Positions 1-64,000 of a DNA stretch of 64,000 nt are shown one piece after another. The notes below the pieces were generated by a model, which was not told the DNA's origin, searched no databases, and was given only the letters and a program-made list of their open reading frames with translations. The translations under genes were made by a program, and so were the position numbers. Each line of letters begins with the position of its first letter. The stretch's first letter is position 1. The stretch comes from Bacteroidaceae bacterium (GTDB lineage: Bacteria; Bacteroidota; Bacteroidia; Bacteroidales; Bacteroidaceae): assembly GCA_017651245.1 (NCBI GenBank), contig JAGCDQ010000022.1:93363-157362 (forward strand), read 5' to 3'.

Positions 1-1162
1 TGACCTTGCCGATGTGATCGCCGTCGTACACGGTCCAGCCACCGCCCAGCGAGGCTTTGAGTCCCTTCTTGTTATCGAAGTTGAGCGAACCCACCACGCC
101 CATGAAGTCATTGTCCAGCTTCTTCTGGTTGATGAGGTCGCCTTTTGTCTTATGGTCGCCTGGTTCTGCGATGTTGAACTGGTAGAGATTCTTGCCAGCC
201 TTGTATTGCTCGTAGTATCCGTCGCCCTTGGTCAGGTGCAAACCTACGTTGAGCGACAGCATCTTACCCAGACCCTGGTTCCAGTGCAACTGATAGTGCT
301 GCTGGTGATAGTTGTCCGTCTGATTGTCGTAGTAGTGGCGATTGCCGTCCGCATCGTAGTATTCGCCGCAGGAGTTGTAGGTGCGTCCGTAGAGGCTCTG
401 CTCATACTTGCTTGTGTAGTTCCAGGCATGATAGGTCTTCTCTTTGCCGTTGAAGGTGATGAACTTCACCACCGTGTTGTTGCCGTAGTAGGCAGCCTGA
501 AGGAAGTAAGAGTTGAGGCGTACGGAGGCACGGTCAATGTAGCCGTCTGTGGCGATGTTGGAGAGCCTTCCCTGCACAGCCCAATGATTGCCCAGCAATC
601 CCGATGTGAAGCGGAACGTTTCCTTGTGTGTGCCAAAGCTGCCTGCCGACATGTCGTAGCCGAACGAAGGCTTCAGGTCGAGGTTGGCCGTCTGGATGTT
701 CACGGTGGCGCCAAACGCTCCCGAACCATTCGTCGATGTGCCTGCACCACGCTGAATCTGGATGTTCTCAGCCGAAGATGCAAAGTCGGGAATGTTCACC
801 CAGAACACCTGAGCACTCTCCGCATCGTTCAAGGGGATGCCGTTTGTCGTCACGTTGATGCGGCTTGGATCCACACCGCGTACTCTCATGCTCGTGTAGC
901 CCATGCCGTTGCCCGCATCGCTCGTCATTGTCACGCTGGGGGTGAGCGAAAGCAAGTAGGGGAGGTCTTTGCCCGTGTTCATCTCGGCAATCTGCTCCTT
1001 GCTCACGTTGGTGTGAGCCACAGGAGTCGTTGCTCCCACACGGGTCGAAACCACGTTCACTCCATCGAGGTTGATTACTTTCAGAGAGTCAGCTTTCCGA
1101 CTCTGCGCCATCATGCCCATAGAACTCAGAAAGAGGCATGCAGCTAAAAATCTTTTTACCAT
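1..1162 (-). CDS. TonB-dependent outer-membrane receptor, N-terminal part (probable thiamine uptake)
   Basis: The gene runs off the left edge of the window, so only about the first 387 residues are seen. It begins with a signal peptide (MVKRFLAACLFLSSMGMMAQ) followed by a plug domain: an early TonB-box-like stretch, then SMRVRGVDPSRINVTTNGIP and the QRGAGTSTNGSGAFGATVNI segment typical of TonB receptor plugs, then the start of the beta barrel. Such receptors import scarce ligands across the outer membrane using TonB energy. The leader contains a TPP riboswitch on the same strand, so the cargo is probably thiamine or a precursor, as described for riboswitch-controlled receptors of Bacteroidetes. 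The start is the ATG at 1162, directly behind the riboswitch. Family assignment is secure; the substrate is inferred from regulation. Confidence 0.9.
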   Translation of the reverse strand, partial: MVKRFLAACLFLSSMGMMAQSRKADSLKVINLDGVNVVSTRVGATTPVAHTNVSKEQIAEMNTGKDLPYLLSLTPSVTMTSDAGNGMGYTSMRVRGVDPSRINVTTNGIPLNDAESAQVFWVNIPDFASSAENIQIQRGAGTSTNGSGAFGATVNIQTANLDLKPSFGYDMSAGSFGTHKETFRFTSGLLGNHWAVQGRLSNIATDGYIDRASVRLNSYFLQAAYYGNNTVVKFITFNGKEKTYHAWNYTSKYEQSLYGRTYNSCGEYYDADGNRHYYDNQTDNYHQQHYQLHWNQGLGKMLSLNVGLHLTKGDGYYEQYKAGKNLYQFNIAEPGDHKTKGDLINQKKLDNDFMGVVGSLNFDNKKGLKASLGGGWTVYDGDHIGKV

Positions 1163-1218
1163 AAAAACTGTAATTTAACTAAAGATTAAACATCCTAAAA
1201 GGGCATGTCCCGTTTAAT

Positions 1219-1290
1219 CGTCCCTACGGCAGCATTACCTGCATCAGGTTCATGGGTATCATCTCAGCCCGCCATAGCGAGCACCCCTTT
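1219..1290 (-). promoter_or_regulatory. TPP (THI-box) riboswitch
   Basis: Read on the minus strand the segment contains the conserved TPP aptamer blocks in the right order: GGGGTGC at the P1/P2 side, GGCTGAGATGATACCC, then GAACCTGATGCAGGTAATGC and CGTAGGGA. It sits between the minus-strand promoter near 1306-1335 and the receptor start at 1162. Binding of thiamine pyrophosphate would switch off the receptor. About 55 nt separate the aptamer from the start codon; I did not see a clear terminator there, so control could be at translation. Confidence 0.95.
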
Positions 1291-1305
1291 AGTTAAAATC
1301 GGGTG

Positions 1306-1335
1306 CAAAGGTACGAAGAAGTGAGCAAAATACAA
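1306..1335 (-). promoter_or_regulatory. Bacteroidetes-type promoter for the riboswitch/receptor transcript
   Basis: On the minus strand a TTG (1333-1335) is followed after 19 nt by TACCTTTG (1313-1306), matching the -33 TTTG / -7 TAnnTTTG pattern of Bacteroidetes primary-sigma promoters. Transcription would start just upstream of the TPP aptamer. Confidence 0.7.
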
Positions 1336-1494
1336 AGAGAAAAGGCTTTTTTTTACTCTTATTGTCGAACGAAAGTACCTTCGGCATAGCCAACAGTACG
1401 ACTTTTTTCTATTTTTTTGTAAATTTGTGCCGTTTTTCAACTTAAGTATTTCCTTTTTCTTACGTAAAGAGGGTAAAAGCAACTCAAAACCAGC

Positions 1495-2004
1495 ATGGAT
1501 AGAACCACATTTGAACAGACCGCAGCGCGACTGCGTCCTCTGATTCTCCGCATCGGACGAAACTTTTTCGGTTCAGCGGATGATGCAGAGGACGTGGCAC
1601 AAGAGACGCTCTTACAATTGTGGAGATACTGTCAGCAACTGGACGAAAACCGAAACGTGGAGGCGTTGGCGGTGAGGGTGGCAAAAAACTGCTGTGTGAA
1701 CATGAAACGACGGCAACACCTCACACTGATGAGGGAGACGGACAGCATGAGCGAGACTCATCCAACGCCACATCTCTCCCCGCACGAGGAAGCGGAACGG
1801 CAGGAAGGTCTGAAAGCCCTGGATGAAGCCATCGGTCAGTTGCAACCCCGTGAACGCCAACTCTTCGAGATGCGACAGCAAGACGGACTCTCAACCGAAG
1901 AAATCGCCCAACAGACGGGCATCCCGAAAGCCTCAGTGCAAAGCATGGTGGCAATGGCGAGAAAGAAAGTGTTTAACGAAATGAAAAGGAGAATGAACTT
2001 ATGA
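1495..2004 (+). CDS. RNA polymerase ECF sigma factor
   Basis: A 169-residue sigma-70 family protein with only regions 2 and 4, the size of ECF factors. Region 2 shows DDAEDVAQETLLQLWRY (about residues 29-45), the core-binding and -10 recognition helix. Region 4 shows ERQLFEMRQQDGLSTEEIAQ followed by a helix-turn-helix near the C-terminus. Its last codons overlap the next gene by 4 nt (ATGA), and that next gene has one membrane segment, so the pair is a classic sigma/anti-sigma unit. A TAAATTTG element at 1420-1427 could be its promoter. Its targets are not known. Confidence 0.95.
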   Translation: MDRTTFEQTAARLRPLILRIGRNFFGSADDAEDVAQETLLQLWRYCQQLDENRNVEALAVRVAKNCCVNMKRRQHLTLMRETDSMSETHPTPHLSPHEEAERQEGLKALDEAIGQLQPRERQLFEMRQQDGLSTEEIAQQTGIPKASVQSMVAMARKKVFNEMKRRMNL

Positions 2005-2663
2005 CTCAGAAAGACGTCAATAGACTCATCGATAAATATATGGAAGGCGAGACCTCACCACAGGAGGAACGCCAGCTTTCCATCGAGGTGAATCGCCCTG
2101 ATGCTCCTGCCGAGTGGAAAATCATCGCTGAGATGCTGGGCGACCTCACGTTGGGTGAAGCCCTCTACGACCAGACAATGGCTGAGCGCAAACGCATCAA
2201 GATCCGTCGCTATGTGGGGTGGGGTGTTGCAGTGGCTGCCTGCCTGACTTTGTGGTTCGTCCTCGGCAAGCTCGTTCCTGAAACTCCTCAGCAAGACACT
2301 ACCCCTCAGATTGCCCAACGACCAACAGTCGTGAAGCCTGAAGAGAAAGAAGCGACTCCTGTGATGGCACCTGCATCCCCTGCGTTGGAACAAGTGGCAT
2401 ACACGACTCCTACCAAACGTATGAAGCGCAAGCATCGCCGACAAGCGACTCCTGTGATGGTAGAAACCATCGAAACGGAGGTGATGCCTGAATTGCCACA
2501 AGTGAGCGAGGAAGAACTGGCGCAGGTGGAGAAAGACTACCAGATGTGGCAGCTTAAACAAGCCATCCTGATGGAGAAAATCGAAATGGATGCCGCAACG
2601 ATGGCGTTGAATAAAAAGTATGAAGCTTATCTCGAAGAATATAGTAATTGTATTGAAATTTAA
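2001..2663 (+). CDS. Probable membrane-bound anti-sigma factor
   Basis: A 220-residue protein translationally coupled to the sigma factor (ATGA overlap). The N-terminal 70 residues are cytoplasmic and contain KYMEGETSPQEERQL, the short helical start common in Bacteroidetes anti-sigma proteins. One membrane helix lies at about residues 72-90 (GWGVAVAACLTLWFVLGKLV). The rest is a periplasmic Pro/Thr-rich stretch followed by a charged helical tail. No zinc-binding anti-sigma motif is present. The role is inferred from position and topology. Confidence 0.7.
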   Translation: MTQKDVNRLIDKYMEGETSPQEERQLSIEVNRPDAPAEWKIIAEMLGDLTLGEALYDQTMAERKRIKIRRYVGWGVAVAACLTLWFVLGKLVPETPQQDTTPQIAQRPTVVKPEEKEATPVMAPASPALEQVAYTTPTKRMKRKHRRQATPVMVETIETEVMPELPQVSEEELAQVEKDYQMWQLKQAILMEKIEMDAATMALNKKYEAYLEEYSNCIEI

Positions 2664-2683
2664 TCACTAAAAGAAGAAGGAAT

Positions 2684-3802
2684 ATGAAAACAAGAAACAT
2701 CCGCTATGCAGCATTGTTGCTGGCAGCAATCGTGAGCCTGAACATGTCGGCTCAGAAGAATGTGCTCAAGGCATTTGAGAAGTTCAAGAACTCAAAAGGT
2801 GTGACCATCACGAACACCGTTCGCGAACAGGGCAAGACCAGTGCGCTCGATCCCTGGCGATGCAACATCGTGGAATTCAAAGTGATTCCAGGCGCAGGAT
2901 ATGTCACGATGACGAAGGAACTGCGAGATGCGTTCGAGCAGGACAGTCAAGACGCAGACGTGACCTACTACGGCCAGATGAAGGGACTTTCGGAGAATGC
3001 CACGGAGGAGGAGAAGGCGAAGTACAAGAAGACCATCGTGCGCTACAATGACCAAGATGACCCCATCGTGATTGGCGAGAACACGACCTACGATGTGCTG
3101 GTGCTCCGCAGCAACTCCAAGGAGAATACCCAGAACCGTATCGTGGTGGCTGTGGAGTGGAAACTGGAAGGCAAGTCTGGCAGCTGGAGGGGTAATCTGT
3201 TCGAGATTGAAGGACCCAACGACTTTGTGAGAACTTCCACCGCATCCCCAACAGGCGAAAAGGTGCTGGTTGATGACTTCGTCACCCGCATGACCTTCTA
3301 TCGCGATCACTACAAGTACTCGGACAGCGCCGAAGACAAGGCTCTGCTGGTGAGCATGCTCGACTATCTGACTTTCTATGCCCCCACCGTGTCGGAGAAT
3401 GAGAAGGCGATTGCGCGCAACATCCTCAGAGAGATGGAACAGGGACAAGATGGCGCTGTGTCACCTGGCATCGTCATGAACCAAAATCTGATTGCACAGG
3501 GTTTCCAGGTGTTGGATCCGAATGGTGCGGGTAGGGTGGATGGCGCCTTGGTGCTGGAACGACTGGACAGCTATTACAAGGAATTCAGGAGAGAAACCAT
3601 CATATCCATGCAGCAACAGGTGCTGAATCGTATGGCGGAATATATCCGTGCCCAGCAGGAAAAGGGCATGAGTGACGCCATCTTCAACAAAGTGGTCAAG
3701 ATTCTGGGCGATTGGAAAAGCGCATGTACCATCATCGCACATAAACAATACATCTCTAATATTCTCCTGAACATGGAAAGGAAACAAAACGGTGTGCATT
3801 AA
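2684..3802 (+). CDS. Secreted protein of unknown function in the sigma/anti-sigma operon
   Basis: A 372-residue protein with a clear signal peptide (RYAALLLAAIVSLNMSAQ) and no further membrane segments. I do not recognise a domain with confidence. The first third contains the short phrase KFKNSKGVTITNTVREQGK, reminiscent of small Bacteroides secreted proteins (DUF5024-like), and the C-terminal half is largely helical. It follows the anti-sigma gene by 20 nt, so it is probably part of the same transcript and may be an output or sensor of that sigma system. Confidence 0.6.
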   Translation: MKTRNIRYAALLLAAIVSLNMSAQKNVLKAFEKFKNSKGVTITNTVREQGKTSALDPWRCNIVEFKVIPGAGYVTMTKELRDAFEQDSQDADVTYYGQMKGLSENATEEEKAKYKKTIVRYNDQDDPIVIGENTTYDVLVLRSNSKENTQNRIVVAVEWKLEGKSGSWRGNLFEIEGPNDFVRTSTASPTGEKVLVDDFVTRMTFYRDHYKYSDSAEDKALLVSMLDYLTFYAPTVSENEKAIARNILREMEQGQDGAVSPGIVMNQNLIAQGFQVLDPNGAGRVDGALVLERLDSYYKEFRRETIISMQQQVLNRMAEYIRAQQEKGMSDAIFNKVVKILGDWKSACTIIAHKQYISNILLNMERKQNGVH

Positions 3803-3804
3803 TT

Positions 3805-3834
3805 TTGTACTTTCTTCAATTATTCGTAACTTTG
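3805..3834 (+). promoter_or_regulatory. Bacteroidetes-type promoter of pepO
   Basis: TTG at 3805-3807, 19-nt spacer, then TAACTTTG at 3827-3834. This is a near-consensus -33/-7 pair placed about 20 nt upstream of the peptidase start codon. Confidence 0.75.
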
Positions 3835-3853
3835 CCGCCTAATTGAAAAAGAA

Positions 3854-5881
3854 ATGATGAAAACTAAAAACATTTTGATGATGATGACAATGGTAGCATC
3901 GACGATGGCGAATGCCCAGACGATGGGCATCAAGTTGGAGAATATGGACATGACCGCCAAGCCTGGCACGGACTTTTATCAATATGCCTGTGGCGGATGG
4001 TTGAAGAACAACCCCTTGCGTCCTGAGTTTTCAAGGTATGGAAGTTTCGACGTGGTGGCGGAAGAGAACCAGAAACGCATCCGTGAGATTATCGAAGGAC
4101 TGGCGGCTCAGCCACAGGAGAAGGGTTCACTGGGACAGAAGATTGGCGACCTCTATGCCCTAAGGATGGATTCCGTGCGCCAGAACAAGGATGGCGTGAC
4201 GCCTGTAATGGTGGACTTGAAACGTGTGGCGGCTGTGAAAACCAAAGCTGAACTGAAGGAGTTGATCAACCAGATGAACGTGGAAGGTGTGGGCTTTGGA
4301 GAGCTGTGGGGCAGCTATGTGGGTGCCGACATGATGGAATCCACACAAAACATATTGGAACTCTCACAAGGTGGCTATTCGTTGGAACGTGACTACTACG
4401 TGAAGGAAGATGAGGAGAACAAGAAAATCTTGGATGCCTACAGGAAACATATCGTGAAGATGTTCCAGTTTGTGGGCGAGACGCCAGCCGATGCTCAAAA
4501 GAAGATGGAGAACGTGGTGGCGTTGGAGATGAGGATGGCAAAGGCTGGACGTGACAATGTGGCGTTGCGTGATGTTGCCTCAAACTACCATAAGATGTCT
4601 TTTGCTGACTTTACAAAGGAGTATGCAGGCTATGATTGGAAGACATACTTTGACGTGCAGGGTCTCACAGAGATTGACTCCCTTTCCGTGGGTCAGCCTG
4701 AAGCCATCAAGGAGGCGTTGAAGGTGTGGGAAGACACATCTGTGGAAGTGCTGAAAGACTGGTTGCAATGGCAGATACTGGATTCGGCTGGTTCCATGCT
4801 GGGTGATGAAGTGTATGAGGAGGTGTTCGACTTCAATGGTCGCATCCTGACAGGTGCCAAAGAACCACGTCCTCGTTGGAAGCGCAGTGTGAGCATTGTG
4901 AACAGCGTGTTGGGCGAGGCTGTGGGACAAATCTATGTGGAGAAATACTTTCCACCAGCCAACAAGGCACGTATGGAGCAACTGATCAAGAACCTCCAGA
5001 TTGCGCTGGGAGAACGCATCGACGCACAGGAATGGATGAGCGAATCGACCAAGAAGGCTGCCCACGAGAAACTGGATGCCTTCTATGTGAAGGTGGGTTA
5101 TCCCAACAAGTGGCGTGACTATTCGAAGATGAACATCGACCCCGAGAAGACACTCTACGAGAACATGAAGGAGGTGGCGAAGTGGGCTCATGCCGATATG
5201 CTGGAACGCAAGTGGAAGAAGCCTGTGGACAGGGATGAGTGGTACATGAACCCACAGACGGTGAATGCCTATTACAACCCCACAACCAACGAGATTTGCT
5301 TCCCTGCTGGTATCCTTCAATACCCATTCTTTGACATGGACGCAGATGATGCCTTCAACTATGGAGCAATTGGTGTAGTGATTGGTCATGAGATGTCGCA
5401 TGGCTTCGACGACCAAGGTCGCCAGTTTGATAAGGATGGTAACTTCCGTGATTGGTGGGCAGAAGGGGATGGAGACCAATACAACGAGCGTGCTCAGGTC
5501 ATCAAGGACTTCTTTTCTGCCATCAAGGTGCTGCCCGACTTGAATGCAAATGGTGATCTCTGTTGTGGCGAGAACTTAGGTGATCATGGTGGTCTGAAGT
5601 TTGCATATACTGCTTTCAAGAATGCCACCAAGGAACATCCGCTGCCTGTGAAGGACGGTTTCACGCCTGAACAACGCTTCTTCTTGGCATACGCAGGGGT
5701 GTGGGCAAGTAACATCACAGAGGAGGCCATCCGCAACCTCACCACTTCTGACCCGCATTCATTGTGCAAGTGGCGCGTGAATGGTGCCCTTCCTTTGGTC
5801 GATGCTTGGTATGAGGCATTTGGCATCACAGAAAAAGACCCCATGTTTGTTCCGAAAGAGAAACGTGTGAAAATTTGGTGA
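3854..5881 (+). CDS. pepO: M13 family zinc metallopeptidase (PepO/neprilysin-like)
   Basis: A 675-residue secreted endopeptidase of the neprilysin family, near the usual length. The signal peptide ends at STMANAQ. The zinc site is complete: VIGHEMSHGFD gives His512, Glu513 and His516, and GENLGDHGG gives the third ligand Glu573 with Asp577. The substrate-binding NAYYNP motif lies about 75 residues before HExxH, and the C-terminal segment LCKWRVNGALPLVDAWYEAF matches the family end. It should cut short peptides in the periplasm or at the cell surface. It has its own promoter and a strong terminator, so it is probably monocistronic. Confidence 0.95.
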   Translation: MMKTKNILMMMTMVASTMANAQTMGIKLENMDMTAKPGTDFYQYACGGWLKNNPLRPEFSRYGSFDVVAEENQKRIREIIEGLAAQPQEKGSLGQKIGDLYALRMDSVRQNKDGVTPVMVDLKRVAAVKTKAELKELINQMNVEGVGFGELWGSYVGADMMESTQNILELSQGGYSLERDYYVKEDEENKKILDAYRKHIVKMFQFVGETPADAQKKMENVVALEMRMAKAGRDNVALRDVASNYHKMSFADFTKEYAGYDWKTYFDVQGLTEIDSLSVGQPEAIKEALKVWEDTSVEVLKDWLQWQILDSAGSMLGDEVYEEVFDFNGRILTGAKEPRPRWKRSVSIVNSVLGEAVGQIYVEKYFPPANKARMEQLIKNLQIALGERIDAQEWMSESTKKAAHEKLDAFYVKVGYPNKWRDYSKMNIDPEKTLYENMKEVAKWAHADMLERKWKKPVDRDEWYMNPQTVNAYYNPTTNEICFPAGILQYPFFDMDADDAFNYGAIGVVIGHEMSHGFDDQGRQFDKDGNFRDWWAEGDGDQYNERAQVIKDFFSAIKVLPDLNANGDLCCGENLGDHGGLKFAYTAFKNATKEHPLPVKDGFTPEQRFFLAYAGVWASNITEEAIRNLTTSDPHSLCKWRVNGALPLVDAWYEAFGITEKDPMFVPKEKRVKIW

Positions 5882-5887
5882 AAAATC

Positions 5888-5929
5888 GGGGGAAAAGTCA
5901 TGTAAAATGGACTTTCTCCCCCTTTTTTT
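5888..5929 (+). terminator. Intrinsic terminator after pepO
   Basis: A stem of GGGGGAAAAGTC against GACTTTCTCCCCC followed by a run of seven T. Confidence 0.9.
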
Positions 5930-5993
5930 GTGTTTTTTTAAGAAAAAAGTAAAAAAAATCCCTTAAATGTGAATGTTGTATTGAAAAAATCTG

Positions 5994-6001
5994 TACCTTT
6001 G
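5994..6001 (+). promoter_or_regulatory. -7 element TACCTTTG for the Gly/Pro-rich secreted protein gene
   Basis: TACCTTTG fits the Bacteroidetes -7 consensus. The upstream -33 element is poor, with TTG triplets at 5976 and 5981 that are closer than usual. Confidence 0.5.
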
Positions 6002-6068
6002 GGACACTAAAACCAAATAACACTAAACCAAATCACTTTATTACAAACCTATCAAACTCTATATGCTT

Positions 6069-6824
6069 ATGAAAAAGTTATTCTTCTCGTTCATGATGTT
6101 GGCAATGGGCTTCTATGCTCAGGCACAGCAGTTGGATGTGTGTACCAAGCCATATGGTGACAATGGCAGCGAAGTCACGGTCATCAAGCCCACAGTCGCC
6201 AATTTCCTTCAGTTGCTCTCCATGAATGAGGAGCAATTCAAGGCAGTTATGGAGGCAAACAAGTACGGTCCACAAATGCCACGAGGCAATGCGATCTCCT
6301 ATTGGAATGGCGGTCCAGACAACTTCCAGTTTGCCAAGTGTGTGAACTCTTTCATTTACAACAGGGACACGAAAGAGGTGCATTTCGCTGTGGGTAATGA
6401 CATGATCTATCCACAAGGTTCCCTCATGGCACTCTATCGTGAATTGCAACCTTATCGTAAGGAGGGGGCAGAGAATGCACGCCCAGGTTTTCCAACTCCA
6501 CCTGCTGCACAGCCCGGTCAGGTGACTCCACCTACAGTACAGCCCGGTCAGGCAACGCCTCCAACGGCACAGCCTGGTCAGGTGACTCCTCCAACAGTAC
6601 GTCCTGGTGCGGGATTTGGTCAAGGTCCTCGTCAGGGTGCAGGACCTGGCAGAAACAGAATGGGTAGAGGCAGAGGAGGCATGGGACGTGGCGGTGCCTT
6701 TGGCAGAGCACGTACTGACACCTTCGAAGTGAAGAACGACGATGGTTCCATCTACACCTTTACCATCACAGCTAACCCACGTTTCTTCTACGTGACGGCA
6801 AAGAAGCAGGAGGCTGCCAAGTAA
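6069..6824 (+). CDS. Secreted protein with Pro-rich decapeptide repeats and Gly/Arg-rich segment
   Basis: About 251 residues, starting at the second ATG (MKKLFFSFMMLAMGFYAQAQ signal peptide); an upstream ATG at 6063 would add two residues. The first 140 residues form a compact domain with no family I recognise. Next come about four QPGQVTPPTV decapeptides, then an Arg/Gly-rich stretch (GRGRGGMGRGG), then a short C-terminal beta-like segment ending FFYVTAKKQEAAK. The 3' end of a second copy of this gene survives at 9488-9664, so the family was once duplicated here. Its function is unknown; the repeat could be a wall- or matrix-spanning linker. Confidence 0.75.
   Translation: MKKLFFSFMMLAMGFYAQAQQLDVCTKPYGDNGSEVTVIKPTVANFLQLLSMNEEQFKAVMEANKYGPQMPRGNAISYWNGGPDNFQFAKCVNSFIYNRDTKEVHFAVGNDMIYPQGSLMALYRELQPYRKEGAENARPGFPTPPAAQPGQVTPPTVQPGQATPPTAQPGQVTPPTVRPGAGFGQGPRQGAGPGRNRMGRGRGGMGRGGAFGRARTDTFEVKNDDGSIYTFTITANPRFFYVTAKKQEAAK
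6510..6609 (+). repeat. 30-bp in-frame tandem repeat encoding QPGQVTPPTV
   Basis: Three full 30-bp units (6510-6539, 6540-6569, 6570-6599) and a degenerate fourth. Units differ mostly at third codon positions. Confidence 0.85.
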
Positions 6825-6846
6825 AGGAATCTCCCAGAAATAGAAA

Positions 6847-6880
6847 CAGGCTACTCTCGATGAGGGTGGCCTGCTTTTAT
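6847..6880 (+). terminator. Intrinsic terminator
   Basis: CAGGCTAC pairs with GTGGCCTG and is followed by CTTTTAT. A paralogous copy follows the gene remnant at 9687-9720. Confidence 0.8.
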
Positions 6881-7016
6881 TCAGATACATTAGGTATCCT
6901 GTTTGACGGGGTATAGATGCCATTTTCTCCTATCCGGAATCATAAAGTCACATTTCTTGTAACTATTCCATAAGTTTTTGTAACGTCACGGAAAGGCGCT
7001 CAAGCAAGATTCTTGC

Positions 7017-7024
7017 TAACTTTG
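7017..7024 (+). promoter_or_regulatory. -7 element TAACTTTG for the CotH-family gene
   Basis: Exact TAnnTTTG match 37 nt before the chosen ATG at 7061. No good -33 element is visible at the usual distance. Confidence 0.5.
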
Positions 7025-7060
7025 CAACACCAATTCGTGATACAACCAAAACTGATAGAT

Positions 7061-9388
7061 ATGTTCAAGAAACTAATGGCAGGCATCGCCTTGCTCATCA
7101 TGGGGCCCATCGGTGTGATGGCTCAACAGGTCACACTGAGCAAGCCTCACGGCTTTTGCGATGCACCCTTCACCCTGACAATGGCAATAGAAGCGGGAAA
7201 ATATGCGGAAGGATGGGATATCCGCTACACCTTGGACAGCAGTACACCCACTGCCGCCAGTCCTGCTTACACAAAACCGATATCCATCCATGGCAGCACC
7301 ATCGTGCGTGCGGCAGCCTTTGATGGAGAGGGACAGATGACGGACATCACTACCGCCACCTACTTGTTTGTGGATGATGTGATGAATCAAAGCGACACCC
7401 CCGAGGGCTATCCGACCGAATGGGGACAATACATCCAGATGGGCGGAATAGCACCAGCTGACTATGGTATGGATGCCGAGATGACGAAGGATGCTATGCT
7501 GGCTCCGAAGATTCGTGAAGGCCTACAGTCTTTGCCTGTGCTGAGCATCGTGACCGACAAGGAAAATCTCTTCTCTCATGAAAATGATGAAGAGACAGGT
7601 GGCATCTACATCTTCACGGGTCCTCCTGTGGGTGATGCCACAGGACACGGCTGGACACGTCCTGCCAGCATTGAGTTGATGGGGGGTGAACAGGCACACA
7701 ACCTCAGTGCCACTTGTGGACTGCGTCTGCATGGTGGTCATGGTCGTCTGGCAGAGAAGAATCCCAAACACTCGTTCCGTCTGGTCTTCAAGAGTAATTA
7801 CGGGTTGAAGAAACTGGAATATCCTCTTTTTGGTGAGGACGAGCCAGACGAGTTCGACCAGCTTGTGCTGCGTTGTCACTTTGGCAATGCTTGGCAGCAC
7901 TGGCTCGAGTCCAACCGTCAGAAGGCACAATACACCCGTGATGTGTGGGCGCGTAGGATGCAGAAGAAAATGGGACAAACCAGCGTGAATGCACTCTACG
8001 TGAACCTTTTCATCAACGGCATGTACTGGGGACTCTACAACATCGCTGAACGAGTGGACGACCAGTTTGGCAAAGACCATCTGGGTGGCAAGAAGAGCGA
8101 CATTGACGTGATCAAGGTAGAAGAGGATGGTGGCATTCACCTCGAAGCTGCAGAGGGTGACATGGAGGCATGGAACCTGATGGTGGAGACCGCTGCCCGT
8201 GCTGCCGATGATGATGCTTACGAACAGTTGGATTCGCTGCTCGACATCGACAGCTTCATTGACTACATGCTCATCAACCAATATGGGGGCAACACCGACT
8301 GGGATTACCACAACTGGTATGCCATCCGTCGGAGAGGACTGGACAGCGAGGGGTTCCGTTTCCTTTGCTGGGACACTGAACTCATCTTCGACAATGTGGA
8401 TGAAAACGTGCTGAGCAAGGACAATGGTGACGCTTACCCCACAGGTATCTTCCACCACCTGATGGAGAACGAACAGTTTGTGCGTCAATACCTCCGTCGA
8501 GCCAAGCAAGTGTTGGTAGATGACGGCTTTTTAGGTGAAACGTCCGTCGTGGCGGTTTGGGACAGCCTTTACCACAACATCGAGACAGCCCTCTATGCCG
8601 AAGCGGCTCGCTGGGGTGACTACCGACGCGATGTGCATCCCTATTCCACCAGAGGCAATCTCTACACGGTGGATAACCAATACTTGAAGGAGCGTGACCG
8701 ACTCCTAACGCAGTACTTCCCCTACAGGAGCGAGAAGGTGCTGCAGAGCATCGTGAGACTGGCTGACATTGACGACTTCGAAGCACCTGATGGATGGGAA
8801 CGTCTCACCGCTTCCATGTTCCACGAATGGGATGGCACCGATGCTGATGCACAACCGCTTGACAAGCAGGTCAAGGTGGATTGGAACATGAACAAGGAGG
8901 CACAGGGTGGTACCGCCATAGCAGGTTTCTCGAATGTGGACCACAACCAATATGCCGACATCAGCCAATATGAAAAACTCGTGATTCGAGGTTCAGGCAG
9001 TGAAATCCGTATCTTGGCAAACCGACTGGTGGCTCATGGCGAATGGAAACAGATTACGGTCTCCCTCAACAGCAATGATCCCTATTGGGATGACGAAATC
9101 GAGGCGATTGTCCTGCCGCTGGAGGACTTGCGCACCACTCGCACCAGCAGTGGCAATGTGCGTGACGACGATTTCTTGCACCTGCATGTGCTGAAAGTGG
9201 ATTGGAATAAGACCGCCAACGTGCGCAGCGTCTACCTCGTACCGTCCGAAGAGACGCTTGCTGTCACCCGTCCTGCCACCACTCCTGTCTATGATGACCA
9301 GTATTACAACCTCCAGGGTCAACCCGTGGAACATCCAACCCATGGCATCTACATCTATCATGGCAGAAAAGTCATGATCAAGCCCTGA
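7061..9388 (+). CDS. Secreted CotH-kinase-family protein with chitobiase-like N-terminal domain
   Basis: 775 residues from the ATG at 7061, chosen because it begins a proper signal peptide (KKLMAGIALLIMGPIGVMAQ) and lies just behind TAACTTTG; a start at 7013 would precede that promoter element. Residues about 25-105 resemble the beta-sandwich CHB_HEX_C/FN3-like domain (IRYTLDSSTPTAASPAY). The centre is CotH-like: LRLHGGHGRLAEKNPKHSF, NLFINGMYWGLYNIAERVDD and CWDTELIFDN. CotH proteins are kinase-fold proteins; secreted Bacteroidetes members usually sit in polysaccharide contexts. The C-terminus (YYNLQGQPV..GIYIYHGRKV) is the short tail often found on secreted Prevotella proteins. Substrate is unknown. 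Confidence 0.85.
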   Translation: MFKKLMAGIALLIMGPIGVMAQQVTLSKPHGFCDAPFTLTMAIEAGKYAEGWDIRYTLDSSTPTAASPAYTKPISIHGSTIVRAAAFDGEGQMTDITTATYLFVDDVMNQSDTPEGYPTEWGQYIQMGGIAPADYGMDAEMTKDAMLAPKIREGLQSLPVLSIVTDKENLFSHENDEETGGIYIFTGPPVGDATGHGWTRPASIELMGGEQAHNLSATCGLRLHGGHGRLAEKNPKHSFRLVFKSNYGLKKLEYPLFGEDEPDEFDQLVLRCHFGNAWQHWLESNRQKAQYTRDVWARRMQKKMGQTSVNALYVNLFINGMYWGLYNIAERVDDQFGKDHLGGKKSDIDVIKVEEDGGIHLEAAEGDMEAWNLMVETAARAADDDAYEQLDSLLDIDSFIDYMLINQYGGNTDWDYHNWYAIRRRGLDSEGFRFLCWDTELIFDNVDENVLSKDNGDAYPTGIFHHLMENEQFVRQYLRRAKQVLVDDGFLGETSVVAVWDSLYHNIETALYAEAARWGDYRRDVHPYSTRGNLYTVDNQYLKERDRLLTQYFPYRSEKVLQSIVRLADIDDFEAPDGWERLTASMFHEWDGTDADAQPLDKQVKVDWNMNKEAQGGTAIAGFSNVDHNQYADISQYEKLVIRGSGSEIRILANRLVAHGEWKQITVSLNSNDPYWDDEIEAIVLPLEDLRTTRTSSGNVRDDDFLHLHVLKVDWNKTANVRSVYLVPSEETLAVTRPATTPVYDDQYYNLQGQPVEHPTHGIYIYHGRKVMIKP

Positions 9389-9410
9389 CGACAATCATTC
9401 TTAATGGCAT

Positions 9411-9489
9411 CAGATTCAGGTCGCCGTTCTTGCGCTGGGTGAGTCGGAAGTAGATGGGCGACACCCCGAGGTTCTGCTTGATGAACCGG
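9411..9489 (-). pseudogene. C-terminal remnant of an AraC-type regulator gene
   Basis: On the minus strand this stretch encodes FIKQNLGVSPIYFRLTQRKN, the last helix of an AraC DNA-binding domain. It matches the end of the intact regulator at 12866-13336 almost base for base (FIKQNLGLSPIYFRLTQRKN). Everything upstream of that helix is missing; at about 9488 the sequence switches to another gene remnant. Confidence 0.85.
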
Positions 9490-9664
9490 CAGAAACAGAA
9501 TGGGAAGAGGCAGAGGAGGCTTCGGACGTGGTGGTGCGTTTGGCAGAACCCGTACTGACACTTTCGAGGTGAAGAGTGAAGATGGCACCATCTACACGTT
9601 CTCCATCGGTGCTTTCCCACGTTTCTTCTATGTGACGGCAAGCAAGAAGGAGGCTGCCAAGTAA
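9488..9664 (+). pseudogene. 3' remnant of a Gly-rich secreted protein gene (paralogue of 6069-6824)
   Basis: The sequence from GGCAGAAACAGAATGGG onward is collinear with 6647-6824 and encodes NRMGRGRGGFGRGG followed by a tail ending FFYVTASKKEAAK. It lacks the start, signal peptide and globular domain, and joins an AraC remnant in the opposite orientation. The stop and downstream terminator are kept. Confidence 0.9.
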
Positions 9665-9686
9665 AAGAATCTCCCGGAAATAGAAA

Positions 9687-9720
9687 CAGGCTACGCTCAG
9701 ATGAGGGTAGCCTGCTTTTT
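9687..9720 (+). terminator. Intrinsic terminator retained behind the gene remnant
   Basis: CAGGCTAC / GTAGCCTG stem followed by a run of T; the sister of the terminator at 6847-6880. Confidence 0.85.
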
Positions 9721-9750
9721 TATATATATGTGTCGTGTTTGCGATGGTTC

Positions 9751-13336
<3,586 letters not shown>

Positions 13337-13419
13337 TTCTTTTTTGTTATAAATCCGGCGCAAATATAGCAATTTATTTTGGCAATAGCAAACCGACGGA
13401 CGATTTTTATTGTCATATG

Positions 13420-13645
13420 CCTGCAATGCTATCTCCCTGACGGTGGCATATCCTCCCTTTTTTGCAATGCTATCTCTTTCATGGTGGCATATCTTTCCAT
13501 TTTTTTCGATGCTATATCCCTGTCTCGGACATATCTTCTATTATCATTTGATGTTATTTTCCAATGTCGGACATATCCTCCCATCTCATTTGAGGCTATT
13601 CTCTTATGTTGGATATATCCTCTAATTTCATTTAAGGCTATTTCT
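13420..13645. repeat. 42-bp degenerate tandem repeat, about 5.5 units
   Basis: The anchor GCTAT/GTTAT recurs at 13428, 13469, 13511, 13553, 13595 and 13637, i.e. at 41, 42, 42, 42 and 42 bp. Each unit also carries GGACATATCCTC or a close variant about 18 bp after the anchor. The last unit overlaps the 3' end of the fucosidase gene. The array fills the whole gap between that gene and the AraC gene. There are no unique spacers, so it is not a CRISPR array. Confidence 0.85.
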
Positions 13646-15371
13646 CGGTCAGTACTTCCACATCACTGTACCCCATACGTTCGCCTTGTGCCAGACGGAG
13701 ACCGTCCACACGGATGACTTTGGCACGGGTGGGCTTGCAGCGGATGGTCTGCCAGATGGGGTTGTTGACGATGTTGGAGAACTCGCCCTCGCCCAGTGTC
13801 TCCCAGGTCTTCCAGTCGGTGGTGGCAGAAATGCGGTAGTGGGTGATAAGGCCTTCCTTCGAATCCTGTGGTGGCAGATAGCGGAAACCTGTAACATCCG
13901 CCTCGTCGTTGAGAGTCACAAACATCACCTTGTCGGTGCCAAAGAAAATATAATAATCCGATGAATGTTTCTCGCCTGCATCTGGTGTGTCCTGGGTGAT
14001 GTCTGGTGCCAGATAGACACCTGTTTTCTTGATGATAGGCTCGCACTTAGCATCTGTGATGGTGAATCTCAGACGGGTGGCTGTGACATTGGGGAAGCAG
14101 ATGATACGGCGATGACCGATGGTGGTCAGACCATCTCCATGATCCACCAGCTCGTCTTTCAGCGGCTGCCACTTTCCATCGACCTCAGCCTCCAGCGAGA
14201 ACTTCTTCACTCGCTGTCCATAACGAATGTCTTCTTCAGCTACAAAACGATTGAAAGTGGTGGGTTTCTTGAAGGTGATCATGGTTTCGTTTCCCTGAGT
14301 CTTTTTCTTGCCTTTCTTCGCCAAGTCGGTCTTGAACACCTCATCAATCATCTTCTTAAAGGCGATGCCACGAAGAGAGTCCGTCGGATGAATGCGTCCA
14401 TTGGGGGCAATGGGGAAGTTCAGCAACAGTGTGGAATTGCGTCCCACCGATTTATAATAGGTGTCCATCAGTTTCGACAGGCTCTTCACGTTCTCATTCT
14501 CCGTCTCGTGGTAGAACCAACCTGGACGGATGCTGGTATTCGTTTCGCCCGGGCACCATACGTTACCGTTCTCCAGTCCGTAGTGCAACTGCTCGTAAGG
14601 CACATCGCCTGTTTTGTTCAACAGACTCCAGTTGGTCTCGCCGATGTTGCCAGCCTCTGTGCCCACCCATCGCAGGTCGCCTCGGTCGCTGCCGTCGTTC
14701 CAGATGAGGCATTGGGGCTGTAACTCGCGAATCATCTTGTAAGTCTCAGGCCATTCATAGTAGGTCGTGCGGTCAATGCGACGGATTTCATTGGCTCCGC
14801 CATACCAGCCATCACCACCATTGGCACCATCGAACCACACCTCGAACATGTCGCCATACTCCGTCAGCAACTCGCGCAGCTGGTTGCGAAAGTAGGTCAC
14901 GTAAGCAGGTTTACCATATTCTGGATGGTTCCTGTCCCAAGGCGAGAGATAGACGGCATATTCCAGTCCCTCTTCTTTGCAAGCCTCAGCCAGCTCGCGC
15001 ACCACGTCGCCCTGCCCGTTCTTCCAAGGCGAGTTCTTCACCGAGTACTCCGTATATTTCGACGGCCACATGCAGAAACCGCAGTGGTGCTTGGCGGTGA
15101 AGATGATGCCCTTCATGCCTGCCTGTTTGCAGACACGTGCCCATTGACGGCAGTCAAGATTGCTGGGGTTGAACAGCTTCGGGTCTTCGTTACCAAAACC
15201 CCATTCCTGGTCGGTGTAGGTGTTCAGCGAGTAGTGGATGAAGGCATACATCTCCATGTCCTGCCACCGTAGTTGGTTCTCCGATGGCACTGGACCGCAT
15301 GGTTTTTGTGTTTGCGCTTGACAACTCAGCAACGAGAGGGCAAGCAGTGTGGCTATTGTCTTAATCTTCAT
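13638..15371 (-). CDS. GH29 alpha-L-fucosidase, lipoprotein
   Basis: 577 residues. The N-terminus LALSLLSCQAQ carries a lipobox, so the enzyme is probably membrane-anchored. The GH29 barrel is clear: MEMYAFIHYSLNTYTDQEWG, GIIFTAKHHCGFCMW (His pair binding fucose) and EVWFDGANGG with nucleophile Asp181. A C-terminal discoidin/F5-F8-like beta domain occupies about residues 350-577 (CFPNVTATRLRFTITDAKCE; WQTIRCKPTRAKVIRVDGL). It would release terminal fucose. The next GH29 gene lies 19 nt upstream, and both follow the fucose-use genes on the same strand. Confidence 0.93.
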   Translation of the reverse strand: MKIKTIATLLALSLLSCQAQTQKPCGPVPSENQLRWQDMEMYAFIHYSLNTYTDQEWGFGNEDPKLFNPSNLDCRQWARVCKQAGMKGIIFTAKHHCGFCMWPSKYTEYSVKNSPWKNGQGDVVRELAEACKEEGLEYAVYLSPWDRNHPEYGKPAYVTYFRNQLRELLTEYGDMFEVWFDGANGGDGWYGGANEIRRIDRTTYYEWPETYKMIRELQPQCLIWNDGSDRGDLRWVGTEAGNIGETNWSLLNKTGDVPYEQLHYGLENGNVWCPGETNTSIRPGWFYHETENENVKSLSKLMDTYYKSVGRNSTLLLNFPIAPNGRIHPTDSLRGIAFKKMIDEVFKTDLAKKGKKKTQGNETMITFKKPTTFNRFVAEEDIRYGQRVKKFSLEAEVDGKWQPLKDELVDHGDGLTTIGHRRIICFPNVTATRLRFTITDAKCEPIIKKTGVYLAPDITQDTPDAGEKHSSDYYIFFGTDKVMFVTLNDEADVTGFRYLPPQDSKEGLITHYRISATTDWKTWETLGEGEFSNIVNNPIWQTIRCKPTRAKVIRVDGLRLAQGERMGYSDVEVLTEK

Positions 15372-15389
15372 TGGAAATAGGTATTCTGA

Positions 15390-17060
15390 TTACTTCTTAA
15401 TCTTCAGCACGGGCATGATGTTGTTCTGCTTCTCAGGAAGGGTGACGATGAGGGCTTCTTTCGTGCGGGTGAACTTCACCTTGCCATAGCCCAGCAGCTC
15501 CACAGACTTGATGGCGGCAGGGTAGAGGTCGGAACCATCTGCCAAAGACTTGACGGTGATGGTTTTGTTCTCAGGCCATGCAAGGGCGGTGATGTAGAGC
15601 GCCTTCTCGGTCTGTGTGAAGCGGATTTCGTCGGCACCAGCCTTGGTATATTGCCCGTCGTTGAAACCTTGGGCATTGATTTTGATGTCAGCATTGGCGA
15701 TGGGACCTTCACCAAAGATTTTCCAAGGACGCGTCTTGACAATGCTCTCGCTGTTGATTTTCATCCAGGCACCGAACTCTTTCATAATCGCCAATTCCTT
15801 CTCGTCGGGTGTGCCGTCGGCTCTCAATGGTACCGATAGTAACATGTTACCGTTCTTGCTGACGATGTCCACGAGGAGTTTGGCCACTGTGGCAGCACTC
15901 TTGTAACCATTGCGTTCGTAGGTGCCGGTGTTGTAGTGCCAGTCGCCAATGCAGTTGCAGCATTGCCAAGGACGTTCCATAATCTTATTAGGGGCACCAC
16001 GTTCCACATCCCAGACAAGGGCATCTTTCATGTCTTCCTCCAAAATCTTGCCAAACACGACCGCCTCGTTCTTTCCCTTGTGGGTGGCTGCGCTGTGGTT
16101 GTACATGTGGGCAGCGATTTTCATCCCTGCATCGCTGACAGGATAGAAGGGAAGTACCGTCACATCGAAATAGATGAGGTCAGGGTTGTAACGGTTGATG
16201 GCATCGAGGGTGCGATTGTAGAAGTTGGTCACAAACTCTTGTGTGGGAATGTTGGCTCCACCTTCCCAACCCCATTGGCGATGAATGGCACCATTGTCCC
16301 AGGTGTTGTCAGAGAAATCATGGTTCTGAGCATAGAGCTTCTGGGGGTCAAGTCCCTTCCACCACTTCTCTGTGCCGTCAGCATTGGGCTTGTAGCCATC
16401 CTCCTTGGTCAGCCAACCGTCGTACTTCACACCACGCTTTTCACCCTTCAAATCGAAACGTCGGGATGGTTCGTACCAAGTCCATGCGCGGTCGGCATGG
16501 AAGGAAATACCGAATGGAAGTCCTGCTTTCTTGGCAGCCTTTGCCCAACCGTCGAGGATGTCCTTGTGAGGACCGATGTTTTTCGAGTTCCATTCCTGAT
16601 ATTGGGAGTCCCACAGGTCGAAATTGTCGTGGTGATTGCCAAGGGCAAAAAAGTATTGTGCCCCACATTCCTCTTTATAGAATTTCACCAGTTCCTCTGG
16701 CGTCCAGTTCTCTGCCTTGAAGAGAGGAAGAATGTCCTTGAAACCCACTTCGCTGGGATGTCCGTAGTGGTCACGATGATAGTTATATTGGTGTCCTCCC
16801 TCGAGGTAGAGACCACGCGCCATCCAGTCGCCAGAGCCTTCCACACATTGAGGTCCCCAATGTGCCCAGATGCCAAACTTCGCATCGCGAAACCACTCAG
16901 GTACTTCATAGGTGCGTAGCGAAGACCAATCGGGGGTGAAGGGACCTGTTGCCATGGGTTCATCATTCTCCAATACAGGCACTTTGTAGTTTTGTGCGCT
17001 CATGGTGGTGGCGATGGCCAGGAGGCACGCTACCATTGTCTTAGGGGATAGGTTCATCAT
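15390..17060 (-). CDS. Secreted GH29 alpha-L-fucosidase
   Basis: 556 residues with a signal peptide ending ATTMSAQ. GH29 hallmarks: WFRDAKFGIWAHWGPQCVEG, YFFALGNHHDNFDLWDS and NPDLIYFDVTV with the nucleophile Asp299. A C-terminal beta domain follows residue 430. It differs strongly from the neighbouring GH29, so the two probably belong to different subfamilies and attack different fucosyl linkages. A gap of 117 nt separates it from the mutarotase gene upstream, so it may share the operon promoter or have its own. Confidence 0.93.
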   Translation of the reverse strand: MMNLSPKTMVACLLAIATTMSAQNYKVPVLENDEPMATGPFTPDWSSLRTYEVPEWFRDAKFGIWAHWGPQCVEGSGDWMARGLYLEGGHQYNYHRDHYGHPSEVGFKDILPLFKAENWTPEELVKFYKEECGAQYFFALGNHHDNFDLWDSQYQEWNSKNIGPHKDILDGWAKAAKKAGLPFGISFHADRAWTWYEPSRRFDLKGEKRGVKYDGWLTKEDGYKPNADGTEKWWKGLDPQKLYAQNHDFSDNTWDNGAIHRQWGWEGGANIPTQEFVTNFYNRTLDAINRYNPDLIYFDVTVLPFYPVSDAGMKIAAHMYNHSAATHKGKNEAVVFGKILEEDMKDALVWDVERGAPNKIMERPWQCCNCIGDWHYNTGTYERNGYKSAATVAKLLVDIVSKNGNMLLSVPLRADGTPDEKELAIMKEFGAWMKINSESIVKTRPWKIFGEGPIANADIKINAQGFNDGQYTKAGADEIRFTQTEKALYITALAWPENKTITVKSLADGSDLYPAAIKSVELLGYGKVKFTRTKEALIVTLPEKQNNIMPVLKIKK

Positions 17061-17176
17061 ACTTTTGTGTTGTTTTAAGCGGTTTAATAATAGTTAGTCA
17101 GTCAATTAGCCCTTTCTAAAAAACAATAATTGAAAAGATGTAGAGAAAAGATTATGTGATTTATGTGAGTTAATCG

Positions 17177-17533
17177 TTAGTCGTAGAGGTAGAACATACG
17201 TTCCATCATCTGCCATTTTTCGTCGCTTCTGGCATCGGTGCGACAGCCTTGCAATCGTGCCACGAAGGCTTCCCATTCGGCTTGCCGAGGCAGAGTGGCG
17301 AGTTTGTCCATCGCTGCCTGCCAGTCGAAGTCCTCGGGTGCATCGACAATCATCACCAATCGTGTGCCGAGGATGTAGATTTCCATCTGGAGAATACCGA
17401 CAGCCCTGATGCCATCGCGTATCTCCTTCCAATGGAACTCCTCCGAGTGCCATTTGCGGTACTCCCGAATCATGTCGGGGTCATTGCGTAGGTCCAGGGT
17501 CTGGACGTATCGTTTTGTCGTTGTCTTGCTCAT
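17177..17533 (-). CDS. L-rhamnose/L-fucose mutarotase family protein
   Basis: 118 residues, about the usual size of the RhaM (DUF718) fold. The start is the ATG at 17533, which overlaps the stop of the upstream gene as ATGA. Features of the family are MIREYRKWHSEEFHWKEIRD with its His, and EIYILGTRLVMIVDAPEDFD. These enzymes interconvert alpha and beta anomers of 6-deoxy-hexoses. Sitting between a fucose-permease operon and two fucosidases, the likely substrate is L-fucose rather than rhamnose. Confidence 0.85.
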   Translation of the reverse strand: MSKTTTKRYVQTLDLRNDPDMIREYRKWHSEEFHWKEIRDGIRAVGILQMEIYILGTRLVMIVDAPEDFDWQAAMDKLATLPRQAEWEAFVARLQGCRTDARSDEKWQMMERMFYLYD

Positions 17534-18726
17534 TGCCGTCTGATGATTAGGGGAATAGCCTCTTCGTGCTGCTGGCAGAAAGTGGGGGTGTCTTTCACCA
17601 CGAGGGCGAGATAGCCACCGCCGCCTGCGCCTGGCATTTTCCATGCCAATACATCGGGGAGAACGGCGTATTGATCAATATATTCTTGTACGCCAGGCTG
17701 TATCATGGCGGGGAAGAGGGTTATTTGTGCATTGAACGAGGCTTGATATGCTTGGGCGAATCTGTCAAGATCTGTGTGCATGATGGCATCCCAACAGTCT
17801 TCAGCGGCTTTTGCCAAAGCCTTGACATGAGGTCCATTGATGTCTTTCCCTTCTACCACTGAACAGCCAGGACGGCGTGGAAACATTGGTATGAGGCATA
17901 GGTGGTTCTCCAACCAGTGGAGGATGGGTTCCTCTTGGCATTGCTCAATATTTTTAGGCCAGTAATGGGAGTCGTAATAGTGACGACAGAGTCCTGGAAT
18001 GCAGATGCCGATGGCGTCTTGTGCACCGCTGATGATGCCGTCTGTACGTTCAGGATCATTCTCGAAACAGAAGACGAGTTTGGCGAGCATCTCGGGATCC
18101 ATGTCTGGAAGGTGGACTGGCCAGATGCGTTGTATCTGTTTGCGTGTGGAAGTGGAAAGTCCGCAACGTTCCCGAATTTCGAATGTGGGTTGTAATGAGA
18201 TGGTGATAGCCCATCCTGGTGCATAGGCGCTGACATAGGGCTGGTCAATCCATGTGCCAGCAAGGTCAAGACGGGTAGGAATGCCTTCGAAGTGATGAGA
18301 GGTTTCAGTGGGTTTGTTGATGAGAGTCTCTTTGATGCTCGTGCTGCTTCTTGCCTCTAACCCATCAGCAGGGATACGGTCGAGTACGATGTATTCGATG
18401 CCGTGTTCCTTGCAGAATTGGCGCTTCTCTTCACTCGAACCATCTGCATTGACCACAAAACGGTCGGGCTTCAAGGCTTCTACCGTCGGGATGAAGTCCA
18501 TGATGCCAGAGCCCTGATTGATGAAAGCGTCTTTCACATAACGAATGCTTTTCACCATGAAGAGTCGTTCCTGTTCAGGATAGAGTGTCTTGTGGTGCTT
18601 ATAGTGGAGGATGGTTTCGTCTGATCCGATGCCCACATACAAGTCGCCATACTGACTCGCCTGCCGGAAGAATTCCACATGACCGCTGTGGAGCAGGTCG
18701 TAACAACCACTGACAAAGACTTTCAT
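17530..18726 (-). CDS. Nucleotidyltransferase-GHMP kinase-like fusion protein
   Basis: 398 residues in two parts. Residues 1-135 are a cytidylyltransferase-like Rossmann domain with VSGCYDLLHSGHVEFFRQAS (the HxGH motif) and a C-terminal RSSTSIKETL matching the ISSTxI motif. Residues about 145-398 resemble GHMP kinases: RLDLAGTWIDQPYVS at the start and MPGAGGGGYLALVV as the C-terminal motif. The central phosphate-binding motif is not the usual PxxxGLGSS; the best counterpart is ISGAQDAIGICIPGL. It may phosphorylate and/or activate fucose or a catabolite; the kinase part could also be a non-catalytic sugar sensor. It is unlike the 950-residue Fkp of Bacteroides. Cytoplasmic, co-transcribed with the mutarotase. 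Confidence 0.75.
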   Translation of the reverse strand: MKVFVSGCYDLLHSGHVEFFRQASQYGDLYVGIGSDETILHYKHHKTLYPEQERLFMVKSIRYVKDAFINQGSGIMDFIPTVEALKPDRFVVNADGSSEEKRQFCKEHGIEYIVLDRIPADGLEARSSTSIKETLINKPTETSHHFEGIPTRLDLAGTWIDQPYVSAYAPGWAITISLQPTFEIRERCGLSTSTRKQIQRIWPVHLPDMDPEMLAKLVFCFENDPERTDGIISGAQDAIGICIPGLCRHYYDSHYWPKNIEQCQEEPILHWLENHLCLIPMFPRRPGCSVVEGKDINGPHVKALAKAAEDCWDAIMHTDLDRFAQAYQASFNAQITLFPAMIQPGVQEYIDQYAVLPDVLAWKMPGAGGGGYLALVVKDTPTFCQQHEEAIPLIIRRQ

Positions 18727-18762
18727 AGGGGTGTCACCTTTCTTTCTGTTGATGAAATATGC

Positions 18763-19782
18763 TTAGAAGTTTACTAGAATCCTGAACACTTTGCCTGGGT
18801 TCTCGCTCCACCATTGCATGGTTTTCAGTGCTTCCTCTGGTCGGATAACCTTTGTGATGAGTTTGTCGATAGGTGCTGTGCCACGCTCCAGGTAGCGGAT
18901 GACACCACGGAAGTCCTCAGGTGTGGCATTGCGTGAGCCGCGGATGTCAAGTTCCTTCTGTACAAAGAGTTTAGTCTGGAAGGTGACATCTGATTTTGCA
19001 TAACCGATGCATGCCACACGACCAGTGAATGCTACTTCGTTAACAGCCATCTGGTAGGTGAATGGGTTACCTACGGCTTCGATGATGACATCGGGACCGA
19101 ATCCGCCTGTGATGTCGGCGAGACGTTGATGTACATCCTCGGTCTTGGTGTTGATAGCGAATGATGCTCCCATTTGTTTTGCCAGTTCCAACTTCTCGTC
19201 ATCGAGATCGGCGGCTATGACGGTGGCACCGCGGGTAACGGCCCGCACGATGGCACCCATGCCGACCATGCCACAGCCGATGACCATCACCACGTCAACG
19301 TCGGTCACCTGTGCACGGCTTACGGCGTGGAAGCCCACAGACATCGGTTCGATGAGTGCGCTGGTTTTGGCCGACAGTGTGCCAGCGGGGATGATTTTCT
19401 CCCAAGGCATCACGATGTATTCCTTCATGGCTCCGTTACGCTGCACGCCAAGGGTCTCGTTGTGCTGGCAGGCGTTCACCCGCCCGTTGCGGCACGAAGC
19501 GCAGTGGTTGCAATTGGTGTAGGGGTTGCAGGTTACGACCATGCCCACCTTGAGGCTTTCAGGCACTTCGCTGCCTACCGCTTCAATCACGGCACCAATT
19601 TCATGTCCTGGAATGACAGGGTTTAGGGCCATCGTGTTACGTCCCAAGAAAGTATTGAGGTCGGAGCCACAAAAACCCACATATTCCAATTTCAACAATA
19701 CCTCACCAGGCCTCAGTGTGGCAGGCTTTTCCATTTCAATGATGCTCAACTCTTGAGAGTGAGTGATTTGAATAGCTATCAT
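18763..19782 (-). CDS. Zinc-dependent sugar-acid/alcohol dehydrogenase (LgoD-like)
   Basis: 339 residues, medium-chain dehydrogenase fold. Catalytic zinc ligands are Cys in VGFCGSDLN, His-Glu in VIPGHEIGAV and a later Glu in ALIEPMSVG; a structural zinc site has four Cys in NCNHCASCRNGRVNAC. The nucleotide site is VIGCGMVGMGAIV. The phrase RGSRNATPEDF is shared with E. coli L-galactonate dehydrogenase LgoD (YjjN). L-fuconate is 6-deoxy-L-galactonate, so oxidation of fuconate is an attractive inference in this operon. A 36-nt gap separates it from the fusion gene and 12 nt from the permease gene. Confidence 0.85.
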   Translation of the reverse strand: MIAIQITHSQELSIIEMEKPATLRPGEVLLKLEYVGFCGSDLNTFLGRNTMALNPVIPGHEIGAVIEAVGSEVPESLKVGMVVTCNPYTNCNHCASCRNGRVNACQHNETLGVQRNGAMKEYIVMPWEKIIPAGTLSAKTSALIEPMSVGFHAVSRAQVTDVDVVMVIGCGMVGMGAIVRAVTRGATVIAADLDDEKLELAKQMGASFAINTKTEDVHQRLADITGGFGPDVIIEAVGNPFTYQMAVNEVAFTGRVACIGYAKSDVTFQTKLFVQKELDIRGSRNATPEDFRGVIRYLERGTAPIDKLITKVIRPEEALKTMQWWSENPGKVFRILVNF

Positions 19783-19794
19783 ATCTTTTGTTGT

Positions 19795-21096
19795 TTAATA
19801 TCTTCTTTTATATGCTCTGTATCCATACACAATGATGAACAAGAAGCAAGCCAATGGCAACATGAACGACATATTCACAGCTGGCATGCCCCAAATGATT
19901 TCTTGGTCAATCATCAAACCCTGCAATGGTGGCATCAGTGCACCGCCCACAATTGCCATCACCAAGAAAGCAGCACCCAGATGGGTGTCTTTCGTGTCCA
20001 CATTCTCCAGAGCGATTCCATAGATGGAAGGGAACATGATAGACATGAAAAGGCTGATGGCGACAAGGCTGTACAATCCCCACATGCCTTCGATGCAGAT
20101 GGCACCCAAAGTACAGATGGAAGCACCGACGCCAAAGATGGTGAGCAATTTGCGTGTGTTCACGAAGCGCATGATGTAAGTACCGAGGAAACGTCCCAAA
20201 AGGTTCATGGACATTGCCACGATGTTATACATTTGAGCAGTTGCCTTGTTGATACCCAAGTGGTCGGCATACTGGATGATGAATGTCCACACCATGATTT
20301 GTGCTGCCACGTAGCAAACTTGTGCAAAGACACCTTCACGGTAGATGGTGTTGTGCCAGAGGTTGTGCATGGTTTCGCTGAATGTGTGGGTCTGACCAGC
20401 AGCTTTCTGCTCTTCACTCTCCGTTTTTGGCATCTTAGTAATGGCGATAATCACCAACACAGCCACAACCACCAAGCCAATAGCTACATAGGGATTGCGT
20501 ATGACAGCCAAATCGTGCAGACGGATGTCCGCTTTCTCTGCTTCAGACAAAAGAGGGAAAATGATTTGTCCTGCTTCATCACGTTTGTCTGACAACAAGT
20601 GTGGCAACACGATGAACGATGCCACAGCCATACCGCTAAGAGAACCTACAGGGTTGAAAGCCTGAGCCAAGTTCAATCGGCGAGTGGAAGTCTCTTTGTC
20701 GCCCAACGAAAGAATGAACGGATTGGCGGTTGTCTCCAAGAATGCCAAACCGAAAGTGAGGATGTAGAGCGAAATGCAGAAGAAGGAGAACTCCTGCCAC
20801 TCAGCAGCTGGGATGAACAGGAAGGCTCCAATGGCATAGAGTGCCAAGCCGAGGAGGATACCGCTCTTGTAGGAATACTTGCGGATGAATAATGCGGCTG
20901 GAATCGCCATCGTGGCATAACCGCCATAGAAGGCAAACTGAATCAGCGATGCTTTCGCTGCTGAAAGTTCCATCACGGTTTGGAAGGCTGCCACCATCGG
21001 GTTGGTGATATCGTTGGCAAAGCCCCACAAGGCAAACAGCGACGTAATCAGGATAAAGGTGAAGAGATATTTCTTCGATACTAAAGGTTTCTTCAT
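19795..21096 (-). CDS. fucP: MFS L-fucose:H+ symporter family permease
   Basis: 433 residues from the ATG at 21096 (an upstream extension would read through an intergenic hairpin). Twelve membrane segments are expected. The FucP/GluP signature is present: FALWGFANDITNPMVAAFQ in helix 1, AFYGGYATMAIPAALFIRKY, and FLETTANPFILSLGD in helix 4-5. These permeases bring L-fucose or related hexoses across the inner membrane with protons. Its place among fucose enzymes supports fucose as substrate. Confidence 0.9.
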   Translation of the reverse strand: MKKPLVSKKYLFTFILITSLFALWGFANDITNPMVAAFQTVMELSAAKASLIQFAFYGGYATMAIPAALFIRKYSYKSGILLGLALYAIGAFLFIPAAEWQEFSFFCISLYILTFGLAFLETTANPFILSLGDKETSTRRLNLAQAFNPVGSLSGMAVASFIVLPHLLSDKRDEAGQIIFPLLSEAEKADIRLHDLAVIRNPYVAIGLVVVAVLVIIAITKMPKTESEEQKAAGQTHTFSETMHNLWHNTIYREGVFAQVCYVAAQIMVWTFIIQYADHLGINKATAQMYNIVAMSMNLLGRFLGTYIMRFVNTRKLLTIFGVGASICTLGAICIEGMWGLYSLVAISLFMSIMFPSIYGIALENVDTKDTHLGAAFLVMAIVGGALMPPLQGLMIDQEIIWGMPAVNMSFMLPLACFLFIIVYGYRAYKRRY

Positions 21097-21120
21097 GATT
21101 GTTATTTGTGAATTGAAAAA

Positions 21121-21139
21121 CGCCCAGCGCGTGGGCTGG
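21121..21139 (-). repeat. Intergenic hairpin element, copy 1
   Basis: Immediately after the amidohydrolase stop the coding strand reads CCAGCCCACGCGCTGGGCG and then TTTTTC. It can fold through GCCCA/TGGGC or CCAGC/GCTGG. A second copy with one change lies behind the aldo/keto reductase stop at 22043-22061. Confidence 0.75.
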
Positions 21140-22024
21140 TTATTCTGACATATTCTTAATGTATGGTAATTCGGGTAAGTTCTTGAATCCGTAGAACTGT
21201 TCGGCATTTCCTCCGAGGAAGGCTGTCTTCTCTTGGTCGGTCAGTTCCTTCGACTTGCAAACGAAGTCGTACGACATCTTGTAGGTGATGGCGGTGATGG
21301 TTCTTGGGTAGTCGCTACCCCACATCAGTTTGTCCATGCCCACCCATTCTGCAGCCTGCTTAATGCTTCGGATGGCACTTGGGTAAGGGTAGAACTCTGC
21401 ATTGAAGAGCCAAGTGATGCCGCCCGACTCCACCATCACGTTCTTGCCTTCCCTCGCCAGTTTCACCTGACTCTCGAAAGCATCTGTGGTGACCATGCCG
21501 AAATGTCCAATCGCCACTTTCAGCTGGGGACACTCTTGGATCACTTCCTTCATCTCACCAATTTGTGCCTCACTTTCACCCAGACACATCGACAGCACCA
21601 TGCCTTTCTCCTCCATATATTTAAATATAGGTATAAGGGTCAGCAATGATTCGTGCATGCGATGTCCTGGGAAAGCGATGCCTTTCAGCCCTGCTTCCTG
21701 CACAGCCTTCGCTTCTTCGAGCGTCCAAGCCATACCCATACAGAAGAACCGCTCTAGGTATTTCTTCTGCACTTCAGCCAGATAGGTGTTCTGATTGCCG
21801 TCAATGACTTCCTGCACCACCACGGCACCGCCCACTTGGGCATAGTCCATGTTGGAGAGGAACACCTCAGCCGAGTTCACGCCATCAATGAGCCAAGGCG
21901 GTAGCATCTGCACCTCCTCGTCCATGAAGATGCTCCTGCCGTTCTTCAACGACAGGATTCTCTTTCCGTCCACCCAAGTGTCTTGTTTCTTCCACAGGTG
22001 GGAATGTGCATCTATAATTGTCAT
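21140..22024 (-). CDS. Amidohydrolase family protein, probable sugar lactonase
   Basis: 294 residues from the ATG at 22024. The metal-dependent hydrolase barrel is indicated by IIDAHSHLW at the start (HxH metal motif), GHFGMV in the middle and MWGSDYPRT near the end (catalytic Asp). This is the layout of amidohydrolase-2 proteins, which include L-fuconolactonase. Placed between an aldo/keto reductase and a fucose permease, opening of L-fucono-lactone to L-fuconate is the most economical reading. Confidence 0.8.
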   Translation of the reverse strand: MTIIDAHSHLWKKQDTWVDGKRILSLKNGRSIFMDEEVQMLPPWLIDGVNSAEVFLSNMDYAQVGGAVVVQEVIDGNQNTYLAEVQKKYLERFFCMGMAWTLEEAKAVQEAGLKGIAFPGHRMHESLLTLIPIFKYMEEKGMVLSMCLGESEAQIGEMKEVIQECPQLKVAIGHFGMVTTDAFESQVKLAREGKNVMVESGGITWLFNAEFYPYPSAIRSIKQAAEWVGMDKLMWGSDYPRTITAITYKMSYDFVCKSKELTDQEKTAFLGGNAEQFYGFKNLPELPYIKNMSE

Positions 22025-22042
22025 AACTGTTGAGAGAAAAAT

Positions 22043-22061
22043 CGCCCAGCGCGTGGACTGG
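22043..22061 (-). repeat. Intergenic hairpin element, copy 2
   Basis: Coding strand CCAGTCCACGCGCTGGGCG directly after the TGA of the aldo/keto reductase, followed by ATTTTTC; one base different from copy 1 at 21121-21139. Both copies lie about 20-25 nt upstream of the next start codon. Confidence 0.75.
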
Positions 22062-23009
22062 TCAAGAGTTTGCCCATGATACTCGTTTCTGATCACCAAT
22101 GATGTCTTGTACTTCTTTCACGAGTTGCCAGTCAGGTTCTTCGTTTGCCCACTCGATGTTGCGTTTCACGTTGGCAGGGTTGGCTGAGGAGAACAGCGTT
22201 CCAGCGATGCGTGTGTTGCTGGCAGAGTACTGGATGGCAAGACGTTCGATAGGGTAGTTCTTGTCAGCACAAAGCTTGGCAGCCTTCGCACAAGCTTCCA
22301 CCAAAGGTTTGGGTGCAGGATGCCAATCTGGCACACCACGAACGGTCAGTAGTCCCATGCTCAGTGGGGAGGCGTTGATGACGCCGATGCCCTTGCTCTC
22401 GAAGTAGTCGAGGAAGTCGTTCAGCTTATCGTCGTTCAGGCAGTAGTGGCAGAAGTTCAGGATGCTCTCCACTGTGCCAGGCTCTGAATGATCAATCACC
22501 CATTTGAGGTTTTCCAGCTGCAGGTCCGTGATGCCCACATGTCCCACCACACCTTTCTTCTTCAGTTCCACCAATGCTGGCAGGGTTTCGTCCACCACCT
22601 TCTGCAATCCGCCTTCCATCGCAGCCTGAAACTCGATGTCATGCACGTTGATGAGGTCGATATAGTCGATGTTGAGACGCTCCATGCTCTCATACACACT
22701 TTCTGTGGCACGTTTGCCAGAATAGTCCCAAGTGTTCACGCCATCCTTACCGTAGCGTCCCACCTTGGTGCTCAGAAAATATTTATCTCTGGGAATGCGT
22801 TTCAGTGCCTTGCCCAGCACGGTCTCAGCCTTGTAGTGGCCATAGTAAGGGCTCACGTCGATGAAGTTGATGCCGCCCTCAATCGCTGTTTCCACTGCCT
22901 CGATACTCTCAGTCTCTTTCGTCTCGTGAAATACGCTACCCAGCGATGATGCGCCGAAACACAAATGGGAGATTTTCATCCCCGTCTTTCCTAATTCTGT
23001 ATATCTCAT
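22062..23009 (-). CDS. Aldo/keto reductase, probable L-fucose dehydrogenase
   Basis: 315 residues, typical AKR size. The catalytic tetrad is visible: Asp and Tyr in INFIDVSPYYGHYKAE, Lys in FLSTKVGRYG and His in INVHDIEF. The family that includes L-fucose (D-threo-aldose) 1-dehydrogenase shows the same N-terminus (YTELGKTGMKISHLCFGASS). It would oxidise L-fucose to the lactone with NAD(P)+. It is the first gene of a six-gene minus-strand operon and has its own TAACTTTG element. Confidence 0.85.
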   Translation of the reverse strand: MRYTELGKTGMKISHLCFGASSLGSVFHETKETESIEAVETAIEGGINFIDVSPYYGHYKAETVLGKALKRIPRDKYFLSTKVGRYGKDGVNTWDYSGKRATESVYESMERLNIDYIDLINVHDIEFQAAMEGGLQKVVDETLPALVELKKKGVVGHVGITDLQLENLKWVIDHSEPGTVESILNFCHYCLNDDKLNDFLDYFESKGIGVINASPLSMGLLTVRGVPDWHPAPKPLVEACAKAAKLCADKNYPIERLAIQYSASNTRIAGTLFSSANPANVKRNIEWANEEPDWQLVKEVQDIIGDQKRVSWANS

Positions 23010-23034
23010 GATGGTTTTGGTTTGATTTGCGTTG

Positions 23035-23042
23035 CAAAGTTA
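23035..23042 (-). promoter_or_regulatory. -7 element TAACTTTG of the fucose operon
   Basis: On the minus strand TAACTTTG lies 26 nt upstream of the aldo/keto reductase ATG. No strong -33 TTG is seen, consistent with dependence on an activator such as the AraC regulator encoded next door. Confidence 0.6.
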
Positions 23043-23101
23043 CAGCGTTTTCTCCCGAAACCATCGGACGATAAAACACAATGATAGGACAAAGTTTACA
23101 A

Positions 23102-23971
23102 TTAGTTGTTCATCGTCCGATACTCCTGAGGTGTTCTGCCTGTAATTTTCTTGAAGAGTCGGATGAAATAGGAGTGGTCGTTGAATCCCAACGCGAATGC
23201 CACTTCCTTCACGGTCAGGTCTTCCGTCAACAGCAACAACTGTGCTCTTTCCATCTTCTTGTGGTTGATGTATTGCAAAGGTGACATTCCGAAGTGTTGC
23301 TTGAAGATGCGGATGAAATAAGGCTTTGTTACACACACCAATGCCGCCAAGTCGTCAATGTTGATGTCCTCGTAGATGTTTCCATGGATGTGGCTCAGCA
23401 CATTTGCCATACGCTCATCCTTTGCCCACACCTTTTCGGATGCTTCCAGCATGAATCTTGAGAAAAGAATCAGGATGCTGCCTCGCAGTTGCATCTTTTC
23501 GTGCAAGGGCAGGGCATTGTAACGACGCACGTAGTTGGTGAACTTCGTGGTGTTGTCATACGACCGAGGGTCACTCTCGGGCAGTTGTGCCTCAGGGTGT
23601 CGACGACACATGTCTTCCATCAACCATTCGTCACCCTCTTGGGCAACCACTTCGGTGGGGAGTTCGTATCGTTCAAACACATCCGTTTCCTTCTTGAAGC
23701 CCTCATACACATGGAGGTAGTAATGACAAAACACCCCGTCACACTCGTAGCTGTGTACGGTGTAGGCAGGGATGATGTAGAGATGGTTGGGGCGTAGGTT
23801 GATGACCGTCTGTCGGGGACTTTCCAAGTGCAGTCGCGCACTCCCTTCCGTCACATAGTAGATACGTGTGAAGGGGGAGTGAACCCGCTGCCAGTTCCAG
23901 TCGCCGTCGTGGTGTGCCAAGCCCACGTTCAGCATCTGCAGGTTCAGGCTTTCAATCGGAAACTGTTTCAT
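23102..23971 (-). CDS. AraC-family regulator with cupin-like sensor domain
   Basis: 289 residues. The N-terminal half is a cupin-like ligand domain (TRIYYVTEGSARLHLESPRQ; LRPNHLYIIPAYTVHSYECD). The C-terminal 100 residues hold both helix-turn-helix motifs: NIDDLAALVCVTKPYFIRIF and VKEVAFALGFNDHSYFIRLF, with the conserved GRTPQEYR at the end. It lies directly upstream of the fucose operon on the same strand but is separated by that operon's promoter. It is therefore the prime candidate for sensing fucose and activating the operon. One nucleotide separates it from the HD-domain gene. Confidence 0.9.
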   Translation of the reverse strand: MKQFPIESLNLQMLNVGLAHHDGDWNWQRVHSPFTRIYYVTEGSARLHLESPRQTVINLRPNHLYIIPAYTVHSYECDGVFCHYYLHVYEGFKKETDVFERYELPTEVVAQEGDEWLMEDMCRRHPEAQLPESDPRSYDNTTKFTNYVRRYNALPLHEKMQLRGSILILFSRFMLEASEKVWAKDERMANVLSHIHGNIYEDINIDDLAALVCVTKPYFIRIFKQHFGMSPLQYINHKKMERAQLLLLTEDLTVKEVAFALGFNDHSYFIRLFKKITGRTPQEYRTMNN

Positions 23972-23972
23972 G

Positions 23973-24836
23973 TCAGTCCTTCACAACACTCGTTCCCAAC
24001 GCAAATGCTTTCTCCAAGTGACCTGTGGAAACAAAGATGTCCGCCTTTGCCGAAATGTTGTCAATGTAGTTCAGCAGTTGCGCCTCAGGAATGCAGGGAA
24101 GCACGGGACTTCCAAACTCCAGCTGACCATGGTGCGCCAGCACACAATGTACGATGAAATTGATTTCACGCTTGTCCACATCCAGTTCGCGCAACAGGTT
24201 GTTCAGGTAGTTGGCAGACATATAGATGTGTCCCAGCAGATAGCCGTTCTCCAGCTTCTCGCCTTCCACGTTGTACTCGCACAGCTTGCCCCAGTCGTGG
24301 AACAGGATGCTGATGATGATGCGCTCCACCTTGATGTCCTCTGGGTAGGGATAGACAGGGTAGATGCCCTCCAGCAGGTGCAACATCTGCCAAGTGTGGT
24401 TCAGCAGGCCGCCGGGGAATGCATGATGCACGCTCGTGGCGGCAGGGTACTTGCTATATTGTGGAAAGAGAATGTCTGCCTGTTCGCGGATGAATCCGAT
24501 GAGTTTCTCATCCTTGCAGAAGCCGATGAGCGCCTCGATGGTGGCATCCCACACCTCCTTCTTCACAGGGCGTGGCACCAGGTTGTAGAGCGGGTGCTCT
24601 TCCGTGGGGAACGTGCCGACAATCATGTCCATGTTGGTGGCAGACTTCTTGCCCTGATTGTCGCGAATGTTGAGGAACCTCACTAGTTGTCCCACCTTGG
24701 GTCCACTGGTCTTTGGCACGTCGAACACGCAGATGTTCTCCACTTCCTCGTTGTTCGCAATCTTCAAGTTCACATAGGGTGAATTGTTGCGCGCCACAGC
24801 ATCTTGACGGCTCAATACGATGAATTCTTTGTTCAT
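23973..24836 (-). CDS. HD-domain 3'-5' exoribonuclease, YhaM family
   Basis: 287 residues from the ATG at 24836. The N-terminal 90 residues are an OB-fold-like nucleic-acid-binding part (VGQLVRFLNIRDNQGKKSAT). The HD domain follows: HHAFPGGLLNHTWQML, then FHDWGKLCEY with the metal-binding His-Asp pair, and VLAHHGQLEFGSP. This order is that of YhaM/CBF1-type 3'-5' exoribonucleases. It starts a two-gene transcript with the AraC regulator. Confidence 0.85.
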   Translation of the reverse strand: MNKEFIVLSRQDAVARNNSPYVNLKIANNEEVENICVFDVPKTSGPKVGQLVRFLNIRDNQGKKSATNMDMIVGTFPTEEHPLYNLVPRPVKKEVWDATIEALIGFCKDEKLIGFIREQADILFPQYSKYPAATSVHHAFPGGLLNHTWQMLHLLEGIYPVYPYPEDIKVERIIISILFHDWGKLCEYNVEGEKLENGYLLGHIYMSANYLNNLLRELDVDKREINFIVHCVLAHHGQLEFGSPVLPCIPEAQLLNYIDNISAKADIFVSTGHLEKAFALGTSVVKD

Positions 24837-24863
24837 GGCGATAGTAAAATATTGTTTTGGGTG

Positions 24864-24871
24864 CAAAGTTA
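24864..24871 (-). promoter_or_regulatory. -7 element TAACTTTG for the YhaM-like gene
   Basis: Minus-strand TAACTTTG 28 nt before the start codon at 24836. Confidence 0.6.
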
Positions 24872-24936
24872 GTGAATAATTGGGAATCTTTTTGTGAAAA
24901 GTGCTGATTTTTCTTTTCGCAAAACGAAAAAATACT

Positions 24937-24944
24937 TACCTTTG
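24937..24944 (+). promoter_or_regulatory. -7 element TACCTTTG for the GH30 gene
   Basis: TACCTTTG lies 23 nt before the chosen GH30 start, arguing against the longer reading from 24901, which would begin upstream of it. Confidence 0.65.
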
Positions 24945-24966
24945 TGCCAATCAACGCAAACATGAC

Positions 24967-26571
24967 ATGAAAGGCTTTACTAACACAATTCTCATGAGTG
25001 CAGCATGGTTCTGCCTGGCAGGGCAGATGAGCGCACAAAACGTGACTCAATTCCGTGTGACCAATCACGAACAGCAGACCATCGATGGCTTTGGAGCCAG
25101 CGATGCGTGGAGCATGTGGCAAATAGGGCAGTGGGAGGACTCCCTCCAAACCCAAGTGGCTGATTGGCTCTTCTCGTCTGAGAGTAATGCAGATGGTTCC
25201 CCAAAGGGCATAGGACTGAGTATCTGGCGATTCAATGCTGGAACAGGTAGCGCAGCACAGGGCGATGCTGCACAAATCAATCGTGACACCCGTACCGAAG
25301 TCTATGCCAAGCAGACAGGCCAGCGTCAGTTCCTGAAGTTGGCAAAGGAACGTGGAGTGCCCACCTTCTTGGCGTTCTACAACTCGCCTCCAGTTCATCT
25401 CACTCAGAACGGACTCGCCACCAACACTGGTCGTGACGGCACTTTCAACCTGAAACCAGACGCCTACGATGACTTTGCCGCCTACATTGCCGAGATGCTC
25501 CAAACGGCAGAGAAAGAGGATGGCATCCATTTCGACTATGTGTGTCCTGTGAACGAACCCGACGGACATTGGAACTGGCAAGGTCCTAAGCAAGAAGGTT
25601 CTCCTGCCACGAATCGGGAGGTGGCACATATCGCTCGCGAGATGAGCAAGGAGTTTGTCTGTCGTGGCATCACCACCAAAATACTGATCAACGAATCCAG
25701 TGATTTCCGTTGTATGTTTGCCACCCATCAGACCGATTGGCAACGTGGCTACGAGATTCAAGCCTTCTGGAATCCCGATTCCACCGACACCTACGTGGGC
25801 AATCTCCCCAACATCGCTCCTGTGATGGCTGGACACTCCTATTGGACCAACACCCCCATCCTCAAGCCAGGCACCAGAGGCTATGAACGCACAGGATTGT
25901 ACGGCTTCCGTAAACGCCTGAAAGATGCCTTTGATAAGGTGGGTCTCGATTTTTGGATGACTGAACTCTGCATCATGTCCAACGACGAAGAGATTCATGG
26001 GGGTGGCGGTTTCGACTATTCGATGGAGGTAGCCCTCTATGTGGCGCGTGTCATGCACTACGACCTGACCGTCGCCAATGCCCGTTCGTGGCAATGGTGG
26101 CGAGCTGCTGGTGGCAACTATAAGGACGGATTGATTTACATGAGTAACAGAAGACCTACACGCCGAACGGCTCTCCCCATAGAAGGGGAGAAGTCCGCAG
26201 GACAAAGGGGGTCTGGTCATTTCGTGCGTGACTCCAAACTTATGTGGACGTTGGGCAACTTCTCCCGTTTCATTCGTCCTGGAGCCGTGCGTATTGATGT
26301 AGAGGGCACGATGGAAATCGATGGACTCATGCTTTCAGCCTATAAGAATACAGATGGAACCCTCGCCATTGTCGCCATCAACTACAGCAAAGATGATCGC
26401 CCCATCAGCATCAACCTCCAACCTCAAGTCTCCAATCTCAAACCTCGAACCACCACCGCCTATCGCACTTCCGACGTGGAAGGTGAGAATCTCAAGAACA
26501 TCGGCAAAGTGGACTTGAAGAATGCGCTCTTGCCAGCACGCTCTGTTACCACTTTTGTGGTTGAAAAGTAA
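24967..26571 (+). CDS. Secreted GH30-family glycoside hydrolase
   Basis: 534 residues from the ATG at 24967 (signal peptide through LAGQMSAQ). The GH30 TIM barrel opens with QTIDGFGASDAWSMWQIGQW. The acid/base Glu197 lies in VCPVNEPDGHWNWQG and the nucleophile Glu333 in LDFWMTELCIMS. A C-terminal beta-sandwich follows from about residue 420. The family includes glucosylceramidases, xylanases and endo-beta-1,6-galactanases; the last would fit this galactose/fucose context, but the sequence does not decide it. Residues about 398-416 (RPTRRTALPIEGEKSAGQRG) look like translated repeat DNA inserted between barrel and beta-sandwich. Confidence 0.9.
   Translation: MKGFTNTILMSAAWFCLAGQMSAQNVTQFRVTNHEQQTIDGFGASDAWSMWQIGQWEDSLQTQVADWLFSSESNADGSPKGIGLSIWRFNAGTGSAAQGDAAQINRDTRTEVYAKQTGQRQFLKLAKERGVPTFLAFYNSPPVHLTQNGLATNTGRDGTFNLKPDAYDDFAAYIAEMLQTAEKEDGIHFDYVCPVNEPDGHWNWQGPKQEGSPATNREVAHIAREMSKEFVCRGITTKILINESSDFRCMFATHQTDWQRGYEIQAFWNPDSTDTYVGNLPNIAPVMAGHSYWTNTPILKPGTRGYERTGLYGFRKRLKDAFDKVGLDFWMTELCIMSNDEEIHGGGGFDYSMEVALYVARVMHYDLTVANARSWQWWRAAGGNYKDGLIYMSNRRPTRRTALPIEGEKSAGQRGSGHFVRDSKLMWTLGNFSRFIRPGAVRIDVEGTMEIDGLMLSAYKNTDGTLAIVAINYSKDDRPISINLQPQVSNLKPRTTTAYRTSDVEGENLKNIGKVDLKNALLPARSVTTFVVEK
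26166..26214 (+). repeat. Dispersed-type palindromic repeat inserted in frame in the GH30 gene
   Basis: The stretch has CTCCCC / GGGGAG arms around ATAGAA, followed by a G-rich tail ending GGGGGTCT. It resembles the short CTCCCC..GGGGAG intergenic repeats common in Bacteroidetes genomes. It adds about 16-17 codons of basic, low-complexity sequence without breaking the frame. Confidence 0.55.
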
Positions 26572-26587
26572 ATAATGTGGAAAAAGT

Positions 26588-26618
26588 TTGGCTGAAACAA
26601 GAAAAGATTGTATCTTTG
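26588..26618 (+). promoter_or_regulatory. Promoter of the leu operon
   Basis: TTG at 26588-26590, 20-nt spacer, then TATCTTTG at 26611-26618: a consensus Bacteroidetes promoter ahead of the leader peptide. Confidence 0.8.
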
Positions 26619-26658
26619 CAGCCGATTCTGCAATAGCAGATGAAAGAATTGAAAGAAA

Positions 26659-26754
26659 ATGGCAAATTATAGCAACACACTGCGACTTAACCTTTTGGCA
26701 CTACGACTTACTGGGTCGGAGGTGAGAAAGGTGCGTGTGTGCTGTCAGGCATAA
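26659..26754 (+). CDS. Leucine leader peptide of the leu operon
   Basis: A 31-residue reading frame starting at the ATG at 26659, 41 nt behind the promoter. Residues 8-17 are LRLNLLALRL: six leucines in ten codons, with four different leucine codons used. The frame runs through the 5' arm of the antiterminator hairpin and stops at 26752-26754. This is the layout of attenuator leaders in which ribosome stalling at leucine codons senses leucyl-tRNA. Confidence 0.85.
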   Translation: MANYSNTLRLNLLALRLTGSEVRKVRVCCQA

Positions 26755-26810
26755 CGATATAAAAAGTATGTTTAACCTTTCTCACAACTGTGGGGAAGGT
26801 TTTGCTTTTA
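26722..26810 (+). promoter_or_regulatory. Leucine attenuator: alternative antiterminator and terminator
   Basis: GTGAGAAAGGT (26722-26732, inside the leader frame) is perfectly complementary to ACCTTTCTCAC (26775-26785), an 11-bp antiterminator stem. The same 3' segment can instead pair with TGTGGGGAAGGT (26789-26800) to form a terminator stem followed by TTTGCTTTTA. The two structures exclude each other. Stalling on the leucine codons about 25 nt upstream would leave 26722-26732 free and favour read-through into leuA. Confidence 0.88.
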
Positions 26811-26861
26811 TATGGGCTTATGCTTGTGCCTCATGGTGGTGAGAACTAAAAACTAAAAAAT

Positions 26862-28364
26862 ATGGCAGATAGATTATTTATTTTTGACACAACGCTCCGC
26901 GATGGCGAGCAGGTGCCAGGATGTCAGCTCAACACTGTTGAGAAGATTCAGGTGGCTAAGCAGCTGGAGGCGCTGGGTGTCGATGTCATCGAGGCTGGTT
27001 TCCCTATCTCCAGCCCTGGCGATTTCAACAGTGTGGTGGAAATCTCGAAAGCGGTCACTTGGCCTACCATCTGTGCGTTGACCCGTGCAGTGGAGAAGGA
27101 CATTGACGTGGCTGCCGAGGCACTTCAGTATGCAAAGCACAAGCGTATCCACACGGGTATCGGCACATCGCCTTCACACATCAAGTACAAGTTCAACTCC
27201 ACTCCAGAGGAAATCATCGAACGTGCTGTGGCTGCTGTGAAATATGCCAAGCGGTACGTGGAGGATGTGGAGTTTTATGCTGAGGATGCAGGTCGTACGG
27301 ACAACGAGTATCTGGCTCGTGTGATTGACGCTGTGACCAAGGCTGGTGCAACGGTTTGTAACATCCCCGACACGACGGGCTTCCGTGTGCCAAACGAATA
27401 TCACGAGAAAATCAAGTACCTCTATGAGCACGTGGATGCTTTTGCTGCAGGCAAGTCCATCCTCTCTACTCACTGCCACAATGACCTCGGCATGGCTACT
27501 GCCAACACGGTGGCTGGTGTGCTGGGTGGTGCCCGTCAGGTGGAGGTGACCATCAACGGTATCGGTGAACGTGCTGGTAACACGTCTCTCGAAGAGGTGG
27601 CGATGATCTTCAAGACACATCCTGACCTCGGCATCGAGACGAACATCAATACGACGAAGATTTATCCGACAAGCCGTATGGTGTCTTCGTTGATGAACAT
27701 GCCTGTGCAGCCTAACAAGGCGATTGTGGGTAAGAATGCCTTTGCTCATTCTAGCGGTATCCATCAGGATGGTGTGCTGAAGAACGCATCTACTTATGAG
27801 ATCATGGACCCAAGGGATGTGGGAATCGACGATAACGCTATCGTGCTGACGGCTCGTTCAGGTCGTGCTGCCTTGAAGCATCGTCTGAGCGTGAATGGCG
27901 TGGAAGTGGAAGGCGAGAAGCTTGACCAGATTTATGAGGAGTTCCTGAAACTGGCTGACAAGAAGAAGGAAGTGACGGACGACGACATCCTCGTATTGGC
28001 TGGTGCAGAGCGTAGTGCTGCCCACAACGTGAAACTGGATTATCTGCAGGTGACCACTGGTAAGGGCGTTCGCTCTGTAGCTTCTATCGGTTTGCAGGTG
28101 GCAAACGAGCATTTCGAGGCTGCTGCATCGGGCAATGGTCCTGTAGATGCTGCCATTAATGCCTTGAAGTGCATCATCAAGCGCAAGATGACTCTCAAGG
28201 AATTCACCATCCAAGCCATCTCGAAGGGTTCCGACGACATGGGTAAGGTGCACATGCAGGTGGAGTACAACGGTCACCTCTACTATGGTTTTGGTGCCAA
28301 CACCGACATCGTCACCGCTTCCGTCGAGGCATATATTGACTGTATCAATAAATTTAGAGGCTAA
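26862..28364 (+). CDS. leuA: 2-isopropylmalate synthase
   Basis: 500 residues, usual length for LeuA. The DRE-TIM barrel starts with [18 protein letters not shown], and the metal-binding HCHNDLGMA and the signature [15 protein letters not shown] are intact. The C-terminal regulatory domain (LeuA dimer, leucine feedback) is present from about residue 365. It condenses 2-oxoisovalerate with acetyl-CoA, the first step to leucine. Its TAA shares the A with the ATG of leuC, so the two are tightly coupled. Expression is under the leucine attenuator. Confidence 0.97.
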
Positions 28365-29755
28365 TGGGAAAGACATTATTTGATAAGATTTGGGATGCCC
28401 ACGTGGTGCAGAACGTGGAGGATGGTCCCACACAATTGTATATCGACCGCTTGTATGCGCATGAGGTGACGAGTCCGCAGGCGTTCGACACATTGAGAGA
28501 CAAGAACATCAAAGTGTTCCGTCCTGATCATGTGGTGGCTATGCCCGACCACAACACACCTTCTGACCAGCAGGAAGTTATCAACGACCCTGTAGGTCGC
28601 AAGCAGGTAGAGACCTTGAAAGCCAATTGTGAGGAGTTTGGCATCAAGCACTTTGCAATGGGTACAAAGGACAATGGTATCATCCACGTGGTGGGTCCTG
28701 AGAAGGCACTGTCGTTGCCAGGCATGACCATCGTGTGTGGCGACTCTCACACTTCCACACATGGTGCTGTGGGTGCCATCGCGATGGGTATCGGTACCAG
28801 CGAGGTGGCTCAGGTTTTGGCTTCACAATGCATCTTGCAGAGCAAGCCCAAGACCATGCGCATCAACATCGAAGGCACGCTGCCTGAGAAGACCACTGCC
28901 AAGGATGTGGCACTCTATATCATGGCTCAGATGACCACTTCGGGTGCGACAGGCTATGCCGTGGAATATGCAGGTTCAGCTATTCGCAACATGAGCATGG
29001 AGGGACGTCTGACGCTCTCTAACCTCTCTATCGAGATGGGTAGCCGTGCAGGTCTGATTGCGCCTGATGAAACCACTTTCGCTTATCTGAAGGGTCGCGA
29101 GTATGCGCCTAAGGGTGAGGATTGGGACAAGGCTGTGGAAGAGTGGAAGAAACTTTACTCTGACAAGGATGCCGTGTTCGACAAGGAGGTGACTTATCGT
29201 GCCGAAAACATCGCCCCACGTATCACCTACGGAACAAACCCCGGTGCTGGTATTGCCATTGATGAGGCGATTCCTACGCTCGAAGAGATTCCAGAGGCTG
29301 ACCACGTTCAGTTCCTCAGCATGTTGGAATATATGCAATTCAAACCTGGTCAGAAACTTGAAGGCGTGCCAGTGGATTACTGCTTCCTCGGTGCTTGCAC
29401 CAATGGTCGCATCGAAGACTTCCGTGCTTTCGCCTCTGTGGTGAAGGGCAAGAAGAAGGCTGACAATGTGGTGGCTTGGCTCGTACCTGGTTCTTGGCTC
29501 GTTCGTCAGCAAATCATCGACGAGGGCATCGACAAGATTCTGGAAGAGGCAGGTTTCGAACTCCGTCTCCCATCTTGTTCTGCTTGTCTTGCCATGAATC
29601 CCGACAAGGTGCCAGCAGGTAAGCTTGCCATCTCTACCAGCAACCGCAACTTCGTCGGTCGCCAAGGTCCTGGTGCTCGCACTATCCTTGCTTCACCACT
29701 GGTTGTGGCAGCATCAGCAATCACAGGAGTAGTAACTGACCCAAGAAAGATGTAA
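28364..29755 (+). CDS. leuC: 3-isopropylmalate dehydratase large subunit
   Basis: 463 residues, normal for LeuC. Iron-sulfur ligands are in [13 protein letters not shown] and [12 protein letters not shown]; the active-site region [20 protein letters not shown] is intact. Together with LeuD it isomerises 2- to 3-isopropylmalate through a 4Fe-4S cluster in the cytoplasm. Confidence 0.97.
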
Positions 29756-29759
29756 GATT

Positions 29760-30938
29760 ATGGCTAAAGAGAAATTTGACATTATCCAGTCAACCTGTAT
29801 TCCTATCCAGATTGACAATTGCAATACCGACCTCATCATCCCTGCCCGCTACTTGGCAAGCACCACTCGTGATCCCAAGTTCTTCGGTGATGCCTTTATG
29901 CACGACCTCCGTTTTGATGCAGAAGGAAATCCTGTGGCAGACTTTGTGATGAACCAACCTGAGTATGCAGAGGCACCTCGTAAGGGTGTGCACGAGATTA
30001 TCGTGGGCGGTCAGAACTGGGGTTCTGGTTCCAGCCGTGAACATGCTGCATGGGCGATTGCTGGTTATGGCGTTCGTGTCGTCATCTCCAGTTCGTTTGC
30101 CGACATCCATCGCAACAACCTCCTCAACTGCTTCGTGCTTCCTGTCATCGTGAGCAAGGAGTTCCAGCAGGAGTTGTTCGACAGCATTGCTGCCAATCCT
30201 CAGACGGAGGTGAAGGTGGATGTGCCTAACCAAACAGTGACCAACCTCGCCACTGGCAACGCTGAGCACTTCGACATCAACTCCTATAAGAAGTACTGCC
30301 TCATGAATGCCTACGATGACATCGATTTTCTCCTTTCCAATAAGGACAAGATTGAGGCATACGAGGGACAGGGTGTAGCTTCTGCAGAGGATGCCGCTGT
30401 AGTGGAGGAAACTGATTTTCAGGAGCCAGCTGCCCCGACATACGTTGAGGCTACCAACGAGGCTCCTGTAGAAGAGCCGGCTGAGGAGGTTGCTCCCATC
30501 GAAGTGACTACGCATCATGAGAGTGAGCCTTTCGTACCCAAGAAACTTCTGCCCATCAATCGTGGATTGGCAAAGTTCTTCTTGTTGAGTATGGTCACGT
30601 TAGGTATTTATGGCATTGTTGTGCTTACTCAGATCTCGAGTGAAATCAACACCGTCGCCACCCGATATGATGGCCGTAAGACTACTAACTATCTGTGGTT
30701 CTTCTTCCTTTGGGGATGGCTTACTGGTGGCATCGCATTCCTCGTGTGGTTCCACAATCTTAGCAATCGCATCGGCAATGAACTTCAACGCCGTCAGATT
30801 CCTTACTCTTTCGGTGCTTCTGACTACTGGCTCTGGTGCGTTCTGGGTTCTTTTGTGGGTTTCCTTCCATTGATTTACACCTACAAACTGCTGAGTGCGA
30901 CGAACCAGCTGAATGCTGACTACAATCAGAAAGGATAA
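29760..30938 (+). CDS. leuD: 3-isopropylmalate dehydratase small subunit fused to a DUF4234-like membrane domain
   Basis: 392 residues, about twice the normal LeuD. Residues 1-200 are a complete LeuD with the swivel-domain signature GGQNWGSGSSREHAAWAI and the usual ending KKYCLMNAYDDIDFLLSN. Residues 205-262 are an acidic, Pro/Ala/Glu-rich linker. Residues 265-390 contain three hydrophobic segments (about 270-290, 310-330, 355-372) and the motif FHNLSNRIGNELQRRQI, matching DUF4234-type small membrane proteins. The fusion would tether a cytoplasmic enzyme subunit to the membrane. A nearly identical DNA copy of the last 71 codons lies at 53848-54066, so the fusion probably arose by recombination with a DUF4234 gene. 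It could also be an assembly artefact, but the frame is open across the junction. Confidence 0.9.
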   Translation: MAKEKFDIIQSTCIPIQIDNCNTDLIIPARYLASTTRDPKFFGDAFMHDLRFDAEGNPVADFVMNQPEYAEAPRKGVHEIIVGGQNWGSGSSREHAAWAIAGYGVRVVISSSFADIHRNNLLNCFVLPVIVSKEFQQELFDSIAANPQTEVKVDVPNQTVTNLATGNAEHFDINSYKKYCLMNAYDDIDFLLSNKDKIEAYEGQGVASAEDAAVVEETDFQEPAAPTYVEATNEAPVEEPAEEVAPIEVTTHHESEPFVPKKLLPINRGLAKFFLLSMVTLGIYGIVVLTQISSEINTVATRYDGRKTTNYLWFFFLWGWLTGGIAFLVWFHNLSNRIGNELQRRQIPYSFGASDYWLWCVLGSFVGFLPLIYTYKLLSATNQLNADYNQKG

Positions 30939-30957
30939 TGATATTTTTATAGATGAA

Positions 30958-30990
30958 TAAAGGGGAATGCTTCATTGGGCGTTCCCCTTA
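30958..30990. terminator. Bidirectional terminator-like hairpin after leuD
   Basis: AAGGGGAATGC pairs with GCGTTCCCCTT. It follows leuD and overlaps the 3' end of the convergent DUF4298-like gene. There is no long T run on the plus side. Confidence 0.6.
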
Positions 30991-31259
30991 ATGATTTCAT
31001 CGAGCCTTCTGCTTTCTTCCAGCACATTCCAGATGCCATCCTCCGACAGCACGCCTCGCTTCAGGTCCTTTGGTAACTTCCCTTCTTCGTCCGCCTTGCA
31101 ATCCTGTTTCCATTGCTTGCTGCCCAGATACTTATCCAGCTTTTCGATAGCCTCCCGAGCCTCATCATATTGCTCTAGAGCTGCCGACAGTTCCTTCACT
31201 GCCGCCGATGCTCGCTCCAGACACGCCTCCATCTGTTTGATTCTTTCAATTCGTTCCAT
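30972..31259 (-). CDS. DUF4298-like small protein
   Basis: 95 residues from the ATG at 31259, giving MERIERIKQMEACLERASAA, the usual beginning of DUF4298 proteins. The first 50 residues form a coiled-coil-like helix; the end (KRGVLSEDGIWNVLEESRRL) is also conserved in the family as I remember it. A longer reading from 31358 overlaps the upstream gene. Function unknown. Confidence 0.75.
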   Translation of the reverse strand: MERIERIKQMEACLERASAAVKELSAALEQYDEAREAIEKLDKYLGSKQWKQDCKADEEGKLPKDLKRGVLSEDGIWNVLEESRRLDEIIKGNAQ

Positions 31260-31339
31260 TATGTTCCTTCCTCCTCCACGATTCATATAATACCAAGAAG
31301 CTTTCTTGCGGAAAGAGTTTTCCGCCTTCACGTGTATGA

Positions 31340-31624
31340 TTATATCACGTTCAGCCATACCTCTTTGTCGTGCATAACTACATCATTTGACATCGCAGGA
31401 TTTTCTTCGTCCGACTCGTCAAACCAATCTTCTTCTGGTTCTTCGTATGGGAAGGGTCGATTTTCCATAAAGTCCATATTCTCAAGAAACTCCACAGTGG
31501 AAGGATGCAGATTCTTTTTAAGGTAATCTGCTTTCTCTTTCTGTGAAGCACCCTGCCATTTGTATGCTACAGCAGGTTCTTTCACCCTGCTCTGAGCTTC
31601 ATCATGTTCAAAGTTATATTCCAT
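31340..31624 (-). CDS. Small acidic protein of unknown function
   Basis: 94 residues from the ATG at 31624, 21 nt behind a TACCTTTG element. It is strongly acidic at the C-terminus (EEPEEDWFDESDEENP), with no signal peptide or membrane segment. I do not recognise a family. It precedes the DUF4298-like gene on the same strand and may be co-transcribed with it. Confidence 0.6.
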   Translation of the reverse strand: MEYNFEHDEAQSRVKEPAVAYKWQGASQKEKADYLKKNLHPSTVEFLENMDFMENRPFPYEEPEEDWFDESDEENPAMSNDVVMHDKEVWLNVI

Positions 31625-31644
31625 AGCTATATTATTTGATGCCA

Positions 31645-31652
31645 CAAAGGTA
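31645..31652 (-). promoter_or_regulatory. -7 element TACCTTTG for the small acidic protein gene
   Basis: Minus-strand TACCTTTG 21 nt upstream of the start at 31624. Confidence 0.6.
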
Positions 31653-31664
31653 TATAAAAAGAAA

Positions 31665-31790
31665 CTACCCACAAAGAGTTCTCGCATTTTTTTTGCTGAA
31701 CCCAGGGTTATTCTTCAAAACCCCCATTTTTTGCAAAGCAGAAAGGTCACGTTCAATGGTGCGTTTGGCTCACCGACAAGTCTTCGACAT
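31665..31790 (-). pseudogene. Fragment of a helix-turn-helix protein C-terminus
   Basis: A 42-codon stretch beginning MSKTCR, then an in-frame TGA, then AKRTIERDLSALQKMGVLKN and a short basic tail to a TAG. The second part matches the winged-helix end found in Fic and AlbA_2/AAA_4 proteins (KRTIERDLSALQKxGVL). The rest of the gene is absent; the fragment lies 27 bp outside the left inverted repeat of the VirE element. Confidence 0.5.
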
Positions 31791-31816
31791 TTGTTTGCCT
31801 CTGCACTTTAAAAAAC

Positions 31817-31910
31817 ACCTAACAACCTAACATTCGCTTTCAAATGGGTTGTGGTTCAGTGAGTTGTCTATGTTAGGTCTCGCACGAAGACCTAACATAG
31901 ACCTAACATT
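31817..31910 (+). repeat. Left inverted-repeat box with GTTAGGTC iterons
   Basis: Outer block 31817-31834, then about 36 unique bases, then the inner hairpin 31871-31897 with a further AGACCTAACAT. The GTTAGGTC octamer (either orientation) or its shortened form recurs five times. Confidence 0.85.
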
Positions 31911-31916
31911 TGCTAA

Positions 31917-33128
31917 TCAGGCAGCAGTTAGAGGAATCACCTTGTAGAAGGGAATGTTGCTGCGATTGGCATGCTCGAATCCCAATTCCCGCATGGCAAC
32001 ACCCAGATGAACCCTCGTGCCGTGATTGATTTTCACTTGTGGGTACTCCTGCTGAATCACCTGCAACAACTGAGTGCTGTTCATCGCTCTCGGCGTTTCT
32101 CCATCCAATGGCTTTCTGAAGCAGACAGCCACAATCTCAGCCATATCCTTTTGTTCCATATAACCCAAGTTGATCTCTTGAATGCGAGCCACCTCCAGGT
32201 TGTTGAACCAATAAGGCGCCTTTGCCACATTCAGTTCATGCAGCACTTGTGCATACAACTGGTCATAGTCAATCTCACCCGTGTTGTCGATGAACTGCCC
32301 CTGAGGAATCGTCAGGCAGATATAGCGACGGCTACCCGTTGCATCCGTCAAGGGGTGCGGATTGTTCGTCGAAGCCACGAACGAGGCATAACGAGGCCTG
32401 TCTTCCTGCGAGGCACCATAGATGGGGCGTCCGTTCACCTTGTTCTTCGAAAGTGTCTGCTTCAGGGCAGGGTGCTGGCTCGGACGGATGGCATCCAACT
32501 CATCGAGGTTCACCAAGAGGTTGTTCGTCAGCGCCATCTCCTTGTCGAACTTGTTCGAGAGGTTCAGGTGATCCAGATAGTACTGGCGCAGATGTGGAGG
32601 GAGCAACCTCAGCAAGAAGGTCGTCTTTCCACATCCCTGAGCGCCAATCAGGGTGGGCACGCACTCGTTTCCGTGCTGGACGTCCATCTGCAACCAGTGA
32701 GCCACCATCGAGCGCATCCAGACAGCCAAGAACGACAGTTGCTCCGTGCTGATGCCCGGGATGCGGCTGAACAGCCTTGCCACATGATTCTGACCGTCCC
32801 ATGCTGGCAATCCGTCCAGGTAAGCCTTCACGGGGTCAAACCGTGCGACTTCCTCTGAGTTGATGTACTCCATGATTTCCGTCTTGGGACTTCCGCCATC
32901 ACCCACATCCTCGCGCTTGGCACGCAGGATGATGCTGTTCAAAGCTGGCTGGGTGAGTGTCCTGAACTCGCCTGCCTCGCCTTCCTTGGACTTGTTGGCA
33001 AACTCCACTTTCCCGTTCAACACATTGATGCGGAAAAGATAATTCTCCACCAGGAACTGCTCGACTTCGAGCATCCCTGCTTGTGAGGCATTCAGAGCCT
33101 CTCCGTTGATTGTAAGTTTCTTTTTCAT
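31917..33128 (-). CDS. VirE / DUF3874-type P-loop primase-helicase-like protein
   Basis: 403 residues. A P-loop sits at about residue 165 (TLIGAQGCGKTTFLLRLL) and a Walker B-like NLLVNLDELDAI about 50 residues later; SFVASTNNPHPLTDATGSRR is the sensor/arginine-finger region of VapE/VirE-family ATPases. The C-terminal 80 residues resemble DUF3874. Such genes are common in Bacteroidetes mobile elements and phage-like islands and are thought to act in element replication. A -7 element TAACTTTG lies at 33213-33206. Flanking iteron-rich inverted repeats fit a replication role. Confidence 0.8.
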   Translation of the reverse strand: MKKKLTINGEALNASQAGMLEVEQFLVENYLFRINVLNGKVEFANKSKEGEAGEFRTLTQPALNSIILRAKREDVGDGGSPKTEIMEYINSEEVARFDPVKAYLDGLPAWDGQNHVARLFSRIPGISTEQLSFLAVWMRSMVAHWLQMDVQHGNECVPTLIGAQGCGKTTFLLRLLPPHLRQYYLDHLNLSNKFDKEMALTNNLLVNLDELDAIRPSQHPALKQTLSKNKVNGRPIYGASQEDRPRYASFVASTNNPHPLTDATGSRRYICLTIPQGQFIDNTGEIDYDQLYAQVLHELNVAKAPYWFNNLEVARIQEINLGYMEQKDMAEIVAVCFRKPLDGETPRAMNSTQLLQVIQQEYPQVKINHGTRVHLGVAMRELGFEHANRSNIPFYKVIPLTAA

Positions 33129-33313
33129 GATACTAAAATTAATTTAAATGTTATTCTTCTGATAGGGATACAGACTTGTGTCTTTCTTCTCCTGTAAATC
33201 GACTGCAAAGTTATGAAAAAAAAATTGCGGTTTACGAATTTTTCCTCATTATTTGCACAAAAAAAAGCACGACTTAAAATCATCGTATCAATGATATGAA
33301 CAAAAACCAAGAT

Positions 33314-33406
33314 ATGTTAGGTCTATGTTAGGTCTTGTTTATAGACCTAACACACGAAAAGGCTTGATATACAGACAAATGCGGATAAAATGTTAGGTTG
33401 TTAGGT
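33314..33406 (-). repeat. Right inverted-repeat box with GTTAGGTC iterons
   Basis: Two direct ATGTTAGGTCT units (33314-33324, 33325-33335), loop TGTTTAT, AGACCTAACA (33343-33352), then AATGTTAGGTTGTTAGGT at 33389-33406: the mirror image of the left box. Confidence 0.85.
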
Positions 33407-33469
33407 CTTTTTGCAAAAAAGTTCTCTTTTCCAAGAAAAAACTGCCTCTTCACCCAATTCTTTTTGCTC

Positions 33470-33662
33470 CCCCACGGGAGAGATTTTGCGCCCCCGTGAG
33501 GAAAATATTTTTTCCTAACTATGCCGCAAAAATTGCTTCCCCCTAAGGGAAAATTTTGCAGCCCCTAGGGGTAACAAAAATTTCCCTTAGGGATTGCAAA
33601 AAATTGCCGACGGCAAAACGATGCTTTGCCGCCGCCTCTTTGATGCTTTGCCGTCGGCAATT
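33470..33662. repeat. Cluster of nested palindromes beside the VirE element
   Basis: Three structures follow each other. CACGGG/CCCGTG at 33473-33498. CCCTAAGGGAAA (33541-33552) pairs with TTTCCCTTAGGG (33581-33592) and encloses the palindrome CCCCTAGGGG (33562-33571). AATTGCCGACGGCAAA (33602-33617) pairs with TTTGCCGTCGGCAATT (33647-33662) and encloses further GGCAAA/TTTGCC pairings. No gene overlaps this 440-bp region. The nested form suggests cruciforms or a structured RNA. Confidence 0.75.
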
Positions 33663-33793
33663 GAAAAGAATGCCGTTGTTTCATCAAAACATCGGTGTGG
33701 GAAAGGCAAAACAACGGTGTTGTTTAAAAGTCGGTATGGTGGATTTCTTACCAAAGCTTTTCAGCGTTATTACAAAAAGGATAAATTATTTGT

Positions 33794-33818
33794 TTACCTA
33801 TTTACTATTTTTGGTATA
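33794..33818 (+). promoter_or_regulatory. Candidate ECF promoter, copy D (TTACC-14-GGTATA)
   Basis: TTACC at 33794-33798 and GGTATA at 33813-33818 with exactly 14 nt between, followed by TATGGGTG; 34 nt upstream of the gene at 33852. Same arrangement as at 42522, 46375 and 50371. Confidence 0.6.
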
Positions 33819-33851
33819 TATGGGTGAATGATCATTTAATAACGTATCAAT

Positions 33852-34430
33852 ATGGAAGCAAAGAATGTAACAAAGAAAAGAAGGGAAAAGACCTTCGGGC
33901 AGCAAGAACGGTATCTTGCTGTGACAAAATCAATCTTCCATGAAAGATTGAAAGGAATGGGTAATACATGGTTGCGCAACATTGACATTACAATGGCTGT
34001 TCCAAAATTGGTCAGAAAGGTGCGTCGAATCATTGAAAAGCGGATGTGCCAGACTTATCATAAACAGCATAAGTGTGTTTTTCATGATTGTGGTAACAGG
34101 AGTCGACATCACATGAAACGAGCAGTGTCTTATGAGCTGTTTATTATGGGCCAGGTGGAGAATGTTCATCAACAAAGTCGTGGGGATTCTACCCATTGGA
34201 AACGTAGCTATGACCCATACACAGGGAGAGTCGTGTTTAAGAAGAAGCATGGTTATGACACAGTGGAAGAGGCCAAAGCAATGGCTGTTCAACTCGTTAA
34301 AGACAATCCTTGGTGCGAAAAGGCTGTTGGTGTTTATAAATGTGCTTATTGCCATAAGTACCATATAGGACATGAAAGTAGTCTAACAACAGCCTCGATT
34401 TTACAAATCCAGCCTATTGCAACAGCATAA
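33852..34430 (+). CDS. Basic protein with C-terminal zinc-ribbon-like motif, unknown function
   Basis: 192 residues, strongly basic, no signal peptide. The middle holds KCVFHDCGNRSRHH; the C-terminal third holds YKCAYCHKYHIGH, a Cys/His cluster that could bind zinc and that I have seen as a short ending on many small Bacteroidetes proteins. A nucleic-acid-binding role is plausible. It is preceded by the island's shared promoter motif. Confidence 0.65.
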   Translation: MEAKNVTKKRREKTFGQQERYLAVTKSIFHERLKGMGNTWLRNIDITMAVPKLVRKVRRIIEKRMCQTYHKQHKCVFHDCGNRSRHHMKRAVSYELFIMGQVENVHQQSRGDSTHWKRSYDPYTGRVVFKKKHGYDTVEEAKAMAVQLVKDNPWCEKAVGVYKCAYCHKYHIGHESSLTTASILQIQPIATA

Positions 34431-34509
34431 TGATGCCCTGATAGTGAAAAAATAAATTGTTCTTTATTCTTTCAACTAATTTTTTATTACTTTTGCAAAA
34501 ATAAATGTT

Positions 34510-37500
34510 TTGAAGTCTTATATACCTATATTAACCTTTATGATGTGTTGCATAAAATGTGTAGCACAAACTTATATTGAGCCTGTTTTTGATAGGACGT
34601 ATGCTCCAAGTTTGCATATAAACAAGATTGAGGTGACAAAAGATACAACTTTTGTTTATTGTACATATAAAACAGAGGCCGGTTCATGGGCGAATATATC
34701 GAATGACACATATTTGTATAATCCTGAAACGCAGGAAAAGTTCCCCATATTGCAAAGTAATGACTTACCATTCAGCCCTCAAAAGAGAGAATTCTCTGAT
34801 GATGGCACTTATCAAGTATCATTCTCTTTTTCAAGCACTGGAGATGCTACCAGATTGGACTTCATAGAAGACCTTAATGAAGAAGCTTTTAATATCTATG
34901 GGATCAGTCTTACAAACTCCTTCAACACTTCTTATAATAAGGAAGAACTTAAATGTTTTTCTAATATGTCGTTGTCTTGCGATACGGCAGGCGACACCAT
35001 AAAGGCGATTCAATATAAGGAACAAGAAAAGGAGGCGACAGCATTCATCTATGGGGAAAAGTCGGAACAACTATTAATGGTTGTATATGATTTGTGTGGT
35101 ATGTATGAGAAGTATGGTTTTAATCAAAAGGCTAATGATCAGAAGAAAAAGATAACGGATTATGTTGAATCGCTGAATGACAATCTTGAAAAATGGCAGT
35201 TGTTATCAAGCTTGTCTAATGTATTATTTCAAAAAAATGATTATTCAGAAGCCTTGGAATATAGTACAAGAGCTGTAGACATTGGAGAGAAAATTTTTGG
35301 TATCGAACATCCCAAATATGCTGAATCATTAGATGTTTTATCCATAAACTATCATCATTTGGGCAACGATGAGGAAGCCATACGATTGGGAAAGGAAGCC
35401 TTGGAGATTAGGAAGAAGGTGGTTGGAACGGATCATCCAGATTATGCAATGTCATTAGGCAACCTCGCTGAGTATTATTCAGACCTCGGCTATTACGAGG
35501 AAGCTTTACGGTTTGGGGCTGAAGCGTTGGAAATCATAAAAAAGGTTTGTGGGGATGAGAAACCGGACTATGCAGCAGGACTCTTCCATCTTGCTATATA
35601 TTATTCTGAACTTGGTAACCATGAGGAAGCTATACGGATAGGGACTAGAGCGTTGGAGATTATAAAAAAGGTTTGTGGAAATGAGGATCTAGACTATGCC
35701 ACTTTGTTGGATATTCTTGCTACATTTTACTCCAAGAAGGGAAACTATGGGGAAGCCATACGGCTAGGAACGGAGGCATTGGAAATCACAAAGAGAATTC
35801 TTGGAACGGATCACCCCGACTATGCAACATCGTTAAACAACCTCGCTGGATATTATTCAGACCTCGGCGACTATGAGGGAGCCTTACGGTTCGGGACAGA
35901 AGCGTTGGAAATCATAAAAAGGGTTTGTGGAAATGAGGATCCGTACTATGTTACTGCATTAGAAACTCTTGCTATATATTACTCCGAGATTGGTAACTAT
36001 GAAGAAACGGTACAATTAATGAGTGAGGCGGTGAAAATTAAGAAGAATATTTTGGGTGAGGATCACCCCGACTATGCAACATCGTTAAACAACCTCGCCA
36101 GTCCTTATTCAGACCTGGGCAACTATGGTGAAGCCATGCGGCTAGGGACAGAGGCATTGGAAATCATCAAGAAGGTGTTTGGAACGGATCACCCCGACTA
36201 TGCCGCTTTATTAGGCAACCTCGCTACATATTATTCAGACCTAGGCAACTATGGTGAAGCTATACGGCTAGGGACGGAGGCATTGGAAATCAAAAAGAGA
36301 GTTCTTGGAACGGATCACCCCGACTATGCAAGATCGTTAAACAGCCTCGCTATATATTATTCAGATCTGGGCAACTATGGTGAAGCTATACGGCTAGGGA
36401 CGGAGGCATTGGAAATCAGAAAGAGGGTTCTTGGAACGGATCACCCCGACTATGCCGCTTCATTAGGCTGTATCGCATTATATTATTCAGATTTGGGGAA
36501 CTATGGTGAAGCCATACGGCTGGGGACGGAGGCATTGGAGATCGGAAAAAATGTGTATGGAACGGATCACCCCACCTATGCAACATTGTTAAATAACCTC
36601 GCTACATATTATTCAGACCTGAACAACTATGGTGAAGCTATACGGCTAGGGACGGTGGCATTGGAAATCATAAAGAGAGTTCTTGGAACGGAACACCCCG
36701 CCTATGCAACATCGTTAAACAATCTTGCTGGATATCATTCACATCAGGGGAACTATGGTGAAGCCATACGGCTAGGGACGGAGGCATTGGAAATCAGAAA
36801 GAGGGTTCTTGGAACGGATCACCCCGACTATGCCGCTTCATTAGGCAATATCGCATTATATTATTCAGATTTGGGGAACTATGGTGAAGCCATACGGCTG
36901 GAGACGGAGGCATTGGAAATCAGAAAGAGAGTTCTTGGAACAGATCATCCCGATTGTGCCATTTCATTAGGCAAACTCGCTGGGTATCATTCAGACCAGG
37001 GGAACTATGAGGATGCATATCTTTATTATAAAGAATGTATTGAGAATTCTCAAGTAAATATATTAATGAATTTTATTGGACAATCCTCCTATTTAAGGAA
37101 ATCATTTTGGGAGAAATATCAATACCGTTATACAGAAAGACTACCTTCTTATGTATACAAATACAAGAACGCAGAATCGATAACGGAGCTCTACGACAAG
37201 AATTGTCTCTTTGCTAAAGGATTATTGCTTAACTCCGATACCGAATTACGTAAACTTATTCTTGAAAGTGAAGATTCAATATTGATTGATAAACACAATA
37301 TGTTATCAACCAATATCAATATCTACAACAAACTGATTGAAAAACCAATCAATGAACGATTCATGAATGCAGACTCCTTAAACAATATTATTCAACAACA
37401 GGAGATGGAACTGGCCCGAGAATCGAAAGTTTATGGAGACTATACACATAATCTGACTAGTACATGGAAAGACGTTAGGAGTCATCTCAGCACGGATGAC

Positions 37501-38709
37501 ATTGCGATAGAATTCATAGACTTTCCAATCCTGGGAACAGATAGCATAATGTATGTCGCTCTAACCTTGAAGAAGGATTATGACAATCCCCACATGGTAA
37601 CGCTTTTTGAGAGGGAACAGTTAAAGGCTATACCAGAAAGAGACTATTATACCCAGACAAGTACATACGATTTAGTTTGGAAGCCCTTGGAAAAAGAACT
37701 GGAAAATATCAAGAATATATACTTCTCGCCTTCTGGAGAACTACATCGAATAGGTATTGAATATGTCCCTATCAATCAAACGGAAAATATGAGTGACAAG
37801 TATTCACTTTATCGTTTGTCATCAACTCGGCAATTGGCATTCATTCAAGATGAAACAAAGGGTGAACAAAACATTCTTTATGGAGGCATTAACTATGATG
37901 AGAGCGCCAATGTTGCACCAGATGTATCCATATCATCAGTAGATTCCGTCAGAGGAATTGATGCCATATATCGCTCCAATGTGGATTCATTATTATTGCG
38001 AAGTTCATACGAATATCTTGAGGGCACAAAGAAGGAAGTTGATCAAATTGTCGATCAAATGAAGCAGCACCAGCTTCATTACCAATATTATAGTGGGCCA
38101 GACGGATCAGAAGAGTCCTTCAAGAAGTTAGATGGTACTAAGCCGAGAGTGATGCATATAGCCACACATGGTTTCTATCTGACAGAAGAAGAAGCCCAAC
38201 AGTCAAATTTTGCCCGTCCACACATGGAACTCATGATGGGAGACTATCAAAGAGCCGGACACCCAATAGAAGATAAGCCAATGACACGTTCAGGTCTATT
38301 GTTTTCTGGGTGTAATCATGCCATTCATCATGAACAAATACCCGATGGAGTAGAAGATGGCATATTGACAGCGCAAGAAATCTCCACTTTGGATTTGCGT
38401 GGTCTTGAACTCGTCGTACTATCTGCCTGTCAAACGGCTTTGGGTGACATCGCTTCAGGAGAGGGTGTGTTCGGCTTACAAAGAGGATTCAAGAAAGCAG
38501 GGGCAAAGACCGTTGTCATGAGTCTTTGGAAAGTTGATGATGAAGCCACAAGGATTCTTATGGTTGAGTTTTATAATAACCTGATGTCAGGTAAAAGTAA
38601 ACAGCAAGCCCTTAAAGATGCACAAAAGCATCTTCGAGAGTATGATAATGGGAAATATAATAGCCCTCAGTATTGGGCCGCGTTTGTTATGTTGGATGGA
38701 TTAGATTAG
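34510..38709 (+). CDS. Exported TPR-CHAT caspase-like protein
   Basis: 1399 residues from a TTG at 34510, chosen because it starts a full signal peptide (KSYIPILTFMMCCIKCVAQ); the next in-frame ATG at 34540 would cut it short. Residues about 20-140 form a beta-rich domain. Residues 264-851 are 14 tetratricopeptide-like repeats of exactly 42 residues (HPDYATSLNNLAxYYSDLGN). The C-terminal 300 residues are a CHAT domain: VMHIATHGFYLTEEE with His1220 and LVVLSACQTALGD with Cys1307, so the protease dyad is intact. CHAT proteins are caspase relatives; TPR-CHAT is the protease of type III-E CRISPR systems, but no CRISPR is present here. A TACTTTTG element at 34488-34495 may drive it. Confidence 0.92.
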   Translation: MKSYIPILTFMMCCIKCVAQTYIEPVFDRTYAPSLHINKIEVTKDTTFVYCTYKTEAGSWANISNDTYLYNPETQEKFPILQSNDLPFSPQKREFSDDGTYQVSFSFSSTGDATRLDFIEDLNEEAFNIYGISLTNSFNTSYNKEELKCFSNMSLSCDTAGDTIKAIQYKEQEKEATAFIYGEKSEQLLMVVYDLCGMYEKYGFNQKANDQKKKITDYVESLNDNLEKWQLLSSLSNVLFQKNDYSEALEYSTRAVDIGEKIFGIEHPKYAESLDVLSINYHHLGNDEEAIRLGKEALEIRKKVVGTDHPDYAMSLGNLAEYYSDLGYYEEALRFGAEALEIIKKVCGDEKPDYAAGLFHLAIYYSELGNHEEAIRIGTRALEIIKKVCGNEDLDYATLLDILATFYSKKGNYGEAIRLGTEALEITKRILGTDHPDYATSLNNLAGYYSDLGDYEGALRFGTEALEIIKRVCGNEDPYYVTALETLAIYYSEIGNYEETVQLMSEAVKIKKNILGEDHPDYATSLNNLASPYSDLGNYGEAMRLGTEALEIIKKVFGTDHPDYAALLGNLATYYSDLGNYGEAIRLGTEALEIKKRVLGTDHPDYARSLNSLAIYYSDLGNYGEAIRLGTEALEIRKRVLGTDHPDYAASLGCIALYYSDLGNYGEAIRLGTEALEIGKNVYGTDHPTYATLLNNLATYYSDLNNYGEAIRLGTVALEIIKRVLGTEHPAYATSLNNLAGYHSHQGNYGEAIRLGTEALEIRKRVLGTDHPDYAASLGNIALYYSDLGNYGEAIRLETEALEIRKRVLGTDHPDCAISLGKLAGYHSDQGNYEDAYLYYKECIENSQVNILMNFIGQSSYLRKSFWEKYQYRYTERLPSYVYKYKNAESITELYDKNCLFAKGLLLNSDTELRKLILESEDSILIDKHNMLSTNINIYNKLIEKPINERFMNADSLNNIIQQQEMELARESKVYGDYTHNLTSTWKDVRSHLSTDDIAIEFIDFPILGTDSIMYVALTLKKDYDNPHMVTLFEREQLKAIPERDYYTQTSTYDLVWKPLEKELENIKNIYFSPSGELHRIGIEYVPINQTENMSDKYSLYRLSSTRQLAFIQDETKGEQNILYGGINYDESANVAPDVSISSVDSVRGIDAIYRSNVDSLLLRSSYEYLEGTKKEVDQIVDQMKQHQLHYQYYSGPDGSEESFKKLDGTKPRVMHIATHGFYLTEEEAQQSNFARPHMELMMGDYQRAGHPIEDKPMTRSGLLFSGCNHAIHHEQIPDGVEDGILTAQEISTLDLRGLELVVLSACQTALGDIASGEGVFGLQRGFKKAGAKTVVMSLWKVDDEATRILMVEFYNNLMSGKSKQQALKDAQKHLREYDNGKYNSPQYWAAFVMLDGLD
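35299..37062 (+). repeat. Array of 14 tandem 126-bp repeats encoding TPRs
   Basis: The repeat GTDHPDYA...KRVL begins at 35299 and its 14th copy at 36937, exactly 13 x 126 bp later, so no indel has occurred. Units 8, 9, 10 and 13 are almost identical in DNA, whereas units 1, 3, 4, 6 and 14 are more divergent: the middle has been homogenised or expanded recently. Confidence 0.9.
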
Positions 38710-39156
38710 AAGAAATCTTCTATAGCTTTGTGCCTACAGGAGATTTCTTTTACATTCCAAGTAACGGTATTGGGATGCTTGACAAATCAGAAATAAATGA
38801 AGCAATCCATCTTATTCTTTCTAACCAAAGTGGTATCCTGTTAAATTCTTCCTTGTTAGATTTAATGTAAGAAGAACTTTGGTGGACATACTTAAATCCC
38901 CATCCCCTACCGTAAAACTGAAATTGTTTGAAATCATAGAGTTTTTTTACCATATGATTATAGTTTTGTGATGGCAAATATATTGTCATCTGTTTTACAA
39001 AACTATTTTAACTGGTTTAAAACTCTCTAAAATAGATGAACGCGTTTCGTTCACGTTGCAAATGTAGATGTTTTATGCGAGATGTACAAACAAACCCGAT
39101 GAAAAATGCATTTGTAAAAGAAAAAAGTCTCTTATTATTCCCAATTGTCTCTCACC
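38710..39156. other. AT-rich intergenic stretch without a recognisable gene
   Basis: No convincing gene, RNA or terminator is visible. A 79-codon minus-strand frame at 38750-38989 has no recognisable domain or start context and was not called. Confidence 0.6.
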
Positions 39157-39306
39157 TCACTTGATTTTTCTTATTAGCATTGCCATAAAACCCGCTTGAA
39201 AATGCAAAAGAGTGTTTGACTTCACCTTGTTCTTAAAATCTATTTCTTCTTCATGGCTCATTTGCCCACGAAGATACTTTTCTATCTTGTTGGTATAATC
39301 CTTCAT
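39157..39306 (-). pseudogene. Remnant or short form of an anti-sigma-like protein N-terminus
   Basis: 49 codons: KDYTNKIEKYLRGQMSHEEE followed by DFKNKVKSN and a tail of about 20 residues, then a stop. It aligns with the start of the anti-sigma protein at 40243-41010 (DERIETFLRGNMSAEEEEAF), including the K/R-G-x-MS-x-EEE core. The membrane segment and periplasmic part are missing. No sigma gene accompanies it, so it is probably a leftover. Confidence 0.6.
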
Positions 39307-39440
39307 GTTGTAGTTTTTTCCTCTTTATACTTGCAACATGGGAAAAGTAATCGTATTCTTAACTTTTTTATCAAAAGTGTGAGAAAAAGATGTTTTGGAT
39401 GGTGATATTAAAATAAATATCAAAATAATTGCAAGAAAAT

Positions 39441-39471
39441 TTGGTTGATGATATTAAAATTCGTATCTTTG
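39441..39471 (+). promoter_or_regulatory. Promoter of the hicAB pair
   Basis: TTG at 39441-39443, 20-nt spacer, TATCTTTG at 39464-39471. Direct and inverted GATATTAAAAT sequences surround it (39400-39460), a likely antitoxin operator. Confidence 0.7.
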
Positions 39472-39505
39472 CACTCATTAAATCAATGAACACTTCATTA
39501 CAAAA

Positions 39506-39693
39506 ATGAAATATAATGAATTAGAAAAGAAGATAAAGAAAATTGGCTGTTACGATACGGGCGAACAACAGGCTGGTCACCCTCTGTGGTATAGCCCTGT
39601 GACGGGAATGTATTTACCATGAGTAATCATGGAAAAGAAGAGGTGGCAACGGGAACTCTCAAATCAATCAAAAAGGCAGCAGGTTTGAAATAG
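39506..39693 (+). pseudogene. hicA: hicA-like mRNA interferase toxin gene with a frameshift
   Basis: The first frame reads MKYNELEKKIKKIGCYDTGE, continues to HPLWYSPVTGMYLP and hits TGA at 39620. The next frame continues MSNHGKEEVATGTLKSIKKA and AGLK to a TAG. Together they make a normal 62-residue HicA with the substrate-binding SNHGKxE and the C-terminal LKSIxKxAGL. One base is missing near TATTTA at 39611-39616; adding one T restores the frame. The catalytic His of SNHG falls after the shift, so the toxin is inactive unless there is slippage or a sequencing error. Confidence 0.8.
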
Positions 39694-39752
39694 CCTGTAA
39701 CTTTAGTAAATCAATAACAACCTAATAAAAATAATCATTATCCTTAGTATTT

Positions 39753-40157
39753 ATGAAAAAGGTAAAGGCTATCATCGAACGTGCCAGCGATGGTAACTAT
39801 AGCGTGTATATGGATGCTGATAATATCGGTTATCTTATCACAGGTACTGGCACTTCCGCAGAAGAGGCGATTAAGTGCTTTGAAGGGGGATATAATGACA
39901 TGAAGGCATTTTATGCTAAAAAGGGATTGGCGTTTGAAGAATTGGATTTTGTCTACAAGTACGATATGGCATCATTCCTTTCTTACTACTCTAAGAATTT
40001 CTCTTTAGCAGGCCTTTCACGGCTTACGGGCATCAATCAAGGTCAATTAAGCCATTATATGACAGGTCATCGTAAACCATCTCACATGACTATAATGAAA
40101 ATGCAAAATTCCATTCATGAATTTGCTGGAGAACTAAGTCATGTAAGTTTTGTCTAA
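39753..40157 (+). CDS. hicB: HicB-like antitoxin with C-terminal helix-turn-helix
   Basis: 134 residues, 59 nt after hicA. The N-terminal half is the HicB partial RNase-H-like fold (KAIIERASDGNYSVYMDADN; TGTSAEEAIKCFEGGYNDMK). The C-terminal half is a Cro-like DNA-binding domain (LAGLSRLTGINQGQLSHYM). It would neutralise HicA and repress the operon. It is intact although the toxin is broken, which is the usual order of decay. Confidence 0.88.
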   Translation: MKKVKAIIERASDGNYSVYMDADNIGYLITGTGTSAEEAIKCFEGGYNDMKAFYAKKGLAFEELDFVYKYDMASFLSYYSKNFSLAGLSRLTGINQGQLSHYMTGHRKPSHMTIMKMQNSIHEFAGELSHVSFV

Positions 40158-40242
40158 TCGTTCATTAATTCATGTTACTGAAATAGTAGAGGGTTTGCTT
40201 GTTTTGCAAACCCTCTATTTGTTTTCAGATTTTATAATTCTC

Positions 40243-41010
40243 TCAAATTTCTTTGAGCTTTTTGATCAGTTCTTCTGCTTTTGTGAAAATTGGTGTATCT
40301 GGATTATCTTCTTTGAGTTTCTCCAAAACGGATATGGCTTTATCTATCTGATCATCTTTGATATAGGCTATAGCTAGATTCCATGCAATATCATTAGCAT
40401 AGAGATGGTAGGTGAAGTCGGAATCGAGAGATGCATAAATGGGCTCCAATTCTTTGATGATGCTTGTGACGTTTCTCCTTTCAGGAATCTGGTTAAAAAG
40501 AGAATATAAATGAGTAACAGTCACAGAATCGACATCGCCACGAGATAGGGCTGACATATCGTATTGCGTACAATATGGCGCTATGGCTTCATCCAATGTT
40601 CTGTATCTTTGAGCTTTGAAGATGCTAAAGAATATGATACAGATAGCGGCTGCGGAACAAGCCCACCAGATGAAATGAGATTTTTGAGTGTTCTTCTCTT
40701 TTACACGATTCTCCACATTCTGTTCTTCTTCATCACTTGACAAGTCATTGAGTGTACGCTTGAAACGTCCCCACGCATATTTCTTTTCCATCGTCTCAAC
40801 ACTGGATATGATTGACTCTTGGTTCTTTGACTCAGATGTTTGCAACCCCTTGATGAGTGCAGTCATTTCCATCGCACGACTACGTAACTCAGGGTTCTCT
40901 TTGAGTTCTTTCTTGAAAGCCTCTTCTTCCTCTGCACTCATGTTACCACGAAGGAACGTTTCAATGCGCTCGTCTGTGTCGTTAATTAATATATCTTTAT
41001 CCTTGTCCAT
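40243..41010 (-). CDS. Membrane anti-sigma factor with TPR-like periplasmic end
   Basis: 255 residues overlapping the ECF sigma gene by 14 nt. The cytoplasmic part (1-110) begins with DERIETFLRGNMSAEEEEAF. A single membrane helix lies at 112-131 (HFIWWACSAAAICIIFFSIF). The periplasmic part (132-255) ends in helical repeats (WNLAIAYIKDDQIDKAISVL) resembling TPR. Topology and coupling mark it as the anti-sigma partner. The periplasmic TPR could be the docking site for the exported TPR-CHAT proteins; that last step is my inference. Confidence 0.8.
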   Translation of the reverse strand: MDKDKDILINDTDERIETFLRGNMSAEEEEAFKKELKENPELRSRAMEMTALIKGLQTSESKNQESIISSVETMEKKYAWGRFKRTLNDLSSDEEEQNVENRVKEKNTQKSHFIWWACSAAAICIIFFSIFKAQRYRTLDEAIAPYCTQYDMSALSRGDVDSVTVTHLYSLFNQIPERRNVTSIIKELEPIYASLDSDFTYHLYANDIAWNLAIAYIKDDQIDKAISVLEKLKEDNPDTPIFTKAEELIKKLKEI

Positions 41011-41587
41011 TGTTTCTATTCATAAGTTCGTTATACTTGTTGCGAAATTTTTGAATGCACTTATACTTCTGTGCCTTGACCGAATTAGCGTTCGCGAAAC
41101 CAAACATGTCGGCAATTGTGCTTGTCGTCAAATTATCCCAATAATAGCCTTGAAAGATATTCTTGCATGTATCTGGCATCACTTCAATGATGTTCTGTAC
41201 CATCCTTTCTGAAAGTGCAACTCTTTCAGCGTCTTCGTCTTCTGTGCACAACCGATATAGTTCATCTATCTTGTCAGAACGGAACTCATCCTTATTGGTA
41301 ATACTACTGTCATCAAACAATGGTACTACTTTCTGCTGTTTGCCGATAAACTTCAATGCTTGATTGATACATATACGAAGAAAATAGGTAGAGAGTGTAC
41401 TGGTGAGATTTGTGAGTTTACCCTCTTGGATATTTAAGAACAATGCCATAGATGACTCCTGATAGATGTCATCCAAGTCATCATCTAAGAGAGAGAATTT
41501 CTTTCTCAGATATGCCAGCACCTTGCCTTTTTCTTTTACAAGGAAACGATCAAGGTCTTGATCTTGTAGAGGTATCGTATCCGTCAT
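40997..41587 (-). CDS. ECF-type RNA polymerase sigma factor of the protease island
   Basis: 196 residues. Region 2: LLDDDLDDIYQESSMALFL; region 4: VMPDTCKNIFQGYYWDNLTT then STIADMFGFANANSVKAQKY, a helix-turn-helix. It is the middle gene of caspase - sigma - anti-sigma, with 1 nt between the caspase stop and its ATG. It is the natural candidate for recognising the TTRCC-14-GGTATA motif found upstream of four nearby genes. Confidence 0.92.
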   Translation of the reverse strand: MTDTIPLQDQDLDRFLVKEKGKVLAYLRKKFSLLDDDLDDIYQESSMALFLNIQEGKLTNLTSTLSTYFLRICINQALKFIGKQQKVVPLFDDSSITNKDEFRSDKIDELYRLCTEDEDAERVALSERMVQNIIEVMPDTCKNIFQGYYWDNLTTSTIADMFGFANANSVKAQKYKCIQKFRNKYNELMNRNNGQG

Positions 41588-41588
41588 A

Positions 41589-42473
41589 TTAGTAGCTTGT
41601 TTCTGTTACCATATTCTGATTGTTAGGCCAAAGCCCCTCTTTTAGGATGGATTCCTTGACGTGTTTGAGGAACTCATCGGCATTTGTGGTAAGCTTATAC
41701 GATGATAATGCTTGTGCAATATGGTATGAAAGGGGACCATATTGTTTGTTGCCTATTTTGATTTCGCTGTTTATTTGGTCTGGCCTGCATGCTTCTAGGA
41801 ACATTACCTTAGCTTGCTTTGCTGATGCATTAATCGTTTCATTAATTATATAATGAGATTTTTTGATTGAGATCGGTTTAAACACTTTATTATTAAATGT
41901 GAAACCAACACTGGTGCCTCTTACAACATCATCATTCCCCCTTGATGATGTTCCTGCATGACAAGCATCTATGACAACATAAAGAAACCCTGTATTGCCA
42001 ATCATTTCCCTTAATCTTTTGACATATTGATTTAGTTGGTCATCAATGAGATGTTTCTTACCCTCATATGTTCCTTTTCTGTACTTCTTATATGCATCAA
42101 CAGGTACGATTGATTCATCCCAACCATCATCTTTTTCATCACCATTTAAATCTTCTACTGGTTGCCCGTGTGTAGAGAAATGTAGATAGACAATGTCTCC
42201 TTTCTTTGTTTTGTCAACAAAAAGGGAGAGCTGACGAGTGATATTGTCGAAAGTTGCTTGCTCATCTAGAAGCGTTATTAAAGTAAAACCTTGCTTTTTC
42301 AATATGGGGAAAAGGAGGTTAACATCTTCCACTCCGTTGATGTCGTTCCATTGGTAGCCAGTCAAGGCTGTATCATAATGAGATATGCCAACCAAAAAGG
42401 CCCTTTTCCGTTGTGCGTATACAACGGAAGAAAGTAGTATTGCTGCAAGTATGGCTATAAGTCTGAATCTCAT
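41589..42473 (-). CDS. Exported caspase-family (C14) peptidase
   Basis: 294 residues from the ATG at 42473, which starts a signal peptide (MRFRLIAILAAILLSSVVYA). The caspase fold is clear: KRAFLVGISHYD, VEDVNLLFPILKKQGF, IVYLHFSTHGQP with catalytic His102, and YVVIDACHAGTSSRG with catalytic Cys171. Metacaspase-type specificity residues were not assigned. It is the first gene of the operon with the sigma and anti-sigma genes; a minus-strand TATGTTTG at 42499-42492 may be its promoter. Being exported, it could cleave the periplasmic part of the anti-sigma protein. Confidence 0.9.
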   Translation of the reverse strand: MRFRLIAILAAILLSSVVYAQRKRAFLVGISHYDTALTGYQWNDINGVEDVNLLFPILKKQGFTLITLLDEQATFDNITRQLSLFVDKTKKGDIVYLHFSTHGQPVEDLNGDEKDDGWDESIVPVDAYKKYRKGTYEGKKHLIDDQLNQYVKRLREMIGNTGFLYVVIDACHAGTSSRGNDDVVRGTSVGFTFNNKVFKPISIKKSHYIINETINASAKQAKVMFLEACRPDQINSEIKIGNKQYGPLSYHIAQALSSYKLTTNADEFLKHVKESILKEGLWPNNQNMVTETSY

Positions 42474-42521
42474 TATTTCAACAATTTTGTGCAAACATAC
42501 AAATATTTTTTGATTTGGTGG

Positions 42522-42546
42522 TTACCTTTTCTTCTTTTTAGGTATA
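42522..42546 (+). promoter_or_regulatory. Candidate ECF promoter, copy C (TTACC-14-GGTATA)
   Basis: TTACC 42522-42526, 14 nt, GGTATA 42541-42546, 50 nt before the small secreted protein gene. It also lies in the divergent region of the caspase-sigma operon. Confidence 0.65.
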
Positions 42547-42595
42547 AAGAGGCAAAGAAAAAAACAATTTATTAACAAATTAAACTCAAGAGATC

Positions 42596-43084
42596 ATGAA
42601 AAAATTAGTTCTTTCAATCATCGCCCTCGTGGCAGTTGCAACGGCAAGTTTTGCACAGTATCCCAAGTTCGTTTCGTACACCCCATTGAATCTGGGAAGT
42701 ATTTCTTACAGTGCTCCGGTCACTTTGCCAAGCACTTCTATCAGCCTCCCGAGCACTCCCATCAGTATTCCGAGTTCTTCGCTGAGCATCCCAAGTACAG
42801 TGAACCTGAATACAACAAGTGTCAGTGGCTACACCAAGAGTAACGGTACATACGTTCAGAGCCATGTACGCACAATGCCCAACAATACGAATTGGGACAA
42901 CTATTCAACCAAAGGCAATGTGAATCCTTATACGGGAACGTCGGGTAGCCGAGCAAGAGACTATTCAACTGGTGCCAACAACTATGGCGTAGGACACATC
43001 ATCCACACGGGTCCTCGCGGTGGTCAGTACTACAACAACTCGAATGGCAACAAGACCTACGTGCCAAAACGTAATCTTTGGTAA
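42596..43084 (+). CDS. Small secreted Ser/Pro-rich protein with basic adaptor-like C-terminus, copy 1
   Basis: 162 residues: signal peptide (KKLVLSIIALVAVATASFAQ), a Ser/Pro/Ile-rich stretch of repeated SxxLPST-type units (about 35-65), a Tyr/Asn-rich segment YTKSNGTYVQSHVRTMPNNT, and a C-terminal HTGPRGGQYYNNSNGNKTYV that resembles the PBCV-specific basic adaptor motif. It differs from the second copy at 46460-46948 in only four residues. The shared promoter motif lies upstream. Probably an abundant surface or matrix protein; function unknown. Confidence 0.8.
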   Translation: MKKLVLSIIALVAVATASFAQYPKFVSYTPLNLGSISYSAPVTLPSTSISLPSTPISIPSSSLSIPSTVNLNTTSVSGYTKSNGTYVQSHVRTMPNNTNWDNYSTKGNVNPYTGTSGSRARDYSTGANNYGVGHIIHTGPRGGQYYNNSNGNKTYVPKRNLW

Positions 43085-43100
43085 CACTAATCTCCAAGAA

Positions 43101-43140
43101 TCCCCTGAAAGCTTTTTGACTTTTAGGGGATTTTTGTTTT
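43101..43140 (+). terminator. Intrinsic terminator
   Basis: TCCCCTGAAAG pairs with CTTTTAGGGGA across a short loop; followed by TTTTTGTTTT. Confidence 0.85.
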
Positions 43141-43178
43141 TAATACTTGATCACAATGTGTTATTGGTTATTGATGAT

Positions 43179-46100
43179 TCATTTTACCCCATCCAATAGG
43201 ATAAATGCTGCCCAGTACTTCGGATTGTCATATTTCTTATTATATTCTTTTAAGTACTTTTGGGCAGATAGTAATGATTGCTGTTTGTTTTGCCCCGACA
43301 AAAAGTTTTTGTAGAACCGTGTCATTAGTATCTGGGTGGCTTCATCGTCGACCTTCCAAAGACTCATTAATATAGAATTTGCCCCAGCCTTCTTGAATCC
43401 TCTTTGTAAGCCGAACACTCCTTCACCTTGGGATAAATCACCCAAACCAGTTTGACAGGCAGATAAGACCACTAAATCGAGGTCTCTTAAATCAACATGG
43501 GCAATTTCTTTGGCTGTTAAAATACCATCTTCCACATTGTTTGGTATAGAATCTCTTTCCAAAATATGATTGCCCCCCGACATTATTAACCCAGAACGTG
43601 TTAAAGCTTTATCTTCATCAGTAGCGATATTATTATCGGCAGGTGTAAAATCATATTTGATGTTGTCCGCCTCTTCTGAAGTATAATAAAAACCATGTGT
43701 GGCTATATGCAGTGTGTTAATTTTCTTTCCTGACAATGATTTGAAAGACTCTTCTGTCCCTAATTCTGCCGTATCTAACAAGCATACCCATTGAGCGTTT
43801 TTAAGATATTCAGCTATTGTGTCTACTTCTACTTTTGTGTGTGGTAGTGGCTCTTTGCTACCGCGCAGCCCCATGCTTCGTACATTTGCTCTTTTTTTAA
43901 TCATCTCATCTATAAGTGCATGACTTTTAGTGATGCTTGTAGAGTCCCACTTGGCATCATAATCTAATCCACCATATAGAACTGCGTTTTTTTCTGTTGG
44001 TGTTTCGTTCCCGAGAACCAATTCTCTTGTGGAAGATAATCTGTATATATTGTAGTTCCCCATTCCTGGCAAATACTCTATTCCTATTTTATGTAGTGCA
44101 GCAGTAGGGGAAAAATAAATGTTTTTTATTCCGTGTAACTCGGATTGTATAGGCTTCCAGACTAAATCTGTCATCTCTTTACATTGATAATATAAGGTAT
44201 CTGGAACTGACTTCAAATCCTTCTCTTCAAACAACTTTGTTATTTTGGGATGTTCTGAATCCTTACGGAGAGTAAGTGCTGCATAGATCGATTGATTCTG
44301 ATTCCACAAAGGGAATTCAATAAATTCAATTGCAAGTTCATCATCCTTTAAGGTGTTGCGTATATCTATCCAATTAGGGAAATAGGGTTCCAACGCGCCA
44401 ATGCTGTTAAGGTGAGCAATGAGGCTTCGCTGTAGCTGTAATATTTCTTGGTGTTTTTCTACAAATTTCAAGACATCGGTCTTCATCAAGGACTGATATG
44501 TGCGCATTTCTTTATCAATTCGAGTGATATATTCTATTGCAACGGCGTCTTGTGTCGTCTTAATATATTGTCTCAATCTGTTTCCTGCGTTTAATCGGAA
44601 TTCTTTTGTTATTAAAACTCCATTATAGGCCATTTCGCATAAATCTACGGATTTCGTTTGGAGCGCGAAATATGGTATATGGGTTGTCAAAACTGGTGTG
44701 TAGAATAAATCAAACTCGGTTTCGTAATATGTGCCAGGAAATATAATGACAGGATCTTTAATGATGCTTTTCAATCCATCAATACTTTTTTCATACGATT
44801 TTTTACACCAAGATAGTAGTGTTGCTGTATCACCATGGGCGGCATGGTAATAAGGATTGTTTTCATCGTGTTTTATAGCACTTTCTATATCTCCTTTTTG
44901 ATAATAGTAATTTGCTATCGCCTTGGCTAATGATTCTTGCATAAGATTCACTGTTTTCTCAGATGCTTCTGGGGAAAGACTATCATTATTAAACCAAACT
45001 TCAGCAATCCAGTCATTACGTCTCACCTTACACAAACTATCTATGATTAAATATTGCGTCATTGCATCATCAATATTCCCGGAATGACGGTTGTAATCTG
45101 CAATTTTGAGCGATGCCATTGCATATCTCCATGATTCGGGAAAGTTTAGTTGAGTTTTGTCTCTGATCTCCTTCCAAAGATCAACGCAAATCAATTCATT
45201 GTTATCCTTTTGTGATGTTATGGGAACGTCTGATGCAATGTCCATCAAATGCTCAATATATTGTCCACTGTTTGTTTTATAAATATGGCGACACACATCA
45301 ATTATTTCTTTATCAAGTTTTGGAATCAATTGTGTTTGACGATCCATCATTAATACTTTTCTATATAGACATAGAGAGTGTTCATATTTTTTGTTGTATT
45401 TTCCAAAAGTCTGAATCATTGGCATTAAAGATTCACACATCTTAATGACATCTGACAGGCGGTCCTCATTCCAATTTAGTTCAATGGTATTTTGGAGTGT
45501 GCTAATTTCACTCAATTTCTTTAAGATTTCATCATCTTCCTTAAAATCGAGCCAATAATATGTGTTTTCAAATTGTGACCATATGTATCCATTGTTAGAC
45601 GATGCATTTAGAAAAAAATCCAACACTCTGTATTTTGATAAGATCCTCTTTGAAATTTTCTCTTTGATTTTTGGAGGGCAACTAAATCGGAGTTTCTTAA
45701 CATACTGGTTTAGAAGATATGCTGCTATGTCGTACTTCTCATGTGAAATCAAAGTGTCGATGTGTTCTTCGTAAGCGGGATACAAATCTTCATAGGGTTT
45801 AGTCGCTTTTCTATGATTAAAAGGAACGGGAAAACTAATATCATTAGAAGGGAATTCGATTACGTCTCCTGTCGTAAAAATTGGCTCAAAATGCTCCTCA
45901 AAATACACCTTGATTCCTCCTTGATACGTTGTGCGAGGATGACGAATAATAGGAAGTGTCGTGTATATTATACGATATTCCTCTCCATTCGCTATTAATT
46001 TCTCATCCATGTTGCTTATTACATGGCATCCGTTCCCTGATGGAACGAAGAATCCTTTAAGAATAGTACAATCATCTCTGAATTCTATTGTCTCATATGT

Positions 46101-46202
46101 CCATACTGCCCATTCTCGGTCTTTGGAAACTCCAAGACTAATAGTTTGTGTAAAAGCACATAATGGCAAAAGTAAAAATAAGAATGAAAATACTTTTCTC
46201 AT
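43179..46202 (-). CDS. Exported CHAT-domain caspase-like protein
   Basis: 1007 residues from the ATG at 46202 (signal peptide RKVFSFLFLLLPLCAFTQ). An N-terminal beta domain of about 130 residues is followed by a long helical region with weak TPR-like repeats (about 150-600). The CHAT domain fills the last 330 residues: LHIATHGFYYTSEE with His836 and LVVLSACQTGLGD with Cys916, both intact. The domain plan matches the larger CHAT protein at 34510, but without the regular 42-residue array. It is enclosed by two direct copies of the small secreted gene. Confidence 0.9.
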   Translation of the reverse strand: MRKVFSFLFLLLPLCAFTQTISLGVSKDREWAVWTYETIEFRDDCTILKGFFVPSGNGCHVISNMDEKLIANGEEYRIIYTTLPIIRHPRTTYQGGIKVYFEEHFEPIFTTGDVIEFPSNDISFPVPFNHRKATKPYEDLYPAYEEHIDTLISHEKYDIAAYLLNQYVKKLRFSCPPKIKEKISKRILSKYRVLDFFLNASSNNGYIWSQFENTYYWLDFKEDDEILKKLSEISTLQNTIELNWNEDRLSDVIKMCESLMPMIQTFGKYNKKYEHSLCLYRKVLMMDRQTQLIPKLDKEIIDVCRHIYKTNSGQYIEHLMDIASDVPITSQKDNNELICVDLWKEIRDKTQLNFPESWRYAMASLKIADYNRHSGNIDDAMTQYLIIDSLCKVRRNDWIAEVWFNNDSLSPEASEKTVNLMQESLAKAIANYYYQKGDIESAIKHDENNPYYHAAHGDTATLLSWCKKSYEKSIDGLKSIIKDPVIIFPGTYYETEFDLFYTPVLTTHIPYFALQTKSVDLCEMAYNGVLITKEFRLNAGNRLRQYIKTTQDAVAIEYITRIDKEMRTYQSLMKTDVLKFVEKHQEILQLQRSLIAHLNSIGALEPYFPNWIDIRNTLKDDELAIEFIEFPLWNQNQSIYAALTLRKDSEHPKITKLFEEKDLKSVPDTLYYQCKEMTDLVWKPIQSELHGIKNIYFSPTAALHKIGIEYLPGMGNYNIYRLSSTRELVLGNETPTEKNAVLYGGLDYDAKWDSTSITKSHALIDEMIKKRANVRSMGLRGSKEPLPHTKVEVDTIAEYLKNAQWVCLLDTAELGTEESFKSLSGKKINTLHIATHGFYYTSEEADNIKYDFTPADNNIATDEDKALTRSGLIMSGGNHILERDSIPNNVEDGILTAKEIAHVDLRDLDLVVLSACQTGLGDLSQGEGVFGLQRGFKKAGANSILMSLWKVDDEATQILMTRFYKNFLSGQNKQQSLLSAQKYLKEYNKKYDNPKYWAAFILLDGVK

Positions 46203-46374
46203 ATTGTTTCTTTGTAGTCTGTATATTAGATGCTGAAGAAGCACCGCATTGTTATTAATCTTCTGAAGCAAATTATCGTGGTCTTTTATAAATCTTCGAT
46301 GCTTGCGACAGACAAAAATAGGTCATTTCCGCGATGCGTCAAAATTTTTTCATGAAAAACTTTCATTTTGCAGT

Positions 46375-46399
46375 TTACCTTTTTGCCCCTTATGGTATA
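46375..46399 (+). promoter_or_regulatory. Candidate ECF promoter, copy A (TTACC-14-GGTATA)
   Basis: TTACC 46375-46379, 14 nt, GGTATA 46394-46399, then TATAAGTGTCAAG, shared in part with copy B (TATATGAATGTCAAG). The start codon lies 60 nt downstream. Confidence 0.7.
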
Positions 46400-46459
46400 T
46401 ATAAGTGTCAAGAGACAAAAACCAATAACATATTATCAACAATCAAAATTCACAAAACA

Positions 46460-46948
46460 ATGAAAAAATTAGTTCTTACAATCATCGCCCTCGTGGCAGT
46501 TGCAACAACAAGTTTTGCACAGTATCCCAAGTTCGTTTCGTACACCCCATTGAATCTGAGAAGTATTTCTTACAGTGCTCCAGTCACTTTGCCAAGCACT
46601 TCTATCAGCCTCCCGAGCACTCCCATCAGTATTCCGAGTTCTTCGCTGAGCATCCCAAGTACAGTGAACCTGAATACAACAAGTGTTAGTGGCTACACCA
46701 AGAGTAACGGTACATACGTTCAGAGCCATGTACGCACAATGCCCAACAATACGAATTGGGACAACTATTCGACTAAAGGCAATGTGAATCCTTATACGGG
46801 AACGTCTGGTAGCCGAGCAAGAGACTACTCAAGCGGTGCTAACAACTATGGCGTAGGGCACATCATCCACACGGGTCCTCGTGGTGGTCAGTACTACAAC
46901 AATTCTAACGGTAACAAGACCTACGTGCCCAAACGTAATCTTTGGTAA
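46460..46948 (+). CDS. Small secreted Ser/Pro-rich protein with basic adaptor-like C-terminus, copy 2
   Basis: 162 residues from the ATG at 46460; longer readings enter the promoter. It differs from copy 1 by Ser7Thr, Ala18Thr, a Gly-to-Arg change in the NLGSISY segment and a Thr-to-Ser change in DYSTGANN. DNA identity is similarly high through the coding region and falls off outside it, so duplication was recent or the copies are kept alike by conversion. Confidence 0.8.
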   Translation: MKKLVLTIIALVAVATTSFAQYPKFVSYTPLNLRSISYSAPVTLPSTSISLPSTPISIPSSSLSIPSTVNLNTTSVSGYTKSNGTYVQSHVRTMPNNTNWDNYSTKGNVNPYTGTSGSRARDYSSGANNYGVGHIIHTGPRGGQYYNNSNGNKTYVPKRNLW

Positions 46949-46961
46949 CACTAATCCCAAT

Positions 46962-47000
46962 AAGTGTCCTAAAAGTTGGAAAAAGGCTTTTAGGGCACTT
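46962..47000 (+). terminator. Terminator-like hairpin
   Basis: AAGTGTCCTAAAAG pairs with CTTTTAGGGCACTT; the T run after it is weak. Confidence 0.65.
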
Positions 47001-47054
47001 GAGGCTATCTTTACTTTGATTTATTAAAATAGTTTAAAACAAGCGTAATTCGAA

Positions 47055-47079
47055 TTACATTTTCCTTTATTCATGTATG
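47055..47079 (+). promoter_or_regulatory. Possible weak ECF promoter, copy E (TTACA-14-TGTATG)
   Basis: TTACA 47055-47059, 14 nt, TGTATG 47074-47079, 37 nt before the ATPase gene. It keeps spacing and the TTAC/GTAT cores but differs at two positions. Confidence 0.35.
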
Positions 47080-47116
47080 TACCCTTAGAGTTGTTTCACA
47101 AAAAAACGATAAAATT

Positions 47117-50100
47117 ATGACTACATTAAGTTCTGAGCAACTTACGCAGTTGCAAGCAAAAAAGCAAGAGAAAGAGCGTCGTCAAGACAACAAGCAACAT
47201 GCAACCAAGATTGATCAAGGGTTGCGTAGTGTAGATTCGCAAACAGGACCGGAAAGAGCCATTTGGGAACTTTGCCAGAATGCACGAGATTTGGCTGAAG
47301 ACTGTCACATTCGCATTGAATTGTCCGAGAACAGTTTCAAATTCTCTCACAATGGCAAGCCTTTTGACATGGACTCCCTCAGCTCCTTGATCAAGCAAGT
47401 GAGTGGTCAAAGCAAAGAAACGGATGAGACGGTTGGTCAATACGGCACAGGTTTCCTGACGACCCACTATTATGGTATGAAGTTCTCGTTGTACGGTTCT
47501 TACCAGATAGGAGAGAATATGTACATTGACCTGGACGGTTTTGAAATAGACCGTTCTCATGAGTCTATTGATGAACTGATTGTGAAAATCACCCATCAGT
47601 TAGGAAAAACGGATGAGTTATTGAACAAGCCTTATTCATCGGAATGCAAGGAATGGACGACGTTTGTATATGATCTCCCTGCACATCACAGAGATGGTGC
47701 TGTTGCAGGATTGGAGGCAGCCATCAAACAGATGCCATACGTGATGCTGTTCAACGACAGAATTACGAGATGCCAGATTGATGATTATATTAATAATGTG
47801 CATGTGAATTTTGCGAAATCGGCAAGACCTGATGAAAATGGGATGAAGGTGATGCGTATAGACATTGTACGCAATGGCGTGAATATGCCCATGAACATTT
47901 ATTATCTGGAGTCTGAGAGTGGAGAAGACCGGATTGTGCTTCCGCTGGAAAGTCCGACAAGGGCTTGTAGATTGGATGGCATCTCCAAATTGTTCATGCA
48001 CTTCCCATTGTTGGGAACAGAAAACTTCGGCTTTGAGTACATCTTCCATTCTTGTCATTTCAAACCAGAAGAAAAACGTGATGGATTGTATTTACCAGAT
48101 GGAAATGAAAACAACCAGAAGGAGACGGAGCAGAACATCGAGGTACTGAATAGGATGAAGGATATGCTATTCGATTGGCTGTCTGAGCATATTTCGGAGA
48201 TTGAGAACACTAAAGCTATGGCTCGCCTTTGTTTCAATCCCGACAGGTATGAAAATGAAGAGATGGCAGATTTCATTGAAAGTGTGAGAAAGGAATGGGC
48301 TGACTTCTATGCTGATAAACCGATGGTCCCAACAGCAAAAGGGAGAATGGCAGTGATGAATTACCACTTTTATGTGTTAGATCATGAAATCATTCGATGT
48401 CTTGAGAAGGGGGAGAACATTCAATACTTGTCCACTATCTGTAAATATGCCCAGAAGGGTAACGAATACATTCTTCCATGTACAGAAGAATGTGTGGAGT
48501 GGTCGAAGATTGTTGACGAGTGGGGAGAATTGGAACTGAATCCATTTATAGGGATGAAAGACATCGTGGAAAATGTGGATGAACTGTCTGATGACTTACA
48601 CGACTTCCTGTTGTTTATAAAAGCTTGCAAACAAGATGGCCTGTTCACTTCGTATGCTTTGATACCAAACAGAGAAGGGATGCTTTGTAAAGCAAACGAA
48701 TTGAGAGATGCAGGAAGCATCACACCCGATTTGTACAAAATTGTCCGTCCTTTGATAGAGGAAGAATCCGACAGGTTTGTTGATGAGGATTTTGTGGACA
48801 TCTGCGAGCTTGATGTATATGACAGAAGCGATTTGCGCGATGACGTAAAGACTGCCATAGACAATCTCCGGGATGATATTTCAAATTATGATGGCATTAA
48901 CTCTTGTATGGATGAGGAAACAGAACAAATTGTGATTGACTATTGTTCAGCGTTCCCTATTCAGAATGGAAATAGTATTAGAAACAGGTTGATGCCTATT
49001 ATTTGCCAATATCAAGGCGTGATTTATGAAGAAACCTTCATTCCACGTCTGAATGATGATGAGCCAGATCTCTATGAGAATGCCTTCCGCTTCTTGGTTG
49101 AATACATGATGTATAAACTTTCTTGTGAAGATTCAGAATGGGTAGAAGACAATTTGAATTTGCTTGCAGATTTTGTGAGAGAGGTGACCAGTGTGGAGAC
49201 ATTCAAAAAGCAAATTGTTCAATATGGAATCTTCCCCAATCAGTATTATGTGTTGCATTTGGCTGAAGAACTCCGCAAGAATATGCTGGATGAGGATAAG
49301 TGTGAGGATTTACTGAGGATATATGAACAGGAGTTCGATGAAGACCTTAGAGAAGGGCTCGTACATCAGGATTTTGAGAGTTGTTGGGATTTTGAGGGGT
49401 TGAAAGCGGAGGATATCTGCAAGGAGATTGAAGACAAACTCGCAGAGGATGATTATACCAGCCAGACGACCATAGAAATCATTGAGAAGATTGACAAGGA
49501 TGAAGAGGGTTGGGGCAAATTGTTCAAAAACATCCGTGACAATAAGGAGAACATCTTCTTTAAGAATGCTGTCTGTGGCACGAAGAAGAACGATGTGTAT
49601 CGATTGATGAAGAGCAATGATGAAACATTGGCGATTCTTGCTGACTTGGCAGAGCAGGATGATATGGAAGACATTCTGAATCATGCTCAGCGAATAATCG
49701 AAATGGAAAAGCAGAAGAAGGCGGACTTTGAACTGATGCACAGCATCGGGAAGCACATTGAAGATATGATTCGTGAGAAGATTGCTTCTGAATTGGGAGA
49801 GAAATTGCAGATTAAGACTTCCAATGGTGATAAAGGCAACTTGTGGGTTGATGACATGCAGTATGGACAAGACATCATTGTTAGCTACAATGGACAGGAT
49901 GTGTATTACATTGAGGTGAAGTCAAAACGCAACTTCAACACTCCTGCATACATGAGCAAGAACCAGATTCGGAAAGCCTGCCTGCATGCAGACAAGTATG
50001 CCCTCTGTTGTGTGGATCTGAGTAATGCACAATGTGGTGACATCAACAATCCGCAAATTGAAGAGGTGTTGCCTCATACGAGATTTAAGAATGACATTGG

Positions 50101-50269
50101 CGAGCTCCTGCTGCCATTGGTGACTCCAGTACTGAAAGCTGATGAGGATATTGAAGACAAGGAAATCAAACTGGACGGTGATTACACGGCAAGTATTCCG
50201 AAGCGTGTATTCACAACCGGTCTGACGATGGATGAGATGATTGACGAGATTGTTGCAAAGATCCAATGA
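47117..50269 (+). CDS. Large Hsp90-type (sacsin-like) ATPase with C-terminal DUF3883-like domain
   Basis: 1050 residues, cytoplasmic. The N-terminal 250 residues are a GHKL ATPase: RAIWELCQNARDLAEDCHIR (Asn box), FSHNGKPFDMDSL and VGQYGTGFLTTHYYG (glycine-rich lid). The middle is long, acidic and unassigned. The last 170 residues resemble DUF3883 (YIEVKSKRNF; SKNQIRKACLHADKYALCCV), whose ExK-type core suggests a nuclease-related fold. Proteins with sacsin-like ATPase and DUF3883 ends are found in bacterial defence islands, so phage defence is plausible, but neither domain proves it. It has its own terminator. Confidence 0.85.
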   Translation: MTTLSSEQLTQLQAKKQEKERRQDNKQHATKIDQGLRSVDSQTGPERAIWELCQNARDLAEDCHIRIELSENSFKFSHNGKPFDMDSLSSLIKQVSGQSKETDETVGQYGTGFLTTHYYGMKFSLYGSYQIGENMYIDLDGFEIDRSHESIDELIVKITHQLGKTDELLNKPYSSECKEWTTFVYDLPAHHRDGAVAGLEAAIKQMPYVMLFNDRITRCQIDDYINNVHVNFAKSARPDENGMKVMRIDIVRNGVNMPMNIYYLESESGEDRIVLPLESPTRACRLDGISKLFMHFPLLGTENFGFEYIFHSCHFKPEEKRDGLYLPDGNENNQKETEQNIEVLNRMKDMLFDWLSEHISEIENTKAMARLCFNPDRYENEEMADFIESVRKEWADFYADKPMVPTAKGRMAVMNYHFYVLDHEIIRCLEKGENIQYLSTICKYAQKGNEYILPCTEECVEWSKIVDEWGELELNPFIGMKDIVENVDELSDDLHDFLLFIKACKQDGLFTSYALIPNREGMLCKANELRDAGSITPDLYKIVRPLIEEESDRFVDEDFVDICELDVYDRSDLRDDVKTAIDNLRDDISNYDGINSCMDEETEQIVIDYCSAFPIQNGNSIRNRLMPIICQYQGVIYEETFIPRLNDDEPDLYENAFRFLVEYMMYKLSCEDSEWVEDNLNLLADFVREVTSVETFKKQIVQYGIFPNQYYVLHLAEELRKNMLDEDKCEDLLRIYEQEFDEDLREGLVHQDFESCWDFEGLKAEDICKEIEDKLAEDDYTSQTTIEIIEKIDKDEEGWGKLFKNIRDNKENIFFKNAVCGTKKNDVYRLMKSNDETLAILADLAEQDDMEDILNHAQRIIEMEKQKKADFELMHSIGKHIEDMIREKIASELGEKLQIKTSNGDKGNLWVDDMQYGQDIIVSYNGQDVYYIEVKSKRNFNTPAYMSKNQIRKACLHADKYALCCVDLSNAQCGDINNPQIEEVLPHTRFKNDIGELLLPLVTPVLKADEDIEDKEIKLDGDYTASIPKRVFTTGLTMDEMIDEIVAKIQ

Positions 50270-50279
50270 TGAGTGACTG

Positions 50280-50322
50280 AAAAGCCACCTTGAACGGACT
50301 AGTATAGGGTGGCTTTTCTTTC
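50280..50322 (+). terminator. Intrinsic terminator
   Basis: AAAGCCACC pairs with GGTGGCTTT, followed by TCTTTCTT. Confidence 0.85.
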
Positions 50323-50370
50323 TTGCCAGAAAAAATGATAGAGCTCGCTGATTTTTAACACATTTTCACT

Positions 50371-50395
50371 TTGCCTTTTCCTCTCTTATGGTATA
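50371..50395 (+). promoter_or_regulatory. Candidate ECF promoter, copy B (TTGCC-14-GGTATA)
   Basis: TTGCC 50371-50375, 14 nt, GGTATA 50390-50395. It would drive the operon from the 49-residue membrane protein to the TPR-retropepsin gene. About 25 nt downstream of the motif are shared with copy A (TGTCAAG, ACATATTAT). Confidence 0.7.
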
Positions 50396-50451
50396 TATGA
50401 ATGTCAAGCGACACAAAACAACATATTATTAACAATTAAAAATTAAAAGTT

Positions 50452-50601
50452 ATGGGATTCATTATTTGTTGTATCATTTACATCGTTATCTGTCAAACGA
50501 TTGTCAAATTGTTTAAGATTGAACAGTTTAAGTGGCAGGCTCTCGTGTATGCCATTGTTGGGAACGTAGGTGGTTTCATCATTAAAGCCATTCTTTCATA
50601 A
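50452..50601 (+). CDS. 49-residue small membrane protein
   Basis: The frame starts at the ATG at 50452, 57 nt behind the promoter motif, and encodes two hydrophobic helices: GFIICCIIYIVICQTIVKLF and AIVGNVGGFIIKAIL separated by KIEQFKWQ. No family is recognised. Its place as first gene of the operon argues it is real. Confidence 0.6.
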   Translation: MGFIICCIIYIVICQTIVKLFKIEQFKWQALVYAIVGNVGGFIIKAILS

Positions 50602-50669
50602 TAGTAATTAACAATGGTGTTCATAAGTTCAATCGAGTTTATGAATATCATACAAAAAAAATCACAATT

Positions 50670-51017
50670 ATGCTTTACAATTCATTGAATAAGGATAGCC
50701 TCCAGAGAATCGGTAATATCGTTAATGGCTTTCTCAACTATCCAGCGTATGCTGCATACCAAATCGAATCATACACCTATGATTGGCGAGCAGGAGTACA
50801 TGCTCTTGAAATTTCTCGTGATGGTAGAGTTGTGAATTTGTTCTTGTTCTATCCGGATCCTTATGGGAAGATTGGATCGTTTGCCATTTATGGTGCCAAT
50901 TTGCAAGGTCATTACAATGCCATGCGTTCTTCCATGATGGCTTTCGGTATGCACATTACTTCTATTGAGATGGAGTCTGGCGCTTCGGACTATGTGGATG
51001 TATATATAGAGTATTAA
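50670..51017 (+). CDS. Small protein of unknown function
   Basis: 115 residues, cytoplasmic, with alternating beta-like and helical stretches (GVHALEISRDGRVVNLFLFY). I do not recognise a family. Second gene of the small operon, 68 nt behind the membrane-protein gene. Confidence 0.6.
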   Translation: MLYNSLNKDSLQRIGNIVNGFLNYPAYAAYQIESYTYDWRAGVHALEISRDGRVVNLFLFYPDPYGKIGSFAIYGANLQGHYNAMRSSMMAFGMHITSIEMESGASDYVDVYIEY

Positions 51018-51036
51018 TCATAAAAACAAAAAAACT

Positions 51037-51366
51037 ATGTCAACAATAACACATGTATTTAATAGCCATAAGCGTATTGAAAATGGCAGAGTGGTATCAC
51101 ATGATTTCGTTCCAAGAATGGCGAATCTACAGTATGATTTCACTGGAAGGAGAGGGATAATTAGTGTTATCCCGACCTTGTCTCCCAAACGGGCAACGTT
51201 ATATAAGGATACAGGAAATGTCCTCTACTACAGAGGGGATGATCCTGACTTTCGTTTCGAGTTGGAAACTTGGCCAGACAATAATACAATCAAAAGACTT
51301 TCTGTTATTCGAGAGGACAGGAACCTTGAGATTCAGTATTTGAGTGACCATCAGGATGCAATGTGA
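51037..51366 (+). CDS. Small protein of unknown function
   Basis: 109 residues, no signal peptide, beta-rich in appearance (RRGIISVIPTLSPKRATLYK). It lies 19 nt after its neighbour and 46 nt before the TPR-retropepsin gene, so the four genes are probably one transcript. No family recognised. Confidence 0.6.
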   Translation: MSTITHVFNSHKRIENGRVVSHDFVPRMANLQYDFTGRRGIISVIPTLSPKRATLYKDTGNVLYYRGDDPDFRFELETWPDNNTIKRLSVIREDRNLEIQYLSDHQDAM

Positions 51367-51412
51367 TCATCCAGATGATGAAAATAAAAAAACAATCTAA
51401 TTTAATAATATT

Positions 51413-53473
51413 ATGAAAATTAACAACTTGCTAATTCTATTATTGAGTTTTTGCCTGTCAACTTCCATCGTTGCAGAGAAGGCTAAGGTGTATAAAAACA
51501 GTTATAACTACAAGAGAGCGATGGAACTCTTAAATAGTGATGGCGACAAAAACGAGGCATTGGATTTCTTGCAGAAAGAGGTTGCAGAGCACCCCAAGAA
51601 TGGGTATGCTTATTATTGGATTGGAAGTCTATATGAGGACAATGACCAACTTGTGGATGCCCTTGAACCCACCAATAAGGCGATTGAGCTGTTGAAGAAA
51701 GATAAGGAGTGGGTCACATTTGCTTATCGTCGTCGGGCAAGAATAAACCAGATGCTTGGTAATGAGAAAGAGGCCTTGAATGATTGGAATATGGCGTTGA
51801 AGAGCAATCCGAAAGATGTAAATACTTATTATGACAGAGGTGAGTATTATTATTGGCAAGGTATGTATGCTGAGGCTGATGCGGATTTTGACAGGATTTG
51901 CAAGATTGAGCCAACAAATCCACTTGGTTACGTCGGTAAGGGGCGTAATGCGATTGCGCAGGAGAATTATAAGGATGCTGTGGAACTCTTAACGTATTGT
52001 TTGAAGTTGGATTCCTCTTACTCTCAAGGATACGCATTTCGTGCTGAGGCTTTTATGAAGCAAGGGATGATGAATGAATGTATAGATGACATCATCAAGG
52101 CGCTTAATATTGATGGAAACGAAAAGGCGTTTGTGTTGATGCTGGAAATTGAAGAACCTGTTATCAATACGCTTGTCTCCAAGTTGAAGATTCAGCAAAA
52201 TCAGCAACCGAATGAGATGGAATGGTCATATTATATTGGTGTAGTGTATGAGGAACAAGGAAGATATCAAAAGGCTATAGACACCTATAATATAGCTCTG
52301 AAGATCGAAAAGAGTGATGTGCTGTACGGAAGAATCGCCAATTGCTATAATGAGTTGGGGTATTTTGAGCTTGCTTTGGAAAATATCATTCGGGCTATGG
52401 AACTTGACCCTGAGGATGTTGACTATGTGGCAAAGAAAGCGGACTTGTTATACGACATGGGAAGAGGTGGGGAAGCGATTGCAACTTTTGACGATTTTAT
52501 TAAACTGACTCCAGAGTATTATGCTGGCTATTATCGAAGAGGTTTCATGAAGGACAATCTTAGTGATGTGGATGGCGCAATAGAAGATTATTCAATGACG
52601 ATTGCCTTAAAGCCAGATTTCGCCTATGCTTATTTGGGTAGGGCTGATATGTATGTGCTGAAAGGTGATAGGATTTCTGCTATCAATGACTACAAGATGG
52701 TAGTGCGACTTGATACCGTACCATCTGATAATTCGTGTGCTCAGTATGCTTATTTAGCATTGGGCGAAATAGAAAAAGCTAAATCATTTCAGAAAGCCAT
52801 TATAGAGCAATACGATGTGCCAGGAAATTATTATGATGCAGCATGTCTATATGCCAGAATGGGAGAGAAGGAGGCTTCGCTGGAGTTCTTGAAGATAGCT
52901 TTAAAGAAAGGATTTCGCCGGTTTATTCATATCAAAATGGATGATGACTTGATCGGTGTCCGTGAAATGGATAGCTATATAGAACTGATGCAAGAATATG
53001 AAGGGATGTGTGAAGAAGAATTGAAAGAAAAAAGAGAAGAGATAGGTGCATCTGTAAAGAAGGAAGAGGAAATGAGCGAGACTCCTTTCAGAATAGAAAG
53101 TGGCAACTGTTATGTGAAGTGTAAGATCAATGACTTGCCCATGCAGTTTGTGTTTGATACAGGGTCTTCAGATGTGTCTCTCTCAATGGTGGAGGCTTCT
53201 TTCATGTTGAAGAATGGATATCTGTCTGAGAAGGATGTAATTGGAAGCGTAAAATTCTCGGATGCAGTTGGCAATGTGAGCGAGGGAACTGTTATAAATC
53301 TTCGTAAGGTGAAGTTTGGCGATGTGGAGTTGGATAATGTAAAAGCAAGTGTTGTGAAGAACCAAAAAGCTCCGCTCTTGTTGGGGCAGACAGTTTTGTC
53401 TCGTATTGGCAAGATCGAGATAGACAATGAGAACAAAGTGCTTAGGTTAAGGTATTTGAAGAAGGTTGACTGA
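51413..53473 (+). CDS. Exported TPR protein with C-terminal retropepsin-like aspartic protease domain
   Basis: 686 residues. Signal peptide (LLILLLSFCLSTSIVAEKA), then about twelve tetratricopeptide repeats (residues 30-530; e.g. YYIGVVYEEQGRYQKAIDTY), then a charged helix, then a clan AA aspartic protease domain from about residue 560. The catalytic motif is MQFVFDTGSSDVSLS with Asp582, and the second conserved stretch is PLLLGQTVLSRIGKIEID. Retropepsin-like enzymes work as dimers. It is the third kind of exported protease in this island, again joined to TPRs. Confidence 0.9.
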   Translation: MKINNLLILLLSFCLSTSIVAEKAKVYKNSYNYKRAMELLNSDGDKNEALDFLQKEVAEHPKNGYAYYWIGSLYEDNDQLVDALEPTNKAIELLKKDKEWVTFAYRRRARINQMLGNEKEALNDWNMALKSNPKDVNTYYDRGEYYYWQGMYAEADADFDRICKIEPTNPLGYVGKGRNAIAQENYKDAVELLTYCLKLDSSYSQGYAFRAEAFMKQGMMNECIDDIIKALNIDGNEKAFVLMLEIEEPVINTLVSKLKIQQNQQPNEMEWSYYIGVVYEEQGRYQKAIDTYNIALKIEKSDVLYGRIANCYNELGYFELALENIIRAMELDPEDVDYVAKKADLLYDMGRGGEAIATFDDFIKLTPEYYAGYYRRGFMKDNLSDVDGAIEDYSMTIALKPDFAYAYLGRADMYVLKGDRISAINDYKMVVRLDTVPSDNSCAQYAYLALGEIEKAKSFQKAIIEQYDVPGNYYDAACLYARMGEKEASLEFLKIALKKGFRRFIHIKMDDDLIGVREMDSYIELMQEYEGMCEEELKEKREEIGASVKKEEEMSETPFRIESGNCYVKCKINDLPMQFVFDTGSSDVSLSMVEASFMLKNGYLSEKDVIGSVKFSDAVGNVSEGTVINLRKVKFGDVELDNVKASVVKNQKAPLLLGQTVLSRIGKIEIDNENKVLRLRYLKKVD

Positions 53474-53486
53474 AAAGAAATGGAGA

Positions 53487-53860
53487 ATGGAGAAGGTTGT
53501 GTCAATCATATTGATTGTTGGTATCATTATTTTGGCGATTAGATCTCTATATCATAGATATACTCAGCCATTAGTACCTCCTCGTGATGATAAAGAAGAG
53601 GATTTAGCTGATATGGAAGAACCTCAAATGGAAGCTTCCGAGACCGTGGATAAAACAAAAGAAACGGATATAGAACAGATGGATATTAAAATCCCGGATT
53701 CGACCACTCGTACGTCGTTGATGGTAGCTTTGCGAAAGCTGAATCTGTAGTATGAGTTTGATGAGGACCAGAACATTATGGTCACTTACCAAGGTGAAGT
53801 TATCCGTATCATAGCGGAGAATGATAGCTACTGGCTTCACATACAGGATTGCTGGTGGCA
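53487..53860 (+). pseudogene. Broken membrane-anchored YbjN-like protein gene
   Basis: Starts MEKVVSIILIVGIIILAIRS (one membrane helix), an acidic linker, then TSLMVALRKLNL and an in-frame TAG at 53748-53750. The same frame continues YEFDEDQNIMVTYQGEVIRI and IIAENDSYWLHIQDCWW, which resembles a YbjN/T3SC-like domain; the stop probably replaced a CAG. The end of the domain is missing because the sequence then switches to DUF4234 DNA. Confidence 0.65.
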
Positions 53861-54066
53861 TCGCATTCCTCGTGTGGTTCCACAATCTTAGCAATCGCAT
53901 CGGCAACGAACTTCAACGCCGTCAGATTCCTTACTCTTTCGGTGCTTCTGACTACTGGCTCTGGTGCGTTCTGGGTTCTTTCGTGGGTTTCCTTCCATTG
54001 GTGTACACCCACAAGCTGCTCACAGCTATGAATATGCTCAATGCTGATTACAACCAAAAGGGGTAA
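53848..54066 (+). pseudogene. 3' fragment of a DUF4234-like membrane protein gene
   Basis: From CTGGTGGCATCGC onward the DNA is nearly identical to 30725-30938, the 3' end of the leuD fusion, encoding GGIAFLVWFHNLSNRIGNEL and onward to the same NADYNQKG end. The first two membrane segments are absent. It is out of frame with the YbjN-like remnant before it. Confidence 0.9.
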
Positions 54067-54087
54067 GAGTGATTACTTATTATATAA

Positions 54088-54130
54088 TAAAAGCGGCATT
54101 AAGTTCGATGAAACTTGGTGCCGCTTTTAT
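54088..54130. terminator. Bidirectional intrinsic terminator
   Basis: AAAAGCGGCA pairs with TGCCGCTTTT, with A and T runs on either side; serves both converging transcripts. Confidence 0.85.
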
Positions 54131-54159
54131 TGTTCTTCACAAATGGAGTAGCGAGTGGA

Positions 54160-54801
54160 CTATTTGATGTATTGCATGATCAAGTCTGCCACTTCGTCCT
54201 CTGTATGCCCTGCCATAGAGATGACAAGATCGTAATTTCGTGTGTCGTAACGTGAGGTCTTAGCATATTTGTTCACGTAGCGTTCACGCATCTTGTCCAC
54301 TTTCTTGATAACCTCTTCTGCAGCTTCTCGACTGAGCATCTGCTTTTTCATCACACGTTGAATGCGCTGTTCCATTGGAGCTTGAATCAGAATGCTCATG
54401 TGGTTGGGGTGGTTAGCAAATACAGAGAAGCCTAAACGCCCCGTGATGATGCATGACTCTTCCTCTGCAATATCAGACAATATCTTCTTCTCTGTTTTAT
54501 ACATCTCATCAGTCGTCAATACATCAGGTTCATCGAGTGCAGAGATTTCATTGTAGTACATTGCCTTTGATTTCTCGGCGAGGATGAAGCCACGTGCAAA
54601 CTCTGCCCACCAACTGTGGTTTCTTCCTTTTAGGTTCTCAATCTCCTCAACAGTGAGGTTATACTTCTCTTCCAAAGCCTTGATGAGTGCCTTGTCATAG
54701 AACCTTACACCTAACTTGGCGGCCAATTTTTCACCGACAGTGCGGCCACCGCTACCTAACTCGCGGTTGATGGTGATAACAAATTTCTCGTTCTTGTTCA
54801 T
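54160..54801 (-). CDS. Cytidylate kinase-like family protein
   Basis: 213 residues. The N-terminus TINRELGSGGRTVGEKLAAKLG is the phosphate-binding region of the cytidylate kinase-like family (P-loop variant ELGSGG). The lid region RIQRVMKKQMLSREAAEEVI and the closing ADLIMQYIK are also typical. It probably phosphorylates a nucleoside monophosphate; whether CMP is the substrate is not certain, because this family is distinct from housekeeping Cmk. Single gene. Confidence 0.88.
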   Translation of the reverse strand: MNKNEKFVITINRELGSGGRTVGEKLAAKLGVRFYDKALIKALEEKYNLTVEEIENLKGRNHSWWAEFARGFILAEKSKAMYYNEISALDEPDVLTTDEMYKTEKKILSDIAEEESCIITGRLGFSVFANHPNHMSILIQAPMEQRIQRVMKKQMLSREAAEEVIKKVDKMRERYVNKYAKTSRYDTRNYDLVISMAGHTEDEVADLIMQYIK

Positions 54802-54879
54802 ATCCTGCTATTTTGTGATTTGTTCAATGGTTGGGGGCAAAGGTACACACTTTTTCTGATATAAAAAAATCTTTGGCGA

Positions 54880-54924
54880 AAAAAGAAACCCCTCAATCCA
54901 TCATGAAGTTGAAGGGTTGAGGGG
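54880..54924 (-). terminator. Intrinsic terminator of the lipoprotein gene
   Basis: On the minus strand CCCCTCAA pairs with TTGAGGGG, followed by TTTCTTTTTT. Confidence 0.85.
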
Positions 54925-54945
54925 ATTTATCTAATCAGTTATGGA

Positions 54946-55362
54946 TTATTCGCCAGTGATGTAGCTGGAGCACTCAGCGATTTCTTCCGGAGTCATGCCC
55001 AGTTCCAGGCCTTTGGTGCCGATGGCTTTTCCGATTTCAATACCAGCCTCACCATAAGCCTGAATAGTTTCAGCGTCAGGAGTGAAACCTGGGTAAGTCT
55101 TGTCGAGGTTATCAACACCTTCGCCAAACTCCTGACAGATAGCCACAAGCTCTTCCTTGCTCTCTGCAGCAGCAATGCTTTCTGCCACACCATCGTAAAC
55201 GGCTGCCATCGCAGCAGCAGCCTCCTCTGGATCATAATTACCAGTAGCTTCAGCAGCCTCAGTGTTTTCTTCAGCACTAGCATCTTCAGTCTTCTTTGAA
55301 TCAGCACAAGAGATCATTACCATGGATGCGGCAACGAAACATACGAAAAAAATCTTCTTCAT
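54946..55362 (-). CDS. Small Ala/Glu-rich lipoprotein, unknown function
   Basis: 138 residues with a lipobox (AASMVMISCADSKK), an acidic linker and an alanine-rich helical part. No family recognised. It lies 49 nt downstream of the symporter gene on the same strand and ends at its own terminator, so it is probably the last gene of the porin-symporter operon. Confidence 0.75.
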   Translation of the reverse strand: MKKIFFVCFVAASMVMISCADSKKTEDASAEENTEAAEATGNYDPEEAAAAMAAVYDGVAESIAAAESKEELVAICQEFGEGVDNLDKTYPGFTPDAETIQAYGEAGIEIGKAIGTKGLELGMTPEEIAECSSYITGE

Positions 55363-55411
55363 TGTTTTTAAGTTTTTTTGTTAATAAATAAGGATTTAGA
55401 TATGATGATTG

Positions 55412-56968
55412 TTATTTGTAGCACTTCCAGATGCTGTCCAACTTTGCTTGTGGCAGCTTCTTGGTGAAGAGGCTGACAAGCAGCACAACGGGGAAGCCGC
55501 CTACCATGGCGATGGCACCACAATCAATAGGATTGATGGGGTTGCCCATCAGCATGTTGACCACTGTGAAACCGACACCCCAGATGAAGCATGCCCAAAC
55601 GGAGGCGGTGGTGACGCCACGCCAGTAGAGACCCAAGAGGAATGGTGCAAGGAAGGCACCAGCCAAAGCACCCCAACTGATACCCATGAGCTGGGCGATG
55701 AACGTTGGAGGATTGAGAGCGATGAGCACGGAGATGGCAATGAAGAAGACGATGAGCACACGCATGATGACCACCTTGCGACGCTCAATCTTCTCAGCCA
55801 CTTCGTCGTCAATCTCGCCACCTTTCACCTCGTCGGCAGAAGCGCGCTTGTCGCGATAGATGAGGTCGAGGGTCATGGTGGATGAAGATGTCAGCACGAG
55901 GGATGCCAATGTGGACATCGAAGCGGAGAGCACGAGCACCATCACGAGACCGATGAGCAGGTCGGAATCGACGGCTGTGTCGAGCATCGTTGGAATGATG
56001 TCATCGAACTTGTAGTTGTGACGTGCCTCGTTCCAAACAGGTTCGCCAAACAGACGACCGAAACCGCCGAGGAAGTAGCAACCACCTGCCACTACGAATG
56101 CGAAGATGGTGGAGATGATGGTGCCACGCTTGATGGCGCTCTCGTCGGTGATGGAGTAGAACTTGCCGACCATCTGAGGTAGTCCCCAAGTGCCGAGTGA
56201 AGTCAGCACCACCACACCCAAGAGGCTCATCGCGTTAGGACCCCACCAAGAGGCGAAGTCGCCTGGCTGGAAGTCTTTATAGAGCGGATTCTCAAGGTCG
56301 TGAGCCGTTGGCACAGCTTCCTTCATCTTCTGGAAAGCCTCTGTGAAACCACCTTGGCTGTTGAGCACCACAGCGATGACGGCAATGATGCCACCCAGCA
56401 TGACGATACCTTGAATGAAGTCGTTGATGGCAGTCGCCTTGTAACCGCCCAGAATCACATAGACGGCAGTGAGGAGTGCCATGATGATGATACAATACTC
56501 ATAAGGAATGCCGAAGCCCATGTCGAAGAGCTTGGAGATACCGCTATACACACCTGCCGTGTAAGGAATGAGGAACACGAAGGCGATGATGGAAGCAGCG
56601 ATACGAAGTCCTTGATTGGAGAAACGAGTGCCGAAGAAGTCGGGCATCGTGCGAGAATGGATGTGCTGAGTCATCAGCTTTGTTCTGCGACCCAAGATGA
56701 GCCATGCGAGCAATGAACCGATGATGGCATTGCCAATACCAATCCAAGAGCTGGCAAGACCGTATTTCCAACCGAACTGACCTGCATAGCCGACGAACAC
56801 GACGGCTGAGAAGTAACTGGTGCCGAAAGCGAAAGCTGAGAGCCAAGGACCCACCGAGCGACCGCCCAACACGAAACCATCCACATTCTTAGCTTGCTTG
56901 CGTGAGTAGATACCTACATAAACCGTCACAGCCAAGAAGATGACGGTGAGAAGAATTTTGATCAGCAT
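55412..56968 (-). CDS. Sodium:solute symporter (SSS family)
   Basis: 518 residues, about 13 membrane segments. SSS landmarks: FVLGGRSVGPWLSAFAFGTS in helix 1, GWKYGLASSWIGIGNAIIGS, and GGYKATAINDFIQGIVMLGG. The nearest characterised branch is proline/pantothenate transporters, but substrate cannot be read. One nucleotide separates it from the upstream porin gene, which suggests they carry the same solute across outer and inner membranes. Confidence 0.9.
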   Translation of the reverse strand: MLIKILLTVIFLAVTVYVGIYSRKQAKNVDGFVLGGRSVGPWLSAFAFGTSYFSAVVFVGYAGQFGWKYGLASSWIGIGNAIIGSLLAWLILGRRTKLMTQHIHSRTMPDFFGTRFSNQGLRIAASIIAFVFLIPYTAGVYSGISKLFDMGFGIPYEYCIIIMALLTAVYVILGGYKATAINDFIQGIVMLGGIIAVIAVVLNSQGGFTEAFQKMKEAVPTAHDLENPLYKDFQPGDFASWWGPNAMSLLGVVVLTSLGTWGLPQMVGKFYSITDESAIKRGTIISTIFAFVVAGGCYFLGGFGRLFGEPVWNEARHNYKFDDIIPTMLDTAVDSDLLIGLVMVLVLSASMSTLASLVLTSSSTMTLDLIYRDKRASADEVKGGEIDDEVAEKIERRKVVIMRVLIVFFIAISVLIALNPPTFIAQLMGISWGALAGAFLAPFLLGLYWRGVTTASVWACFIWGVGFTVVNMLMGNPINPIDCGAIAMVGGFPVVLLVSLFTKKLPQAKLDSIWKCYK

Positions 56969-56969
56969 A

Positions 56970-58094
56970 TTACTTTATTCTAACCTGCATTTGACACATG
57001 ATAGCGTGGTTGGCATTGTGAGTGAACACCTTTGCCACACCACCAGGAATGGGTTGGTCTTGGAGCGATGCGCTCTTGTAAACATACTGCAACTGAATAC
57101 GGCAACGCTTGTAGAACCAGTACTGGAGACCGAAGATGGCCTTGTGCTGATCCATGTGCTCCTTCACGTTGTAGTTGAAGAAATCGTAAGAGCCAACCAA
57201 GTCGACCTTAGGTGCAACGGGTAGAACGCCTGTTGCATAGACACCACGGCTGGTCACATCCTTGTCGCGACCTTCCAGATACTCAGTACGAAGGCTGAGG
57301 CGAGAGGTCTGAGACTTGTAGGTGAGACCTGCTGACCAGCGATTGCGCTTGTAATCCTCACCAGGAGTGATGTTGCTGATGTAAGAAGAACGATCCACAG
57401 CATGACCACGACCAATCTGACCAGTAGCCACGATGTTCAGTTCCTTGGTAGGACGGAACTCCAGATGACCGATGAAGTCTTTCTCGCTGTTGCCATCCTT
57501 CTTGTTGATGCCCTGTCCGTTCATGACAGCAGCCTTGTAGGCAAACTTGCCATCGTTGGTTTCGCCAGAGAACTCCAAACCGAGGTCACGTCCATACTGT
57601 GTACCCATCAGACGGTCGGAACCGCAACCAGCCAAGTAAGTGACACCCTCAGAACAAACGTCGATAGCCTCCAACTCTGTAGGCGACATGTTGTTCTCGA
57701 TGGTGTAGGCATGCTTGAACTGACCGATTCGCGCGCTGAAAGCCTTGTTGTTGCTGAAACGGTAAGAAGTCCAGTACTCATGCACCACACCTCCATTGAA
57801 GTCGTGCATGAACATCGCCATCCAACGGTCGGTGATAGGCGCAGCCACCACGAGGAAGACACGCTTCATCTCGAAGGTGTTGTAATCCTTCTTGTTGAGC
57901 TGGTCGTTGTCGTCCAAGCCGCCCGTGTGCTGGTAAGTGAAACCTGCTTGTGCATAGCCGTCAATCTGTACACGCTGTGCCAAGTCCTTTGCCCAGTCAG
58001 GAATCTGCTGATCCTTAGGTGCCTGAGCATTCATGCTGCCAATGCCAAGAACGCACAGCAACATGGTCAGAATCATTTTGAATTTGAATCCCAT
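56970..58094 (-). CDS. Outer-membrane porin, phosphate-selective porin O/P type
   Basis: 374 residues with a signal peptide ending GIGSMNAQ. A beta-barrel with alternating pattern (RVQIDGYAQAGFTYQHTGG; FEMKRVFLVVAAPITDRWMA; YWTSYRFSNNKAFSARIGQF) and a terminal aromatic-rich strand, like OprO/P-type porins. It is first in an operon with the symporter, with TAACTTTG at 58154-58147 upstream. Confidence 0.8.
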   Translation of the reverse strand: MGFKFKMILTMLLCVLGIGSMNAQAPKDQQIPDWAKDLAQRVQIDGYAQAGFTYQHTGGLDDNDQLNKKDYNTFEMKRVFLVVAAPITDRWMAMFMHDFNGGVVHEYWTSYRFSNNKAFSARIGQFKHAYTIENNMSPTELEAIDVCSEGVTYLAGCGSDRLMGTQYGRDLGLEFSGETNDGKFAYKAAVMNGQGINKKDGNSEKDFIGHLEFRPTKELNIVATGQIGRGHAVDRSSYISNITPGEDYKRNRWSAGLTYKSQTSRLSLRTEYLEGRDKDVTSRGVYATGVLPVAPKVDLVGSYDFFNYNVKEHMDQHKAIFGLQYWFYKRCRIQLQYVYKSASLQDQPIPGGVAKVFTHNANHAIMCQMQVRIK

Positions 58095-58146
58095 AATCTT
58101 TGATTTATATTTTGATTTTTATTGGTTTGTGTATCAAAATTTTGGA

Positions 58147-58154
58147 CAAAGTTA
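58147..58154 (-). promoter_or_regulatory. -7 element TAACTTTG of the porin-symporter operon
   Basis: Minus-strand TAACTTTG 53 nt upstream of the porin start. Confidence 0.6.
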
Positions 58155-58170
58155 CACTTTTTCGTTGAAA

Positions 58171-58260
58171 GTGAAAAGCGAAAAGTGAAAAAATCTAAAG
58201 TACTTGCCATTTGGACGGGTTGGTAACTTATATTTTTCACTTTTCACTTTTCATTTTTCA
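58171..58260. repeat. Inverted clusters of GTGAAAA / TTTTCAC heptamers
   Basis: GTGAAAAGCGAAAAGTGAAA at 58171-58190 faces TTTTTCACTTTTCACTTTTC starting at 58232, about 40 bp apart, between two divergent promoters. It could fold or serve as a multi-site operator. Confidence 0.6.
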
Positions 58261-58271
58261 CTCAAAATCCG

Positions 58272-58279
58272 TACCTTTG
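58272..58279 (+). promoter_or_regulatory. -7 element TACCTTTG
   Basis: TACCTTTG 21 nt before the chosen start at 58300. An ATG at 58288 would leave almost no leader. Confidence 0.65.
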
Positions 58280-58299
58280 TACCTCAAATGGAAGATTGT

Positions 58300-59826
58300 A
58301 TGGAAAAGTTTGTAGAAATCATGGACACGACGCTGCGCGATGGTGAGCAAACCAATGGTGTCAGTTTCGTTCCCCACGAGAAGTTGATGATAGCGCGTAT
58401 GCTGCTGATGGACCTGAATGTTGACCGCATTGAGGTGGCTTCAGCGCGTGTGTCGGATGGTGAGAAGGAAGCCGTGAAGAGCATCTGTCGATGGGCTCGT
58501 CAGGCGGGTATGCTCGATAGGGTGGAGGTGCTCGGGTTTGTAGATGGCACCACTTCGCTCGACTGGATTAACGATTGCGAATGTCGCAACATCAATCTGC
58601 TCTGCAAGGGTAGTGAGCGTCATTGCAAGTACCAGCTGAAGAAGACGCTGGAGGAACACGTGGCGGACATCAAGCAGAGCATCAGCTATGCCAAGCAGTT
58701 GGGCATCAGCGTGAACCTCTATCTGGAGGATTGGTCGAATGGTATGAAGGCCAGCCCTGAATACGTGTTTGGATTGATCGATGCCTTGAAGGATAGTGGT
58801 GCGAAGCGTTTCATGTTGCCCGATACTTTGGGTATTCTCAATCCGCAGTTGACAGCCGCATTCGTGGAACAGATGACCACTCGTTATCCCGACCTTCAGT
58901 TTGATTTTCATGCCCACAACGACTACGACTTGGCGACCAGCAATGTGATGGCTGCCGTTTTGGCAGGTTGTCGAGGTGTGCATACGGCTGTGAATGGATT
59001 GGGCGAACGAGCAGGCAATGCGCCACTTTCTTCTGTACAGGCCATTCTGAAAGACCACGCGCACGTACAAACACATATTAATGAGGAGAATCTCGGCAAG
59101 GTTTCCACGATGGTGGAGAGCCTTTCTGGTATCGCCATTCCGCCCAACAAGCCGATTATTGGTGAGAATGTCTTCACTCAGGTGGCTGGCGTGCATGCTG
59201 ATGGCGACAACAAGAACAACCTCTATTGCAACGACCTCCTTCCTGAGCGTTTTGGCAGAAAGCGTGAATATGCGTTGGGCAAGAACTCGGGTAAGGCGAA
59301 CATCCTCAAGAACTTGGAGGAGTTGGGATTGGAACTCACGCCTGAGCAGACCCGCCGCGTGACGGATCGAATCATCGAACTGGGCGACAAGAAGCAACTG
59401 ATTACGCAGGAAGACTTGCCTTACATCGTGGCGGATGTGCTCAAACACTCTGCGCCTGACGACAAAGTGAAGCTCATTTCCTATATGGTTTCTACTGCAT
59501 ACGGCTTGAAGCCAATGGCTTCTGTGAAACTAGAAGTGAATGGTGCTGTGTTCGAGGAATCGGCAATTGGTGACGGTATGTATGATGCCTTCATTCATGC
59601 GGTGCGCCACATTTATCGGGAAAAACTCAATCGTACCTTCCCTTGGCTCACCAACTATCAGGTCAGCATCCCACCAGGTGGACGTACCGATGCCCTCGTG
59701 CAAACCACCATCTCGTGGACTTACAACGAAAAGGCATATCGTACTCGCGCCCTCGATGCTGACCAGACGGAAGCGGCTATCAAAGCAACGATCAAGATGC
59801 TGAACATCATTGAGAATGAAGATTGA
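58300..59826 (+). CDS. Second 2-isopropylmalate synthase / citramalate synthase-like enzyme
   Basis: 508 residues from the ATG at 58300 (an ATG at 58288 is possible). The DRE-TIM core is present: [30 protein letters not shown] and AVNGLGERAGNAPLSSV. The C-terminal LeuA-type regulatory domain is also present. It is clearly different from the LeuA at 26862; the family member seen in many Bacteroidetes beside leuB is annotated as isopropylmalate or citramalate synthase. Citramalate synthesis would feed isoleucine. No leuB is present next to it. Confidence 0.85.
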   Translation: MEKFVEIMDTTLRDGEQTNGVSFVPHEKLMIARMLLMDLNVDRIEVASARVSDGEKEAVKSICRWARQAGMLDRVEVLGFVDGTTSLDWINDCECRNINLLCKGSERHCKYQLKKTLEEHVADIKQSISYAKQLGISVNLYLEDWSNGMKASPEYVFGLIDALKDSGAKRFMLPDTLGILNPQLTAAFVEQMTTRYPDLQFDFHAHNDYDLATSNVMAAVLAGCRGVHTAVNGLGERAGNAPLSSVQAILKDHAHVQTHINEENLGKVSTMVESLSGIAIPPNKPIIGENVFTQVAGVHADGDNKNNLYCNDLLPERFGRKREYALGKNSGKANILKNLEELGLELTPEQTRRVTDRIIELGDKKQLITQEDLPYIVADVLKHSAPDDKVKLISYMVSTAYGLKPMASVKLEVNGAVFEESAIGDGMYDAFIHAVRHIYREKLNRTFPWLTNYQVSIPPGGRTDALVQTTISWTYNEKAYRTRALDADQTEAAIKATIKMLNIIENED

Positions 59827-59842
59827 CCCAATGGCTGTGGTG

Positions 59843-61243
59843 ATGAAGAATACGCTACTAATCTGGTTGGTGCTTTGTTGTGCCTCAATCAATGTCTGGG
59901 CACAAAAGACGGAGCTGAAGCCGCGCCTCGTGGTGTGTACGGATATTGGTGCGCCCGATGTGGAACCTGATGATATGGAGTCGGCTGTCCGTTTGATGGC
60001 ATACGCCGATCAGTTTGAGATTGAAGGCATCTTCATGACGATTGGATGGAATTGTGACCCTTATCCTGACGAATGGGCAGAATATCTGGACAAGGTGCTG
60101 GTAGCGTATGAGAAGGATGTGACGAAACTGATGAAACGTTCTGGGCAAAAGAAGTTCATGCCGCTTGCCAAAGAGAAGGGGAAACAGCAGATAGGGTATT
60201 GGCCAAGTCCTGCCTATATTCGCGAACGTGCGATGAAAGGAAGTACGCGTGCCGGTATCAAGGTGATAGGGGAGGGCAATGACTCTCCTGGCAGCAATCT
60301 CTTGATTAAATTGGCGGATGAACCCGATGAACGTCCTATTTGGGTGGCATCGTGGGGAGGCGCCAACACGTTGGCACAAGCCATCTGGCGTGTGAAGCAG
60401 ACACGCACTCCAGAGCAGGTGCGTCAATTCGTTAGGAAGTTCCGTGTTTATACGATTACCGACCAAGATATGCAGTACAACATGCGAATGGATAGGGCAT
60501 ATAGCTCTCACCAATGGTTGCGTCAGGAGTTCAAGGATGACCTGAAATTCATCTGGGATGAGGGAACTTGGCAACTGCAATGTGATTTGGGCAAGGAGTA
60601 CTGGAACGAGCATGAAAAGTTCATTCAGGGAAAGGGTGCTTTGGGTGCTGAATATCCGAAGTATAAATGGGGCGTGGAAGGTGACACCCCGTCTTTTCTC
60701 TATGTGATGCCCAATGGATTGAGCGATCCAGAGGACCTAACGCAAGTGAATTGGGGCGGTTATCACCAGTTTGGACTTTGTCCTGACTCCCTCACTTATG
60801 CTTGGACAAGTTGGCAACAACCTACCTACAACACCACTCGCGACTACAAGAAGCGTTTCTATCCCGACGAGCTGAACGACTTCAAGGCTCGCATGCAATG
60901 GGCAGACGAAGGGAAAGGCAACACCAATCCTCGTGTGATTGTGAACGGCAAGAAGGGCATATCCATCATTCGTTTGCAAGCAAAAGCAGGAACGCAAGTC
61001 CGTTTGGATGCCTCTCGTTCCTATGATCGAGAAGGAGATGCCCTTTCATTCCTTTGGTGGCAGCAGAAAGAGTTTGGCATTGATCATCAGCCACTTTCCA
61101 TTGTTGCATCAGAATCATCTATCGCAAACATAGAGATTCCCCAGGGCGCACAAGGCAAGGAACTTCATTTTGTGTGCGAAGTCCACGATGACGGTCCTTT
61201 CCATCTGGTCGCATACCGACGTGTTATCATTAAGGTTAAATGA
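59843..61243 (+). CDS. Secreted DUF1593 (nucleoside hydrolase-like) protein
   Basis: 466 residues from the ATG at 59843 (MKNTLLIWLVLCCASINVWA signal peptide); ATGs at 59816 and 59831 are alternatives and the first overlaps the upstream stop. The N-terminal 300 residues follow DUF1593: RLVVCTDIGAPDVEPDDMES, a nucleoside-hydrolase-like Asp cluster, and RPIWVASWGGANTLAQAIW. The C-terminal 100 residues are a beta-sandwich (VRLDASRSYDREGDALSFLW). Bacteroidetes members are thought to act on plant polysaccharide components. Probably co-transcribed with the synthase. Confidence 0.85.
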   Translation: MKNTLLIWLVLCCASINVWAQKTELKPRLVVCTDIGAPDVEPDDMESAVRLMAYADQFEIEGIFMTIGWNCDPYPDEWAEYLDKVLVAYEKDVTKLMKRSGQKKFMPLAKEKGKQQIGYWPSPAYIRERAMKGSTRAGIKVIGEGNDSPGSNLLIKLADEPDERPIWVASWGGANTLAQAIWRVKQTRTPEQVRQFVRKFRVYTITDQDMQYNMRMDRAYSSHQWLRQEFKDDLKFIWDEGTWQLQCDLGKEYWNEHEKFIQGKGALGAEYPKYKWGVEGDTPSFLYVMPNGLSDPEDLTQVNWGGYHQFGLCPDSLTYAWTSWQQPTYNTTRDYKKRFYPDELNDFKARMQWADEGKGNTNPRVIVNGKKGISIIRLQAKAGTQVRLDASRSYDREGDALSFLWWQQKEFGIDHQPLSIVASESSIANIEIPQGAQGKELHFVCEVHDDGPFHLVAYRRVIIKVK

Positions 61244-61315
61244 CATTCCTGTATTCTTTTCAGTTTTTCTGACAGAAAGTGACATAATGATTGTGCCACA
61301 ATGTCAGTCAAAAGG

Positions 61316-61354
61316 AAAAGTCGTGTCAGTATGAAAGTGCTGGCACGGCTTTTG
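61316..61354 (+). terminator. Intrinsic terminator
   Basis: AAAAGTCGTGTCAG pairs with CTGGCACGGCTTTT, followed by GTCTTT. Confidence 0.75.
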
Positions 61355-61449
61355 TCTTTATGAAGAATCGTCTGCGCCACAGCAAAAATGACTAAGCGAG
61401 ACACACATTATTAATATTAACAAGAATAAAAATTAAAACAAATACGATT

Positions 61450-63387
61450 ATGGGAAAGATTATTGGTATTGACCTTGGTACAACTAACTCTTGTGTATCG
61501 GTCTTTGAAGGCAATGAGCCTGTAGTGATTGCAAACTCTGAAGGCAAGCGCACAACTCCTTCAGTAGTAGGTTTTGTGAAGGATGGCGAGCGTAAGGTGG
61601 GTGACCCTGCCAAGCGTCAGGCTATCACGAACCCAAAGAACACCGTGTTCTCCATCAAGCGTTTCATGGGTGAGACCTATGATCAGGTGCAGAAGGAGAT
61701 TGCACGCGTTCCTTACACAGTGGTGAAGGGCGACAACAACACTCCACGTGTGGAGATAGAGGGTCGCAAATATACGCCACAGGAAATCTCTGCCATCATC
61801 TTGCAGAAGATGAAGAAGACGGCTGAGGATTATCTCGGTCAGGAAGTGACAGATGCTGTCATCACGGTGCCTGCTTACTTCAGCGACTCTCAGCGTCAGG
61901 CAACCAAGGAGGCTGGTCAGATTGCAGGTCTCAACGTTCGCCGTATCGTGAACGAGCCTACTGCAGCCGCTTTGGCATACGGTATTGACAAGGCTAACAA
62001 GGACATGAAGATTGCTGTGTTCGACCTTGGTGGTGGTACATTCGATATCTCTATCCTTGAGTTTGGTGGCGGCGTGTTCGAAGTGCTCTCAACCAACGGT
62101 GACACGCACCTTGGTGGTGATGATTTCGACCAGGTGATTATCGACTGGCTCGTATCTGACTTCAAGAGCAACGAGGGTGTTGACCTCTCACTCGACCCAA
62201 TGGCTATGCAGCGTCTGAAGGAAGCAGCAGAGAAGGCTAAGATTGAACTCTCTAGCAGCTCTTCCACAGAGATCAACCTGCCTTACATCACCGCAGCTGG
62301 TGGTGTGCCAAAGCACCTCGTGACTACGCTGACTCGTGCTAAGTTCGAGTCATTGGCTCACAACCTCATCCAGGCTTGCTTGGCTCCATGTCAGGCTGCC
62401 ATCAAGGATGCAGGCATCTCTACCTCAGACATTGACGAGGTGATCCTCGTGGGTGGTTCAAGCCGTATCCCAGCTGTGCAGCAGCTCGTGGAGAACTACT
62501 TCGGCAAAGCTCCATCAAAGGGTGTGAACCCAGACGAAGTGGTGGCTGTAGGTGCATCTATCCAGGGTGCTATCCTCAACAAGGAAGAAGGTGTGGGCGA
62601 CATCGTGCTGCTCGACGTGACTCCGCTGAATGTGGGTATCGAGACACTCGGTGCTGTGATGACTACGATGATTGAGGCAAACACCACCATCCCATGCAAG
62701 AAGACAGAGGTGTTCTCAACTGCTGCCGACAACCAGACAGAGGTGACCATCCGCGTGTTGCAGGGTAACCGCCCAATGGCGAACCAGAACAAGCAGATCG
62801 GTATCTTCAACCTCACCGGCATCGCACCAGCACGTCGTGGCGTTCCACAGATCGAAGTATCCTTCGACATCGACGCCAACGGTATCCTCAAGGTGTCTGC
62901 TAAGGATAAGGCAACTGGCAAGGAGCAGGAAATCCGCATCGAAGCATCTTCTGGTCTCTCTAAGGAGGAAATCGAGCGCATGAAGGCTGAGGCAGAAGCT
63001 AACGCAGATGCTGATAAGAAGGAGCGTGAGCGCATCGACAAGGTGAATCAGGCAGACAGCATGATTTTCCAGACGGAGAACTTCCTGAAGGATAATGCTG
63101 ACAAGGTGCCAGCTGATGACAAACCAGCTATCGAGGCAGCTGTCGAAGCCCTCAAGAAGGCTAAGGACAGCGGCGATGTAGCTCAGATTGACGCAGCCAT
63201 CAACGGTCTCAACACCGCTATGCAGACAGCATCTCAGAAGATGTATGCCGCAGGTGGTGCAGGTCAGCCAGGCGCAGGCTTCAACCCAGGCGACGCAGGT
63301 TTCCAGGGTGGTGCTCAACCTAACGAAGGCACTCAGTCCAATGGAGCTGACGACGTTCAGGATGCCGACTTTGAGGAGGTCAAATGA
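61450..63387 (+). CDS. dnaK: Chaperone DnaK (Hsp70)
   Basis: 645 residues, normal length. The ATPase domain starts [20 protein letters not shown] and shows [20 protein letters not shown] and [14 protein letters not shown]. The substrate-binding domain begins near [12 protein letters not shown], and the end is the Gly/Gln-rich linker with the conserved [12 protein letters not shown]. It folds proteins with DnaJ and GrpE, which are not in the window. Upstream (61269-61308) lie CTGACA, TGACATAATG and ATGTCAG sequences that could be a heat-shock operator or a weak stem. Confidence 0.98.
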
Positions 63388-63410
63388 GACACATAAGTAT
63401 TATCAGATAG

Positions 63411-63447
63411 AAAATGTGCAGGCCATTGGTGGTCTGCACATTTTTTT
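63411..63447. terminator. Bidirectional intrinsic terminator
   Basis: AAAATGTGCAG pairs with CTGCACATTTT, followed by TTTCTG; serves dnaK and the converging gene. Confidence 0.88.
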
Positions 63448-63450
63448 CTG

Positions 63451-63978
63451 TCAATCATCTTCAGGGAAATACTCATAATAAATATCACCTATGGTATCAG
63501 CAAATCCCCATCCGCATGGCGAGGCCCACTCCATACACTGCCTCAAACGAGGCTTGAAGTGCTCCAACATATTATTCTTGGCAATGAATGCCATAGTCTT
63601 TTCGAAATTATTCTCTACCGATGTATAATACTGCTCCCACATGTCACCATAGTCGTATGTAAACTGACAAGCGTTCTCGACATAGCAAAGCATCAAGTCT
63701 GCCAACTTGTCCGGAGAAGGTTTCAGTTTCTTGTAGTCAGAGACAGCCTTCCGGCAAACCGAGAACCGGGTCTTTGGCTCCTGTCTTCCCCTTGAAGGAT
63801 AGAACTCTTCTGTAATAATCTTCTTATACTCTTCCAACTTACCATCCTCGTCAGGATTAGCATAGAACTCCAGATACTCCTTTGCTTCTTTGCGAGCATC
63901 ATACATCTCCAGAACCATACCAATGATCTCTTCCTTGGGCATGGACATAAGTATTTTCTTTACTGTTGCTTTTGACAT
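63451..63978 (-). CDS. DUF6155-like protein
   Basis: 175 residues, cytoplasmic. SKATVKKILMSMPKEEIIGM followed by KEYLEFYANPDEDGKLEEYK matches the DUF6155 start as I know it, with YPSRGR and DLMLCYVENACQFTYDYGDM further on. Function is unknown. The start at 63978 is 22 nt from the window end, so its promoter is not visible. Confidence 0.75.
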   Translation of the reverse strand: MSKATVKKILMSMPKEEIIGMVLEMYDARKEAKEYLEFYANPDEDGKLEEYKKIITEEFYPSRGRQEPKTRFSVCRKAVSDYKKLKPSPDKLADLMLCYVENACQFTYDYGDMWEQYYTSVENNFEKTMAFIAKNNMLEHFKPRLRQCMEWASPCGWGFADTIGDIYYEYFPEDD

Positions 63979-64000
63979 AATCCGAAAATGATTGTATTTC

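Follow-up and report, generated by a model that had tools for sequence, protein, structure and literature searches.

A conserved juxtamembrane arginine as candidate cleavage site in a caspase–sigma–anti-sigma gene set on a mobile island of a Prevotella-like bacterium

In the RseA/DegS/RseP control of RpoE in Escherichia coli, as in the island described here, an anti-sigma protein with one transmembrane segment (TM) is encoded beside its sigma factor and an M50 site-2 protease is at hand. RseA is cut in the periplasm about 30 residues from the membrane. Its site-1 enzyme is a serine protease, whereas in the island this role would fall to a cysteine protease of clan CD that has Arg at P1 and is encoded beside the sigma gene. 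The RpoE pathway is mentioned in PMC10028731; this and all other citations refer to the available parts of the sources. The same source describes type III-E CASP (the TPR-CHAT protein Csx29, Csx30 and CASP-sigma), in which, as in the island, a TPR-CHAT protein is encoded beside an ECF sigma factor and its inhibitor. Cleavage relieves inhibition in CASP and motif sites lie within the locus, as is proposed for the island (PMC10028731). CASP is, however, a CRISPR RNA-triggered complex, whereas the island combines exported-looking proteases, a membrane inhibitor and an added caspase, with no array seen (PMC10028731). The echo of type III-E CRISPR reported in the initial annotation holds as a functional parallel and nothing beyond it. 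Its statement that CRISPR is absent agrees with our search, in which repeats of 30 nt or longer formed no CRISPR-like array at 30000–56000; Cas7-11, Csx30 and Csx31 did not appear in the general family matches of the scanned island proteins.

Metacaspase/sigma-70 operons of Myxococcus and other bacteria join a caspase homologue and a sigma factor in one operon, as does the island, but no anti-sigma or CHAT gene is described in the available part of PMC3501461. The ECF54 group shares with the island CHAT and other peptidases around an ECF sigma gene, with proteolysis proposed, but is defined without an anti-sigma factor (PMC8999054), for which the island has a gene. EACC2-caspase systems resemble the island in their neighbourhood of caspase, ECF sigma and TPR genes; they differ in their EACC/TRADD-N domains and, in the part of PMC8195603 available, no membrane anti-sigma is described. 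The orthocaspase MaOC1 cuts an antitoxin that is the product of the neighbouring gene, a parallel to the model proposed below, although its partner belongs to a toxin–antitoxin pair and the available part of PMC7935541 gives no cut sites.

The window (the whole stretch of DNA analysed, 64 000 nucleotides) comes from a Prevotella-like bacterium that carries a mobile insertion island of ~23 kb bounded by 221-bp direct repeats.

30718..30938, + strand: left 221-bp direct repeat, the 3' end of gene 29760-30938
53846..54066, + strand: right copy of the 221-bp direct repeat, sharing 90% identity with the left copy
31917..33128, - strand: VapE-like helicase/primase of mobile elements (PF05272, E 5e-33; PHROG DNA helicase, 4e-41)

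The gene ending in the left repeat carries Aconitase_C and DUF4234 domains. In island-free relatives the 221-bp sequence is present as a single copy (empty site), and this junction was found in 7/11 relatives compared, so that flanking repeats and empty site occur together as for a mobile integrated element. The repeats replace the limits 34510..53473 originally given for the island. No island integrase was recognised; the sole trace was in 33852-34430, which matched Arm-DNA-bind weakly (E 0.028).

At the centre lies an operon in the order exported caspase, ECF sigma factor and one-TM anti-sigma, and in most cases a gene for an exported CHAT protease is close by.

41589..42473, - strand: exported caspase of metacaspase type, ATG at 42473 (PF00656, E 3e-18; 41589-42494 with the upstream TTG start)
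41919..41921, - strand: R192 codon of the caspase, a candidate site for auto-processing
40997..41587, - strand: ECF sigma factor (TIGR02937, above the curated cut-off, 52.3 vs 42.9 bits)
40243..41010, - strand: membrane anti-sigma (weak anti-sigma matches only, E 0.003-0.004)
40540..40542, - strand: codon of anti-sigma R157, predicted site-1 cleavage residue (P1)
39151..39315, - strand: short ORF, fragment like the anti-sigma N-terminal domain without TM, possibly a remnant
34510..38709, + strand: exported TPR-CHAT protease 1 (CHAT PF12770, E 4e-59; 13 TPR stretches; H1220, C1307)
43179..46202, - strand: exported CHAT protease 2, ATG at 46202 (E 9e-52; H859, C939)

The caspase and the sigma factor were thus identified as first annotated, while the anti-sigma half of the pair is recognised by the weak matches listed. 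Numbering of the caspase starts at an upstream TTG (42494) and that of CHAT 2 at a TTG at 46271. In a comparison with the PDB, 10/11 matches of the caspase were metacaspases, the remaining one being GSU0716; the nearest solved relative was Metacaspase-1, which we take to be a type I metacaspase. H109, C178 and D176 are kept in 59/59 aligned relatives, and D57, which aligns with the Asp of the Metacaspase-1 NDA motif, in 25/25. D176, two residues before the Cys, presumably occupies the place of Asp211 of TbMCA2. The acids of the basic-P1 pocket of TbMCA2 are Asp95 and Asp211 (PMC4357240). The caspase therefore shows a His–Cys dyad and the acids of a basic-P1 pocket, as in the metacaspase type (C14B).

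The catalytic residues were found intact, as initially stated, in all four proteases: HFSTHG and DACH (H109, C178) in the caspase, HIATHG and LSAC in both CHAT proteins and DTGS in the retropepsin listed below. Both CHAT assignments stand, and of the TPRs attributed to the pair only those of the first protein were recovered, Pfam giving no TPR match for CHAT 2. Signal-peptide-like N-termini on the proteases were likewise confirmed, on visual inspection and with a permissive hydropathy rule under which translation may start at a later Met, rather than with a trained predictor; in related loci the rule was satisfied by 78/80 caspases and 64/72 CHAT proteins of >600 aa, compared with 5/73 sigma factors as a control. 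CHAT peptidases are counted with clan CD alongside caspase and separase. Caspase and CHAT share this clan, so the island holds two protease folds and not the three unrelated folds first proposed. In PMC4357240, clan CD includes caspase (C14) as well as separase (C50).

The anti-sigma consists of a cytoplasmic N-terminal domain, one TM (residues 113-131, by hydropathy), a periplasmic linker with R157-G158 and a TPR-like end. Of the claimed periplasmic TPR-like end, the single TM is clear and the TPR part corresponds to a weak match under the cut-off (TPR_19, E 3e-4). Among 70 non-redundant anti-sigmas the position of R157 holds R in 69 and K in 1; it ranks first among the R/K columns, and no residue of the protein is better conserved, Met1 (68/70) included. 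Gly follows in 65/70. The Arg was the sole invariant column among the first 18 sequences. Against its primacy, alignment A3 (53 rows) is invariant at L188, L212 and A213, while R157 falls into the class of at least 90%. Its distance after the TM window has a median of 27 residues (IQR 26-29, range 19 to 41), and the surrounding linker is variable while the Arg itself is kept. Metacaspases cut after Arg or Lys (PMC4357240). The conserved juxtamembrane Arg lends support to protease control of the anti-sigma, and R157 looks like the point at which cleavage by caspase-like proteases would activate the switch.

From the observed gene set, its linkage, the topology given by hydropathy, the Arg, the active sites, the pocket acids, the recurrent motif described below and an M50 gene in the host genome, we infer the cut itself, the cutting protease, the signal, the site-2 processing and the reading of this motif by this sigma factor. 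The core of the island would be a membrane-spanning switch, in which an exported clan-CD protease cuts the anti-sigma at R157 and frees the ECF sigma factor for a local regulon; we consider this reading probable, with some reserve. At rest, the anti-sigma would keep the sigma factor bound at the inner membrane. The caspase, CHAT or both would be activated by an envelope signal, perhaps sensed by the large N-terminal domain of CHAT, and the active protease would cut R157|G158, some 27 residues beyond the membrane on the periplasmic side. What is left of the anti-sigma would then be processed by the general M50 site-2 protease, the gene for which is also present in all 14 control genomes, and the freed sigma factor would transcribe the small exported proteins and the gene run that ends with the TPR-retropepsin. 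Self-cleavage at the VRG site may prime the caspase.

To our knowledge, few substrates have been identified for caspase and CHAT proteases of bacteria, and we know of no site-1 protease for this widespread anti-sigma family of Bacteroidales. The gene set is found in many Bacteroidales genomes and provides a named candidate substrate with a single predicted scissile residue; a site of auto-processing and a promoter motif are predicted as well. If the proposal is true, a site-1 protease would be named for the family; the cleavage question can be reduced to one point mutation and one blot.

Conservation of the neighbourhood was assessed in the best 80 of 495 caspase relatives. The sigma gene lies directly downstream of the caspase in 68/80 loci and the anti-sigma gene follows in 67/80; a CHAT gene (fragments included) is within the locus in 69/80, and 8/80 have no sigma gene. 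At the family level (151 genomes) CHAT was found within 10 kb of 19/25 caspase places, with a co-occurrence per genome of p 3e-8 (Fisher, ignoring kinship). Caspase, sigma, anti-sigma and CHAT thus travel together, and the lack of a conserved neighbourhood in other genomes, by which the initial annotation would have been refuted, was not observed. The locus sets L026-L049 and L050-L129 partly overlap, and their counts are therefore not independent.

Either clan-CD enzyme could make the cut. CHAT may be the ancestral and main site-1 protease, with the caspase acquired later, either to activate CHAT or to take its place in lineages that lack it, an arrangement we regard as possible but not as the favoured one. 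Across the order CHAT accompanies matches to the anti-sigma profile (103/129 genomes compared with 56/166 others; Fisher p 1e-15, ignoring kinship and genome size, the 129 including other anti-sigma types). It was found in 20/20 genomes chosen for their best anti-sigma matches, any C14 being present in 12/20, and it adjoins the anti-sigma gene with no caspase within the stretch compared in, for example, L163, L168, L173, L178, L192 and L194. By place, the order-wide CHAT analysis gave 33/89, a lower bound for places down to E ~1e-6 among the matches listed, which drops own-genome rows, second fragments and a few others (e.g. G190:C60, with an adjoining CHAT). In some family loci CHAT follows the anti-sigma gene on the same strand (e.g. 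L103, L108, L116), and separase is itself an Arg-P1 enzyme (PMC4357240). Against a main role of CHAT, six family genomes have the caspase, the sigma factor and an Arg-bearing anti-sigma with no CHAT match (Arg kept in 6/6 of these loci, read by eye from individual linkers and not from one alignment), and CHAT 1 of the window is convergent with the caspase operon and set apart from it.

A cascade is in our opinion doubtful, in which activation of the caspase by a CHAT sensor at the VRG loop would be followed by cleavage of the anti-sigma at the matching SRG site, and the sigma factor would induce the exported proteins and a second-wave aspartic protease of the same island. As to the priming of the caspase in the favoured switch, the R192-G193 pair (within V191-R192-G193) is invariant in 59/59 caspases, 14 residues after the catalytic Cys, and the caspase processing site lies about 14 residues after beta4 (PMC4357240). 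Type I metacaspases have no conserved cleavage site and do not need processing (PMC4357240), which counts against a self-cutting step.

A bipartite promoter-like motif, with TTACC and GTATA at sites 2 and 3, precedes the small exported proteins and the retropepsin gene run, and all four of its sites in the window are inside the island.

33793..33818, + strand: ECF-like promoter motif site 1
33852..34430, + strand: 192-aa protein, function not assigned, upstream of TPR-CHAT1
42521..42546, + strand: motif site 2, divergent from the caspase operon
42596..43084, + strand: small exported protein, copy 1
46374..46399, + strand: motif site 3, divergent from CHAT 2
46460..46948, + strand: small exported protein, copy 2, 94% identical to copy 1 over 300 nt
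47117..50269, + strand: candidate defence gene of the TmtA family (PADLOC, E 6e-244), with a sacsin-type ATPase at the N-terminus and NOV_C at the C-terminus
50370..50395, + strand: motif site 4
50452..50601, + strand: 49-aa hydrophobic protein, first gene after motif site 4, conserved in genome G113
50670..51017, + strand: protein without assigned function, motif-4 gene run
51037..51366, + strand: protein without assigned function, motif-4 gene run
51413..53473, + strand: exported TPR-retropepsin (PF13975, E 7e-14; DTGS at 582)

In the 80 loci the motif was matched 55 times, with 4.3 matches expected. It lies divergently at the 5' end of 21/37 caspase and 11/30 CHAT genes compared with 5/226 other ORFs, figures that come from 37 of the 80 loci chosen as a window-like set. 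The window sites themselves contributed to the derivation of the motif, sites 3 and 4 being within a 77% repeat, and only two of the four sites fit its strict form. A genome-wide regulon was rejected for lack of support: in 11 genomes the strict motif gave 16 matches and the backward control 20 (3 and 3 in the own genome).

That the Arg exists because of the caspase was also rejected, since caspase-free loci keep it; it could therefore be structural or serve another protease. As a structural or docking point it would leave the response to the anti-sigma periplasmic end (e.g. to an exported ligand), with the proteases as effectors or targets, which we judge unlikely. The Arg is retained in 35/35 further anti-sigmas across the order (22 + 13; read by eye from individual linkers, nine anti-sigmas of other types, L182-L190, being excluded, of which L185 and L186 still carry K-G and R-S in the linker). 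These include L161, L165, L166, L167, L169, L171, L172 and L177, where no caspase or CHAT gene was matched in the stretch (some on short contigs), and two genomes without a CHAT match (L180, L181); Pfam, run on a few of the 35, gave a TPR match in L163, L165, L180 and L192. A recurrent aromatic YYxxY-like segment precedes the Arg, and TPR-CHAT1, which motif site 1 and then the 192-aa gene precede, may belong to the response. However, a residue best conserved in a linker that places it 19 to 41 residues from the TM window, with Lys, which metacaspases also accept, as the sole substitution, argues against this reading, as does the finding that the nearest ORF within 600 nt downstream of the 55 motif matches is CHAT in none and caspase in one (L107).

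Under the favoured reading of a clan-CD switch, the retropepsin resembles cargo rather than a core part. The TPR-retropepsin was identified as annotated, but its place in the core was not borne out: no relative of the domain was found at E 1e-3 in L026-L129 and L160-L179, where most stretches reach ~10 kb from the anchor and the window gene, 9-11 kb from the caspase, would sit near the limit, and one relative was found, in G113. An anti-phage or abortive-infection island, with caspase and CHAT as death effectors whose level alone is set by the sigma factor, would suit the TmtA-family gene, the VapE gene and the flanking repeats of a mobile element, but is very improbable given TmtA relatives in 1/80 caspase loci and proteases that look exported.

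The TmtA-family gene was not mentioned in the initial annotation, and the name did not occur among the matches listed in a literature search. Relatives of the 192-aa protein were found in 4/80 caspase loci, starting ~650-700 nt before the caspase match. The small exported protein matched one PHROG family of unknown function (E 3e-14). Fusions occur among the relatives, of sigma with anti-sigma (L165) and of anti-sigma with Trypsin_2 (L185, L186).

A drop in GC content, from about 0.50 to 0.38–0.44, extends across 32–56 kb of the window, which belongs to a 2.83 Mb assembly that is 86% complete. The island is bounded by two copies of a 221-bp direct repeat (30718–30938 and 53846–54066, 90% identity). 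For an empty-site comparison, 11 relatives with the neighbouring kinase gene (L217–L227) were used. The left flank joined the right flank, with the repeat in single copy, in seven of them (G014, G081, G063, G443, G451, G141 and G460); the junction was not visible in the other four (G469, G445, G453 and G113). The single-copy junction was confirmed on longer stretches of G014, G081 and G063, and the kinase protein of G014 is identical to that of the window. Because the flanks join with a single repeat in relatives without the island, the island is an inserted element of ~22.9 kb at the 3' end of the Aconitase_C + DUF4234 gene. No integrase was recognised in family searches of the island proteins.

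Among the cargo genes are two for CHAT proteins, one of them a TPR-CHAT protein, and others for a caspase, an ECF sigma factor, a one-TM protein weakly resembling an anti-sigma factor, a TPR-retropepsin and two near-identical small exported proteins; a VapE-like gene and a TmtA-family candidate defence gene are also present. The initial annotation had described the catalytic residues as intact, and the active-site motifs were indeed complete in all four island proteases. The VapE-like gene sits between 39-nt inverted repeats (31871–31909 and 33314–33352) of 87% complementarity, which may delimit a smaller unit within the island. The small exported genes (42560–42859 and 46424–46723) are 94% identical direct repeats flanking the second CHAT gene, perhaps a recent duplication.

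Counting the window, a search of 151 genomes of the family located the caspase at 25 places, spread over 24 genomes. A CHAT protein lay within 10 kb at 19 of these 25 places, and CHAT was present in 18/24 caspase genomes versus 21/127 others (p = 3e-8). A sigma homologue occurred in 23 of the 24 neighbourhoods fetched (L026–L049, window excluded), and in 21 it was the gene immediately after the caspase. A wider scan of named genomes gave 495 caspase relatives, with rumen and gut as frequent sources, and the 80 best were taken further. In these 80 loci the sigma gene directly followed the caspase in 68, the anti-sigma gene came next in 67, and CHAT (fragments counted) was present in 69; eight loci lacked sigma, including one whose contig is 4 kb long. 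The proposed protease–sigma neighbourhood is real and conserved in other genomes. No description of an exported caspase or CHAT protein with a membrane anti-sigma factor was found in the portions of the open-licence PMC literature available.

Near the caspase/CHAT genes of L028, L030 and L037 lies a member of one protein cluster, which in L028 is an exported MORN-trypsin protein, from another protease family. Downstream of the anti-sigma gene, a short ORF without a TM segment (39151–39315) resembles the anti-sigma N-terminal domain, as do TM-less ORFs (61–85 aa) at the corresponding place in L052, L054, L059, L060, L067 and L123; these are possibly membrane-free sigma binders or remnants.

Removal of sequences at least 85% identical reduced 89 anti-sigma proteins to 70, in which the best-conserved residue lay in the linker outside the membrane (R157) and not in the sigma-binding end. 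The R157 column held Arg in 69/70 and Lys in 1/70, followed by Gly in 65/70; it was the sole Arg/Lys column filled in all 70 (runner-up 67) and lay a median of 27 residues past the predicted TM window (IQR 26–29, range 19–41). It had been the single invariant column in the first 18 sequences; in the 53-row alignment A3, L188, L212 and A213 were invariant and R157 fell in the class conserved at 90% or more. Read by eye, Arg was also present at this position in six divergent anti-sigma proteins from caspase genomes without a CHAT match, followed by Ser or Ala, and in 35/35 further anti-sigma proteins across the order, a set that excludes nine of other types (FecR-type, trypsin-fused or short).

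The island caspase matched 11 solved sequences, ten of them metacaspases. D176, two residues before the catalytic Cys and presumably at the place of Asp211 of TbMCA2, was present in 59/59 caspases, and D57, aligned with the Asp of the Metacaspase-1 NDA motif, in 25/25. R192-G193, 14 residues past the catalytic Cys, was likewise invariant (59/59). In PMC4357240, the clan CD families metacaspase, paracaspase, gingipain, clostripain and separase are described as cleaving after Arg (or Lys), and the caspase processing site is placed close to the position of R192-G193. The same paper states that type I metacaspases have no conserved cleavage site and do not need processing, which argues against self-cutting. 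R157 is our predicted protease cut site. The earlier model, in which a protease would release the sigma factor from the periplasmic side, is now better supported and has a precise candidate site for the putative cut.

One reading is that either clan CD enzyme, caspase or CHAT, could serve as the cutter, since the Arg is kept in caspase-only and in CHAT-only genomes. At E 1e-3 the anti-sigma profile, which also picks up other anti-sigma types, matched 129/295 genomes from the order; CHAT was present in 103 of these 129 versus 56/166 without a match (p = 1e-15, ignoring kinship and genome size). It lay within 10 kb of at least 33 of the 89 typed anti-sigma places, and the 20 genomes with the best matches had CHAT in 20/20 and a C14 domain in 12/20. 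Against a strict link, neither enzyme was seen within the stretch fetched in eight loci that keep the Arg, and two genomes with the Arg (L180 and L181) gave no CHAT match. Natural fusions join sigma to anti-sigma (L165) and the anti-sigma N-terminus and TM segment to a trypsin-like Trypsin_2 domain (L185, 7173–8243; L186, 3993–4686); the L185 and L186 genomes had no CHAT match. Such fusions point to joint action of sigma, anti-sigma and a periplasmic protease within the order.

Footprinting of the caspase upstream region in window-like loci gave a conserved bipartite element, [GT]TT[AG]CC[TA]-N13-15-GTATA, oriented away from the caspase, and a TAnnTTTG-type box oriented towards it, which we take to be of housekeeping type. 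All four sites of the bipartite motif in the window fall within the island, 59–86 nt ahead of gene starts. The expected number is 0.07, but these sites themselves served in deriving the motif, and sites 3 and 4 are part of a 77% repeat. It occurred 55 times in the 80 loci (4.3 expected). In 37 loci picked as window-like, the divergent motif stood at the 5' end of 21/37 caspase, 11/30 CHAT and 5/226 other ORFs. Genome-wide, a strict form that fits just two of the four window sites did not exceed its backward control, with 16 versus 20 hits over 11 genomes and 3 versus 3 in the genome of the window. We infer that the island ECF sigma factor reads this motif and that its regulon is local.

Inspected by eye, the genes that follow the motif encode small membrane proteins and small exported proteins, the latter comprising repeat proteins as well as the two of the window. 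The repeat proteins (L051 17474, L052 17037, L054 18711, L064 16183 and others) consist of short units in which Gly, Ser, Thr, Tyr and Asn are frequent, and look like surface or matrix proteins. An identical motif-like site occurs at G113:C32:40210 and G129:C64:81362, in two genera, on contigs apart from the caspase loci.

The motif also precedes a gene run ending in the TPR-retropepsin, both in the window and in G113, a genome of the same genus. There, counterparts of the island's 192-aa gene, caspase, sigma, anti-sigma, CHAT, small exported protein and TmtA are grouped together, followed past TmtA by the motif-4 genes through to the TPR-retropepsin; the kinase matches of G113 are on contigs other than that of the cargo. 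The TmtA-family gene of the window (47117–50269; PADLOC E 6e-244) lies between the second CHAT/small exported protein genes and the retropepsin genes, and that of G113 (L029/L095) stands in the same order.
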